From positions 186,001 through 250,000 of the forward strand of contig JADIIU010000006.1 in NCBI GenBank assembly GCA_027603945.1: a stretch of 64,000 nucleotides of DNA, read 5' to 3'. This DNA is from Terramyces sp. JEL0728 (taxonomy: Eukaryota; Chytridiomycota; Chytridiomycetes; Rhizophydiales; Terramycetaceae). A model generated the notes under the pieces. That model worked only from the letters and a program-made list of their open reading frames with translations, had not been told where the DNA came from and made no database searches. Position 1 is the first letter of the stretch, and each line of letters starts with the position of its first letter. Shown here piece after piece: positions 1-64,000 of this stretch. The translations under genes were made by a program, and so were the position numbers.

Positions 1-105
1 GCAAACAAAATGCTAAAGTACGGACTTGATGGACTCAACAAAAAGCAAATAGATGACAATATTACACTTATCGTTTGCCGCTTGGCTGGTGGGATATTAG
101 CGTAA
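1..105 (+). CDS. C-terminal end of a PP2C-like protein phosphatase (partial)
   Basis: Frame 1 is open from the window edge to a TAA at 103-105 and encodes 34 residues. The stretch DDNITLIVCRL resembles the last core strand of metal-dependent PP2C phosphatases, where a DN(I/M)T motif is followed by alternating hydrophobic residues; the Asp of this motif is a metal ligand in the family. No more of the gene is visible, so the call rests on one short motif. It reads in the same direction as SLY1, with about 98 bp between them. Confidence 0.45.
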   Translation, partial: ANKMLKYGLDGLNKKQIDDNITLIVCRLAGGILA

Positions 106-203
106 ATAAAATGTACATTTTTCATATCTCTTTCCAATGAGTCGCTTGAATGGCTGCAAATATTGCTTTGGTTTCGATTTTAAAATTGTAAAAAGCAATC
201 GCA

Positions 204-2174
204 ATGGATTTGAAAAAGCTACAGCAAGGTACACCAAAAATAATCAAGATGCGCTTTTGAAGATGATCAACCTGAATCAGGAAATATCTGATTCGGAAAT
301 AATATGGAAGGTGCTCATATATGACAAATTTGGACAGGATGTTATCTCGCCATCACTTCGATTAGGAGAATTAAGGTCATCTGGAATTACCCTGCATATG
401 TACTGTTTAGCTTAACGTCAGGTCATTAGCCAGTGATAGACAGCCCATCCCCGATGTCCCTGCTATCTATTTCCTTGAACCAACTCCAGAAAATATCGCA
501 AATTTAGGAGAGGTAATTGAAAAGTAATGAATTAGGATTTAAAGAAGCAGCTGTACGATTCGTTTTACATTAATTTTACATCAACATTGCCAAGAGCACT
601 AATGGAGGATTTGGCTGCACAAGCAGTTTCAACAAATTCGCAGCAATTAATCTCCCAAGTCTACGACCAATATTTAAATTATGTTTGCTTGGAACCTCAA
701 TTGTTTTCGTTGGAAATTCCAAGAGCTTATCAAATATTAAACAGTCCAACAACGGCAGAATCAGTAATTGAAAGACTGGTGGACCAAATCGCCTCATCCC
801 TGTTCTCAGTAATAGTCACATTGGGAAATGTTCCCATTATCAAGTGTCCAAAAGGAAATGTTGCCGAAGCAGTTGCTAAAAAGTTGGATTCAAAGTTGCG
901 CAATAACATTTTGAATAGTAGAGCCAGTTTGTTTGCCAACCAAGTTCACTTGACTCGTCCAGGTGATTCTTACTAATTTAGTGTTGATACTCTTGGACAG
1001 GGACTTGGACCTTACTTCGTTGTTAACTCACACCTGGACATATTCTACACTTTTCCATGATCTACTGGACATGAAATTAAATAGAGTATGCTTTATGGCA
1101 GATGAAAAAGGCAGAAAGGTAGAAAAGAAATACGACATTGATGTTGCTGATCCATTTTGGCTAAAAAATGCTGCAAGTCCTTTACCAGAAGTTGGCGGTA
1201 CATTGTTTATAATTTAGTGTTTATTGATGAAGAAACAAAAAGCTACCACGAGCAGGTCAATCGAATGGGTGCCGATGCCGCTGATCCAAACGACTACTCT
1301 GCCACCACAGGAAGTCTAGCCTCTACAATGCAGAAATTGCCGGAATTAAGACTGAGACAAAAAGTACTGGATATGCACACTGTTGCAGCTACCTCATTAT
1401 TGAATGGGATCATGCAAAGACAGTTGGATTCGTTTATTAAGATGGAAGAATCGTTGGGAAAACTGACTACACCGGCGATTTTGCAAGTAATCAAAGAAGA
1501 GCAAAAGCTACCAGAAGACAAGTTGCGTCTAGCACTTGCATATATATTGTCGTGTGATGTCTCGAATGACGATGTAAACAAAATTGAAGCTGCATTATCG
1601 GAAATTGGTGCTGAAACTTCATCTATTAAATTCATCAAAAAGTAATATCAGTTAAACCTAGTATTCGAATGCAATTCAAAATGATGTCGACTGCAAATAC
1701 CCCCAGTCAAAGTACGGCATCAACCTCTGATCTACTTGGAGCTTTTTCGTCAAACTTTTCAAGAGTAATTCGATACTAATCAAGTTTACCGGTACTCTAC
1801 AAAACGCTGGCATCGGAGAAGGATTTGGTAATCTGATTGCTGGGGTAAAGAATATGCTCCCCACACGCAGCGAACTTGCAGTGACCAAAACTGTTGATGC
1901 AATTATGGAAGGGAGCGCTCCAGGAAGCGGAACGGAAGATTACTTGACGTTTGATCCAAAGGTTGCTAAACCACAGTTTTCAGCCAAGAAGCAAACGTTT
2001 ACAGATGCAATAGTATTTGTTGTCGGAGGTGGTAACTACACGGAATACCACAATCTGATGGAATACACCAATAGAGCAAGTTTGGTGAAAAAGTCGATTT
2101 TGTATGGGTCTACTGAGTTGCTCTCGGCAAAGAAATTTATTGAGCAGCTAGAAGAACTAGGAAAGCCATTATAA
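204..2174 (+). CDS. SLY1: SLY1-type Sec1/Munc18 (SM) protein
   Basis: SM-family protein that binds syntaxin-type SNAREs (Sed5/Ufe1 class) and promotes ER-Golgi membrane fusion. Visible family motifs are the N-terminal QDALLKMINLNQ, then IIWKVLIYD, DRQPIPDVPAIYF, FYINFTSTLPRALMEDLA, and LILLDRDLDL across an intron. Seven introns were placed at 229-248, 400-421, 513-535, 963-981, 1198-1217, 1642-1661 and 1765-1784, of 19-23 nt. Removing them leaves exactly 609 codons (608 aa; yeast Sly1 is 666). The start at 204 gives MDLKKLQQ directly before intron 1 and fits the family; an apparent earlier ATG at 137 reads through that intron. The 3' end is convergent with the zinc-cluster gene, stop codons 14 bp apart. 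Confidence 0.93.
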
Positions 2175-2188
2175 ATTACATCCGTTTA

Positions 2189-4573
2189 TTAATTATTTGG
2201 ATTCAAGAATGAATTTTGCATGTTGTTTTGGTGAGCTATTTGCTGTTCTGAGTTTACAATCGTCTTTAATTTGACCAAGTACTTTTCACCCAACGGCTTG
2301 ACTTGACCAATTCGCAATAATGCTGGATATACCCACGTATCAATTAATTTTTCGGTTTCCATAATTAATTGAGAGTTTTTTGTTGCTCTTGCCCCTAGAA
2401 GCGCGGAGGACGAGATGATAAAAATAGTAACCGCAGACTGGACGGTTGCTAGACCAGGCGATAGTACTGACGAGTGTGGAGATTGTTGTTGGACTTGATT
2501 GACTGGAGTATTTGGAGCAGACTGGAATAGCGACTGATTAACTGGCACTGGAGTGTACATGGACTTTATGATAAACACCAAAATTCGAAGTGTGATCACC
2601 AAGATTTCGGCGGAGCTGTAAAGTTCCATTTTCATAGAGTTGAGCGGGAACTTGTAATTTGCTTGTACAATTGGCAAGTGCAAGTAACAGAACGAGCAAA
2701 GGTATACCAAAAAGTCATGGTTAAACGATATAAATGAGCGCCAAACATTGTTAATCAGCAAGTTATTATTGTTGGATACAAATAGATCTAGAGAATTGAA
2801 TGGCTTGAATATCGGTGGGAGTTCATCAAATATTTGCAACAACGATACGTGCAGTGTTTGGTAGTTATCATTTGGATAGCGATGGGTTGCTCCGGATGCA
2901 ATTTCCCTTGAATAGCGTAGAGTTCGTCTAATTAATCTAATCATTGGCAATCTAAACTTGATAATCCCGGCAGAATAGTGCAAGGAAGCAATTGCCGCCA
3001 TTTCCTTGATATCGTCAAATGCTGTCGCCATGGGACTATATTCAGTAACAAATTACCCTCCGCACCAAATAGAGTTTCTAGCAGAAAGCGACTTGCACAA
3101 TCTGTTGAACTTTAGTGGGTGGTCGAATCTATACGATACTTGGGTGAAATCTAAAGCTGGACATCTAAAACTATCAGGAAATTTGGTTTCGTCCATAATA
3201 AATGGGTTACCAGAAGCCATTGAAGTGAATGTATCAACCGCCAGACATTCTTCCCAAAGCGAAAATCTTTCTTTGATTTCAACATCCGAGAGCTTTGGAA
3301 TCATTGGTTTCGTGGATGGGCCGCCATAATCTTCAAGAGTCAAAGACAAATCTATCGAAGGTCCAAGTGGGGCTAGTGGGGGGTTGAAGATTGAAATATC
3401 AAACAGCTGGTACTTTTCGATACATTGCTTTACAAGGCCTTGGTTAAATCTATCTACCTGAAATCCTAATTGCCTCGGATCCTTTGCCTATGGCCATGTA
3501 ACCTTCAACAGCAATTATTAGGGCTCTGATACAATCGATCAACTCTAGTTCAGATGACGGTGTTGCTGGGATCATCTTTTCTGTTTGTTTCAAATACAAC
3601 CCAACTACGATTCGCCTTCCATCCTCAGGATCACCCTTGGATTCCGACAACGTAATAGAATTTTCATGGTTTTGTATTATTGAAAGTAAATAAGGATGGT
3701 TTGAATAAAACACTCCGTGGGAGCACAGAGCCATTCTTAACGATTGATGTACATTTTTTTGGTGTGGAGAGTAGTTTTCGCCCAATAGCAAAGACAGTCT
3801 ATAATTCGTTGTCAATCCACAATACAATAGCCCCAATCTGATCAAGTGAATCTCAAATTCCTCTTCATTTGGCCCGATGGGAGCCAAATTCTGATCGTTT
3901 TGAAATGATGGATTATACGTGGACGATGGAACATGCGGAGACGACGGAATATGCGCTGATTGAAGGATAGAGTAAGGAAGGGCGTTGCTCTGTCCAAAGT
4001 TTAAATTGGGCAGGGTCCATTTGCTATTTCCTCCATCGCGTATAATATTTTCCAAATCGCCCATAGCATTCATATCTTCTTTTGCTACTGGATTTCCAGA
4101 AGAGTCATTGGATTCCTCTTGCCATTCGTTTACCGCATTTCGTGTAGCCTCAAAGGAATTCAATAGTGCGTCCACTCTTTGTTCCATTGGCTGCTTTGAA
4201 GCCCATTGATAGGTTGCTTCATTTTTGTCCATCTTCTTTAAGGGGTGCAGGATTGACTCCAGAGATTCTAATCGCTGCAGCAACGTGTCTTTATATCCTT
4301 TTTTCGGACCTCGTTTTTTGGTGACTGCTGAATACGTGCACACTGGATTGCCATCTACAATCAACATGTCGAATACCTGCATCTCTTACAGTAGTTTTAA
4401 CACAATTTGAACAATAAGGAATTTTGCCATCACACTAAAATTTTAGCAACGAGGTACCTTTCGTTTTCTTGTGCGACAACCATCACTAGAAATTAATATT
4501 TCAGTTACCAAGCTCTGTTTGGCTTTTGTGCTTCTTCGTGCGAATCATCTTCTCGTTCTTGGTTTGGGTGCAT
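2189..4573 (-). CDS. Zn2Cys6 fungal-type transcription factor (TF1)
   Basis: Sequence-specific nuclear regulator of the Gal4-like class, about 758 aa after five introns of 19-23 nt are removed (span divisible by 3). The start at 4571-4573 gives MHPNQEREDD and then a binuclear cluster: CDGC, a basic six-residue loop, CDGKIPY, CSNC, a 13-residue loop, and a final C before TYSAVTKKRGPKKGY. The 13-residue loop is longer than usual. One intron splits the first Cys codon (TG|T) and another lies just before the third Cys. The remainder is a long helical regulatory region typical of fungal_trans proteins. A second factor at 25368-27733 has nearly the same length and a similar cluster, so the two are probably paralogues. 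Target genes cannot be inferred. Confidence 0.88.
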
Positions 4574-4679
4574 TGGTAGTGGAGAAGAATTTCACCGCAT
4601 ATCCGCAGACCTCATTGTTTCAGAAAGCCACCTCAAATTATTTTGCCGACCAGATAATTTATTAGTGTTAACCCAACTC

Positions 4680-7600
4680 TTATACGTTGAATACCAACTC
4701 CAACCCATTAATGCTTATCAATCTCACAGACCTTTCTCCGGTCCAGTGAAATTTCACACTGTCCAAGACATGTCGGGCATCTATTTCGGAATTTGGTGCT
4801 CCCAAAGGAAAAGTTCTAAACGCAGTTACCCGAGATACACCCAAAGGTAGCTGCATTCCAATTTGCTTTGGATGCTGAGCGCCAGAAAACACGCCTGCCA
4901 GACTCTCTAAAAAGCCAGAAGATGGTTGCCAAAACGATATCTGATTGCTCTGCAGATGTAGCGTTGCGATCAATTTACCGTTGGGCGAGAAAGATATCCC
5001 ATGTGCCTGGCTTCTAATACCCTAATATTAACTTCAACTACCTCTAGTAAATTCAGCTTTGTTGCAGTTCTGAGGTCAAAAATAATGCATGATCCATCAA
5101 CTGTCCCAACTCCCAATCTTTGAGTGGCAGGATGGAATGCAATCGAGGGAAATATCTTGACCAAGTCTGCAAAGTTTACAGTGACAATGTCCTGCAAAGA
5201 TTCTCTCACGGTCGGGTGGTTTGGATCAAGCATCTTCACCATCGCTTCGACCATAGGCTGGAGATGGTTAAACAACAGAATCGGTTTCTGCGTTAAATTT
5301 GGGATACCTTGGCAATAAATAGTCCAAGCAACTTTAGCCCGCCAACCCTTTCCCAGATATCTTTTGCATGAAGTAGATCAAAGGTCAACGTGCTGATAAA
5401 TAATCCAGTGTTATAATTTGCAATTGACAGCAGAGCTTGTCTTGCCATAATCATACTCGGAGGAGTAATTAAAGGTGCCCCTTGAACGTTTTGCTGTCCT
5501 GTCAAGCCAGTCAGTTGAACTAGACATCTAATAACCGACGATCCATTCAGATGAGGCTCCCAAGATTTGAACCCACTGCCAATAATTTCGATAGCAAGTA
5601 ATCTGTACGGGTTCTTTCCAGGATCTCGGATTATCAACTCTAAAGATGTAGAGACATCTTTCGTTACTCTCAAAGGCAAAGCTGGTGGAAGCAGGGAGCC
5701 AATCAAAGCTAAAATAATCGTAGCGCGACAGCTAGTTTTCGATTGGATCGGGGGTATCAACGGCACTAATTTAAGTTGAATTTACTGAATTTGGCCCAGT
5801 AGTTTACAATTGATTGAAGTTTTTCTTCCGAAGAATTAGTAAGCACTGTTGAAACAACAAATCTCGCTGCTTCCTGCACATCGCCTAAATCAACTCGCAC
5901 TTACTAATCGCATCCTGCCAAAATTTAATCAGAAAAGAAAATGATGGAATTAAAGTGCTGCTATAATCCACGATTGTCCCAAACTGTCGAATTAACTTTG
6001 AAGTATCCATAGACAAGTTATAGTTGGAAACAAAAGATCGCAATAATGCAATAATGGTCAGTAATCTTTGAGCAGATAAATTCGGGCTGTATGTCCAATC
6101 AATGCGGGGATTCGTTGGGGCTTGTTGGATTGGAAAAGATAAATACCCGCCGGCTCTTATAATTAGCTTTTAAGTACCCCCTGATACCAATGGTTAGCTG
6201 ATGCGGTTTGGACAGCTTCAATTCATTTGAACAAATATTGTCTAATTCGGAATCAATACCCCAAGATATAATGCTTGAAAACAAATTGGAGGCAAGGACA
6301 TGGTCGGGTCGAGAACCTCTGGCACTTTCTATCGCAACGCTTGGCTCTACTTTGGCCTCAGGCTTTGTGTGCGTCAATTTTTTCTGCAAATAGTGGATTG
6401 GATTATGATGTTTCTCGGTTGGTGCTGGTGCAAGCTTTGCTCTTTCAAATGCCGGTGATCCGTTTATGCTTCCTGTTGGCGAAGTGTCTTGTGAATTTAA
6501 TATCTGTTCTCCATTATACATTTCGTCGATGAGTTTTTTCACATTTATCAAGGCAACAGCTACTATGGGGGTTGAATCTAGATTAACGATAATTACTTTT
6601 TTTTGTATTTTGAGGGAAGCATGCGACCGAAATGGTATTTCTCGAATGCAGGATGGTGTCTTGCGCTGATACGCTTGATTAGTATTGGCTACTTGACTTT
6701 GGCAATGCTGGAGGATATAATCTCTTCAACTGACCAGTCCCTGACAACCCGGTCCAAATTTCCTGTTTTCATCTTGATTAATTAACGATATTACATGCCA
6801 GATGTGCAAGGATCCGTCTATACAATGAATCATCATCAGATAATGATCAACCGTTCTCCAATATACTGCACAAATTTTGTTTTTATGGCCAACAAAAGAA
6901 ACACTGCAATTACATCACAGATACCTCGTTTTTTCTTCGAGATGAATAAGTCCCACAGAATTGTCCCGTGCGATTGACAATGTAGATGTTTTGTATTTTC
7001 CTCCAACTTCAGGAGGCACTTGTACAAACCCAGTTACGCTTTGAGAGTGATTGTAAAATGTGCCCAATGTTTGCCCAGAACTATCTTAATCTAAACTTAC
7101 AGGGAATTCCACATAATAACTTTCCCGCTTGTGTCACCGCTTAGTAATATATTTTTTGGGGACTGCCCATTTTCCGGCACAAACAAACAAGAAATCGAGC
7201 TGTTGTGGCCCAAAAGAATCCGAACGGCTGTTTTCATCCAATAATTTTGATCTTCCATTAATATGGTAGTTTGAGGCACAATTGCAATTGATCCGTCAGC
7301 TATTGTTAAAAATTCGCAACCAAACCCGACCGCAACATACTTTTTGAGCAGCGCTGCCATAGTGGTATACTGGACGGTCTTTGTCCCGATTATCCATAAA
7401 TCTGCCATATTTATCACTATATGAGCTATCTCATACCTTTTTTGGTATCAAATTTTAGGGTTAGAGCCTCTTCGCTGCCTCCTGTCATCCCCGCTGACAT
7501 GTTTGATCCAAATAAGCTCGCCCAGAAGTTTGTCAATTTTACTTTTACCGATTGCAGATTATTAGTGGTGAACGAAATCAGTGATTGCTGTTGAGAATTT

Positions 7601-8735
7601 AATGACGACAAACAGAGCTTCAAAGTCAATTCGTCTTGTGATGGGAATGTACCAATACAGGTTGCTTCCCTTTGGTTAAATAGACATACTTGCAAGACTC
7701 ATATTTACCGATTTCCAACTTTTCCACAACCACTGCTCCAGATCCGTTGGACACCAAAATTATACACCTCGGTGGAATACTTGTGCATGAATAATACTTT
7801 AGGTCCAGAGCAGATCCAAGATAATATATATATGATGGACCGCGGGTACTCCATATCAAAATTGTTCGTGCTGATAAAAATTTAGCTCCTTGGAGGTCAG
7901 AATCTAATTTGATGCGGACCAGGGATTGCAATTCAGAGTGGAAAATCTATAATTACGCAGCAATAACTTGACAATGATCCAATTCAAGTACAAAATAAAT
8001 GTTTGTATCGTATTTGTTGATCTGCAAATCAACTGTATTTCCCATAATGTGGTTTGGTAACTGGAACGATGCGATTTTTGCATTTCCAACACATTTCATT
8101 GTTGTAGTATCTAAAATCATAGAGTGTATCATTCCATCCGCATCCAATAATAGCATGCTATCCGCATCTTTTTTCTCTGTTGTTCTAATACTTGCTGCTA
8201 CAATCCATGTTCCGAATAAATCAAATGAATTAACCACCTGGGTTAGCGAAAAGTAACCTCCAATGATGCACCATCAAGAATAACTAAATAATTACTCTCG
8301 CCATAGCATACCAAAGCACCTGACGAATGAATCTTTTTTAGATATAGCGTACCAAAACTCCCTGCAGCAGTCCCTGAACCGTACTATCTTTTGCTTGGCG
8401 AGTCTGTAAACATTGTCCGTCTAATAAGTGCCATAATGCGATATCGCTTAATTAATAATGGAATACCCGGTTTCGGTTATTGTAATCAATGCATTATCTA
8501 AACTGTAGGCTTCTTCCAATTCTATTTGGTAACAGAGCAGTGCTGTTATAGAGTTGGGTGGGCCTATGCAGTAGATATGCGGTTCCAGTACCTCATCATT
8601 CCATTTGTGTATTATAATTGACCCATCTGACATTCCAGCGACTATCTTATCGCCCTCCTTGCTGGAGGTTACACTTGTTATTCTCGAATTTGGCGGTGCC
8701 TGCCATGATGCCTTTGGAATTGTGAGTGAAGCCAT
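4680..8735 (-). CDS. WDR7: WDR7 / rabconnectin-3-beta-like WD40 protein
   Basis: Large WD40 protein of the rabconnectin-3 complex, which regulates V-ATPase assembly and vesicle acidification. The N-terminus (MASLTIPKASW...) begins a first propeller; a second block carries ILLGHNSSISCLF, SGDTSGKVIMWNS and CAVYWRTVDHYLMMIHCIDGSLHIW. The middle has the family-specific ISWGIDSELDNIC. The end has AFHPATQRLGVGTVDGSCIIFDLRTAT followed by SFWQPSSGFLESLAG, as in animal WDR7. At least eleven 19-22 nt introns were placed by frame continuity, plus one apparent 26-nt intron near 6120. Budding yeast lacks this subunit, although its alpha partner survives as Rav1. The exon structure around 5.8-6.2 kb is the least certain part. 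Confidence 0.87.
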
Positions 8736-8871
8736 TTCTGATTTCCACTTCGGAAAATTTTTAGCAGAAAAAGGTTAAATGTTACTTTCAAAAATCGCAA
8801 ATTAAAAGATGAACAAGCTGTATGCATAATGGTTTATCAATTTATACTACGCGCTGAACCATGGATTAAAT

Positions 8872-11070
8872 TCAGTATTCGAATTCGTCGTCTTGTATGG
8901 ACACAGTATTCAAATTCTGGGCATTGTAAAACTCTGCAACTTGAATCATAGTGGTAGCATTCTCTGGAGTTTTATCATCTCTTACACGAATGAATCGGGG
9001 GAAGCGAAGTGAAATCCCTTTGGTAGAGTCCACAATACCAATTGCTGCTTTATGCACTGGCGAAATGGACAAATCAGCAGCCTTGACTTCCCAGACAACA
9101 CTTGGTGAAAACCACACATCAGGGCGGACATTTGGGCTGTCGCTGATATTGTAGTATGAAGGAGGATAATCAATTACCTGTTGTTTTAGCAATTTGTAAT
9201 TTTCTGCCAAATTCTCATCAGAGAAGCCAGTTGCAATCTAATCTAAGCACTAATTACTTTGCAAATACTTTGGTATTCTTCCTTGTCATCATCGTAGCAA
9301 GCCAGCAGATATGCCCCATAAGTGCCAGTACGTTTACCTTTGCCGACAAAGGCACCAATAACAACTAGGTCCAAAGAGTCTCCCATTCCATTAATGTAAT
9401 CTTTTTTCACTTTGAGCCAGTTTCTAGATCTTTTGCTTGGCTCGTACGAAGCTTCTACTTCCAGTGTTTTCACCTGCTGTTAGTAAAAGTTACCATTAAT
9501 CCTTCACAGTTACCGGCAATGGAAGCATCCAAAAAGTTTTGAATATCATCGACAGTGCTCGTTTCCATACTCTTGGCAAATTCAAACTGTCCTGGAAATT
9601 CTTTAAAACTAGCATTAAGCAATTCTCTGCGCTTTTTTAAAGATTCTTTAACTAATGCTTTGCCATTTAGATACAATAAGTCAAAAGCAAATATACACAC
9701 TTGCACTTGGATGTCCTTGGTCTGGACATCCTTCCTTTTTCTGGTACTGAGAACTTGAAATGGCAGAATGCATTTCTGCTTAGCATCCCACGCAACCGCT
9801 TCGCAGTCCAGTACGAAAGATGTAATTCCAGAGTTGATACAGGAGGGCATTCTCTCAATAATATCAGGATATTTCTCTGACAAGTTTTCGCTGTTTCTAG
9901 AGTAGACCATCACCCTTCCGTCTTCCAGTAGGTGGATCTGAGCCCGTTCACCATCATATTTGTATTCACAAGTGAATGCAATTCCGTCAAATCTGTTTAA
10001 AACATCGGTCAAACTCTTTGTTGGATGTGCAAGCATAGGTTTCAATGGGATCCCAGGCGACAGTTGACAATGGTTTGTTAATTCTCTAGAGCCATACTGG
10101 AGCAATGCTGGTATAATCATGTCATAACTTGGAATTTCGCTACAATTAAAACCCATTACCTGAATACTTGTTTCACAATTGCAACGGTCTCGGCAACGTA
10201 AGCTGGTCGCTTTGACTCGCTCAATTTCAAATATTCTACATTAGCCAAGCTGTACCAGGCTCTTTCTGTGAAATTGCGTGAGACAGCGCAACTAAAATAG
10301 TTTGGTGTGCCAGTCCAATTCTCAACTTTCCTTCCAAAGATCTACATTAATAGCGAATACCTAATCAAGTACTTTGGCTCGTTATTTTGACATGCAATCA
10401 ATAATTTTCCAATCAAATCAACCTTCCGCTGTTGGGACTAAATCAGCTACAATATACTGATGTTCCACTAAAATTCGAAATCGTTTTCAAAGCTTCAAAT
10501 ACAGAATTGACAGTGTGAGGTTTTGGCTTCATCATCATCATCTGCTTCCCCTTTGATGCCTGGGCAATAGTTCCCAAATCACCTTTTTCTTCCATATCCG
10601 CTTTGATTGATTTTACATTTCTACCAGTAGCCCCAGCAAGGGCTTTCATCAACAATGATTCCCCAATCCCCAATTCCTTTCCGTCGTACTCTGGCCCAAT
10701 CTATATTATCGCGAATTACCCTGTTCAAACATAAATAAACACTAGAAAGCAAACTGTCCGGGACTGTTTCAATCACGCTAACAAAAAACTTTGTTAAATA
10801 AGAAGTGATTTCCAAGCGCTTTGTGGTATTTTCTATCTTTTCAAATGTCTCACACAACGATCCATATGAAATTACTGTCTGATCAGATTTCTTTTCCTCT
10901 TCTTTCTTTGGATCATTCTCTTTACCAATGATTTCTTTTGGCTTTGGTTTCTTTGGAGACGCCTTCATTTCATCTGCTTTCGGCTTCTTTGCATTGATTG
11001 CCACCTCCTTCTCGATCCCTCTTTTAAGTGGGTTGAAGAATGAGCTGATGGTTGGCTGTTTCTTTGACAT
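8872..11070 (-). CDS. CDC9: ATP-dependent DNA ligase I
   Basis: Seals Okazaki-fragment and repair nicks by adenylyl transfer. The N-terminus [12 protein letters not shown] contains a textbook PCNA-interacting PIP box (Q5 to F12), followed by a Lys/Glu-rich linker and the ligase N-terminal domain. The catalytic motif [12 protein letters not shown] has its adenylated Lys codon at 9959-9961. The C-terminal OB-fold region ends [16 protein letters not shown]...QDDEFEY. Introns of 19-20 nt were placed at several points between 10.1 and 10.6 kb; the Met of the apparent open frame that begins at 10156 lies inside an intron and is not a start. The start at 11070 is chosen because it places the PIP box at the extreme N-terminus. 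It is divergent from DSCC1 with 51 bp between start codons. Confidence 0.93.
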
Positions 11071-11121
11071 TAATAGGCTTTTTCTAAAGAGATTGAAAAT
11101 TTCGGGTTTGAATTTCTGGAC

Positions 11122-12359
11122 ATGTTGGACTGCGAAATCTACTTTGGAGATAATGCACTTCCACCTCAGGATGAACAACAAAATCCAGACAAGAGTATCA
11201 TGCTGCTGCAAGTGCCAATGGAAATCGCAAAGAGGATCGAAGCCGGAGAAGAGTTTCATTTTAGAGGAGATCGAAATGATGAAGCTGTGCTATGCACTGA
11301 AAACAAGACTTTTAAAATTCGATACGCAGAAACATCGAATTTGATGCTTGTGCTAAAAGAACCTACTGAAAAATCTATCGAACCAGACTTTCTCTGCGAG
11401 GATCAAGAAATGGATGACCCAGATAATGCAGAAAAGGAAAATAAGGACAAATCACTTGATCTGTCAAGTGCGTACATGTCTCTATTCGGAAAGAAACAGC
11501 TTGCACATGAATCGCTAGTTATTGACTCTGGAAATGTTTTCTTGGATCTAGTAGAAATCAAACCAAATTACGATTCCTTATTCAACAAATTAGCGCTTTA
11601 CAAAGGAGAGGAAACAGAATATCAACAAGAAATGGTTACAACAAACGATATTTTCCAATTTTGCCAAGCTTCAGAACAAGAAATCAAAGAGTACCTGCAA
11701 TCTGTGGAAGCAATCGAGTTGAAAGGATATTGGAGGTTACTAGATGTAGAATACCAATCTGAAATACTAGAGTTGATACTTTTGACTTTGCTGGAGCATG
11801 ATTTACCAATGGATAACGTGCCAGCCCAAGTAATTGTTGATAGTCTTAGAGAATATGAGCATTTGGACATAGTGATTTTACATGTGCTGCGTATTCATTC
11901 AAACCCCGACAGCGACATTATAGCACTTGATGAACAAAAGATTTGCAGGACTTTTGGACATGTGGTACTAAAAAAAGGAGATAATGTAATGCTACTAAAG
12001 TCATTCATGTTAAAGTGGAAAACAATGGTTCCGGAACTATTCGAGATTAATCTGGACTTTTTGAATGTAAAAATAATTAATTCAGGGACTATTTTTGTTG
12101 GAGAAACACGGCGTTGAACCTACAATCCGCTATTTCCCAAAATATATTTTACCGAGTAGTCCAAAACTGCGATTTAAAGAGCTGTTTAAAATTAGACAAA
12201 AGTGGGTGAAGGAAGATGTGTTTTATTATAGTAATTGATGTTAATTTAGTCCAAGATTTTGCAAAGACAGCCAAAGAACTCGACCCCATCATAATGAAAT
12301 ATGCCAGAGTTTCAAAGGAAAACAGAGTAACATATCTCAGCAGCAGGAGCCATTTCTAA
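11122..12359 (+). CDS. DSCC1: Sister-chromatid cohesion protein DCC1
   Basis: Subunit of the Ctf18-RFC alternative clamp loader with Ctf8, acting in cohesion establishment and PCNA loading. The N-terminal part carries FHFRGDRNDEAVLCTENKTFKIRYAETSN, close to animal and yeast Dcc1, and the C-terminal winged-helix region reads GVEPTIRYFPKYILPSS...FKELFKIRQKWV. Two 19-nt introns at 12067-12085 and 12231-12249 are required; without them the frame stops at 12117. Removing them gives 399 aa (human 393). Its promoter region is shared with DNA ligase I, another replication-fork gene, so co-regulation is plausible, but I see no MCB-like element in the gap. Confidence 0.9.
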
Positions 12360-12420
12360 TAAATCCAAGTTACAAAAAAGATTATTTCTACAATATATTA
12401 AGATGAAGAATTTATTGGGC

Positions 12421-13441
12421 TTAAACCTTAACTTCACGAGCAGCAGCCTTAGCACGCTTTTCAGTCTTCATTTGGGATTTGAAGCCCATGACACCACCAC
12501 CCCAGTGCTTGCGGGATTCTTCAAACTTGTCGTTGAAGTTGACCTTGATAGCAGAGATAAGAGCAGCAAATTCCTGCTTGTCTTCTGGCTTGACATCAGT
12601 CAATGCAACAGCAGTAGCAGTCTTCTTGTGGACAAGTGTTCCCAATCTGGACTTGGACTTGACGATAGCATATGGGACACCCATCTTTCTGCAGAGAGCT
12701 GGCAACCAGACGACCAACTCAATTGGGTCGACATCGTCAGCAATGATGACAAGGGAAGCCTTCTTTGCTTCGACAAGAGCAGTAATGTGGTTGATACCGT
12801 ACTTGATGGTGACTGGCTTCTTTCCTTGGTCAACCTTTCCGCCGGCAGCAGCAGCTTCAGCAGCAGCAGTAAGACGAGCCTTCTTTTCAACCTTGGTTTC
12901 TGGGCGGTACTTGTCAAAGAGCTTGAAGAGCAAAGTGGCAGTGTTCTTGTCCAAAGCCTTGCTGAATTGGGCAATGGATGGCGGGACCTTCAATCTTTGC
13001 TTCAAGATAGACTTTTGGCGTTGCAAACGGACATACTCAGGCCACTTGATGTATCTAGAAAGGTTTCTAGCAGGTTGAATGTCTTGGCCAATACCAAAGT
13101 TTCTTGGGGTCTTTTCCAACAATGGGTTGGCGACCTTTCCAGAGGTCTTGCTCTTGATGGCATACGGAGCAGCAGCAACTTTCTTTCCCTTGACGGCAGC
13201 TTTTGGCTAAGATTAGAACAACCCTTTAAAAACCTCGCAAGCCATAACGGCTGCAAATATGAGTCATGGGAAACAAATCAACTTGCGTTGCTTTGATCCT
13301 AATGTACGATTGTACACGAGAGAAAGTATTAATACTTTCGATCATTGGAGCTGTATTTCTACAACTCCTAAAAGGGTTTTGTTCCATCGACCACATTTGG
13401 ACTGCAATTCATGACTTGCGGGAGCTGTCGCTACTTACCAT
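12421..13441 (-). CDS. RPL8: 60S ribosomal protein eL8 (L7Ae family)
   Basis: Large-subunit protein with an L7Ae RNA-binding core. Motifs include [28 protein letters not shown], and [27 protein letters not shown]. The preferred model has a one-codon first exon: ATG at 13439-13441, a consensus GTAAGT donor, a 232-nt intron (13207-13438) ending CTAATCTTAG, then CCA AAA GCT. It encodes [18 protein letters not shown] and 262 aa in total, matching the MPK...GKKV start of animal eL8 and family length. An alternative start at 13245 needs a 27-nt intron with a poor GTTTTT donor and adds MACE, which does not match the family. The intron is about ten times longer than any other seen here. Confidence 0.92.
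13207..13438 (-). ncRNA. Oversized 232-nt first intron of RPL8 with three tandem hairpins (candidate intron-encoded RNA)
   Basis: In transcript sense the intron contains GGAGUUGUA-GAAA-UACAGCUCC (plus-strand 13347-13368), a 9-bp stem capped by a GAAA tetraloop. It is followed by an 18-nt perfect palindrome (13322-13339) and a 5-bp stem with a 4-nt loop (13303-13316). In other eukaryotes eL8 introns host snoRNAs. I could not find good C/D boxes (no CTGA) or a convincing H and ACA box pair, so the RNA class is unassigned. It may instead be an autoregulatory splicing structure. Confidence 0.4.
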
Positions 13442-13552
13442 CTTTTAAAAGTAAAGAACTGGATTTTTTTTTCTTTTTAAAAGGACTGGAGTGGCTGTTT
13501 TTTTTCCTGTGCGATTTTATTGGTTAATATTTCACGTGACTATCAAAATATA

Positions 13553-14751
13553 TTAGACATCAAAGAAACTAAACTTTTCAGCTGAAATATCCATTTCGTA
13601 GCCGGTAGAGAGCTGCGGACTCTGTGCAAATTTAAATTCCATATTTTTTTGCAATTCTTTTAAAAGCTCAATTAGAACCCAGTCGTCCTTTTCATTCAAT
13701 AATCGCAGCAGATTATGGGACATTGCTCCGCGCACTTTTCCATTGATTTCAGTATCAGCAGCGTTCTGATAGTCTTTGCACCCGCTACAATTAGATTCTG
13801 GTTACCTAAACATAATAACTTGGGCCAATGTAGTTCTGGTTTGAATAGTCTTTTTGTGGGCTGCTTCGCGCTGTTCTCTGGTCATTCCTTTGAACGAGTT
13901 CATGGCGTTTTTGAATTCCAATAGTGCGGATGAGCTGTCACCTCTTTTGAAAGCCCTAAAAATCTCTTTACCGCTTGAAGAGAATATGTGCAACTTATCT
14001 TGGTCCACATTTGTAACCAGGTTTCCATTTGAATTGTAAGTGTATGGTAAATCCAACAAGGAGCCAGAGTGACAACAGTCAAAGACAGACGTTAGTTTTG
14101 AGCCGGGAGGGAGGGTTTTTACTACCATCATATGAATATCATCGTCTACCAAGACTCCTTCCTGCAAGTAGTCAACCGGGAATAAAGTCTCGTCGTATCC
14201 ATCAGACTCGTCACCATCTAACTTAGTAAAACTTGCCTTCATCCTTGATAGAACCACCATGGCCACTGAAATGCAAAAAGAATGTATCATGAGTGTGCGC
14301 ATCGGCAACTAGCCATCTAAAAGCCTTACAAATATTGGCTTTGGTGGGATACAATTCCCCAGTCTGCTGGTCAGTCATTACCATAAACTCGTCGAACCCA
14401 ACGTTTTCCAAATATTTCTTCATTCCTTCAACGTCGTTGTAACAACCACTCAATTCATGCGTCTGTCCAACATAGTTGATTCCAATTAACAAAGCCCTCT
14501 TTTTAGGCTTTTCTTCTCTAACTTTTGTATGTTTTCTAATAAGTCTACTGAGCGAATGAAAGTAAAAGTGCGGATCGATATCCTCCTCTTTCATTTCTGG
14601 TATAGCATGCAGGAATTCATGTTCATGTTCGTCTAGAGCCCTCACATGTGAAGGGTCAAAGTCCGGAATATCCCTGGATTTATTCTTGTGGACTAGATGA
14701 TCTATACTTTGGAAAAGTCCCTATCATCAGTTTGTTTTTCACTCGAAGCAT
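13553..14751 (-). CDS. MCA1: Metacaspase (type I-like caspase-family peptidase)
   Basis: Arg/Lys-specific cysteine peptidase of family C14B, involved in proteostasis and stress-linked death. The core starts KKRALLIGINYVGQTHELSGC. The catalytic His is in FLHFSGHGG and the catalytic Cys in SVFDCCHSGSLLDLPY. The end has the p10-like NGKVRGAMSHNLL segment. A 19-nt GC-AG intron (14218-14236) joins SIKDE to DGDESDGYDE, exactly as in the family; a 21-nt GT-AG intron lies near 13810. The 5' end is uncertain: an apparent 22-nt intron near 14720-14740 gives a Met at 14749-14751 and 378 aa, with only a short prodomain and no Pro/Gln-rich segment. Confidence 0.87.
14218..14236 (-). other. 19-nt GC-AG intron in the metacaspase gene
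   Basis: Sense sequence GCAAGTTTTACTAAGTTAG. Its removal joins GAT GAA G to AT GGT GAC and restores the conserved DEDGDESDGYDE stretch between the catalytic His and Cys. No GT donor in reach gives the frame. The donor G|GCAAGT is the standard GC-AG consensus, and a TACTAA branch motif is present. Confidence 0.85.
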
Positions 14752-15059
14752 TTGGAGAAAAAGGTTTCCAATTCGACCGAAACTTGAAACGCATGACAAA
14801 CGCAAAGCATCACTCTCATATATGGACAAACCCTTTCTAGTGCATGGTAATTTATGAGGTAATCAGTATCCAATATCTCATTTATAATCGAGTTACTTAT
14901 TACCAGCATATTTCAAAGTTAGTGCCAGGTAATCCATTTGTAAGGTACTCTGGCGATTCCATTTGTAGGGTACTTTGGCGATTCCATTTGTAGGGTACTT
15001 TGGCGATAGCAAAAGTGCTTTAATCCCCATATTTTTTTTGTTTTTTTCGAGTTTGCAAA
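14752..15059. other. Gene-free stretch between metacaspase and BUD23
   Basis: A 308-bp divergent intergenic region. It holds a threefold 25-bp direct repeat (annotated separately) and a T-rich run just before the BUD23 start. I see no coding exon. Confidence 0.6.
14933..15007 (+). repeat. Three tandem copies of a 25-bp unit
   Basis: Units at 14933-14957, 14958-14982 and 14983-15007. The second and third are identical (tccatttgtagggtacttt followed by ggcgat); the first differs at two bases. The array lies about 53 bp upstream of the BUD23 start codon, so it may be promoter DNA, or simply slippage. Confidence 0.9.
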
Positions 15060-15922
15060 ATGAGTAGACCAGAACATACAGCTCCACCAGAAATAGTTAA
15101 TGATAACTAACCGCAGTTTTATAATGATGTAGAAGCAAAGAAATATACACAAAATTCTCGTATTATCTCGATTCAGAACGAAATGTCTTATCGTGCAATC
15201 GAACTACTAAATCTACCAGACGACAAAATTTGTTTTATTCTTGATATTGGATGTGGGTCTGGATTATCTGGAGATTGCTTAGCAGACGAACAGCATGTCT
15301 GGGTAGGAATGGATATATCAAAGTCAATGCTTGATGTTGCGGTTGAAAATGAGAGCGACGGAGACTTGTTTTTGCAGGATATTGGTCAAGGCATGGGATT
15401 CAGACCAGGCACTTTTGATGGGTGCATAAGGTTTTTATTTTTAATTCCAGTATTTCGGTAATTCAATGGTTGTGCAACGCCGATAAACAATCTCATGAGC
15501 CAAAAAAGAGACTAAACAGATTCTTTACTACGCTGTTCACGGCAATGACGAAAGGTGCCAGATGCGTATTTCAGTTTTATCCTGAAAACCCATCTCAAGT
15601 TGAAATGATTGTTTCCTCTGCAATGAAGGCCGGTTTCAGCGGAGGGTTGGTAGTCGATTTTCCAAACTCTACCAAAGCCAAAAAATACTTTTTATGTTTA
15701 TTCGCTGGCGCTTCCATGGTTCAAGATTTGCCAAAAGCTCTTGAGGGCGAAGAAGGTGTCAGATATTCTGGCCAGACTATAAGAGAACGAAAAACAAAAA
15801 GTAGGAAAGCAGTAAAGGATAAGAACTGGGTCTTGAAAAAGAAGGAAACTCGACGAAAACAGGGTAAGCCAACAGCGAATGACTCTAAATACACTGCAAG
15901 AAGACGTAGACCAACTTTTTAA
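15060..15922 (+). CDS. BUD23: 18S rRNA (guanine-N7)-methyltransferase BUD23
   Basis: SAM-dependent enzyme that, with Trm112, makes m7G near the decoding region of 18S rRNA and is needed for 40S export. The N-terminus [19 protein letters not shown] is diagnostic and needs a 21-nt intron (15096-15116). The SAM motif is [12 protein letters not shown] second intron (15431-15450) restores [11 protein letters not shown]. Further matches are [13 protein letters not shown] and [13 protein letters not shown], and the C-terminus is basic, ending [12 protein letters not shown]. Spliced length is 273 aa (yeast 275). The stop codon lies 16 bp from that of the convergent UBP14. Confidence 0.94.
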
Positions 15923-15938
15923 TATAATTGTATCCGAA

Positions 15939-18180
15939 TTAATTTATTCTTCTGAATACGTAAACATAGGCATCGGCAGCTAAATCTGCAACCTTAGATT
16001 CTGGTACAAGGACAACCTTTTCATCATTGTACAAGATCCATTCGTCACCTTTCTTGATGCAGGTAACATAATGCCCGCAGTGGGCAGAGGTGCCCTTATG
16101 AGATATGAACGAAACCAGTCGGTACTTTGACGGGCCATCGTCATAAACTACCTTTTTGACTAGAGTTGGATCAAAATCTGGATGGCTGAACAACCAATCA
16201 ACAGCACGCTCGATATCATTATTCTACATTAGTACTCGACTACAGTCTGCTTCATTGCGTACTCTGCTTGGGCTCGAGTAAATCCCATATCCATCAAAGG
16301 TCCAAGCTGCGCAGTAGTATCAACTTTGGCTGTTTCCAACGGCGAGTCCAAATCTTGTTAACTAAAATTACTTGGGTCATCCATATGTTCAAATAGCCAG
16401 TTCATTGCTACTTCTGCACCATTGTTTCCAGTATTCAAGAGCGCTCTTTTGGCACGGTTTTCACTGAAACCCATTTGTAGCAACGAATCTACAGCAGATT
16501 GATCGAATGCGGGGCCTTGTTCAACCTCTGGGAATAGTTTTTCTCCTTTCTGTTCGACGGCTTTGTATTCCTTCAAATCCAACTCAAACGGAATATTAAT
16601 TTTAACATCTGGTGTTAAACACTTATACCTAACTTTTCCATCACCCATCCCTCACCTAAAATAAACCGATTCATTGTTATAACTAGATATTCGGGGAAAG
16701 TTTCGATAGCATTGACTATCGTTGAACTAGTTTTCGCCTTGTCAGTCGGGCAATTGAACTCACGGATATCGGCGGTAAAGTATTGGGCTAGACAATCAAA
16801 GAATTCAACATTTTTGTAAATCTTCTTTGTATCTTGGACGTGGTCAAGAATAGCAGGCACAGGGAGTGATAATCCAGTCGCTTCGTTCCTGTTGTATTGA
16901 ACGTGTTCGCATTCAATGCACTGCAAACGTTGCTGTTGTCTAAATTTAAAGACCATGCTTGGATCACCACCACTTTGCTTTTCCTGCTTTTCAATCATAT
17001 CCAGATAAAACCCAAGGAATTCTTGGGCATCTTGTTGCCTCATGCTGTTGAATTCTTGACTTTCTTTTCCAATAATTTGTTTGATCATCAAAGGCGAAAC
17101 TGACTGATACTTGCCAGAGTATAATCCATTCGCCAATTTTTGCGTTTGGCAGGAATAACAATCTTGTGGACGGCTTTGACATGTAGAAAAGTGATATTCT
17201 GACGGATCAAAATATTTCTCGTGGAATTGCGGTATAGCGAACAAGGTTTGGAACACAGATGCCATATAGCAACTACAGTAAGCACGGATTACCTATTACC
17301 AAGATTCTTTAATCCAGTAAATCCACTTCCGCTTTTACCAACCATTTCTACACCATCATCTGTGACCATACTAAAGTCAAACTTTAGGTTTTGTTCCAAC
17401 TGCATTTCCAACAGCGACTTGCTGGTTTTTTCTTGTGTTTGAATGTTGATTCCAAATTTGTGCAAGTGATTTGCAAGGTTTGGGTTTAAGATTTCGGTTC
17501 CATGTTCATAGCAGAAAACATCCGCAGTGCCTTCTGGAGTAATAGTGCCCATTTTAACAACCAGTGGATGTCTAGTCTTTTCATAGTGAGCAATACCGTG
17601 GCTGTTTCCCCCAACTCCACCGTATTGCTGTCTCCCGCAACCCAGATTACCACAAGTCAAACATAGCCATAAATTATCTTTCAGCTCGCAGTCTGCACAA
17701 GACGCCAACGCTACTGTTAACGAAACATACATTTTTGCAAAACTTGGCCACCTTCTTGGATCAAATCTACGTGAGAACAGGACTGTAATTCTTGCTCCTG
17801 CCATGACTTCATCTCTTGCTGAGTCTTGTTGGAAGTTGCATTCATAATTTTGGATCTGATAGTGTCATTTTCAATTACAGTAGAGCATTTTTGGCATTGG
17901 ATAATTGAGGTGTATTCCTGCTTTTCTTCAGTAATTTGAAGCTTTGTGATTTTTTCCGGTCTATTTTCCGATTGAACCTATATTATTTCAATAATACTTT
18001 GCTAACGATCATTGCTAGGTAGTGGCCATACTTTCCAGAGTGAACTTTGAAATGATCTTTGCATCCAGAAAAGTAACAGTCGAGACAGATATGAACGAAA
18101 TCGTCGTCGTAGCAGTACATGCATTCTTCCCGGTACACTGTTTGATTTTTATATTCTTTAACTTTGTGATTGCAAGACAT
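15939..18180 (-). CDS. UBP14: Ubiquitin carboxyl-terminal hydrolase UBP14/USP5 (isopeptidase T)
   Basis: Disassembles unanchored polyubiquitin chains. The order is an N-terminal Cys-rich finger (ECMYCYDDDFVHICLDC), a ZnF-UBP (CADCELKDNLWLCLTCGNLGCGRQQYGG), the Cys box GLKNLGNSCYM, the region with UBA domains (DSLLQMGFSENRAKRALLNTGNNG...AMNWLFEH), and the His box SAHCGHYVTCIK near the C-terminus. Introns are about 20 nt; one splits the Ser codon just before the catalytic Cys, and another (17711-17730) ends in CAGTAG, where the frame demands the second AG. The start codon at 18178-18180 overlaps the divergent ATG of the CENP-X-like gene. Confidence 0.92.
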
Positions 18181-18364
18181 GATCGCGAATAAAGTAAAGA
18201 TGAAAATGACAAAGCAGGCTCAAAAAGAGTCAAATGTGTTGATGGAGTTATTTCTTAGAGAAACACTGCTGCAGCTGGATGAACAGAGGAATCAGGAAGG
18301 GATGGAAGCTGTGGGAGTGGAACACTTGGAAAAGATACTGGCGAGGTTGCTCCTTTCAATTTAG
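18179..18364 (+). CDS. CENP-X / MHF2-like histone-fold protein
   Basis: Small 61-residue frame. The C-terminal half, GVEHLEKILARLLLSI, matches the closing helix of CENP-X (consensus VEHLEKILPQLLLDF), preceded by an amphipathic helix (NVLMELFLRETLLQLDEQRN). In the family it pairs with CENP-S in the Fanconi/Mhf DNA-remodelling complex and at kinetochores. It is shorter than usual (about 80 aa); the expected FKDDKT segment is reduced to KMKMTKQ. A possible 21-nt intron near the start (from 18193) has a weak branch site and is not assumed. The ATG at 18179 overlaps the UBP14 start on the other strand, so an extra upstream exon cannot be excluded. Confidence 0.6.
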   Translation: MIANKVKMKMTKQAQKESNVLMELFLRETLLQLDEQRNQEGMEAVGVEHLEKILARLLLSI

Positions 18365-18543
18365 ATTTTTAGTAAGCACATGTTAAATAAACCTGCCTTA
18401 CTGTTTTAAATTCCAAGTTGACCCACCTTGCCCCCACAAATACTTTTTAATGCCTACCTCTTGTATTAATATCCGATATATTTTTTGCCCTCTGGATAGG
18501 TATTAACGAGCGTGCACAATTTTGATTTTCTTAGAATCTGATC

Positions 18544-21500
18544 ATGAATGAGTTGGTCTTGATTTACCAATACCTCAAATCGACACCATTAAATCAGACG
18601 ACTCAGACGTTACTAGAAGAGCTGAAGGCTCATAGCTTACTCCCCACCAAATTGACGCTGTCTGGATTAGAACCATCTCATCCAGATCAATTCGATTATT
18701 TCCAACCACTACATCAGGAATTAAAAGTCAGATATAAATTACAAGAAAATATTAATTATATCAGTAGTAACCGGTTTAGCAGTGGAATGTATGGAAAGAG
18801 GTTGAAATTGCTAAAGTCGAATCAAGGACATTTGTGCCCCGTATTCTGTTTGGTGTACGATAAAACCAGCAGTCTACTCTTTACTGGAGGGGATGATCAT
18901 CTGGTAAAGGTATGGTGTACCAGGACAGGGTATTTATTGCACACAATACGACCTCACCAAACCTTGACCAGACAGGAGCAAGGCGTCATTGTAGATTTAT
19001 CAATCAACTCTACAAATACGCTTCTTGCCACCTGTTCGAGTGATAAAACGATCAGACTGTGGTAATTCGTACTAACGAAAGGGATATGGATACTTGGGAG
19101 CCAAAAGGGTACTATCTGGTTGGAAAAGGGATTACAACCATTTCATTTATGGACGAATTGCTTGTAGTAACGTGTGTAGATTCGAAAACTAGAATTTACA
19201 ATATGAATGTAAGTTTTGTTTAATTTAGAATCAAAATGAAGTAAAAAAGATTAACATAGCCGGCTGTAGTTAATAGCGGGACACTAACAAGAGATAAAGT
19301 AATCGCCTGTGCCATGTCACCGTGCAATAATCGATTTGTAACTGGTGGTGATGATGGATTAATTTATTTATACAATACTATAAACCAAGTCTCACTTGTA
19401 ACATTATATCCAACACATATGGCCCGTGTGAACGATGTTGCATTTTCACACGATGGTTCAAGACTGTGCAGCGCAAGCAAAGATGGAAAGATAGCAATCT
19501 ACACAGACACTGTTAAAGTGTTAAATTTAACTGATTTCAAACTGCAAGTGAAAAATTTCGAAAGCTTGTTTGAAAATGATACGGATGCCACTGAACCAAA
19601 GAATGTAGAGGTGTTTAGTGTGGTGTGGATGAGCGATGATGCGCGTATTGTCTGTGCTAGTAGCGATTTTTTGATTAGAGTATGGGATAGCCATACCGGT
19701 AAGTGTTGCTAATCTAGGCGAATTACTCCATGCGCTTAGAGCCCATTCAAGGAACATTTTTACACTCTCTGCACACCCGTTTTATCCCACAATTCTGTTA
19801 TCCACGTGCCATGGAGGAAGAGTAGTAGTATGGGATATCAAAAAAGGATCGCCAATTTACCGTAAGCTTCAATATAATAATAGATGATCAAATCAGCGAC
19901 AGCGTCTTGTCTGGCTCCTTCAGTCCAAATGGAGAAACGTTCTGTGTTGCCGATTCAAGAGGGTTCACTTACTTGTATGGAATCGATTCACTGGATCAAT
20001 ACACAGCTCCAGTTCAGCAGTTTCACGCTGTGGATTGGATTATGGTAAAGGAAGATCACTATGGAGGATTAATTGATGAGCAGTCTCAGCTACCATCGCA
20101 CTTGGTTGAAATGGGTCCCATAATGAATTTACAGCGAGTCCCGTATCCTAATTGTACTCCAGCCCGAATCGCAGTGGAAACTGACGAAGTTGTTGACGAA
20201 ATTGAATATAAGAAAAAGCTGGAAAAATATGTGTATCCAGTCGCGAATCCTGTAAACCTGGACAAGAAGCAATTATTGAAAAGACGCAAGATGGTTTATG
20301 AAGAAAGTGATACAGAGAATGTTGCATACGATGTCCCAGACTTTAATCTGCCGATAATACCGTTGCCAAATTCAAGCGGAGATGAATATACTGGAGATGA
20401 TGAAGAGGACGACGATGACGATGACAATATAATAGTTGATGAAAATGAGGAGAATGAGGAACATCAAGAAAATGACAATGAAACCACTCCACTTGCCGTT
20501 GAACCAGAACTTGAAAGCGGAGCTAGTGCAGGACGAAGAGGTTTCTTTTGCTAATGAAGGAAGACGGAATGACCGGGAATATAGGAGAAGAATGCGTGAA
20601 AGAAGGGCAGAATTAGCCGACAGATTCCGAAGAGAAAGACCGCGACAAATCTATGAAGATGATGATTCGGTCACACTGAGTGATACAGATGCCCAGGAAT
20701 ATTCCAGCGCCAACCAAAGAAGAAATCGTGTTCGTAGACCCCAGCCAATACAAGTCGAAGAGGAGGAGGATCAAGAATTGGTAGCATTGCGAGAACAACA
20801 AAGGGAAGAGCGTATACAGCGCCAGAGAGAAAGGCGGCAAGAAAGATTACTGCAACAAGAACGACAACAGTCGATGCTCTCTGCCGAAGCCCATCCACGC
20901 AGACGAAACATTGGGCTCTCGAACAACCAAGATACAGAAATTCGAAGAAGCGAAAGGAGTAGACTGTTGCGGAGTTTGCACTATGCTCAACTTCCTTCAG
21001 AACTAGATAGACATCAGAGATGGGAAAGAAGAATGCAAAGAACCACAGGAATTACTGAACCAAACCCCATCTCGAACGAAACCTCCAATATGCAAACTGC
21101 TGGACGCCGCAATTCAATGGATGATTCTGTTTCAAGGCGAGCTTTTCATCAAGCATCGCGCCGACCTTCACTCGATGATACTCAAATGAATCCGCCTTCT
21201 GAAAGAGTCAGAACTAGGCGACACCAATCTCTGGATGAGGTCTTGCTTGCCGAGCCGATCCGTACTGGAAGACAAGCTGAAGAAATTACAGATCCTCGTA
21301 CCCAAAGGTCAACTAGGCTGCAAGCTCGTGAACCCCGGCCCAAACGACGAGTTATTTATAGTAACTTTGAGTTAACGTAGATGAAAGTGACAGCGATGAC
21401 TATGAAGATGAAATAGTTAGCAGTAAGCGCAGCAGAACCAGCGAAAGGCGAAGAAAAGAAAGAAGGTCAGGTGCTAATATCTTTCAATCTGCATCTATTA

Positions 21501-22748
21501 GAAGGTCGTCTAGATTGCACCATTCCGACTCAAATAGTGAAGAAATGGAACAGTCGGCCTCCAAAATTATTGAGAGCGAATCAGATTCAGAAGACAGCCT
21601 GTGTAAACCAGTGAAAAAGAAATCTAAAACGGACCCTGCAAGAGAATCTCTCTTGCAGTGGCTATCGACTGATAAACAAAGTTGGACGCCATACCTGCCT
21701 CAAATTGAGGACAAGATTGTGTACGTTAAACAAGGCCATGTCAATTTTGTGGAAAAAACAAAACACCTATTAAAGTCCAAAGTAGACCCCAGTTTGCCTG
21801 AACTACTACTATGTCATGTTAAAGAAATCAACTGGACTCCTGGAGATATCGTAACGTGTACCCTAAATCTATCTATATATCCCACTTTAGAACTAACTGA
21901 TACCCCGATTGACGAACTGCCCGCAGTTTCAGTCACATTTTTTGAAGCAGAGAATGTCCCTGATTTTTTGATACTATGGTCGGAATTTCAGGAATCCATG
22001 TCCCGAACTTGGGACGTTGGAGATGCTGTGGTCATCAGATATGCAGATTCTACCTCATCTGCAAAGATCGTTGAGGTAAACGATACCATTTCACAATGGG
22101 AAAAGTATACTGTGGTAGACGAAGACGATAAATCCCAAATTACACTCTCTCCTTGGGAATTATGTAGCCCCAACTCTGACTTTGCTAAAGTCGAAACTAT
22201 ACCAGAGCCAGGTAATTATTTGTTTATCCAGAATTGAGTAGGATAGCTGCTATATTGCTGGAAAAAACAGATGATCCAGTATTCGAGCCCTTTATAGAGC
22301 AGGTTCCTTACGAAGCATACCCTGACTATCTAGCCTCTGTTGCATATCCCATGTATATTAGCTTAATTCAAGCGCGGTTAGGCAATAATTTTTACCGTCG
22401 AGTGCAGGTAGTTTTATGTTGATTTAGCATGTTGCGTGGGAGTGGGACCAAATGTGGCAGAATGTATTTTCATACAATGCTCATGATTCTCCCATATGTG
22501 ATCTCGCTCGAGATTATTTAATACCAGTTAAATACGATATACTAAATGTCCCACGACCCAGCGAGCCGGTCCAGCCGAACAAGAAGCCAAAGAGCAAACC
22601 AAAGCGCAATGTGGTCAAGCAACGAAAAAGTGAGAGTGACTTTGACGAGTATGAAGATGAAAGTGAAGTGGAAGATGTAAGCGATGTAGGAGGTAGCTCG
22701 GAATATGAAGACTTGATGGATGAATTTGTTGTTAGCGATTCAGAGTAA
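18544..22748 (+). CDS. BRWD/PHIP-type WD40 and bromodomain protein
   Basis: Chromatin-associated protein related to animal BRWD1/BRWD3/PHIP. The N-terminal helical segment is followed by a WD40 propeller (TGGDDHLVKVWCTRTGYLLHTI, ATCSSDKTIRLW, FVTGGDDGLIYLYN, IRVWDSHTGK) to about 20.0 kb. Next come a strongly acidic run near 20.4 kb, an Arg-rich linker, a pre-bromodomain fold (EINWTPGDIV...SPWELCSP), and one bromodomain from about 22.24 kb with YEAYPDYLASVAYPMYISLIQARL and the acetyl-lysine-reading Asn in FSYNAHDSPI. An acidic Ser-rich tail follows. Introns of 19-20 nt were placed at 19062-19081, 19209-19228 and elsewhere. Animal homologues carry two bromodomains; only one is visible here. Confidence 0.85.
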
Positions 22749-22778
22749 TGTTTTGCATATGGAATATATATATTTGAC

Positions 22779-23580
22779 TTAATCTTTTATTAAATGTGGA
22801 CGCTCTTTCCAGAATGATTCTCCTATCAAATCAACGTACAGCGCAGTTAATATTTTTCTCTTTCTCTTCACCGTTTCCCCAGTAATTTTTGAAGTTTCCT
22901 CCACTATTGATGGTTCGCGCGATATTGTAGTGCCCTTTCTGTACATTGCGTCCAAGTTGTTGTAATTTACCCCAAACTGGAACAAAAGCTCATTCTTGCC
23001 ACCAGAGTTTGTCTCTTTAAGGATTGCTTCGGCTGCCTGCTCCGTTTTGAGGCTCTTTTCATTCTGCACTAGTTCCCAAAAGGCCGTATTATACAAGTTG
23101 TTAATATGGCAGTCGGCTTGCCTCCAAGACAGATAATCTTTTAGATTGTTTACTTTGTTAGTGAAACTTACCAGTAGGATACAACACACAGCGGGCATCG
23201 AAACTTGGCAATGATTGCAATTCTGTATCTGCAAAGAACTCTTTCCATTTAAATACAAAAGCACTTGTGAACAGCGATACAAGATTAGTTTCAATTTTTG
23301 CCTCTCTCCGTCCATACAATGTGGTTTCTCTTGGGAATACAAATGAATATTCGTCCGATTGTCCATATGCGAGTATAATATCGTTGAATTCCTTCATCAC
23401 TTCCATTGCACAAGCATTCATGAGACTAATCCCCCTTGAATCATTCGGTTTCTTGTAATTATGGGTTTTCGTGAATCTATGGAACGAATGGCCGTCAATT
23501 CTTACTACAAAATATGTGTTTTTTAATAAGGTCGTTGCGCTTTCAAAGTGCTTCACATATTCGTATTTTGAACATGCCAT
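22779..23580 (-). CDS. THG1: tRNA-His guanylyltransferase
   Basis: Adds the essential G-1 to the 5' end of tRNA-His by reverse-direction polymerisation. The start at 23580 gives [13 protein letters not shown]. The metal-binding carboxylates lie in [14 protein letters not shown] and [10 protein letters not shown]. One 19-nt intron (sense GTAAGTTTCACTAACAAAG) joins VLYPT to [15 protein letters not shown], restoring the family motif before [11 protein letters not shown]. Spliced length is 260 aa. It is divergent from the GTPase gene, with 33 bp between start codons. Confidence 0.94.
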
Positions 23581-23613
23581 TTTGCCAACTTTTTTTCTTT
23601 TTTTCGAGCTAAA

Positions 23614-25326
23614 ATGGCCAGAGGCGATAGTAGAAAAAAGAATATTAAGAGGGACTGGAGTAGCGTCCAAGGTTCAAAATCAAAGGAAAATAAAGTGCAG
23701 ACAAAAGGAAAGGCGATGAAGAAGGATATGGGGGTGCCGGATTTGCGACAATTTAGCAAAAAGTTGATGAGACATGTTGTAAAGGAAAAGGTAATCACAG
23801 CTTCATTACAGGAAGAAGAAATAAAAGAGCAGACCCGCCTTAGAATGCTGGCAAGTGGAATGTCACCAGAGCAATTTGCACTGGCGGAATTGGCAAACAA
23901 AGCAAATGCAAGGAACGCAATGTACAGTAATAACAACATGGACGCTTCATCCAACTTTGAAGGGGTATACCAAGGAGATGCAGCTGTCACTGGGAAAAAA
24001 GACAACTCCCGCAAAGCCTATTACAAAGAGTTTAAAAAAGTGATTGAGCAAGCAGATGTTATTTTGGAAATTTTAGATGCCAGAGATCCGATTGGTTGCA
24101 GAACAAAGGAAGTTGAAGAAATGATATTGAATGCAGGGGCTTCCAAAAAGATTATTTTGATTTTAAACAAAATTGATTTAGTCCCGAGAGATGCGGTTGA
24201 ATCGTGGTTGAAGTATCTTCGAAATGAATATCCTACTGTGGCATTTAAGGCATCAACTCAGAATCAAAGGCAAAACCTTGGGCAGTCAAATGTTGCTACC
24301 AATGTGGCATCTGAGGCACTGTTGTCTGGAAGTGAGTGTTTGGGTGCTGACACATTGATCAAATTGCTGAAGAATTACTGCCGTAATGCCAATCTGAAAA
24401 CCTCCATTACTGTTGGTGTTGTTGGCTTTCCCAATGTTGGTATTTTAATACTAAATTTCAGGAAAATCCAGTGTTATCAATTCATTAAAGAGAAGTAAAG
24501 TATGCGGAGTAGGATCGACACCGGGCGTTACCAAAGTTGCCCAAACCATTCACCTGGACAAAAATATCAAGTTACTAGATTGTCCGGGTATCGTATTTTC
24601 AAAAAGCTCCAATTCCAAAGACGCTTCCCAAGTGTTACTTCGAAATTGCATCAAAGTTGAATTACTTGAAGATCCTATTTCACCAGTAGATGCAATTTTG
24701 GAAAGATGCTCAATTGAACACTTGCGTGAGCTGTACGGACTTGCTGAATTCCATAATACTCAGACTTTCTTGATCGAATATGCCAAATTGAGAGGAAAGC
24801 TGTTGAGGGTATTTGATTTTAACTCTAGGGAGGCATACCTGACGTAGAAAGCGCAGCTAGATCAATCATCCAAGATTGGAATCAGGGTAGAATTCCGTTT
24901 TATACTGTCCCGCCAGAATCCGGAATATCTAAAGGTCCACACGTATCTTCAGAAATTGTGAGCGGATGGAGCGCAGAGTTCTCTTTGGATGGATTGCTGG
25001 ATAGTGAAATTCTTCAAGAATCAAAACCATCGTCAGAGAAAATGATTGCGGTGCCGGTGACAGAAATTGGTCGTGAAGGTGATATGGATATTGACCAACC
25101 GCTACAGGAATTCAGCCCAAGTGTGCCTGAAATCAGATTTAAACCTGCAGTCAAAAAGATTGTTGTAATTGACAAGAAAGAGCCGATGTTTACACAGGAT
25201 GAAATCGACATCAATCCACAACTTGGATTAAATTTAAAAAAGATGGCCAAAAAGTCAAAGAAAGATGCCAGAAGGAGGCAAAGAGCCGAGGAGGATAACG
25301 AGTCTGATATCAACATGTCTGAATAA
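23614..25326 (+). CDS. NUG1: Nucleolar circularly permuted GTPase NUG1/GNL3-type
   Basis: 60S ribosome assembly GTPase of the YlqF/YawG family. Motifs occur in permuted order: DARDPIGCR, then the G4 NKIDL, then G1 GFPNVGKSS, then G3 LDCPG. The basic N-terminus ([15 protein letters not shown]) and lysine-rich C-terminus fit nucleolar and rRNA binding. A 22-nt intron falls inside the G1 P-loop between GFPNVG and KSS, and a 20-nt intron near 24810 restores [11 protein letters not shown]. Spliced length is 556 aa (yeast Nug1 520, human GNL3 549). It could be GNL3 or Nug1 in strict orthology; I cannot separate the two by eye. Confidence 0.88.
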
Positions 25327-25367
25327 AGCGATTTTTCATTTTTCTCTTTTGGATAATTAAATCGACA

Positions 25368-27733
25368 ATGGGCGAAAAGTTTTTTGATGGACTGGATGAT
25401 TTAACCCACACAGTCAAGTTTGAGGGCGATGAAAAGAGATATAGAGCCTGTGGTATCTTATAGCTGATTTCAGATAGGTGTCGGCAGAGGAAACGAGGAT
25501 GTGACGGACAAACTCCCTGTTCTAATTGTGTCATTAATTCAAAAAAATCCCCTGGCGGAGTACTAAGTTGTGTTTATTCAGTAATAAAACAGGAACCTGC
25601 AAAGTCCAACCAACCAAAAACCCCAACTTGGTACAAATTATTTGATGTAGCGATGCGTGTAGACAAAAGAAAAGAAAGTGCGATGGTAATTACCCGTTCT
25701 GCACAATCTGTATCAAATCAAAGCTGCGGACACCGGATGGACATCCTTGCTGTGTTTACAGCATGCCTGATCGAAAAAGAAAGATGAGCGAGATGGCAAA
25801 GGAGTTTGATTATGATTCTCCGAATAAGGTGTTTGCAAAAGATACTCCAAGACAGGACTGGGCAAGCAAGACTACGTTCTCTGCAGAAACGTCCGAAATT
25901 AGTTCAGGTACAATTCACTAACGTAGCCCCAGAAATCATCAGCACCTTTCCTGATATTCCTGTGCTAAACCAGCCAAGTTTTACGGGAGGAGCACCAATA
26001 TTTCAGCCGATTACAGAGTTTAACTTGATGGACAGTGTTTACGTTACGCATCTGGAGCAACACCTTTTCCATCTTTCCTACATCTGTCTACAGGCAGTAC
26101 CAATGTCAGCATCAGACAAGTTGAAAATACTATCGCCATCTGGAATTTCACCTTCGATATGTAAAGCGCTTAAATATTCTTTGTTTTCGACTGCAGTGAT
26201 TTTCTCTACGCATCCAGATCTATTCCCCGGAGGAAACACTGGAATGAAGCAAAGGATCGATGTCTCAAAAACGTATGCTAGCAGAGCAATCAAGTGCATA
26301 AATCAAGCCCTTCAGAATTTACAGTTTGTAACAATTCCAGATGTTTTCTCAAAACCGGGTGTGGATGAGCATTTCCAATTGCCTTATGAAAAAGTGGACC
26401 CTTGTGATTTAATTAGAGCAATGCTGTGTTTAGCCCCTTTTGCCTACGGAATAGGAGATGGTGGCACTGGTGTTCGCCTAATTCGTACAAATTAAATTAA
26501 TTTACAGGGGAATCGATCCATGTGGCTAGTATGCTGGGTTTGTTTGAATTGATTGATGGAGAAGCAACCGCCAAGCCGTTATGGAGCATAGATTCGTTTG
26601 TATTCCGGGTTCCCCACGACAAAATGGCTACACGGCCGCAAAACATTCCGGAAGAGCAGGAGAGATTTACGCTGTGGGCGTCGTGTTTGGTGTTTGATAC
26701 ATATTGTTCAATGGAAAGTGGACATGTGTTTTCGTTGGACGAAAGAATGTTTCCTGAATTTGTTGCGGGCTGGAGACCAAAAGTATTTAACGAAACCCCT
26801 GCGCACCCGCCTGTTAGAAAACCCACATTAGCAACCAACACCATCTGGGAAAATGGTCCATATTCAGGAATGTTTGACAGAGTTTCTGATATTTGTACAT
26901 ACGATTTGTATCCACATGCCACATCGTCAACGTTTAACTATGTGGTATGGATCTGTGTCATTATGCGGCGTATTCTGCGAGTTGTTCGAGCTCGTGTGCC
27001 AATCAATTCCGATTCTCCTATAGGAGACCATTGGTGGGCCAGCCAGACTGGATTGCACCCTGGTGGAATCCAATTAGCATTTATGCAAATACCAAGAAAT
27101 GTTTCTTACGAGCAGCTTCATAACTCTCTGTTGCTGTGGTACGCAAACTTGACAGATCGAGCGCGAGCGTTTCCATCTTTGGAGGTATTTACCGAAGACT
27201 TTAACGAACCGCCTGGATTAGACTCATATTACACTTGGTCGTTTGCTGCGCCAGCCCTTGAAGGCACACTGCTCTTTTTGAGTGGATTTTCGTACATACA
27301 CATGGGCTATCTGGACAACCCAAACTCTGAACAGAGATTCAGGCTATCTGTGGCTAGATACACCGACATCCACAATCTGCCAGAGAATGCAAAGTTATTT
27401 ACATCTAGACAAGTTTTAATGGCAACGCTCAAGGCAGTCGCGTTTTTGATGAAGCGCCTTCTCAAAACGACTGACGGTATCCACGCAGCGTCCATATTTC
27501 CCTCTCCTATCCAATATTGGGCCATTCAGCCGCTGGAATTGTTTATTATATCAACCTCTGGGCTGCTGGCTTCAAGAATCCCCCCTTTCAACGAGAAAGA
27601 CTTTATCGGTGCCCTCAATTTGGTAAACAAATATATCCTACCTACGTTACAGCAATTTTGTAATGTGTGGCCAATGGCATCTCACTACAAGGCAAAATTA
27701 GAATCACTTGTTACCAGTTTGCAAATTCAATAA
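25368..27733 (+). CDS. Transcription factor with two tandem Zn2Cys6 clusters (TF2)
   Basis: About 760 aa after four introns of 19-23 nt are removed (span divisible by 3). Cluster 1 reads CDRC, a basic loop, CDGQTPCSNC, a 12-residue loop and a final C (about 25449-25575). Cluster 2 reads CDACRQKKRKC, DGNYPF, CTIC, a 13-residue loop and CC (about 25629-25755). The two are joined by about 18 residues in one continuous frame once the 20-nt intron 25631-25650 is removed. The rest is a long helical fungal_trans-like region with no zinc motifs. Most members of the class have a single cluster. The stop codon of NUG1 is 41 bp upstream on the same strand. Confidence 0.87.
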
Positions 27734-27769
27734 AACACTAATCTTATACAGTATATATTACACATTCTG

Positions 27770-29311
27770 TTAATTTGAGCCATTTTCATTCACAATACCT
27801 TGAACTGCGACTAAATACTCTGGGCTAATTCCAGTAGTTCGCAAATCGAAACTGCAAATGTACTGGTAATTAAAAGAGATTACCTTATTTTGACTTATAG
27901 CTTCAAACAATACTTTTCCACTAGCGTCGTTGATCTTTTGCACGTCTCCCAGTTTTGGGATATCTAATAAATTCGAATTTGACTGGGAAATCTTTTCTAA
28001 TGGGGATGTGGGTTTCTCGTTTCCATACTCACCTAGTCGGTTACAAGAAACGTCCAGCTTGACCAATTTTGGTAGGTTTTGCTTGAGCAATCCAGCTAAC
28101 GCCGCGACAGATCGATGTTCCAAGCCGTTTCCTGACACATCAAGTTGTGCCAAAGTTTTGTTTTTAATAAGACACAGGAATAACAAGTGACCGCCGTAGT
28201 CATAAAGGTGGTTTAACCTTAAATCAAGAGATAAAAGCGTGTTGTTGACTTGAAGCGCTTTTCCAATACACCGAACACCTTCGTTTGAAATTTGATTGTT
28301 GGACAAGATTAGCGTTTCTATATTTGATTTTGGGCCAGATAATAGTTTTGCTAGCCCTCTTGCCCCGCTATCTCTAATTTGGTTATGGGACAAATCTTGT
28401 TAGCAATTAGATACCAAGATATTTCAGTGTGCTGTTATTGTACAAGGCATGGGAAATCAGTCTGCATCTGTCGTCATCAACCCCGCTCGCTTGTATTACC
28501 AATCTAACCAAATTCAGAGATGGCAGACCCTGCGCTAAACCGATTGTGTCCTTCATTGTCATTCCAAATAAAGCCCATGAGAAATTGATTCCGCAATCAA
28601 TCACGCTGGATGAAAACATAGTTACCCGTAATAGATACTAATATCTTTGAGCTTGTCCAAATGTAGCAATATTTGCCCGAGGTTCAAATGATCCAGCGGT
28701 TCTTCCTTCTTTCCTTCCAATAATTTTAACGCATCAGCTGGAATCTTCTCTTCATCTCCTTTTGGAACAATCGTGATCGGTCGAAGTTGTCCTAATTTCA
28801 AAGTCTCTACAAATGGAGCCCCAGTCTTCAATTCCTCTATTAGCGATTTCATAGAGTTTCCCATGATTGCTGCATCTGTGGATGGGGTAAACTTTTCAAT
28901 CACTTCCTTTAAATGCAATTCAAAGAACAATCGTTTCCAAGAGTTTCCGTGACTAGCTACAGATGCATAAACAAATCTCGTTTTGGATCTTCTTTTCCAA
29001 TAATCTTCATCTGGTATAATTGGTCCTGCTATGCTCAGTGGCAAATCTATTGAAATTGAGTTGATAACCGCTTCTCTGTGCTTTGCAGGTAATGTATACA
29101 GGTCTGGCGATCCTAACGGTAAAATCGGATCTACTTTCAAAGTTCTTTACAATTGCTTTCAGACACAGCACTGTCAGCTTTTCAACTGGAGCTAGATTCC
29201 ATTCGCAATCCTCGCTAATCTAATGGATAAATAAAAGAATACAATTCGGCGTTCCTGAGCTTGCTTTTCCTTAATTTTTTTTATTGGTTCTGCTATCGCA
29301 GCTTCAGACAT
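27770..29311 (-). CDS. DRC5: Dynein regulatory complex subunit 5 (TCTE1-like LRR protein)
   Basis: Leucine-rich-repeat subunit of the nexin-dynein regulatory complex of motile axonemes. The N-terminal part ISEDCEWNLAPVEKLTVLCL and SWKRLFFELHLKEVIEKF align with animal TCTE1 (AEDPEWSL..., SWKRMFFERHLEN...). Then come CGINFSWALFGMTMKD and five to six ribonuclease-inhibitor-type repeats (LDLSHNQIRDSGARGLAKLL, LDLRLNHLYDYGG). Five introns of 23, 22, 20, 19 and 21 nt give 478 aa (human about 500). The 21-nt intron near 27870 has no stop codon and looks like coding sequence. A flagellar gene implies a zoosporic life stage. Confidence 0.88.
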
Positions 29312-29567
29312 TCAAAGGCAAGATGATGTCACTTTTTTAAATCATTTCTTTGCCCGCGAATTATAATAGATATATGCTCATGGTTGATCTCACTGCCAAG
29401 AACCATCATGTCTGAATACTATATCATCACACTGGCCGTTCAGCAGCCCAAGTTTCAGTTGTGGCTGTGCCGTCACATTTTTGTGGCTGAAGACTGGCTT
29501 TCTTATTGGTGGGGCTTTTGGTGGCGGTAGAAGGCAAAACCAAACTCAAACGTAAACTTTGAAAAAA

Positions 29568-30263
29568 ATGGACAGTGATAATTCAGAGGCAACAAAAGAA
29601 GAATTAACGGGATTGTCGATAGAGGCAATTGAAGAAGCTAAATCTCTCCCACACGCCACCCCAGAGAAGCCGTTTGCTTGTGGTAAGTGTGATCAAAGCT
29701 TTGGGCGATTGCATAATTTAAAGTCTCATTCATATGTTCATTCAGGAGAGCGTCCTTTTCAATGTGATAGCTGTCCGCAGGCATTCGCACGTCAGCATGA
29801 TTTAAAGAGACACCATAGATTGCATGATGGTGTCAAACCATACAGCTGTTCATATTGTAACCGAAACTTTTCCAGGCAAGACGCTCTAAATAGACATCTA
29901 AGAGTGGAAGGCAAGAAAGCGCCATGTGTAGGGTTGACAAAAAAGTCAATGGTAAAAGCAGTTGAAAGTAATAACAGCACACCGCAACAACAATTACCGA
30001 GCGCAATGCCAATAATATCATCGGTAAACTTTGGGGGTTTCGAATTCAACGGGAATTTCTTTGAGAATCCGGAAGCTAACCCTGTGGTTGAACAGCTAAG
30101 GAAGCAAGTTACCGTATATCAGACCCAAATTGAACTTCTTACCAAGCGTGTCAACGAACTAGAAATGCTCATTGATGCCAACCTGGTAAAGAAACTAGAA
30201 ACAAAAATCACAGAACTAGAAATTGAAAAGAACCTGTTAAAATCAATGATAATTCAAAAATAA
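29568..30263 (+). CDS. C2H2 zinc-finger protein, Crz1-like, with C-terminal coiled coil
   Basis: Intronless, 231 aa from the first ATG at 29568. It has three consecutive C2H2-type fingers: FACGKCDQSFGRLHNLKSH, FQCDSCPQAFARQHDLKRH and YSCSYCNRNFSRQDALNRH. The last is followed by LRVEGKKAPC, resembling the final finger of calcineurin-responsive Crz1. A Gln/Ser linker leads to a heptad-rich C-terminus from about residue 165 (EQLRKQVTVYQTQIELLTKR) likely to dimerise. No PxIxIT calcineurin-docking motif was obvious, so a link to calcium signalling is only a family suggestion. The stop codon is 24 bp from that of the convergent VAS1. Confidence 0.8.
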   Translation: MDSDNSEATKEELTGLSIEAIEEAKSLPHATPEKPFACGKCDQSFGRLHNLKSHSYVHSGERPFQCDSCPQAFARQHDLKRHHRLHDGVKPYSCSYCNRNFSRQDALNRHLRVEGKKAPCVGLTKKSMVKAVESNNSTPQQQLPSAMPIISSVNFGGFEFNGNFFENPEANPVVEQLRKQVTVYQTQIELLTKRVNELEMLIDANLVKKLETKITELEIEKNLLKSMIIQK

Positions 30264-30287
30264 TATAATTTTATAATTGGAAACAGT

Positions 30288-33200
30288 TTATTGATCGAGC
30301 TTTTCAAAAGTTGCAATGGTTGCCAACATGGCCTCAATTTCTGACTTGTAGCCAGCCAGCTTGTTATTGTCGATTTCCTTGATTTCGTCTTTGACATTGA
30401 GGGCATAGCTTTCGACTGCTTGTTTCTTGATAATAGCATCGCACAGAGATTGGGTTTTATCCAGTTTCTTTTTCAACTTGGCAATTTCCGCTTTGAAATC
30501 AACCATTCCTTTGACCAAGAGGAATATTTTGGTATCGTCCAATGTGTAAAGTGAGCAGCCTTCTGGAGGTGGTGCATTAATGTCAATAAGACTCAAATTT
30601 TCACAGGCTTTACCGATAAGAGATTTTGCAATCTTCAACTGTGCATTCATAACTTGGCTATTTGGAGTTTGAATATAGACTAGAGTTAAATAAACGTACA
30701 AGTAGCATTGGATTTGATGCTATAATCAGTCAACAATGATCTAGCAGCGTGAACAGCTGAATTGACAAATTCAAAGTCTTTTTCAGCTTTGCTGTTATCC
30801 CATTCAGCAACATAGGCTGGGTAGGCGGCTTTCATGATGGTTGGAATATTGTCATTTTCATGGCGAGGAAGACGTTGATACAGTTCTTCAGTAACGAACG
30901 GCATGAATGGATGTAGGAGCTTGATACCCTGATCTAAACATGTGTAAAGAACGTTCTGAGATGCCCTCTTTGCAACTGGATCATCTCCATCGATGACTGG
31001 CTTGCAGACTTCCTAATATGAAATATGAATTACCAAATACACATCACATAATTCGTACCACCAGAACTGATATGCAGCATTTGTGGCTTGCATAAAGTTC
31101 ATTTGTTCAATATAGCTGTTGGTTTCTTGTACAGCCTTGTTCAATTTGTGCAAGATCCAAAGATCAGCAGCAGATTCGTTTCCAGATAATGCAGCGTTAG
31201 AAGGTGGTTTGTAGTCTCCATCTAATTTCAAAAGAGCAAATCTAGTTGCATTCCAAATCTTGTTGCAGAACTTTTTGTATCCATCAACGCGCAGAACATC
31301 CATGTTCAAGAACATACCATGCGACGAGCAAGCCAGCAAGTAGAAACGGAGGGCGTCCGTACCACATTCTGGGATTCCGTTAGGATAGTCTTTCATTTGA
31401 CCTGCTTTCGCTTTAACCAATTCTCTAGGATCCAAGTTTCCGGATTCAAGTCCCTTTTGCAACTTTTCAAGGGAAATACCTTCAATAACGTTGATTGGGT
31501 CAATGACGTTTCCTAAACTCTTGGACATCTTACGGCCATGGGCATCACATAGCATTGCGTGACAGAAAACTTCACTGAATGGAACTTTTCCGTTGAGTTT
31601 CAAACTCATCATGACCATTCTGGCAACCCAGAAGAACAAAATATCTCTGCCAGTTTCCAAAAGGTTGTTTGGATAGAAATCCTCCATGTCTTTGGTTGTT
31701 TCTGGCCAGCCTAGAGTTGAAAATGGCCATAAACCAGACGAGAACCAAGTATCCAACACATCTTCATCCTGTTCCAAGGACAAATCTTCTGGTTTAACAT
31801 TTGGATATTTCTTTGTGGCATTCTTCAGTGCTTCTTCTTCAGTGCGGCCACAGACCCATCTTTCAACGTCGTCACGGTTGTTTTCATCACCCTTAATCAA
31901 AACATAGTAAGCTGGAATTCGGTGACCCCACCACAATTGACGCGAGATACACCAATCTTGAGGAGTTTCCAACCATCTGAACCAGTCATTTCTAGAAGTT
32001 TGAGGCGTGATTTTGATTTTATCTTCGTTGACAGCATCGATAGCTTGCTTGGCCATTTCCGCAGTGTTAATCCACCATTGTGGCTTCAACAAAGGCTCAA
32101 CGATATTCTTGGATCTTTCGCAAATTGGCAGAGCCATAGCATTATCAACAGTGCTGACATACAATCTTTTTTCTTTCAAAGCTTCCAAAATAGCAACACG
32201 AGCATCGAAACGAAGTAACCCAGTAAATCTATCTCCGCCATATTCGTTAATTTTACCATCGTCGGTGAAAATGTTGATGAATTCAAGGTTTTGTCTCTTA
32301 CCAACAATGAAATCGTTTGGATCGTGAGCAGGGGTAATTTTTACAGCACCAGTGCCGAACTCTGGGTCAGGATATTCATCAGGAACAATTGGGATCTTTC
32401 TATTTTGGAACGGATGAATGACGTATTTTCCGTGCAAGTGTTGATATCTCTTGTCCGATGGGTGGACAGCAATGGCAGTATCCCCCAGCATTGTTTCCAG
32501 ACGAGTGGTAGCTACGATAATCTTTTCATCGGAATTTTCAATTGGATAAGCAAACGAAATCAATACACCGAATTCGTATTGCTTGTTTGGATCATGGTCA
32601 GCAACAGTCAGCATTGTTCTTCCTTTCAGTTCCATATTTTCTACTTCAACATTTGATAAAGCTGTTTTCAACTTGGTACACCAGTTGACCAATCTGTTTG
32701 CCCTGTAAATAGTCCCATCGCTGTGCATTCTAACAAAAGCTTCATTGACAGCTGTGCACATACTTGGATCCATAGTAAACTTTTGTCTGTCCCAGTCAAC
32801 TGAAGACCCAAGTCTGCGGATTTGGTTGTAAATTCTGTGAATGTATTCATCCTTCCATTTGTAAGTTTCCTCGACAAATTTCTCTCTTCCAAGTTCGTGT
32901 CTTGTAATGTTGCGCTCTCTTTTCAACTTCTTTTCAACAACTACTTGAGTTGCGATACCAGCGTGGTCAGCACCAGGAGTCCACAATACAGTCTTTCCTT
33001 TCATACGATTCCATCTGATCATGGTGTCTTGAATGGAACATGTTAGCGCATGGCCCAGGTGCAGGGATCCAGTAACGTTCGGTGGTGGAATTGAAATCAC
33101 ATAGGTGCCTTCATCCTTTACTGAACCGTCAGCTTTATATTCCGGTTTAAAGAATCCTTCTTTTTCCCACCAGTCGTACCAAGCTGCTTCTACAGCTTTT

Positions 33201-33493
33201 GGCTGGAAAGTAGGAGGGAAAGGAGTGGACATGTCTACCATTATACAACTCTTACCCTTCTTTTCCCCTTTTGGAGTTGTATTGACAAATTCAACTTCTG
33301 GAGGAGGAGCTGGTTTTTCAACCTTCTTTTTCTCCTTTTTCTCTTCCTTGTTTGCTTGTGCTTTTTCTTCCTAGTGTTAGATGAATGCAACTTGTTGCTT
33401 TGCCAACTTGGCATTGAACTTTGCTAATTTGGCCAAACGCTTGGCTTCATTTTTTTCTTGATTCTTTGATTTTTCTGCCGGACTGTCACTCAT
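30288..33493 (-). CDS. VAS1: Valyl-tRNA synthetase
   Basis: Class I aminoacyl-tRNA synthetase, about 1,040 aa. The ATP-binding HIGH motif is PPPNVTGSLHLGHAL and the KMSKS loop is GRKMSKSLGN. Editing-domain and anticodon-binding motifs (DWCISRQLWWGHRIP, EDVLDTWFSSGLWPFSTLGWP) are intact, and the C-terminal coiled coil is present (KAEIAKLKKKLDKTQ). The first exon is MSDSPAEKSKNQEKNEAK, a Lys-rich eukaryotic appendix with no mitochondrial presequence visible. Introns of 20-21 nt fall near 33373, 33241, 31013 and 30701. One of them is 21 nt and stop-free, and the Met of the frame beginning at 33241 lies inside it. Confidence 0.95.
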
Positions 33494-33809
33494 ATTCCTA
33501 ATGATTCTTGGAAGAGTTTTTAGTTGCTTTGAGATTCTACAAAGAAAAATTTTGAAAATTTATAACAGGTGTAATGATGTTGTGAGTCATCCAATAATAA
33601 TGAAATCACAATATTTCCACGCAGTCGTACATTGATGCACAGTATTCATCGTGCATGGCTTTGTAATTGGACCGATGTGCCCTTGAAAATAATTGAGATT
33701 AAATTTGGTTGCATCATTAGAATCGGTCTATTAGGGTTAGAAACGGTATTCTATTTGGGAAATCGCAAAGTCTATTTCCTTGAAAATTCCAATCTGATAG
33801 CAAACCAAC
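33494..33809. other. Gene-free stretch between VAS1 and NPRL2
   Basis: A 316-bp divergent intergenic region. A plus-strand open frame from 33632 runs into NPRL2 in another frame and resembles no family. A single TTAGGGTTAG telomere-type decamer occurs at 33731-33740. I see no other structure. Confidence 0.5.
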
Positions 33810-35049
33810 ATGGAAGAATTTCCACAAATCTTGGCGATTTTCTATGCTGAATTCCATACAACTCAAGGATCTCAGGTGCTTTTTGAAGTTCCAGAAGGAT
33901 TTACAAATTCATTGAACGAAAGTCCTCAGAAAGTAGATTTCGATTCATTTTCAGAATACATGATTCCAAAATCAGCACTGTGCAACCAGCTAGTGACAAT
34001 ATCAACCACCAATTTCCGGATTATGGGATATCCAGTGTTACTGCAGGATCCAAAGTATGAGCGTAATGCGCTGTTGTTCAATCTATGTTTTGTTTTTAAA
34101 AAGACTGTGAATATATTTAGCTTTGAACAGATTGTAACCAAAATTGCCCGAGTACTGCGAGCTCTAGAGGTTGAAAGCGAATTCCTCTCCAATCCAGAAA
34201 CAAAAGCAATGCTGCCCAACGTCATTACACAGATCATGGAAGATTTAAATGCGTACCATGAATGCCAAATCTCAGTTAGTATTTTAGATTTGATTTAGAT
34301 GATGCGAATAGGATTGATTTGAAACTGTTTCCAGTTCATGACGACCCACCACCAGTACACGAATATCACGTTCCAATATTGACTATGGATTTGACAAAGT
34401 ACGTGGATAGACACTGGGACTTGACGATGAGACGGATATTAGAATTTGTAAACGGGGTCAATACAGTTCACAAAATCGCATATAAGGCAGATGTGGACAT
34501 TACTTATGTAAGGATAGCAATTCAGCACCTATTATACTTTGGATGTGCAAAATTGATTGATATTTTTCAAGTAGCCCTATTTTGATTTAGTTTGGAAATA
34601 TCTATGCCACAACATCCGGGATTAATAAACTTGCAGCATCTGAAGAGCTGCAAAACGAGTGTATTGAGTTTGTCCAGAAGCCAGGTCAAGATGCATTAAT
34701 GATAGATTATCTTCCGCCGTCTGTTGGAATGATATGCTCTCTCTACTGCTCGCTCAAAGGAAATATGAGCCTGCTAGATTGGATGAGGGAAAATCCAGTG
34801 TATACTTCTCAAATCGACATTCGTAGGTTTATCGCGTTTGGAGTGGTTCATAGTGTCATTCTGCGAATTCACAACTATCCTATATTTTACAATCCAAGGG
34901 AAGAAAAAGTCCCACACGAAGTACTGGAGATATGCCATTATTTGAACGGTAAGCATCATCTGGACGATTTGTGCACGCGGTTCAACAAAGGTCCAAAAGA
35001 GATGCAAGAGCTTCTAAATATACCTCAGATACAATCAATTTTTAAATAA
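33810..35049 (+). CDS. NPR2: GATOR1/SEACIT subunit NPRL2
   Basis: Partner of NPRL3 in the GAP complex that restrains TORC1 on amino-acid starvation. The N-terminal longin-like part reads FPQILAIFYAEFHTTQGSQVLFEVP, then YERNALLFNLCFVF. Later blocks are HVPILTMDLTKYVDRHWDLTMRRIL and VRIAIQHLLYFGCAKLIDIFQFGNIYATT. The C-terminus has winged-helix-like RRFIAFGVVHSVILRIHNYP. Two 20-nt introns (near 34279-34298 and 34570-34590) give 399 aa (human 380). The start at 33810 (MEEFPQ) aligns with the family start. Confidence 0.92.
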
Positions 35050-35103
35050 TAAATCATAATTCTTGTTGCTGGTTAAAATTGTTTACCAAAAAACAAATTT
35101 CAA

Positions 35104-35736
35104 ATGGCCATCCTCTACTTTTCACCGTATTCTTGCGCTGCAGCTTGTTACCTCTGCGCAATGAAGGCAGGATTAATCGGATCTAAAATCACTCCAGTCC
35201 TAGTTGATCTCAAGGAACACAAAGTCACAAGTGGAGAAGCTAGTGGATCAGACTTTTACAAAATCAATCCAAAAGGAAATGTTCCGGCACTTGTACTTGA
35301 CGACGGAACACTATTGAATGAGAGTGCGGCTGTATTGCAATATATTGCTGATCTCGTCCCAGCTAGTCAACTGGCTCCGGCTAACGGGACCAATGCCAGG
35401 TATCTTCTTCAATCAAAGTTATCATACATAGGTACCGAAGTCCAATCAAGTTTAAATCCATTATTTCACCCACTTGAAGACCAAGTCAAAACATGGTTCT
35501 TTGAAAAGCTCTCTTCCAAAATTGAATATCTAAACAAAGTTGAATTAGCCGGTAAAAAGTATTTTGTCGGTGATAAGTTTACCGTGGCCGATTCTTACTT
35601 GTACATCTTACTTTCTACTGCACCTTACATTAACTTTGATTTGGCAAAGTATCCTGAAGTCGAAAAGTATTTCAAAGGAATTGCTGGTTTGGATTTTGTC
35701 AAAGAGGCCCATACCGCAATGGCCAATTTCAAATAA
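35104..35736 (+). CDS. Glutathione S-transferase, beta-class-like
   Basis: Single-exon 210-aa GST. The N-terminal thioredoxin-like domain has YFSPYSCAAACYLCAMKAG, then INPKGNVPALVLDDGTLLNESAAVLQYIADLVP; the Pro before ALVL and the ESAA glutathione-binding loop are intact. The C-terminal helical domain has FVGDKFTVADSYLYILL, the conserved N-capping box and Asp. Overall it is closer to bacterial beta-class enzymes such as E. coli GstA than to the eukaryotic alpha/mu/pi classes. It probably conjugates glutathione to electrophiles or acts in peroxide defence. Lack of introns in an intron-rich region could reflect bacterial origin or simply short length. Confidence 0.9.
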   Translation: MAILYFSPYSCAAACYLCAMKAGLIGSKITPVLVDLKEHKVTSGEASGSDFYKINPKGNVPALVLDDGTLLNESAAVLQYIADLVPASQLAPANGTNARYLLQSKLSYIGTEVQSSLNPLFHPLEDQVKTWFFEKLSSKIEYLNKVELAGKKYFVGDKFTVADSYLYILLSTAPYINFDLAKYPEVEKYFKGIAGLDFVKEAHTAMANFK

Positions 35737-35843
35737 ACACGGATATCCAGCAGTTGTCTTGTTTGATAATATCATGTATTAAGCAGATATTGTTTCTACT
35801 ATCGCGAACTTGGGTTCCAGATGGACCCTAAAGTCCACTTTCC

Positions 35844-36848
35844 ATGTTACTCGCAACATTCATTCTAAACGAATTGGTAAATGCCCATGGGTTTTTAGTT
35901 CATCCTGGGACAATTGGCGATGCAAAAAAGTACCATGCAGTACGAAACTATGATGCAATCTCAATTGATATTCAATCATTGCGCGGACCTGATTCTACAC
36001 GCCAATTCTGTAGAGGAGCTGCAAAAGGGCCAGTTACTCCAATTACATTGCAAAATGGCCAACCATTCACAGTGACCTGTGCCTTTTCAATGAATGCATT
36101 CCATGTTGGGCCATGTTCCGCTGAAATTATTGACGCAGATGATACCAATTCAATTGTTGAAATAGGCAATCAAATGGGTTGCGCAAGACCGCCATTTGCC
36201 AAACTAAATACAGATGGGCTAGTTGGACATCCAGCAACTTTAGTTTGTCCAGACGTGATTCCGACCAAGCTTATTACCAACGACATGTGTCTGTCTGAAT
36301 GGACATTTACCGTTACGAATGCAGATCAAATCAAATGCAAGAACTGTATTCTTCGATGGAACTGGGAAGCTCGACACATTTCTACGCCTGGCGAATTTTA
36401 TCAAAATTGTGCTGATGTAGACGTTACTGTTATCGGAGGGCCACAAAAACAAGGTAAAGGTCCTGTTCAAGCTCAAGTAGCTCCTGTTCAGTCTGTGGTA
36501 AACAATTTTGCCCAGCTTCTTCAAACACCAACTACAATAGAGCCTGCAGCAGTCACTCCAGCCAATGGTGCTCCAGTTGTTGATACACCAGCTAATCTCG
36601 CTCCGCTACCAGTTATTTTTAGTTTGCCGACCTCGTCTCTGCCTGCTGAATCTGAGGCAGCAACGTTTGGACAGTATGCGGAATATACGATCGTAGATGG
36701 TTCTGACGATTTTGAAACAGTTCCCCAGATCACTCTCGACAATGCTTCTGATATCCAGCCTACCAGAGCTGTTTATGTCAGTAGCAGTTTGCAGTTGGCA
36801 TCTGGTATTATCACTGGGCTCTTTATCATTCTAGCATTCGTGGTTTAA
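35844..36848 (+). CDS. Secreted GPI-type LPMO-like protein
   Basis: A 334-aa intronless frame. A short hydrophobic signal peptide (MLLATFILNELVNA) is predicted to be cut before HGFLVHPGT, leaving an N-terminal His, the hallmark of the copper histidine brace in lytic polysaccharide monooxygenases. A second His occurs in NAFHVGPCSAEI, and the fold ends with LRWNWEARHISTPGEFYQNCADVDV, a pattern common in AA9/AA10/AA11-type domains. After residue 215 follows a Pro/Ala/Ser-rich linker and a C-terminal hydrophobic tail (ASGIITGLFIILAFVV) typical of GPI anchoring. Likely substrate is chitin or cellulose at the cell surface; the exact CAZy family is not assigned. Confidence 0.75.
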   Translation: MLLATFILNELVNAHGFLVHPGTIGDAKKYHAVRNYDAISIDIQSLRGPDSTRQFCRGAAKGPVTPITLQNGQPFTVTCAFSMNAFHVGPCSAEIIDADDTNSIVEIGNQMGCARPPFAKLNTDGLVGHPATLVCPDVIPTKLITNDMCLSEWTFTVTNADQIKCKNCILRWNWEARHISTPGEFYQNCADVDVTVIGGPQKQGKGPVQAQVAPVQSVVNNFAQLLQTPTTIEPAAVTPANGAPVVDTPANLAPLPVIFSLPTSSLPAESEAATFGQYAEYTIVDGSDDFETVPQITLDNASDIQPTRAVYVSSSLQLASGIITGLFIILAFVV

Positions 36849-37138
36849 TAAACTGGAGATTTCATTTGGTACGTTTTGCATGTTTGGTGTGGGCAATGCA
36901 GGGGAGGTTCCAAAACACGCTTTGTTCCCAGCAAGAAAAATAAATAACTGGCTCCTCCTTCAAGGGCAATGATGGAAAGGCTTCGTCTTAGTATATCCAA
37001 ATCCAACCCCGGGCTAGCAAATACAATATTCAAATTTCCATTGCCTCCCAAAAAGCAAGTGTATACAGCAACCAGTGCTCCAGCCAACAATCCACCAATA
37101 GTGACTACGTTGGTAAATGACTCGTTACCGCCAAACAT
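36845..37138 (-). CDS. Small two-pass membrane protein, unknown
   Basis: A 97-residue single-exon frame from an ATG at 37136-37138. It has two hydrophobic segments (VVTIGGLLAGALVAVYTCFLG and SIIALEGGASYLFFLLG) around a short polar loop (SPGLDLDILRRS), and a Cys/His-bearing tail. I do not recognise the family. Support is positional: it fills the gap between the LPMO-like gene, whose stop codon it overlaps tail to tail, and the next gene, whose ATG overlaps its own in a CATG. The opposite strand is also open for part of this region, so confidence is moderate. Confidence 0.5.
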   Translation of the reverse strand: MFGGNESFTNVVTIGGLLAGALVAVYTCFLGGNGNLNIVFASPGLDLDILRRSLSIIALEGGASYLFFLLGTKRVLEPPLHCPHQTCKTYQMKSPVY

Positions 37139-37528
37139 GGAATCTCTTCCACTCAATTTTCGTATTACCAACGCATTGATCTCGAAATCAATCAGCAAAG
37201 CAGTCCACTATCGATTAAATCTTTACTACAGGTGTCAAGATTTAATTGAAATCTACCGAAGCACTCCGACAGATGAAGAATTCCTTTATCTATTTGATTC
37301 CCTCTACCAAGATGTAAGAAAATCAACAAAGCTATTACAAAACTCTGTTCCAGATCCAATGTAAGGGAAGTTTAACGTAGATACGGAATGGGAAGAGAGG
37401 ATGGGATGCTTACGGAAGAAGAAGTCAGAGAGCACTTGGAAAATGAACTGTGGTTCATGAAAATTGGATTGGAGCGAGAAATGCGGGAATTGCTCGCATT
37501 TGGATTGAAATCCGTTACATCCAAATAA
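37137..37528 (+). CDS. Small helical protein, unknown
   Basis: A 123-aa product from ATG at 37137, after a 20-nt intron (37361-37380) whose removal restores frame (PDPI joined to YGMGREDGM). It contains YRLNLYYRCQDLIEIYRS and EFLYLFDSLYQDVRKSTKLL, then an acidic helix EEEVREHLENELWFMKIGLE. The YR-containing helices loosely recall mitochondrial LYR-type assembly factors but I see no clear LYR motif, so no function is given. The well-placed intron supports a real gene. It could begin upstream at 36969, but that would overlap the minus-strand membrane-protein gene fully. Confidence 0.6.
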
Positions 37529-37650
37529 AATACCTTATTAATCCTTATCCATCGTTTGTTTTGCCGCAGTCTGTTACACGGCCTGATGCTCTCGTGCTCT
37601 TGTGACTATTTGGTCAAATTGGGTCTGGGAAGGCTTTTCCACTTTCATCC

Positions 37651-40010
37651 ATGAGCGAAATACTCCTTCAGTACTCTCTCTTGGGATTTATCCTCATATC
37701 AAACTATGAAGTATTACTCTCTCTCAAGCTTTATTTGACTCTGTGTTTTGCATTCACAGCACTTGCGATTTCAGAGCCAGACAATAACCAGTGGAAATAT
37801 TCCGCAATTGTAGCTGGAGGCATCGGCTGCTTTGTCAATGGAATATTGAATGGATTTGTGAATTCATTATTCAGTCCTGTTGCGCTGCTGGGCACAGGTA
37901 TTGTCAGTGCGATTACGTGGCAATTTGTCTACGATATCAAAGGAAACGACACCAACAAGAAGATTCCGTTCAGTATTAGATTGGGGAGTACGGTGTTGTT
38001 GTTTTTATCATGTTGGCTCCAATTGGATTTCAACACTGGAGAATACACTTTTTTTTTCAACGGTTTCCTTCATTTCTTGTGGAAAGCTGCTGCTAAAGGG
38101 TTGTTATTATTGATTGCATTCCAGATTGCAGCACCAATTTTGTTGTATCAGGGAATTCCGGATCCATACAATATCTGGACCGAGCTCAATTTTGGACTGC
38201 GAATCTTGCCACAGTACTTGATGGTGAGATTATATCCAATTGTCAAAACGGTTTATCGCCCATCTGGTAGCTTTATTGTCGATACATGGATGAATACAGT
38301 AAAGAAATACTCTACTGATGAAGCAATTACCGTTCCATCAGGAGAAGTATCACTATCGTTTGACCAAGTCAACAAAAGTAATATTATTCTAATTTGTAGA
38401 AATTAATCAAATGGCCTCTATTTTACTGAAACATGGTGTGGGACCAAAGGATTCTGTATCTCTTATATTAGAAAATTCACCAGATTTCTTTATCTCTTGG
38501 TTCGCAGCCCTTAAAATTGGTGCGACCGCTGCTTTCATTAACACTAACCTCAAAGAAAACGCTTTATCGCATGTATTGAAAGAAGCTTCTTCCAAAATAA
38601 TCATTATGCACGAGTCATTAGTTGGGAATATTATGACGATAGACCACTCTGAATATGATATACTGTTCTTTAATGGAGCAGAAAGCTTCGGCTTTGGTAG
38701 CAATATCGATTTATCTTCTGGAAGTGAAAAAGAGCCTGATCCTAAATTACGAAGCGATATTACAATCAGTGACGCAGCTGCATATATATATACTTCGGGA
38801 ACTACTGGACTTCCTAAAGCCGCAATTATTTCTCATTCACGACTGTTTATTGCAATGAAGTTGGCTTCCGCTCTTCAAGGTGTTGTTCACGAAGATCGTA
38901 TTTATATCTGTTTACCACTATACCACTCTGCTGGTGGAATGCTAGGACTGGGCATGATGGTTCATAACGGAGCAACTGTTATTTTAGCTAAAAAGTTTTC
39001 TGCAAGTAGATTTATTGCAGAATGCAGAGCAACAAAGGCAACTGGCGCTCAATATATTGGTGAATTATGTAGGTATTTGATGAACACTCCTGAAAAATTC
39101 ACAGACAAGGATCACAATTTGAAATTCATGATTGGAAATGGTTTGCGTCCAGAAATCTGGTTGGCATTCAAACAAAGATTTGGAATTAAAAAGATTATTG
39201 AATTTTATATGGCAACAGAAGGAAATGTTCAGCTATTCAATGTTCAAGATAATGACAATTTTGGTATTGGGTCAATGGGCAGACTTGGGCTGATTACCGG
39301 GTAAAGTTGATTCTAAGCATAGTGTTTTAAGCACCCGTACGCTGATTAAAATTGATCAAATTACTGGCGAACCAATTAGAAATGCTGATGGGTTCTGTCA
39401 AGTATGTGAAGATGGCGAGCCTGGCGAACTAATTGGCCAGATTAAGAACAATGATCCTCAAGCAGCGTATGTTGGATACAAAGGTGATTCATCCAAAACA
39501 ACAAAAAAGATTTTATACAATGTGCTAAAAAAAGGAGACTCTTACTTTGAAACCGGAGATATCGCAAGAAGAGATTACTGGGGGTATGTTTACTTTGTGG
39601 ACAGAATTGGTGATACCTTTAGATGGAAAGGAGAAAATGTCTCTACCACTGAAGTCGCGAAAGCGTTCACTCCAATTGCTGAAATTGAAGAAACTAACGT
39701 TTATGGTGTTACAGTTCCAGGATTTGACGGTAGGGCTGGCATGGCTGCTTTGATTGTCAAGGAAACATTCGAAATCGACACTTTGGCTGCTGTCCTCTTG
39801 AAATCTCTCCCAACCTATGCTGTCCCGGTGTTTATACGTATTTTGCCAGAAATGCAATCTACAGGCACGATGAAGCAAGTGAAAACCACGTTTAGAAAAG
39901 AAGGGTGTGATCCAAACGCCGTTCAAGACAAACTTTATCGGCTGGATGGGGGCAGATACATTCCGTTTACTTTGGAAGATTACCAAAAAGTTTCTACATT
40001 AAAGATTTAG
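37651..40010 (+). CDS. FAT1: FAT1/SLC27-type very-long-chain acyl-CoA synthetase
   Basis: Membrane enzyme that activates and imports long and very long chain fatty acids. The AMP-binding motif is AYIYTSGTTGLPKAA, the substrate loop LPLYHSAGGMLGLG, and the VLACS motif GYVYFVDRIGDTFRWKGENVSTTEV. Two 22-nt introns (near 38382-38404 and 39302-39323) give 771 aa (yeast Fat1 669). The extra length is a roughly 180-residue N-terminal region with four to five hydrophobic segments, ahead of the usual NIWTELNFGLRILPQYL start of the enzyme domain. The reading frame is continuous through it, so the extension is part of this protein as sequenced. Confidence 0.88.
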
Positions 40011-40115
40011 ATTTATCAACTATTCTGTTTATTGTTTATTTCCTTTCTGGCACATGTTGCTTACCCCGCCCTGGAATTTAAGCTTGAGACGCGTTTCCCT
40101 AAATTTGGAATTCAA

Positions 40116-42866
40116 ATGTCAAACAACAACCACTATCACAACCCCAATCCTAGAAACGATAGTAATGAAAATTTAATAAAGATAATTCACAAGAGGGAAA
40201 TCGAGAGAGTACATCTACTTTTGGCGATTCTGCTCGCCCTTCCCAGCGACTTTCTGTATCTCAACTTCCAACTGCACACACTCACTCCAATAGCCATACA
40301 AACATGGAAACAGCACCTAATCCGTATCAAAATTTTCCATATCATGGTTCCAGCGCGGACGTGAATCACGACAATGCATTAAACAGTTACTACTATCCAG
40401 AGACTACGATTACTGTAAACGATGGGGACGTTCAAATCCAAAATCGCCCAGTAATGTACCGCACTGGGACCAGACTAAACATTTATTCTCATAAAGAATC
40501 AATCAAACTAACTGAAGCCGGAAATTTTGTTATTGAAGTTCCAGTACCTAAAATGGTTGAAAAGGTAGCCTCAGAGTTGCCCAATTCCAAGAAATTAAGA
40601 TATACTGCTGTTGTGGGTGACCCCAATGATTTTGAAGTTGGAGGGTATACTTTACGCCAGTCTGATGCAGGTTACACCACAGAGATTTTCATTGTGGTCA
40701 CAATGTATAATGAAGACCAAAATCTGTTTTTAAAGACTTGGAAAAGTTTGCAAAAGAACATTCATTATTTGTGTAGCAAAAGAAACTCAAAGGTCTGGGG
40801 AGCCAACGGCTGGCAAAAGATTGTGGTATGCATAGTTTCAGATGGCCGGGCAAAAATAAACTCCAAAACATTGGCTGTGCTTGGACTGCTTGGAGTTTAT
40901 CAAGATGGCTTGATCAAAACTTCAATTGAGGACAAGCCAGTGGCAGGGCATTTATTTGAATACACTACGTATGTGGAATTGAATGACAACTATGAAAAGT
41001 ACAATCCAACCTTTGCTATATATCCTGTTCAAGTAATGTTCTTGTTGAAGGAAAACGTAAATTGTTTTAATATTAGAATGCCAAGAAAATCAACAGCCAT
41101 AGATGGTTCTTTAATGCCTTTGGCCCTTTGCTCAATCCAGAAGTGTGCATTTTGGTTGACGTTGGGACAAAGCCTACAGACAAATCCATCTACTTTTTAT
41201 GGAAAGAGTTTAACGAGAATAAGAAGGTAGCTGGTGCGTGTGGGGAAATTTATGCTGAACAGGGCAAATGCGGAGTTAAATTACTGAACCCTTTGGTAGC
41301 TGCGCAAAACTTTGAATACAAGATGAGCAACATACTTGATAAACCGCTGGAATCGGTATTTGGATTTATCGCAGTACTACCCGGCGCATTCTCCGCCTAT
41401 AGATACACTGCACTTCAAAACGGAAAGAACGGCGAAGGTCCGCTAGAAAAGTATTTTATTGGGGAAAAGATGCACGGCGGGGCAAATTTAGTCAAAGCCA
41501 ATATGGTAAGCGCAGTCTGATCTAGTACTTGGCTGAAGACAGAATTCTATGTTTCGAGCTGGTTACAAAGAGAAACGAGGCTTGGATCCTGAGATATGTT
41601 GATGTACATTATTATTTAACCCAAGAAAGCAAAAGCTGAAACTGATGTCCCAGACAATGTTCCAGAATATGTTTCCCAAAGAAGAAGATGGGTATTTTAT
41701 TTCTTATTGTAGCTCAACGGCTCCTTCTTTGCTGGGCTGCATGCAATTATCCATTCCTATCAGATTTTCAGAACCAGACATACCATTGGGAGAAAATTTG
41801 CACTGCTGATTCAATCAATCTGTAATATGTTACTAATGCCGAGACAACTTGATCAACCTTATTCTGAACTGGTTTTCAATTGGCAGTTTCTATTTGATGT
41901 TTACCTTCCTGATGGGCGGTGTGCTGGACGATCCAACCAAAGACCCGTTCCACGGCTATGGCGAAATAATTATGATTACTTTCAAGGAATTGTATATTTT
42001 CTCAATCCTAATGATCTTTGTGGCATCGCTTGGTAACAGGCCACAAGGCTCGAGAATTATGTACACATTCAGCTTTATATTGTTTGCAATATTGATGGTG
42101 CTCATGCTATATGTGGTACTAGATTTCTAAATATTAGTCCATCTTCCAAATCAACTTGTCCGTTCAAAAGGTGATAGCAGAGTCACAGCAATACAATCCA
42201 CAAACTGGAACGTACCAAACGAATATTCCTACACTGGGGTTGATTATTGCAAAAGAAGAGCCTTTTAGAGATCTAGTTATTACATTCCTAAGCACCTATG
42301 GAGTGTATATCATATCTTCCATTATATATTTAGACCCCTGGCACATGTTCCACTCCTTCCTCCAATACATGTTGCTGGTTCCTTCATTCGTAAATATTCT
42401 GATGGTGTATGCTTTCTGCAATTTGCATGATGTGTCATGGGGAACGAAAGGGGACAATGCCCCAGCTGAAAGTGCGCAAATCCATGTCTCAAAGGATGAA
42501 AAGGGAAGAGTCAGCGCCAAAGTAGGAATCCCTCAACAAGGAGAAATTGACTACAACTTTACAACTTTCTTGGATGAATTAAAACGACCAGAAGAAAAAA
42601 CAAAAGGGTCCAAGCGATCTCAGGATGACTACTTTAAATCATTTAGGACTAAACTGGTCTTAATCTGGATGGTTTCCAATATTTTATTGATTGCGTTCTT
42701 CACTACTCCTGAAATCGAAAAGCTTGTTGGTATTGATGTAAGTAACGTCAATGTTTTCAATCCCTTCCTCACCTTTTACTTGTGGGCTATTGCGGGGCTA
42801 TCTCTCTTCCGATTTATCGGCAGTGTTCAATACAAAATTGGAAGGATAAAGAAAAGTAAGAAATAA
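40116..42866 (+). CDS. Chitin synthase A (division I type)
   Basis: Plasma-membrane glycosyltransferase that extrudes chitin from UDP-GlcNAc. Motifs in order: [69 protein letters not shown] and [10 protein letters not shown] (the QRRRW catalytic signature), followed by at least six membrane segments. Seven introns of 20-22 nt are needed and give 867 aa. The start at 40116 yields [15 protein letters not shown] and a hydrophilic N-terminus. Chitin synthase B, 4.4 kb downstream and inverted, is closely similar. It lies 105 bp downstream of FAT1 on the same strand. Confidence 0.92.
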
Positions 42867-42885
42867 AACTCGTAGATACAGTTTC

Positions 42886-45816
42886 TTAATTTCGCAGGGC
42901 AAACGCGGCCAGCTTCATTTTAAAGTATTCCTTCATATCAACAGCAGCAGTTTGTTGTGCTGCATTATATTGCTGCAGCTTGGTTGGTTCAAATATTAGT
43001 CCGGGTATATCAACTTTAACACTATTTCGTCGTCTGTTTTGTTTCGCAATTTTGAAAACAGCTGAACACCAATTGGCAAAATACGAGATCGAGTCTAGAT
43101 TTTGAAAATCGTCAATCAATGAAGGAGGCAATATGTCAAATATCTTGTAGTTTGCGTGCCATTTTAGCAGTAACTTTTTGTAGTATACGAATGGGAAATT
43201 CTGTATTATCATTACTGCGTTTTTCATGTATTGGTTGAGTCCTAAATATTCACCGATTTCAATAATTAAAGTTTTCATTATTGGTCCAAAATACAAATCA
43301 AATGGTGTTAGGGACAAACTCTCAGTGTTTTTCAGAGATTTGATGGTGTAGACTTTTTTGATCCAGAGATTAAATTTAGCAAAAGCGTTATCAACAACAG
43401 TAATTACATGCGGCTCTGCGGGGTTTAGCAGTGAAAATCCGAGATTTAATTGACTAAGCGAATTGTAAATGTTGGAAGATAGTTTGGTTTCCCTGGCACC
43501 CGTTGTGAATAAAGATCCTAGCAGTTCTTGCAACCCTTTGAAATCTTTTATCGTTGAAAATTTTGGAGGCTTATCACTATCTGAATAGCTGTGTTCCTTG
43601 ATAATTCCAAAAATTGGTTCAGAAACAGGGTTTGCTCCAGTGTGGAAATTTAACGGTATGAACCAATATGCATAGCCATACCGATCAGTCCCAAGTAGGA
43701 ATTTTTTCGATTCTAAATGAAATTCTTTCAAAATCTTTCTATTCCCTTGGATGTTCTTTTCGTATAATTCAGAACTTTTCAAGTATTCTTTCAAAGATTG
43801 TTGTAGAATATCAGTAATTTCTTTTTGTTTCGTTTCAAATGCGATTTCTGGGGTATTTCTTTTTACCTCTTGATCCTGTTTCATTTCTTCGTCAGAGTCT
43901 GTTAAATCTACGGTAGAAGGGGTAGATGGAACGCTCGAAGGACTTGCTGGAATTTCAACAGGATCCACAGGCGGCTCTACCTTCAATCTTACTTCATTCA
44001 TGATTAAAGGAGATATAGCTTCCAAATTTTTTAAATTGAATCCCTGATTTTGTATATTTAGTAGCAAGAAACGGCATAATTTATACTTTACATAGTGCGA
44101 CTGGAAGATCTGATTGTTTACTTGTAAATCAGTCTTCACTTTAATCACCCTGGTTTCCAGATGTCCTAGTAAATAGGTGTCAATTAATCCAGTAAGAATT
44201 GCTACATGCGTGTCTGGGTAAAACATATAAAACTCCTTTGTCCGTAGTTCAACAAGAACGTCGGAAACTCCAAAATGCTTGTCGTAGAAATTGCATAAAC
44301 TGTAATGCACATCGCAGAGGTGTTTAATTGGCTTTCCTTCCAAAAATTCTAATATATATTTGTACATGGTGAGAATTGGAACGAAATGGATTTCAGGGTG
44401 GCAGATAGCGCTCATAAATTCATCTGCAATTAATATTTCAGTACCATACGTGCCAAATGGGCATTGGTCGTTGAATAATAGCTCGGAAAATTCCCATAAA
44501 AAATGATAAATAGAGAGAGTGTCCAAAATACCTGTACAGTCCAAGCCATTAGGGAGCGACTGATATTTTATAGTTGGTAGCTTAGTAAGCGGTTTGATTC
44601 CACGAGCTATGGAATCGGGGTGTAAATCATCAATAATTGTCTAAATTAGATATCTATCACCTCCACACTACCCTTTGATGGCACATCCCTGTCATTCCAA
44701 AAAGTTTCAATTTGTGACTGCGGAAGCGATTCCATAAATTTGTGCGAGCTAGAGAATTGATACTTTAGGAGAGGATTATCGATTCCTGGGGGAGCACCTT
44801 CGTTCATACTTGGGGATTTTTCGGGGATCAGCCCAGTACTTTTAGAATTTAGCGCAATTGAAGCGATTTGAATTTTACAGGCAGTGCTAGCTTGCAGGTC
44901 TGCATTTTCTATTTTGGAATCGACTTTTATATTTGGCTTTGAGTTGGCATTTGGAGATTTTTTCTGTTTTTTGTTTGGCGATTCTTCCTGTTCCATACTG
45001 GAGCGTTTCTGCTGGCGAGTATTGAAGGATTTCGAGGTGCCGTTAAATTCGTATTTATTGCTTTTTGGATTCAAAGTAGAAACTGGTATAGAATCAATAC
45101 TGAGATCAAAAAAGTCTTTTTCTGGTGCTATCTTGTCCTTTTTAGTTGGATATGCTGGCGATATTTTCCCAGAAGGGTCGTCCTCCGACTGTTTAAGTGT
45201 AAGAGGCTCTTTAGGCAATATGGGTCTGCGATAAAGATTTGAAATTGACTTTGATTCGTCAGAATATAACAATCTACTCTTTGGTTCGAGTTTTCTGCTA
45301 TTCTCCAGGCCAGTTGAAGGAGGTAATTTCATTCCTTTAGCAACACTGGGTTTACTAAATCCTTTGGTTGGCGGTACTTTGGAAGATACAGATATTGGTG
45401 CTTTCCTCGATCCAGTTTTAAATTCATATGGTAATATTGAATGTGCAGAATGTATTCCCGATACTCTGTATTCGCAGTCATTTCCTGCAACATTTTGCTT
45501 TTTCATTATGCTCTTTGAGAAGATATTGTTCAACATTTCGGCTTCGCACTTTTTACCTTCCTCAGCAGACATTGAAGCTTTGGATTTAGTAAATTTGGTA
45601 GAGTGGCTGTTTCTAATTGAATTGCTAGAGCTCTTGAAATTGACTGTCTGTTGGAGATTTGCTTTTAGCAACACCGAACTGAAAATCCCAGTTTTAACCG
45701 GAGCAGATTCCTCCAAGATCTCCTCTTCGCAACCTGATAATTCGACATCACTTTCTAGCCCATCCCTTTCAGATTCTATTATTATTCGCTAATTTACTAT
45801 TTTGTTTGGAGATCAT
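42886..45816 (-). CDS. DDT/WHIM-domain chromatin protein (ISWI-accessory-like)
   Basis: About 962 aa with two introns (20 and 22 nt; span divisible by 3). The N-terminal 350 residues are Ser/Lys-rich and disordered, with a probable nuclear signal (SPNKKQKKSPN). Then follow LDTLSIYHFLWEFSELLF, which fits the first helices of a DDT domain, and LLGTDRYGYAYWFIPLN, a WHIM-type motif contacting linker DNA and ISWI in Acf1, Itc1 and related subunits. The C-terminal helical region is not recognised. No PHD finger or bromodomain is seen, so a fungal Itc1/Ioc-like role is inferred only from the DDT-WHIM pair. Confidence 0.7.
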
Positions 45817-45853
45817 AGTTGGGGGTTAGAAAAATTACAAAATCAAAGATTTA

Positions 45854-47056
45854 TTACAAGCCCATCAACTCGGCCAATTCTGCTTCTTCTTCAGCAGTAA
45901 GCAGACTCTCCTGGACTGGGTCTACATTCTTTTCTTCTTCTGGTGTGCCGTTTAAAACTGACTTTAGATTCCAAAATCTTAGTGTGCCATCCAAAGAGCT
46001 GCTGATCAAATAACCTTTGTGGACTTTCAAACAAGAAACTTCATCAAAATGAGCAGACAGAACATAGAGTACCTTTTCTGTCTAAATTAAATTAAAAGTT
46101 ACAGCTGGATCCCAGATTCTGATATTTTCATCCCTACATCCAGTAGCAACCAATCCATTTGGCAAAACTACAATCGATTTGACGTAGTCTGGGTGTTCTA
46201 ATCTGGTAGATACACCGCCTGTTTCAAGGTCCCATCCAATTGCAAATTTGTCCCCAGATACTATAATTAAAATAAAATTACCAGACCACAATGAATCTTC
46301 ACTGATGTGCAGGCCATACACGGAAGTTAGATGGCCGTTAAAGGTAAACAGATCTTGATAAGTTTCCAGATCCCACTTCTTGACAGTTGTGTCTGAAGAG
46401 CAAGAATACAAGAATCCATCGTGGATCAATATTTCTTCTACTGCTCTGGTGTGGCCAATGAATTTTCCTAGAACGTTTCCTTGTAAATCCCAGCAGATGA
46501 TTGTTTTATCAGTGGAACAAGAGTAAAGCTTTCGATTGTGTAATTTGACGCATTTTACGAAATCCAAATGTTCAGAAAAAGTCTGCAACAGCTGCTGAGT
46601 CTCTAGATCCCATTGTTTTATTGTTTTGTCCCAAGAAGAAGTAAAAAGATACGGAGGAGCAACGCACGAATATGTAACTGGTCCTTGATGGCCTTGAAAG
46701 GTTGTTGCGGTTGTATTTTTTACATCCTTGATATCAGGAAGCTCTCTTTCGCTTGGGAAAGGTATAGCCTGAGCAATAAATCCGGAATGTGAAGTAAATA
46801 TTGTACTATCCACTATGTCAAAGTGTAAGATCTTTGAGGGAAATTTAACAGGGTCTCCCACCTTTCCTAGTTCGCTTTGCTTTTTTTTCTTCTGTTCTGA
46901 TATTATGATATCTCTATCTGATTGAAAGAAAGCTTCGTTGTCGGTTGCTACGTTTGGGCCGTTTTGTGAAGAGATCATTTGGGAAATTGAACGAAGCATT
47001 TTCCCAGTTAAAATAATTTTCAATTTTAAGTTTGGGGATTCTTCTAGAACAATCAT
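45854..47056 (-). CDS. WD40 repeat protein
   Basis: About 386 aa after two 21-nt introns. The N-terminal 70 residues are polar with a KKKK stretch; from about residue 75 there are six to seven WD repeats, e.g. LFTSSWDKTIKQWDLETQQLLQTF, LYSCSTDKTIICWDLQGNVLGKF and LYSCSSDTTVKKWDLE. It resembles the propellers of F-box/WD40 and TRAF7-like proteins, but no F-box or RING is visible, so partner and role stay open. The intron at 46261-46281 has no stop codon and would add seven residues if retained; removal restores the blade pattern LWSVSGDKFAIGWDLETG. The start at 47056 is the first in-frame ATG. Confidence 0.75.
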
Positions 47057-47252
47057 AGTACTAGTTCTAGAATGTTCAGATTCATGCGGATTAAAGTGGC
47101 AACGTTGTTCTTTCGTGTTCTTTCATCCAATATTGCAACAATTGCCAAACAGTGTTCTACGAACTCGCTGGTTTCAGTTCGAAATGCCGCAGCTACTGGA
47201 GATCCTGTGATGTAGAAATACAGTTTATTTTACAAGCAATGCTAATAAATTG

Positions 47253-50167
47253 CTATTTGTTTCGCATTCTACCAACTTTGTAGTAGATGCACCCAATTAA
47301 TCTGTAGAAACCCATAGCAGCGACACTCCAGAGGTAAAACGTAAGGAACGGATTGAACTTTGTGCTGTCATTCACATCTATTCCAAAGAAAATCGCTGTT
47401 TCAGGGGTTATCATTGCAGCTACTAGCAGTATATTGGAAAACACCCAGAGTAGAACGACCCTGGTACGGAATATCTTAAAGTAATCTTCCTGGCTTTGTA
47501 CTTTTCGGTCTTGTTTCTCTGGTGCTCTTCCCAATTCTTTAAAAAAGAGTGAATAAGTTTCGTCAATATCGTACTGATCTGCTGGCAGGGTAACTGTCGC
47601 GACCTGGACGCCAGAAGCATTCTTTTGCACCTTAACTTCTGCTATTTCTTCCGGTCGATTATCTCCTTTTGTTCCCCACGATACCTAATATTAAAACTTC
47701 GTACGTCGTGCAAATTGCAAAAGGCGTACACCATCAGGATATTGACAAAGGACGGAACTAAAAGCAAATATTGAACGAATGAAGTAATGATATGCCAAGG
47801 ATCTAAAAACAACATGGAAGAAACTATGTACACGCCAACCGTTGACAATACGGACAGGACCAAGACCCGAAATGACTCTGACTCTGCAATTAGTTTTCCG
47901 AGCGTTGGGAAACTAGTCACCACGGTGCCGTCGGGTTGAACTACCTGCGATTCACCCACTACGTTAGCTATTGCCAAATGTATTTGGAATATGGACTATA
48001 TCAGAATCCAGTTACCACATAGAGCATCATCACCATAATAGTTGCAAATAGTATAAAACTTCCAGAGTACATTGCCCTTGCACCTTGAGGTCTGTTGCCA
48101 AGTGAAGCAACAAAAATCATAATGATTGAGAAGCAATAAAGTTGACGAAAAGTTAGTATGATTCCCACTCCGTTCCCGAAAAACGGGTCGGTTGACTTGT
48201 TTTGGATAACCCCATTCGTCAAGAAGGTAAATATGAGAAAGAAGCTTCCAATTGCAAACCAATTGTAAAGCATCATAATCGTATTATCTGAGTTAGTCCA
48301 ATAATACATAGTAGTTGGAAGAGAATCGCTGATTTGCGTTTCACGGAATGGCCAGACCGGAATATTTGATAGAAATGGATAATTGCATGGAATGTAGCAA
48401 AAAAAGAGCCATTTAACTTTGATCAATTCAGTATTTACCCATCTGCGTCTTTGAGATACATATTCAGGCACTGAATCAGGAACGTCGGTCTCTGCTTTTG
48501 CGTGCTTTGTCAAAAAAGAACTACCTCGACATATCTCAAGACCCAAGCTTCTTTTCGCTTAGTCACAAGCTCAAAGCACAATATCCGGTCTTCTGCTAGA
48601 TACTAACATCAATAATAGTAACCATATTGGCCATAATCAAATTTGCACCTCCATGCATCTTTTCACCTATGAAATATTTCTCCAATGGTCCTTGTCCATC
48701 TGCTCCGTTCTGTAGAGCAGAGTACCTGTAAGCTGAAAATGCGCCTGGCAGTACAGAGATGAAGCCAAATACAGACTCCATTGGTTTATCTAGGATGTTG
48801 CTCATTTTATACTCAAAGTTTTGTGCTGCAACCAGAGGATTGAGTAATTTCACTCCAAAAGGTCCAGATTCTGCGTAAATTTCTCCACAGGCTCCAGCAA
48901 CATTTGGATTTGAGTCAAACTCTTTCCAAAGGTAATAAAATGACTTTTCTGTGGGTTTTGTACCCACATCAATCAGCACACACACCTTTGGGTTGAGCAT
49001 TGCTCCAAATGCATTAAAAAACCACCGATGACTGTTGATTTTCTTGGCATTCTAGATCAACTAAAGTTTACCCTTTCCTTGAGGCAGAATATCACTTGGA
49101 TAGGCGAATTGGCAGTGTTGCCTTTCTTGATATTATAATTCATATCTACTGTTAATCCAGCGTACCCAGTGAAACATTGGTAGTGTATTCGAATAGATGC
49201 GCAGACACATCGCGATGGTCAATCTTGGTTTTGATCAAGCCTTCCTGATAGATACCCAACAATCCAATTACAGCCAATGTTTTTGAATTGATTTTAGTTC
49301 TTCCGTCGGCAACAACACAAATCACAATCTTTTGCCATCCATCAGGGCCCCAAGTAACCGCATTACGTTTCTGGCATAAATAATTGATATTTTTCTGCAA
49401 ACTGCTCCAAGTTTTTAAGAATAACTCTTGATCTTCATTGTACATTGTTACAACGACGAATATTTCAGTTTCGCGTCCAGCTTCTGACTGTCGTAAACTG
49501 TAGCCTTCCGATATGAATTCATTTGGATCACCAACTACAGCCGAATCTAGATATCAGGCAAATTTACATCGTAAATGTGTAAAATCTGAACCCGTTCTCG
49601 TAACTGTTGACAATACTTTTTGTGGAACTGGCACCTCCACAACCAAGTTGCCAAACTCTGTCAATGGAATAATTTGCTCTGTTTTATACCTGAATAAAGT
49701 TGAACCCATTGTTGGAGCGTATTGCTGTGGTGCAGGATATGACAAGTGTAAATCTGGTAAGTTGGTCATTGCTATATTGTGAGCTTGTGGTTCAGGATAG
49801 TATTGACGACTGTGCTCTTCATGGTGTGCGTATTCAGATTGATAATTTTGTGAGTGTGGGGACTGGATATTTTGGGAAGGAATATCTGGGGAATCGTTAT
49901 TAACAACATGAACCATTGGGTCCTGTGGATCTACTTCCCTTCCTCCCCAAATATATCCTGGACTGCCTGGTTGCGGTTCTCTTGCAGGTACAATGTTTTC
50001 AGACGAGTGTTGTCTCCAAGGAAATGAACCCGGGAGTACATAGGTGTGGTGGTGATTATCTTGTACATTATTTATCCCTGAATAATTATTTGCGATTTAC
50101 TTTGTTCTTCGTTATTCCTGTTCTGAAAATAATTTTGCATTTCAAAGTTTACTTTATACTCCGCCAT
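47253..50167 (-). CDS. Chitin synthase B (division I type)
   Basis: Paralogue of chitin synthase A with the same motif order: [79 protein letters not shown], then membrane helices ([15 protein letters not shown] and others). Several introns sit at the same codons as in A, e.g. after the ATG of [12 protein letters not shown], so the two arose by duplication. The start at 50167 gives [18 protein letters not shown]; a second Met (about 50141) is an alternative. The N-terminal 120 residues are Gln/His/Pro-rich and differ from A. Confidence 0.9.
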
Positions 50168-50463
50168 ATTTGTGGGTTTCAGTTCTAACAGCCTGTACCG
50201 ACTGAATTACAGGAGCCAAGGTTTGCAAAGCCGTATTAGCCAATAGTAATACAAAGGGAACATAAATGGCGTGGTCAACTTCTGCAACTCGTTGATGGCG
50301 TTCTTAATTATTTCCTGCTTCAATTCATCCAGCAAGCAACAAGTACCTTACATTCAAAGCTCAAGTAACTGAGAGTTTTGTAGATAATCATTAGTTGAAT
50401 ATATAGTAGGCAATTTATGTCTTGTTGGCACATCCCAAACAAATTTTTCACTTCAATCGTAAA
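50168..50463. other. Gap between chitin synthase B and MIC26/27 with coding-like minus-strand frames
   Basis: A 296-bp divergent interval, long for this region. On the minus strand two frames look protein-like: DELKQEIIKNAINELQ, and, shifted by one base, VDHAIYVPFVLLLANTALQT, continuing to a TAA at 50155-50157 inside chitin synthase B exon 1. I could not link them with a normal intron. A small unrecognised gene or a base error is possible. Confidence 0.3.
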
Positions 50464-50989
50464 ATGTCGTTTCCTGAAGCAAAAAAAGCAAGAATAATCT
50501 AACTGTAGAGTATATACAGTGAAAAGGAATCGCCAATAGTAAACCCAGAGGTTCCTTCCGAACTTGAATTGATTATTAGACAAGCAAGACATGAAATTAC
50601 AGGACAATTTGCTTCAACCAGAAAGCAGGTCCAGTCAGTTGTAGATGTATGGATCGCACAAGAACAAGCAGCAGCAAAATATATTTCATATTACCACGAC
50701 AAGCGAGAACCTTTTCTGCCTGGATTGATTTACGTCTCCATTGCTGGATTTGGTGGATCCATCTTTACAAAGAACAGTAACTATCTTTGATTTAGGAAAT
50801 ATTTTTGCAAGAGCAACTGTTCCACTTTCGCTGATGGCTGCTACTTTTGGCTACCACTTTCCCTCCACATTCCTTAATCTCGCTTACAACAGACCGAACG
50901 ATCCTTCTCAAACACTGCCTAAATTCCAGACTTTTGATATTCAAGGCAAGCTTAGGGATTTGCTGAAATCACTTGGATTTGAAAAATAA
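50464..50989 (+). CDS. MICOS subunit Mic26/Mic27 (apolipoprotein O-like)
   Basis: Inner-mitochondrial-membrane subunit of the MICOS crista-junction complex. The first exon is only eight codons (MSFPEAKK) and is joined by a 21-nt GC-AG intron (50488-50508) to SIYSEKESPIVNPEV, re-creating the (K/R)KSIY...P element of the family. Then come SELELIIRQARHEI, a first membrane segment LPGLIYVSIAGFGGSIF, a 19-nt intron, and a second membrane segment ATVPLSLMAATFGYHFPSTF. Spliced length is 161 aa. Orthology to Mic26 versus Mic27 is not resolved. Confidence 0.82.
50488..50508 (+). other. 21-nt GC-AG intron in MIC26/27
   Basis: Donor AAA|GCAAGA, acceptor TGTAG, branch-like TCTAAC. Removal joins codon AAA to AGT and gives the conserved KKSIY. 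No GT donor lies within reach. It is in phase 0 between exon 1 (24 nt coding) and exon 2. Confidence 0.8.
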
Positions 50990-51100
50990 ATATAATTACA
51001 TTTGGATCAAATTTAGTAGGCATTCGCTTTGAATGGATTGATCCTCGTTGCTGGTTGCGGATGATGCTCTATAAAGAATCCAATTGGGAATGAAATTCTG

Positions 51101-51533
51101 ATGATGATTTTCAAAAGGCTTTTTCAATCTTCAACAAAAGCAATGGGTGTAACAAAGACAGTAATCAGAGCAGGAAACGGATCCAACTTCCCAAAGAAAG
51201 TAAGTATCAGTTAAACGAAGGGAGATACCGTCACCATGCACTACACCGGAACATTTAAAGATGGAGGAAAGAAAGTATTTTAGATCTAAGCTAGTTTGAT
51301 TCTTCAGTTGACAGAGGAGAGCCATTTGTCACTCAAATCGGAGTTGGCCGTGTAATCAAGGGTTGGGATGAAGGTGTTCCACAAATGTCTCTCGGTGAAA
51401 AGGCAGTCCTTGATATTACCTATGACTGTAATTGTTTGTTAATCTAGATGCATATGGTGAAAGAGGACACCCAGCTGGAATCCCTCCAAAGGCTGATCTT
51501 AAATTTGAAGTTGAGCTGTTAAAAATCAACTAA
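51101..51533 (+). CDS. FPR1: FKBP12-type peptidyl-prolyl isomerase
   Basis: Cis-trans prolyl isomerase and FK506/rapamycin receptor. Core motifs: [79 protein letters not shown]; the ligand-pocket aromatic and Asp residues are present. Three introns at 51200-51220, 51275-51294 and 51428-51447 give 109 aa from the Met at 51143, the usual cytosolic length. An in-frame ATG at 51101 adds 14 residues ([14 protein letters not shown]), basic and amphipathic like a mitochondrial presequence, so two isoforms by alternative initiation are possible. I give the longer extent. Confidence 0.93.
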
Positions 51534-51554
51534 ACAATGGGTTTATTACTTTTT

Positions 51555-51854
51555 CTAAAAGGCAAGGTTTACGTTTTCGCTGTTTTTCGATTGGAACCAT
51601 TCCAGTCCACTTTCGTCCGTTGAATTGCATTGATGAGCAGCGCGAACTATAAAACAAGAGTCGCATTCATTACAGTGGAGCTCTACTTGATGAATAACCG
51701 CGTGTCCTTGAACTGTGATGGCTTTTACAGCGCAATTGATTTCGCTCTTGAATGGACGGCTATTTTTAGAAATATTTTCCCAGTATTCTATTTGCTCTTT
51801 GACTTTGCTCTTGCGCAGAGATGGTTTGGCACATGAATGATTGGTTGATAACAT
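51555..51854 (-). CDS. Hypothetical small protein
   Basis: A 99-residue uninterrupted frame with an ATG at 51852-51854, convergent with FKBP (stop codons about 21 bp apart). It has a basic N-terminal part (SLRKSKVKEQIEYWENIS) and a Cys/His-containing middle (ELHCNECDSCFIVRAAHQC) that could bind a metal. I recognise no family. Its support is length, position and lack of any better explanation for the interval; it could be chance. Confidence 0.4.
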   Translation of the reverse strand: MLSTNHSCAKPSLRKSKVKEQIEYWENISKNSRPFKSEINCAVKAITVQGHAVIHQVELHCNECDSCFIVRAAHQCNSTDESGLEWFQSKNSENVNLAF

Positions 51855-52106
51855 TTGATGTGATTGACTACGCGTTCAAAAAGGTTAAATTACGTATCCG
51901 CACTTGAAGGTGATTATATAGTAGTGCTAGGTTCATTTGAGCGAAATTGCCGTCTAGAATCCAAAGCTGCCAGGTTGGTTTTGAGATTTTGGATACCGTC
52001 ATGAGGGCTGGATCAAATGCTATCCACGCTTGCACGAGCTCACCAAATTCATCTCCCGTTTACTTTACTATCAAAGATCGCAAGAGGATACGTCATTTTT
52101 TTAAAT

Positions 52107-53548
52107 ATGAATATCAACTGCCATATTGAAAAACTGTCTTTAGAAACGCTATGCTCAATATTTCAGTATGTACAAAGCCCAAAATTTGTTTATAAATTGC
52201 TTCCATTGGTTTCACGTCAATTCAGGAATGCTGTATATTCGCATTCAATCCCGCTGTTGGTTAACGTGGAAATAGTGTATGACGAGGCTAGGGACGATTC
52301 AAACAGCGCCTGCTTGATCCAATTACAGGAATCAATCAAAATATTGCCGAGATTCTATTTTATCACGATTCCTAAAAAATCTATTGTACATTGGAAATCT
52401 TCCGCAACTCTAGTTGAAGATAAATCAACAGATACTTGTTGCGAACAGAACATAAAGTATTCTATTGGATTGGAACGAGAGATTCGATTACACGCCAACG
52501 CGATTACAGACGAGCCGGGACATTTGGCATCATACATGGAGCAGTTGCTTAAAAAAGGATTAAACCACTCGACGAGACAAATGAAGATTATATTTGGGAA
52601 TATTGAAATCCAAGGAAAGAGAAATTTATTCCAAAAAACAAATACTGATGATTCGATTGCTGGGTTTCTTGGTTATTTGAAGCCACAGAATATCGCACTA
52701 TGGAACTGGGACACTGAACTTATTCAAGATATTGGCAAGGATGCGATTCCTACATCTATTCGAATTCCAATTATGAAAGTAACTGAATGCTAATTTAGCA
52801 TGATGGACACGTCACTGTTAAAGATTTCACCTCGTTGCAGGCAATGGCTAGTTTAACCCGGTTGGAACTATTCCGGCCATTTCCTCGACAACCTTGGGGC
52901 ATCGAAGCAAACGCATTTTCAGTTTTAAGGCAGCTACCAAACCTCAGAGAATTGATTATACAGTCTGGAAGATTAGTTGGACGAGCAGATGTATATACCG
53001 AAGCAGTTCTAGGATTGCATGGATTAGAGGTACTAAATATGACAGCTTGGACATTAGGGGTAGCGCATGGAGCTCAGCTGCTATTAAAGTTAAAGAGACT
53101 ACGGTCTTTACAATTCATCCATGTAACCACGCCAGATTTTTGGATCCTGCTACCTTCATACAGCCCGCCATATTATTTGGAAAGTAAAGGAGAACTGCCA
53201 ATGCGAAATTTGGTAAACATTGGGTTACATTATATGCAGCCAGATGCTGGCGATTTTGCAATAATGGTTCAAGGAATAATCAGATGCATGCCGAGATTGC
53301 AGAAATTGACAGTGAGGATTTCAAGACCAATCGATTCCGATTATGATTTGTTTACGATTAGCAGAGATACAATGGAACGCCTCTTGATTCGATTGGCACA
53401 AAAGACGGATTTGAATTTAGTGGTTTTGGAAATAGGTTCAAGGATGTGGGCATCTAGGAAGTCTTACTCGGATGAACTCGTTGCGCTATTCACCAATTGT
53501 AAGATGAAAGTGCAAGTTGCGTCTCCTTTAGTAAGCCAGGGAAATTAG
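52107..53548 (+). CDS. F-box-like protein with LRR-like C-terminus
   Basis: A 473-aa protein after one 20-nt intron (about 52780-52800). The N-terminus, IEKLSLETLCSIFQYVQ...YKLLPLVSRQFRNAVYSH, fits an F-box that would bind Skp1. The C-terminal half has degenerate leucine-rich segments (LRQLPNLRELIIQSGRL, LHGLEVLNMTAWTL, LKRLRSLQFIHV, MPRLQKLTVRIS), so it is probably a substrate adaptor of an SCF ubiquitin ligase. Substrate unknown. The start at 52107 (MNINCH) places the F-box at the N-terminus; the preceding 250 bp look non-coding. Confidence 0.65.
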
Positions 53549-53664
53549 TATGCATTTAAATAAATTTCAAGCAGGTCAGACTACCGGCTTTATTTGTAGC
53601 ATACTAAATAATAGTTTAGTCATGTGCTTGATGAACTTTACTCCGCATCGAAAATCCACGATAT

Positions 53665-54908
53665 ATGAGTTGGTTCGATCCTTCAAAGATATTACCTCAG
53701 CTAGCAGGATGGATGCTCGCAGTATTTGCATTTTACCTGTATTTGAAATTCCATTTGTTTCCCAAAATATTGCAACAAATCGTCTCTGATGCACCACTGG
53801 ATGCACAAGGAATAGTCCACCAGCTACAGTTACAATCTATAAATGAACGGGGATTTGGCTTTTTACTTTATTCTACAGTTATAGACTCAAAATTACCGAT
53901 TGAATGGCTATGGGTGAGTGTCCAAATACCAACAATACATGTGGTGGATGTAGGAACACAGTCGAAAATTGCAATAGTAGATTTATCATCCCCATTGCAA
54001 ATTAACGGGAAGGCAGATTTGAAACTCAGACAGATAATTAATGTAGATTTATGTGATGACGTTCACGCCGTAAAGACATGGATTAAACGGATGTCTGTTA
54101 TGGGAGCCAAGGAGCTTTCAAAGCTGTCAGTAGAAATTTCCTTCAATTTAACAGTATCCGTTATGGGATTGATTACATTTGACAGAGTTGAATGTAAAAA
54201 AGTAATAGATCTTGCAGAGCTCCTTGGTAACTGTACCTGACCATAGATGCACCAAAGCCGGCTGCTGAAAATCCACCCAAGCAGAAATTCAAATTATCTT
54301 GGTTACTTCCCAAAAAACGGCAATTGACTTCACCTTCCTGGCTGAATGATTTATTTCCAGATCCAGAAATCACCCCTTTTGCAAATCCTGGGCTGAGATT
54401 TGTAGAAGCGGGAATGAACTTTAAGTTCAGCAAAGTTCCGGGTTGCAACTTTTCATTGGGAAAGATTAGGTTTCGTTCATTATTGAATGGATCTACTGTT
54501 GGACATGTTACTATACCCGGTTTATTCTTCACTAGCGATAATCAGTTTGCTAGAGTAGCGTTTGAAGTACAAGCAGCAGCGTTATCACAAAGACCGGTTA
54601 CTGGTGCCTTAACAACCGCAAAAGGTGTTTTGAAAGGCGCTTTGTCTGGTATTAAGAATGGTGTGCTATATGGCGACTGGGGAGCTCAAGCTCTAATTCT
54701 GGGGATTAAAGATATCACAGTCGAGAATCAGCATGGAAAGAGTATTTGGTGGCTGACTGAAATCTTTAACGAATTGGAGTTTGAGCACGACTTGGATGCA
54801 ATTAGAAAACTGAAATCCAGATTAGGCGAATCCACGAGTGATTTATCAGTTGGTTTGATGACAATGGTGCTTGGTGTAGCGGAGCAATCCAACTGCCCAG
54901 TAATGTGA
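53665..54908 (+). CDS. DUF3712-like single-pass membrane protein
   Basis: About 407 aa after one 20-nt intron (54227-54246). A short N-terminal cytosolic part precedes a membrane helix (LPQLAGWMLAVFAFYLYLKF). Two related beta-rich domains follow, the second with FTSDNQFARVAFEVQAAALSQRPVTGALTTAKGVLKGAL. This matches the architecture of fungal DUF3712/AsmA-like or LEA2-like proteins: signal anchor followed by lipid-binding-type beta domains. The biochemical role of the family is not settled. It is convergent with the fasciclin gene, stop codons 26 bp apart. Confidence 0.6.
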
Positions 54909-54934
54909 AATGATTAATAAATCCTTTATTCAAA

Positions 54935-55948
54935 CTAGTAGAACAATAAGCCAATCACTAATCCAAGAATTGATACAGCGAATGGATACATGCGCTCTTC
55001 ATCACTCTTTGTATTTACTGGGAAAGGCACGGTAGTGTAGAACGAGGTGGTAGCAGTTGTAGTTGCAGAGGATGGTCCAGCGCCTGCAAATCCAGAGATA
55101 TTGACAGCTGCATTTCCGCTGGGCATGTTTGGTGGAATCAGCACATAATCAACTCTATGAATTACCCCGCCAGTTGCAAAGTTGTCTGCAAGTGAAAAGA
55201 TTCCTGTGTCTGGATGGCCAGTACCAACGAAAACTCCAGTTGAGGTAGCTTTAATAGGCAGTTGGCTTCCAACTAATAAAGTATCAAAGTTTCCTGAACT
55301 TGCTAGTGTGCTTTTCATTGTCTTTGGGAGAATATGGTACGCCAACAGTGCTTGCAATTGGGTTTTGGTCAAGCTAACCAAAGAACTCAGAGCACCATTG
55401 ATAGCATCATCCGTCGGAGCAAAACTAGATTAATCAAAGTTACAAGGTATAGCCGTTTAGCCCGTTTAAGAAATCTGTCATTCCAGCAGAGTCAATAGCC
55501 TTCAGCAACATGTCGCATCCCAGCGATTTTAAAGTGTCGGTTGGAGAACCTGGCGGCCCCAATCCAATTGTGCTTATATATACAAATCCATTATCCGCAG
55601 TGACTTGTTTAATCGTTCCAGAATTTAATCCGTATCTGATATTTAGATTTTCTAAATTAGCATGGAGTTACGCATAACAACCGTTTTCTTTCCAGATACA
55701 TCATCAATAATTTGATATTGCGATGGAGTGATGGCAGATTTCACAAATACATAGCCTAAATCCCCACTTGGTAATGAGCCAAGGTTACTGGCATCATTGG
55801 CAGGCGCAAACAGCGTGAAACTACCATTCGCGCTCCAGTCAGGATTTGATTGAATTGCACCAGCGACTTTGGAAAGATTCGGTGTATTTGAAAGTATATC
55901 TGATATTTTTGCAGCATTAATCGCCGACAGGAGCAAATGGAAATACAT
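54935..55948 (-). CDS. Fasciclin (FAS1) domain protein, GPI-anchored
   Basis: A 324-aa secreted adhesion-type protein with two FAS1 domains. From the Met at 55946-55948 a signal-like start (MYFHLLLSAINA) leads to domain 1 (FTLFAPANDASN...TVVMQNLNIRYG). A 19-nt intron near 55430 then restores YTFFAPTDDAING in domain 2, followed by LQALLAYHILP and GGVIHRVDYVLIPP. A Ser/Thr-rich segment and a C-terminal hydrophobic tail (VSILGLVIGLLFY) suggest a GPI signal. A 20-nt intron near 55660 joins VVMQ to NLNIR. Expected location is cell surface or wall. Confidence 0.83.
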
Positions 55949-56159
55949 ATTTGTGTTTGTAATGAAAAAAATAAACAATGATTTCCTACTATAGATTCCT
56001 TTGTTTAAAAAGATTTCCTAATCAATTGTTGATTAAATAGCAGATCTAAATTAAAATGGAAATTAAAAATTTGTGCACTGACGCGTGTTATTGCACGGTT
56101 GTTTGAAATTGTAAACAGACACTGCTTCCAGCTGGGAATATTCGAAAAGGTAAAAAACG

Positions 56160-56232
56160 AGATTCCGGCGGGGATCGAACCCGCAATCTTTGGATTAGAA
56201 GTCCAACGCCGTAACCATTTGGCCACGGAACC
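56160..56232 (-). tRNA. tRNA-Arg(UCU), copy 1
   Basis: 73 nt, intronless. The acceptor GGTTCCG pairs with CGGAATC (one G-U), the anticodon arm TTGGA-CTTCTAA-TCCAA carries anticodon TCT, and the T arm is GCGGG-TTCGATC-CCCGC. A T6 run follows on the minus strand as a Pol III terminator. Identical to copies 2 and 3 but inverted. Confidence 0.96.
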
Positions 56233-56452
56233 ACGGTGGCTTCTTTGAGGTGAACTTCCATGAACAGAAGAGATTTTAAATTTCAATTCGGTAATTACAG
56301 CTAACTCGAGTAGATAACTCTACCTTTGTCTACTCATAAGTTGTAATGAAGATTTTTAACGTTTAAATCATTTATCAGCGAATATCTGGATTAATTTCTG
56401 ATTTTGGGTCGAGTGGTTTTGATTATAGATATTCTATATTTTTCAGCCACAA

Positions 56453-56525
56453 GGTTCCGTGGCCAAATGGTTACGGCGTTGGACTTCTAATCCAAAGATT
56501 GCGGGTTCGATCCCCGCCGGAATCT
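56453..56525 (+). tRNA. tRNA-Arg(UCU), copy 2
   Basis: Identical 73-nt sequence to copies 1 and 3, anticodon TCT, intronless. It is followed at once by a T7 run suitable for Pol III termination. An A/T-rich stretch with a TATA-like element lies about 25 bp upstream. Confidence 0.96.
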
Positions 56526-56828
56526 ATTTTTTTGCTTGTTAAACAATAGTCCAGTTATGATTGATTGACAGCTCCGTTATCTGCGCTTGCATGGATTAAT
56601 ATCCGTTTTGGGCAGAATGCAGGTTACATTGTTCTATATTGCAGGCTACGTGGAAACAACACAATATGCAACGGATACTGTTTGGATCCATTGGAGAAAA
56701 TCAGCAAAGGATCAATGGGCTACGCATCAAAAGAATCATTCAAACAGAGCCAAATTAGTTAGATGTGGTGAAAGCAGTTTTCATCCGGCTGAGTTGATTC
56801 GTGTATGCACAGCCTGAAAGTGTGTCAA
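56526..56828. other. Spacer between tRNA copies 2 and 3
   Basis: About 303 bp. Overlapping plus-strand frames of 65 and 76 codons are present but resemble no family, and the longer lacks an ATG start. I see no repeat shared with the other tRNA flanks. Confidence 0.5.
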
Positions 56829-56901
56829 GGTTCCGTGGCCAAATGGTTACGGCGTTGGACTTCTAATCCAAAGATTGCGGGTTCGATCCCCGCCGGAATC
56901 T
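56829..56901 (+). tRNA. tRNA-Arg(UCU), copy 3
   Basis: Identical 73-nt sequence to copies 1 and 2, anticodon TCT, intronless, followed by a T5 run. It ends 73 bp from the stop codon of the convergent thiolase-like gene. Confidence 0.96.
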
Positions 56902-56974
56902 CTTTTTGCAAGTTTAGTTTCAGTAAAATGAGAAATTCGCAGCACAATTAAATAAATATATGGGTTTAGTTAAA

Positions 56975-58259
56975 TTAATAGCGGCCATTGCCCAAGACAG
57001 CAACAGCACTATGCGAAAAGATGCCGCCGTTACCATAAACTAATGCTCTGCTAGCATCTCTTACCTGTCTGCCACCAGCTTGTCCAATTAGTTGTGTGTA
57101 AGCCTCAATAATGTTGTACATGGCAGGTACTTCCCACGGCGCACCAAATGCCAATAATCCTCCGTGTGTATTAACAGGGAAAACATCTTGCGGTCGGAAA
57201 CTCTGGTCTCTCTTCGTACTTTCAAGAATCTTGTGATACATCAATTCAACGTACGCACCACCTCTACCTTTTGGGGCTAAACCGACAGCTTCGATTGCAC
57301 GGATCAAACAGATTGGGAAACAGTCGTATAACCCAAAAAAGTCTATGTCTCTGACACTCAACTGGGCTTCTTCTAATGCCAATGCAACTGCTTCTTCACA
57401 CGAGAAGCTGGTTTCTGTTATAGATTCGATATCTTTTGGGGGAAATAGCGGGCCTTAATTAATGCAAAATTACCTGATGCTTCCCCACCTCCAATAATAA
57501 CTGCACCGGTAGACTTGGACAACCCTTTTCTTTCCAAGAACCTGGAAGATGCAACCAGAATAGCTGCGCCGCCATCTGCACGTCTAGCACATTCCAAAAC
57601 GTTAGTTGCAGGTGCGACTTGAGGCGAATCAAGAACTTCTTGAAGCGACCGCGGCTTTCTAGTCAGAGCGTTTGGGTGTCTGGAAGCCATAATTGACATT
57701 AAAGCTGAGCACATGGCCAATTGTTCTCTAGTAGTACCAAACTTTGCCATTTGGTATTGCGCAATTCTATCGTACCCTGATGGAATAACCGGTGAATTCA
57801 GGTTCAAATCTGGATCTTGGCAGGTTTGGTCGGCCCTTTTCAAAAATTCTTCAGATGTCATTGATTTGACTGCATCCCCAGCTACCACTGCAACCAGATC
57901 CGCACCTTCCATCAAAACCATTCTTTTTGCTTCTAATAAACCAGTAATCGGACCTGCACCGCCAGTGTCCTTGAATTAAAAATATTTACCATTGTCCTGA
58001 CAACAATTGATTTTCCAGGCAATAATCCAATTTTAGTTGCAATATAGTGCGCTTCCATGAAATGAGTCTCTGCTAATGACGGTACTGCAATTAGACCATT
58101 GATATCAGACACTTTCAGTCCAGCGCCATCCAATGCTGATAATAAGGCGTCCTTCATTAATCCCGAAGGCGAAACTTTTTCTGCAGTTGCCGGGTTCAAC
58201 TTGGTCATCCCAGCACCAATGATTCTTACTGAACGAGAGAGGTTTCTTAGCGGTGCCAT
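56975..58259 (-). CDS. Thiolase-like protein (SCPx/Ltp2 type) with altered active site
   Basis: A 414-aa thiolase-fold protein after two 20-nt introns. The N-terminus MAPLRNLSRSVRIIGAGMTKL and the blocks LSALDGAGLKVSDINGLIAVPS and NVLECARRADGGAAILVAS fit thiolase/lipid-transfer thiolases. The segment where classical thiolases carry the nucleophilic Cys reads RTMDTGGAGPITGL, the usual GHP His motif reads AFGAPWEVPA, and the second CxG Cys motif reads GNGGIFSH. It therefore lacks all three standard catalytic residues, as in bacterial Ltp2-like aldolase partners. Function may be C-C lyase or lipid binding. No peroxisomal PTS1 is seen at the C-terminus (GNGRY). Confidence 0.78.
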
Positions 58260-58367
58260 TTTAAAAATTTAATATTTTTCTTTTGATATCCAAACCGCTA
58301 GAGGTAACCGCAAAAAGCCACTTTGAAGCCTACATGGAGGAAATTCACGCTTTCTCACTTTTCAAAA

Positions 58368-59488
58368 ATGTCTGTAGCTGCGCAGGATGTTAGAAAGGTA
58401 CTCACAGTAGTAATTTCAGGCTGTTCCAAACTCATACGTTGGATTTGACACCATCACAAAGCAAATCGAATCAAAATTAGTTAAACGAGGATTCTCTTTC
58501 AATATTATGGTTGTTGGTATTTGACGTTTAAATCCAGGACGTTCCGGGCTAGGAAAATCGACTATGGTCAACACTTTGTTTGCTACACACTTGGTTGACT
58601 CTAAAGGAGTGTCTCAAAAGCAAACTACAGAAGTATCTACCACTACAGCTAGTACATAGTAAATAACAGTAGTTCTCGAAGAAAACGACGTCCGCTTAAA
58701 GTTATCGATCACAGATACTCCAGGATACGGAGACCAAGTCAACAACGACGCTTGGTATATTTAGCTTAACACTAGCTGGGAGCCAATAATCAAATACATC
58801 AAGGACCAATATTCTTTATATCTCAGAAAGGAGCTGTAATTCGCGATTTATTTTAGTACTCCGCAAAGAGAGCAGAGAATACCAGACACACGTGTTCATG
58901 TAGTATTATATTTCATTGCACCAACTGGACACGCTTTGACTCCTCTAGATATTACGGTGATGAAGAAGATTTCAAAGTTTGCCAATGTTGTCCCTGTTAT
59001 TGCAAAAGCGGATTCATTGACTCTTGAAGAAAGACTGGCTTTCAAAAAGCGGATTAAACAAGAAATTGATTTCCATGGAATAAAGACTTATCCATCTGCA
59101 GATATGGATGACGAATTCAACATTCCTGGAAGTGAAGCAGACAGAGCAAACAAAGCTGCTATTCAAAACTTGAAGGTATTTCATTTTAATCCGAGAATTT
59201 GGTTCCATTCGCAGTTGTTGGTTCAGAAAAGAATGTCGCCGATGCAAGCGGAAAGGCAATCAGAGGTAGAAGAACCCGCTCCGGCATCATCAATGGTTAA
59301 TATTGCTAATCGTAGTTGAAGACGAGACCCACTGTGAATTTGCACAAATGAGAAACTTTTTGACTAGAACCCACTTGCAAGACTTGATTGAAACCACAGC
59401 AATGATTCACTATGAAAACTTTAGAACCAGACAGTTGCTTGCTTTAAAGGAATCCACCTCGATGGGTGCCAAGCCAGCTGAAGAATAA
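58368..59488 (+). CDS. CDC10: Septin, CDC10 class
   Basis: GTP-binding filament protein of the septin ring. The P-loop GRSGLGKST is split by a 21-nt intron after its first Gly base. Further motifs are the G3 TDTPGYGD, the G4 AKAD, and the C-terminal HCEFAQMRNFLTRTHLQDLIE...YENFRTRQLLALKES, very close to yeast Cdc10. It lacks the C-terminal coiled coil, as Cdc10 does. Seven introns give 324 aa (yeast 322). One intron (58652-58669 or 58652-58672) ends in CAGTAG and could use either AG in frame. The start at 58368 is MSVAAQDVRK. Confidence 0.93.
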
Positions 59489-59540
59489 TTCATAATAAAA
59501 TCCTTGGGAATTACAATTAAAATACGACTGTATTTATTAA

Positions 59541-60276
59541 TCATTTGGAAATTGCAGATTCAATGAACTTTGTTACAAAAGCTTTGTTCCTAGATCCAAT
59601 GAACGAGTCAATTTCCTTGCCATTCTTGAAAGCTTTCACGGTAGGGAGTGAAGAAATCTGCTTTAACAATAATTTACGTTGTACTTTTCGGCAACATTTG
59701 GAGCAGCATCCACATCAACCTTCAGCAAAATAGATTTTTTACTGTTAGCTACTTCACTTTCTAATAGCGGCCCTAATACACGACACGGCCCACACTACGA
59801 TTAAATCGAGGGTTACCCAACTTGCATGGAAATCTACTATTACTGTAACGCCTTCTCTGCAAGACATTGCTAAAGATGAATCTACGTTAGCATACTGGTA
59901 CCACTCATTATCTTACTCATTAATGCTTCTAATTCTTCTCCAGCTTCAACTGCGCTTCCCAAAGTGATTCTTTCCGCTAAAGAAGGGATTTCTTCTATTC
60001 CTTCCGTCAACTGATTATTTGCAGTAGTAACCATCCCTCGTACTAGAGCTACAATTGGAATAGCGCTTCCAGCCCCAGAAATCGTTGGAGGGATAGGAGA
60101 TAACAGCGAAGATAATCTTGGAACACTTGCTGGTTTGGATGAAATTCCGAACGCTAAAAAATTAGTTTCAACTTGCCTTTTTTTGAGGAACATGAAGAAA
60201 ATGCTTTCAATGCATTTTTAGGAGTTCCTCGCATTGCAAACTTTGCAAAATTCTTTGCAGTTTTTGACATAACCAT
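59541..60276 (-). CDS. Mitochondrial-type thioredoxin with long N-terminal region
   Basis: A 216-aa product after four introns (GC-AG 23 nt; GT-AG 20, 22 and 20 nt), span divisible by 3. The C-terminal 105 residues are a thioredoxin fold: VTVIVDFHASW, the redox site CGPC, LLKVDVDAAPNVAEKYNISSLPTVKAFKNG with the cis-Pro. The WCGPC site is split by an intron exactly between W and C. The N-terminus MVMSKTAKNFAKFAMRGTPKNALKAF is basic and amphipathic like a mitochondrial presequence. The roughly 70-residue linker that follows is Ser/Pro/Ala-rich and not recognised; whether it belongs to this gene depends on the GC-AG intron at 60154-60176. Confidence 0.8.
60154..60176 (-). other. 23-nt GC-AG intron in the thioredoxin gene
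   Basis: Donor AAAG|GCAAGT, branch-like ACTAAT, acceptor TTTTTTAG. Removing it joins SSCSSKK to AFGISSKPAS in frame. A 19-nt GT-AG alternative starting four bases later puts the next exon out of frame. Confidence 0.7.
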
Positions 60277-60364
60277 TTTGCAAGATCTTGAAAAGAAAAA
60301 ATTTGGAAACGGTCAATCTAATCTTGTAGGAACGAATTTATTATTGGGAAGAGGATTCAAGATA

Positions 60365-60769
60365 CTATTTTTCAGAGTTTCCCGCATGCAAGAGTTGTCC
60401 AACTGAAATGAAATTGTAAGTCTGCGCGGGTTCTGGATTAGCGATAATAATTTCATACTTTTCTTCAATTTCATTTGCAAGCGGCATTGCATACGGGTTC
60501 GCAGATTTAGGCAATTTCGACAGTTTCTGGTATGGGTTTGTGTAAGGCGTGTATCGTTTTTTCTTAATTTCTAATTTCTGCATTGAAGTGATGAGAGGGT
60601 CTGTGCTATTCTTCAATGCTGGAGGTATTTTCATTGCTCGAGTGTATGTTGGGTATGCGTGAAAGTTTTTGGTAACCCGAAGTTTTTGCATCGAATCAAC
60701 TAAATCCGTTTGGGGTTTGGAAGGCGTTTGCCTGTGTCTGAGGTCGAATGAGACTGATTTGGCTTTCAT
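60365..60769 (-). CDS. Hypothetical protein with repeated SMQKL motif
   Basis: A 134-residue uninterrupted frame from an ATG at 60767-60769. Two related segments are visible: VDSMQKLRVTKNFHAYPTYT and ITSMQKLEIKKKRYTPYTNP, each followed by a Lys/Pro-rich run, suggesting an internal duplication. It is rich in Lys, Pro, Tyr and Thr and probably disordered. I recognise no family. It lies in tandem 88 bp upstream of the thioredoxin gene. An additional upstream exon (60770-60914) is possible. Confidence 0.45.
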   Translation of the reverse strand: MKAKSVSFDLRHRQTPSKPQTDLVDSMQKLRVTKNFHAYPTYTRAMKIPPALKNSTDPLITSMQKLEIKKKRYTPYTNPYQKLSKLPKSANPYAMPLANEIEEKYEIIIANPEPAQTYNFISVGQLLHAGNSEK

Positions 60770-60967
60770 AAAATAAGCTTTTTGAAAGTGATGACGATAT
60801 GGGGCGTAAAGTTGGGTGGATGGTCAGTTGATGGCGGTTTAGTGAACCAACACCGGATTTATACTGGATATCGGAGCGTTTGCTAGTGTGGATTGAATTG
60901 GCATCCAAGTTCACAATTTAGTTTGTTGTCGCGAAATCAACTAAAAACCATTAGCTGCAAATAAAGT

Positions 60968-62609
60968 TTATTCTCTTGAAATATCTCTGCCAAACAAATT
61001 CTTTTTGGTCCAGTCAAATGCGACCAAACATCTATTTCTGAATGCAAAAAGACTAGGTTAGTGTAATCCTACTTGCTGAGATACGCAGATCTCCAGAAAA
61101 AGTGTGTCAATACACCGGTAGATTTGATTCCAAACGGTAAATCTGCGATAGCTCTGTCTGAACCAATATATCTACATTACAATAAACTTACGCCAAAGAT
61201 CCCATATGCTCATAGTTGAATGGTCCTACCATTTCTTTTGCTCTCTCCAAATCTTGCTTTGGATCTTGTCCAAGTGCATTAAACATTTTTGCTAAATATC
61301 TTCCTTCGCCAGACGCTACTTGAGCAGTTGGAGCGTATCTATCATAAAACGGCGTTTACTTTGTTGCAGACGCATCACCCAGTGAAAATACCCAATTACA
61401 TCCCTTCACTTTTAAAAAGTCGTCAACAACAATGCCTCTTCGCAAGTTTTGCTCGGTTGGGGAAAGTGATTTTATGAAATTGGACACTACCGGTCTTGGT
61501 GTGTTGCCTGTTGCCCAAACCAATAAACCGTAAGGGATTGTCTCCAATTCTTTTTTGCTGTTTAATACAACAATGTGGTCTTTTTCAACCGTCTTGACAG
61601 CAGTGTTTTTCATGAGTGTGATATCGCTACGAGCCAAATGGTTTTCAGTATATTCAATTAATGACTTTGAAAACATAGGAAGTACATTGGGCAAAGCTTC
61701 TACTAGTGTGATTTTAATCTTTTCGGCAAGATGCGGATACCATTCCAACTATGGTTATCAGAGATTACCAAATCATCAATCAAAAAGTCGTGTAGCTCGG
61801 CGGCATATTCTACTCCTGTTGGTCCGCCGCCAACAACTACCATATGCAGTAATCTCTTGACTTCTTCATCTGGTTGGCCAGGGAACGCGGCAGATTCAAT
61901 CGAATCCATCAGCTTTGTTCTGATCTTTCTAGCATCCCTGCATTAGAAATAAATACCATGCTTCTTTCAAAAAGCATCCATGTTCCTTGACACCTGGAAT
62001 CCCGAAAGTAGCATTTTCAGATCCTGTTGCAACAACCAAGTAATCATACGGAAGAGATCTTTCAGAGACCAACCCGGTGACTTCAGAGTTGTCTTTAATA
62101 GTGATTGTTTTGGCTTCTGAATCGATATTCGTGCAATCTGCCTCTACAAACATGACTTCCCTGTTTTTGAATCTGGTAATGTATCTTAATGGCTGCATGA
62201 TACTGCGCAATTCAATAGTCCCGACGGTGCAGCTAGGTAACAGCGGAGTGAATAAGAAATAGTTTCTAGGACTAACCATAATCTTTAATTACTAATTGAT
62301 TACCACATTGAAATTCTCTGTATCTAAATCCTTTAAAAATGAAGTTGCTGCCCATCCAGATCCTAAAATCGCCAAGGTCTTTTTTGAAGGATCAAAATTG
62401 AATTGTTCTGGTGGATGTCTAGCGCTATATATTTCTGATATTAGAATGACTGTACCATATAATCCCAATGTGAGTGCACCACCGGCGCCTAAATACAGTG
62501 ACCATTTGAATAATCTACCTACGAATGACTTTTTTGGAATTGATTGTGTACTGGCAGCTCTTGATTTTATTTGCGCGAATGAGATGACCTTTTTGAACAT
62601 GATTTTCAT
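60968..62609 (-). CDS. NDE1: Alternative (type II) NADH:ubiquinone oxidoreductase
   Basis: Non-proton-pumping NADH dehydrogenase. A basic presequence ([20 protein letters not shown]) and a membrane segment ([20 protein letters not shown]) are followed by the FAD-binding [13 protein letters not shown]. Next come [18 protein letters not shown], the NADH-binding [19 protein letters not shown], and the C-terminal region [20 protein letters not shown]. Six introns of 19-21 nt give 506 aa (yeast Ndi1 513). The membrane segment right after the presequence favours an external-facing NDE enzyme, but Ndi versus Nde is not certain. No EF-hand is seen. Confidence 0.9.
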
Positions 62610-62753
62610 TAGGCAAAACAGCGATTATCAGCACTAGAAAACAGCCCTTTGACATTCCGACTGAGAGCTGTTTTACTAATCCCGAGCACATATTCTAAAT
62701 CCAACCGGGATTCTACAACTTGGACCAAGTGGTGATAATTCTTAAATATGCTC

Positions 62754-62850
62754 GCCAGAGTCTAATAGTCTGCCATCGATTGAATAGCTTGGCCAGAGTC
62801 TTAATAGTCTGCCATCGATTGAATAGCCTGACCAGAGTCAGCCCTCGATG
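62754..62850 (+). repeat. Two and a half copies of a 38-39 bp direct repeat
   Basis: Copies at 62754-62791 and 62792-62830 start gccagagtct and contain agtctgccatcgattgaata; a partial copy starts accagagtc at 62831. The second copy has one inserted T. Each copy contains GAGTC, the reverse of the GACTC core found in the adjacent array. Confidence 0.9.
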
Positions 62851-62881
62851 TTACACCAGTTTCAAATTTTCCGCTCGCATT

Positions 62882-62958
62882 TGACTCTGTCTGACTCTGT
62901 CTGACTCTGTCTGACTCTGTCTGACTCTGTCTGACTCTGTCTAACTCTGTCTGACTCA
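62882..62958 (+). promoter_or_regulatory. 10-bp-periodic array of TGACTC (Gcn4/AP-1-like) elements
   Basis: TGACTC occurs at 62882, 62892, 62902, 62912, 62922, 62932 and 62952, with TAACTC at 62942; the unit is ctgactctgt. The last site is TGACTCA, the canonical bZIP Gcn4/AP-1 core. One copy per helical turn would put all sites on one DNA face. It lies about 140 bp upstream of the ribosomal protein gene RPL10. It may instead be a neutral minisatellite. Confidence 0.6.
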
Positions 62959-63100
62959 CGCAATCAATTGGTTTTCCTCTCTTCATTTCAGCATTAAGTC
63001 GGAGAATTTACAAAAAATGGACCAATCACCGCACGGCAATCGCAGTGGCGCTCGTTTTTTTAAAGTTGAACATTTTCCTCTTGTTTTTCACTTTTCAAGA

Positions 63101-63803
63101 ATGGGTCGTCGTCCAGCAAAATGTTACAGGTAGATACAATTTAAGACTAGATATTGCAAGAACAAGCCATATCCAAAATCCCGTTTCTGTAGAGGTGTTC
63201 CAGATCCAAAAATCAGAATTTTCGATTTAGGACGTAAAAAGGCTAACGTTGATGAATTTCCATTGACCATTCACTTAGTTTCTGACGAATACGAACAAAT
63301 TTCTTCCGAAGCTTTGGAAGCAGCTCGTATTGCTGCCAACAAATACGTTGTCAAGACCTCAGGAAAGGACTCATTCCACATGAGAATCCGTGTTCACCCA
63401 TTCCACGTCGTTCGTATCAACAAGATGTTGTCTTGTGCTGGTGCCGATAGGTAAATATCCAATTAATTGCAGATTGCAAACTGGTATGAGAGGAGCTTGG
63501 GGTAAACCACAAGGAACTGTTGCTCGTGTCAACATTGGACAGGTTATCATGTCCATCCGTACCCGTGACAACAACAAGGCAGTGGTATACGAAGCTTTGC
63601 GTCGTTGCAAGTACAAGTTCCCAGGTCGCCAAAAGATCATTGTCTCCAACAAATGGGGCTTCACCAAACTTACTCGTGAAGAATACGTTGTCAAGAGACA
63701 AGAAGGTAAACTACTACCAGATGGTTGCTACGTCAAGTACCTCAACGAACACGGTCCATTAGTTGAAAACTTCAAATTGCAAAGAAGAGCCCAAAACGCT
63801 TAA
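63101..63803 (+). CDS. RPL10: 60S ribosomal protein uL16
   Basis: Large-subunit protein placed late in 60S assembly near the peptidyl-transferase and tRNA sites. The start [35 protein letters not shown] is diagnostic, then [32 protein letters not shown]. Two introns at 63130-63150 and 63451-63472 each split an Arg codon (AG|A) and leave 219 aa (yeast 221). Unlike RPL8, both introns have the short size usual here. Confidence 0.97.
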
Positions 63804-63846
63804 ATTGCTAGTCTGTAGTTTAATAAACAAATCAATGAATTAAGAT

Positions 63847-64000
63847 TTATTCACATTGCTCCTTGTATGTTTCAATGGTATTTTTGATTGCAAGTATTTG
63901 ATCCCTGATCTCTTTAGTTACAGTCCGCTTATGTTCTATCTGTTCCTTCATTATCATCATCAGAGTCTCTCTTCCTTGGTGCGGACGATATTCGTTTAGT
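63847..64000 (-). CDS. C-terminal end of an unknown, probably coiled-coil protein (partial)
   Basis: The minus-strand frame is open from the window edge to a TAA at 63847-63849, 51 codons. It is highly charged with a heptad-like pattern (MIMKEQIEHKRTVTKEIRDQ and ILAIKNTIETYKEQ), ending EQCE. It is convergent with RPL10 with 43 bp between stop codons. Nothing more can be said about function. Confidence 0.5.
   Translation of the reverse strand, partial: LNEYRPHQGRETLMMIMKEQIEHKRTVTKEIRDQILAIKNTIETYKEQCE

Follow-up and report, generated by a model that had tools for sequence, protein, structure and literature searches.

A stretch of the Terramyces sp. JEL0728 genome raises the question of whether a fungus can carry introns of about 20 nt as its norm and, if so, what removes them. 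We analyzed a window of 64,000 nucleotides from contig JADIIU010000006.1, by which we mean the whole of that stretch. Introns in the genes of this soil chytrid (Chytridiomycota, Rhizophydiales, Terramycetaceae) are nearly all 19–23 nt, near the smallest known in any organism. A self-trained gene finder placed 126 introns in 35 gene models of the window, two of which were below 60 aa and without support, and 121 of the 126 introns were 19–23 nt. Individual lengths were 18 nt (1 intron), 19 nt (17), 20 nt (64), 21 nt (22), 22 nt (15), and 23 nt (3), with 27, 34, 40, and 50 nt occurring once each. A sequence-only reading of the same DNA had described about 100 introns in some 30 genes of a fungus, nearly all 19–23 nt, and the independent gene finder bore it out. 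The five introns it named were re-found at identical coordinates (SLY1 intron 4, DCC1 intron 1, BUD23 intron 2, FKBP intron 2, and RPL10 intron 1; Table 1). Its codon counts were also reproduced, stop included, for SLY1 (609), DSCC1 (400), BUD23 (274), CDC10 (325), and VAS1 (1041).

To examine intron lengths beyond the window, we used a 264 kb sample composed of the window and 20 stretches from other contigs (21 contigs). A flat gene-finder model was given only GT..AG ends and a flat length prior of 12–150 nt, with no length or motif input. It called 211 introns in the sample, 116 of which were 19–23 nt. After self-training, 402 of 418 introns fell at 19–23 nt, a narrow length peak below 25 nt across the 21 contigs. 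Its description of the introns as genome-wide holds as far as sampled, with ultrashort introns in every one of the 20 other stretches (5 to 27 per stretch). Introns were present in 77% of gene models of at least 100 aa, and extrapolation gives a total of roughly 24,000. The length peak is not due to chance, as the flat model shows it without being told of length or motif. When the flat model was run with decoy end pairs, nine of ten pairs gave 10–19 introns versus 116 for GT..AG. The tenth, CT..AC, is the antisense of GT..AG and gave 54 calls with a weaker peak than GT..AG, while the nine other pairs had none. A plain count of strings matching GT..TAAY..YAG also peaked at 20 nt (40 versus 11.8 expected), yet this peak was blurred.

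Reading the genes as spliced gives back family-typical proteins. Gaps at the junctions of SLY1, the WD40 protein gene, and CDC10 were counted pairwise, homologue by homologue, and 1615 of 1687 homologue-junction pairs were gapless. In the WD40 gene, the weakest junctions were at 6674–6692 (gapless in 2/4 homologues) and 6578–6596 (1/5). Profile scores were 841 bits for spliced SLY1 and 599 bits for spliced CDC10, and fell to at most 655 and 477 bits, respectively, with any single intron kept and the protein translated up to the first stop. Over residues 1–211, spliced RPL10 aligned without gaps to an L10 (uL16) of solved structure. Near junction 2, the FKBP model carries a single extra residue relative to the solved FKBP that matches it best.

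Table 1. Genes and introns of the window, with the support for each
Feature	Position	Strand	Length (nt)	Support or content
SLY1 gene	204..2174	+		7 ultrashort introns, 608 aa
SLY1 intron 1	229..248	+	20	gapless in 76/80 homologues
SLY1 intron 2	400..421	+	22	gapless in 109/118 homologues
SLY1 intron 3	513..535	+	23	gapless in 118/118 homologues
SLY1 intron 4, GTGATTCTTACTAATTTAG	963..981	+	19	gapless in 118/119 homologues
SLY1 intron 5	1198..1217	+	20	gapless in 117/119 homologues
SLY1 intron 6	1642..1661	+	20	gapless in 117/119 homologues
SLY1 intron 7	1765..1784	+	20	gapless in 100/115 homologues
WD40 protein gene	4680..8735	-		1243 aa, 16 introns of 19–22 nt, homologue junctions
WD40 gene introns (a)	5022-5041, 5288-5307, 5766-5785, 5885-5904, 6156-6177, 6578-6596, 6674-6692, 6773-6794	-		
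WD40 gene introns (b)	6904-6924, 7081-7100, 7417-7436, 7670-7689, 7947-7967, 8238-8257, 8333-8352, 8447-8466	-		
g05, DNA-ligase-like (name by eye)	8872..11070	-		7 introns of 19–20 nt, gene finder
DCC1 intron 1	12067..12085	+	19	gene finder; within Dcc1 domain match
DCC1 intron 2	12231..12249	+	19	gene finder; at very end of Dcc1 domain match
Intron call, longer exception	13207..13233	-	27	in ribosomal-protein-like gene (name by eye)
BUD23 intron 1	15096..15116	+	21	gene finder only; outside Pfam matches
BUD23 intron 2	15431..15450	+	20	gene finder; within methyltransferase match
Ubiquitin hydrolase gene	15939..18180	-		6 introns of 18–20 nt
Gene g13	18544..22748	+		9 introns of 19–22 nt
VAS1 (name from sequence-only reading and by eye)	30288..33493	-		4 introns of 20–21 nt, 1041 codons incl. 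stop
Chitin synthase gene	40116..42866	+		7 introns of 20–22 nt
Putative intron call, longer exception	50459..50508	+	50	gene finder
FKBP intron 1	51200..51220	+	21	gene finder; domain / solved-FKBP comparison
FKBP intron 2	51275..51294	+	20	gene finder; domain / solved-FKBP comparison
FKBP intron 3	51428..51447	+	20	gene finder; domain / solved-FKBP comparison
CDC10 septin gene	58368..59488	+		7 introns of 20–22 nt, 324 aa
CDC10 intron 1	58398..58419	+	22	gapless in 104/117 homologues
CDC10 intron 2	58517..58537	+	21	gapless in 116/119 homologues
CDC10 intron 3	58652..58672	+	21	gapless in 117/119 homologues
CDC10 intron 4	58755..58775	+	21	gapless in 119/119 homologues
CDC10 intron 5	58836..58856	+	21	gapless in 119/119 homologues
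CDC10 intron 6	59176..59195	+	20	gapless in 118/119 homologues
CDC10 intron 7	59296..59315	+	20	gapless in 113/119 homologues
NADH dehydrogenase (NDH2-like) gene	60968..62609	-		6 introns of 19–21 nt
RPL10 intron 1	63130..63150	+	21	gene finder; alignment to solved L10 (uL16)
RPL10 intron 2	63451..63472	+	22	gene finder; alignment to solved L10 (uL16)

The introns carry the marks of U2-type splicing: GT..AG ends that peak under the flat model, a branch site near the 3' end, and a genome encoding the early recognition proteins SF1 and U1-C and a U2AF65-like protein. A TRAY branch motif, which was not supplied to the flat model, lay 4–8 nt from the intron end in 96 of the 122 calls of 18–24 nt made by that model, versus 17% after shuffling. 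In 87 of these 96 introns the branch A fell at base 14 or 15. It was mostly 5–6 nt from the last intron base, and the consensus was YTRAY. Measured from the first G to the branch A, the distance is 13–14 nt, making the 10–13 nt of the sequence-only reading slightly too short. The donor was weak beyond GTA, with GTAATT the commonest form and G at +5 in only 20%. G at exon position -1 and A at +4 were negatively associated (P = 7e-6; five pairs were tested in all), a trade-off that would be expected if the donor bases pair with one RNA.

Inspection of the splicing components, proposed in the sequence-only reading, recovered U2 RNA, SF1, and a U2AF65-like protein, although not U1 RNA. The U2 RNA has the branch-recognition sequence GUAGUA. 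SF1 and U1-C both scored above their Pfam cut-offs; of 14 prokaryote genomes searched as controls, one (E. coli) also exceeded the U1-C cut-off. The U2AF65-like protein, searched unspliced, reached 251.7 bits versus an NCBIfam cut-off of 310.3, with below-cut-off matches in two of the 14 control genomes, and its spliced model carries RRM domains. Neither U1 nor U6 RNA was found in the assembly by searches that had no positive control, and Rfam scans of the 20 other stretches returned nothing at gathering level. Weak U6 hits were rejected as U6, being inside a predicted coding gene and overlapping one of its ultrashort introns (in L041). Two U6-core matches, with two mismatches each, had no Rfam match. 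A viral-contig scan and a plasmid search gave no match.

Together, the GT..AG ends, the branch motif at a fixed place, the U2 RNA with GUAGUA, and the three proteins strongly support the spliceosomal nature of the ultrashort introns that the sequence-only reading had claimed. In our view, the ultrashort introns very probably belong to the ordinary U2-type spliceosomal class and have shrunk, all across a compact chytrid genome, to roughly the minimum length that its spliceosome still accepts. The spliceosome would cut the RNA at the intron ends, with the branch site read by SF1 and U2, and the short GTA-centred donor read by U1 or U6. The narrow donor-to-branch distance may act as a ruler, its length fixed by active-spliceosome geometry. 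Recognition would be sequential or across exons, because a 20-nt intron has no plausible room for U1 and U2 snRNPs next to each other; the two could hardly sit together on one such intron. The narrowness of the length peak would follow from a deletion bias that presses against the size floor.

A more specific proposal is rather unlikely as a whole. Under this proposal, Terramycetaceae would have a fixed donor-to-branch ruler of 14–15 nt, U1 and U2 would never meet on one intron, recognition would proceed across exons or by handing the donor directly to U6, and changed U1 and/or U6 RNAs would account for both the loss of +5G and the undetected RNAs. Somewhat less likely still, although compatible with ordinary U2-type introns, is that an altered spliceosome, for example one without U1 RNA or with a changed U6, reads the introns. 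The undetected U1 and U6 RNAs and the scarcity of +5G would fit such a change. However, U1-C is retained, the RNA searches were run without a positive control, and the donor trade-off suggests pairing. Fungal U1 can also diverge from the Rfam model.

Partial over-calling is improbable; in that case the real introns would be short, but self-training would have produced a substantial fraction of the 418 calls as artefacts. On the reversed DNA, the trained model made 101 intron calls within 52.8 kb of sequence spuriously read as coding. A single trained call that lacks other support is hence unsafe, although reversed sequence is a poor false-positive control because little of it is called coding. 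Training also kept only 3 of the 89 flat-model calls of other lengths, and merely 86 of 408 introns had a length divisible by three, 71 of them with an in-frame stop. The shortage of stop-free multiples of three arises partly because such introns are hard to see. Against over-calling, the trained set recovered 112 of the 122 introns of 18–24 nt that the flat model had called. Trained coding tables combined with the flat intron model called 266 introns on the intact sequence, placing 169 at 19–23 nt and 175 at 18–24 nt. This number dropped to 5 after the 418 introns were excised, even though the run on excised sequence used a more permissive intron penalty, and the fully trained model went from 418 calls to 1. 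Moreover, artefact introns described in Tetrahymena are rich in multiples of three, stop-poor, and tied to alignment insertions, in the part of that report available to us (PMC5014332), which is the opposite of the pattern in Terramyces.

Removal after or outside splicing, whether by translational bypassing or by DNA elimination like that of ciliate internal eliminated sequences, is highly improbable, given that GT..AG ends, a GTA donor, and a branch site 5–6 nt before the end are a splicing signature and that U2, SF1, the U2AF65-like protein, and U1-C are all present. The chance that the frame breaks are false indels from assembly or sequencing is close to negligible despite a draft of 231 contigs, as errors would not share ends, branch motif, and length, and the deposited CDC10 model of Boothiomyces JEL0866 has a 7-aa insert exactly at the site of the 21-nt intron 3, codon-compatible with GT..AG. 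This protein and the deposited Boothiomyces macroporosus SLY1 model, which terminates at the site of SLY1 intron 6, look as if two ultrashort introns had been retained in the models.

Comparable introns occur in a few distant lineages, as described in the portions of the cited reports available to us. The heterotrich ciliate Stentor coeruleus has introns of 15–16 nt, with the branch A at base 10–11 and a 5-nt tail (PMC9505925). Its introns resemble those of Terramyces in being genome-wide, narrow in length, and bounded by GT..AG, with the branch A near the end and a U2 containing GUAGUA. However, Terramyces is a fungus. Its introns exceed those of Stentor by about 5 nt, have the branch A at base 14–15 in a clear YTRAY motif, and occur in 77% of models of at least 100 aa, compared with 18% of Stentor genes (PMC9505925). 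Mikrocytos mackini shares the tiny size (16–17 nt) and very narrow range, but this obligate parasite has 224 introns in total and a much reduced spliceosome (PMC10245619), whereas Terramyces has an extrapolated ~24,000 and keeps SF1, the U2AF65-like protein, and U1-C. Nearly the same length range (18–21 nt) is found in the Bigelowiella chlorarachniophyte nucleomorph, which is a relic endosymbiont nucleus rather than a main fungal nucleus (cited in PMC10245619). Introns are ultrashort but slightly longer in Paramecium and Nyctotherus (~25 nt; PMC5014332) and in Trichomonas, which has few introns (type B, 23–25 nt; PMC12316389). Among fungi and their relatives, Cryptococcus neoformans is also intron-rich with short introns, but its "ultra-short" introns are those below 60 nt and average 56 nt, a norm about 2.5 times longer, and introns of 20–40 nt make up a small population there (PMC11913375). 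Microsporidia have relatively short introns, but these are few and belong to obligate parasites with a reduced spliceosome (PMC10245619).

On the best reading of its sequence, Terramyces would join heterotrich ciliates, mikrocytids, and nucleomorphs as a lineage with introns shrunk to a floor. We found no report of ultrashort introns as the norm in fungi among the matches listed from the open-licence literature, in the portions available; the sequence-only reading had likewise described such sizes as not known to be a fungal norm. To our knowledge, Terramyces would be the first fungus with 20-nt introns throughout its genome. It is also an intron-rich chytrid that keeps the early splicing factors tested, in contrast to parasites whose spliceosomes are stripped down. 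Its introns offer a direct way to test how little RNA the splicing machinery needs, what the minimum donor-to-branch distance is, and models that require U1 and U2 to be bound to one intron together. The gene models deposited for these chytrids can be wrong: of the 30 junctions tested in the three genes, the strain's own records have 15 and miss the other 15. A putative 15-nt intron call in the SF1 gene was left out of the counts.

We called introns with a two-strand gene finder in the window and in 20 further 10-kb stretches taken from contigs C1-C5 and C7-C21 of the assembly, 264 kb in total. For its first round it was given coding statistics taken from long open frames, the requirement of GT..AG ends and a length prior that was flat over 12-150 nt, but no branch motif. 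This flat model called 211 introns, and the length peak was already present, with 116 of them measuring 19-23 nt. Self-training ended with 418 introns, of which 402 fell within 19-23 nt, distributed over 215 gene models irrespective of model size; combining the trained coding model with the flat intron model placed 169 of 266 introns in that range. The 10 longer introns, which measure 27-87 nt against 18-24 nt for the rest, are candidate calls. Introns of the 19-23 nt kind occurred in 21 of 21 stretches. The sequence-only reading had claimed such introns as a genome-wide norm, and both the norm and the spread held in this sample; the five introns and the codon counts that it had named were matched exactly by the independent gene finder.

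Ten decoy end pairs were run for comparison. With nine of them, 170-202 introns were called per pair, of which 10-19 measured 19-23 nt; CT..AC gave 54 of 177, an excess that probably stems from the GT..AG introns read on the opposite strand. After the 418 segments were excised, the trained model made 1 call versus 418, and pairing the flat intron model with the trained coding tables left 5 calls versus 266 in the intact sequence, where a stricter penalty was used. On reversed sequence, 52.8 kb was spuriously taken as coding by the trained model, which placed 101 introns in it; single trained calls therefore need support.

Homology was examined at 30 junctions in SLY1 (120 homologues), the septin CDC10 (120) and a WD40 protein (6), after exclusion of the record from the strain itself. 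No gap lay within 4 residues in 1615 of 1687 homologue-junction pairs, and the least supported junctions were two in the WD40 protein (gapless in 2 of 4 and 1 of 5). With any single intron retained and translation taken to the first stop, SLY1 scored at most 655 bits against its profile (841 when fully spliced) and CDC10 at most 477 (599 when fully spliced). RPL10 aligned without gaps to solved L10 over residues 1-211. Pfam matches spanned some or all junctions in FKBP, DCC1, BUD23, a ubiquitin hydrolase and an NDH2-like protein; intron 1 of BUD23 lies outside its match, and FKBP has one extra residue relative to the best-matching solved FKBP.

Intron anatomy was described from the 408 introns of 18-24 nt. 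After GT, the donor favored A at +3 (90%) and +4 (56%), T at +5 (42%, with G at only 20%) and T at +6 (61%), with G at exon position -1 in 50%; GTAATT was the commonest donor (59 of 408). Among the 122 flat-model introns of 18-24 nt, 96 carried TRAY 4-8 nt from the intron end, versus 17% in shuffled interiors of trained introns, with the branch A at base 14 in 49 and base 15 in 38 of these 96. A strict branch motif was found in 326 of the 408 trained introns, its A at base 14 or 15 in 291. Introns are 70% A+T, and the branch lies too close to the 3' end to leave space for a pyrimidine tract. Length was divisible by three in 86 of 408, and retention would introduce an in-frame stop in 71 of those 86; the scarcity of stop-free introns of such length is in part a detection bias.

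The assembly comprises 15.0 Mb in 231 contigs, with the window on contig C6 (252,070 bases). The reconstructed SLY1, septin and WD40 proteins each matched a deposited protein of Terramyces sp. JEL0728 (Chytridiomycota, Rhizophydiales, Terramycetaceae), the aligned parts looking identical by eye, and 62 Zn2Cys6 matches and a chitin synthase are consistent with a fungal genome. Gene density is high: in models of at least 100 aa, median spacing was 122 nt, coding share was 83%, and models averaged 2.4 introns, with 77% carrying at least one. Extrapolating by length from 418 per 264 kb, in a sample that was not random, gives approximately 24,000 introns genome-wide.

Regarding the splicing factors whose loss or change the sequence-only reading had thought worth inspecting, we found one clear U2 RNA gene with GUAGUA, SF1 carrying helix-hairpin, KH and zinc-knuckle domains, a U2AF65-like protein that has RRM domains (the search rang below cut-off in two prokaryote controls) and U1-C (whose family search also rang in E. 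coli, one of 14 prokaryote controls). All run without a positive control, searches of the assembly for U1 RNA (Rfam model, two patterns) and for U6 RNA (Rfam model, 2-mismatch core pattern, DNA query) yielded neither; the two genes may have escaped detection, be missing from the assembly, be interrupted or have diverged. Two weak U6 matches (~27 bits), in near-identical copies of one gene stretch, were rejected because both lie in coding sequence.

The factors found, like the shape, position, branch motif and coding sense of the introns, are direct observations, and we infer normal two-step splicing of the short introns. The human A complex spans 79-125 nt of RNA (PMC8363638), several times the intron length, and U1 and U2 therefore could not plausibly share one intron of ~20 nt. 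The two could bind one after the other, recognition could span exons, or the donor could pass to U6 early. On short human introns whose pyrimidine tract is truncated, SPF45 is described as taking U2AF's place (PMC8363638).

Published reports give introns of 15-16 nt in heterotrich ciliates (PMC9505925), 16-17 nt in mikrocytids and 18-21 nt in chlorarachniophyte nucleomorphs (PMC10245619), 23-25 nt for Trichomonas type B (PMC12316389) and ~25 nt in Paramecium and Nyctotherus (PMC5014332). Cryptococcus introns average 56 nt and include a minor class of 20-40 nt (PMC11913375), the mean being given elsewhere as 63 nt. Among the matches listed from open-licence literature, none reported a fungus with 20-nt introns as the norm, in line with the earlier claim that this is unusual for fungi. 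Terramyces is therefore an independent case of a known phenomenon, in a kingdom where we found none reported. A size floor combined with deletion bias, proposed for mikrocytids (PMC10245619), also fits the Terramyces introns.

The 246 homologues of SLY1, CDC10 and the WD40 protein contain 17 inserts near junctions, each 4-9 residues long, and two were readable as GT..AG segments. One is a serine-rich, poor-looking insert of a metagenome protein. The other, in the deposited CDC10 of Boothiomyces sp. JEL0866, adds 7 residues exactly at a 21-nt Terramyces intron, and by hand its residues prove compatible also with a GTAAY start and with a YTAAC branch whose A is base 15. The SLY1 model of Boothiomyces macroporosus stops at the intron 6 junction, where retention in Terramyces would add one lysine and then a stop. 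Together, these two deposited protein models suggest that the introns may predate the Terramyces/Boothiomyces split and have been missed by annotation. Deposited JEL0728 models included 15 of the 30 tested junctions and missed 15, so about half of the tested introns are already in public gene models, seemingly unremarked as far as we found.

Coordinates of minor features in the window and in extracted loci (L-numbers, each with its own numbering)
Feature	Location	Remarks
Putative 15-nt intron	L040:1192-1206	Near C-terminal end of SF1 gene; under usual size
Rejected U6 match	L041:1501-1606 (contig C199)	Overlaps predicted 21-nt intron of coding gene
Rejected U6 match	L042:1501-1605 (contig C111)	
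1341-aa protein	window 18544-22748	WD40 repeats and bromodomain-like end, both by eye
Chitin-synthase-like locus	window 40116-42866	Pfam support; orientation opposite to next locus
Chitin-synthase-like locus	window 47253-50167	Named by eye; broken into two models by gene finder
324-aa protein	window 54935-55948	Fasciclin domain
Three tRNA-Arg(TCT)	window 56159-56902	Within 750 bases; equal Rfam scores; one on opposite strand
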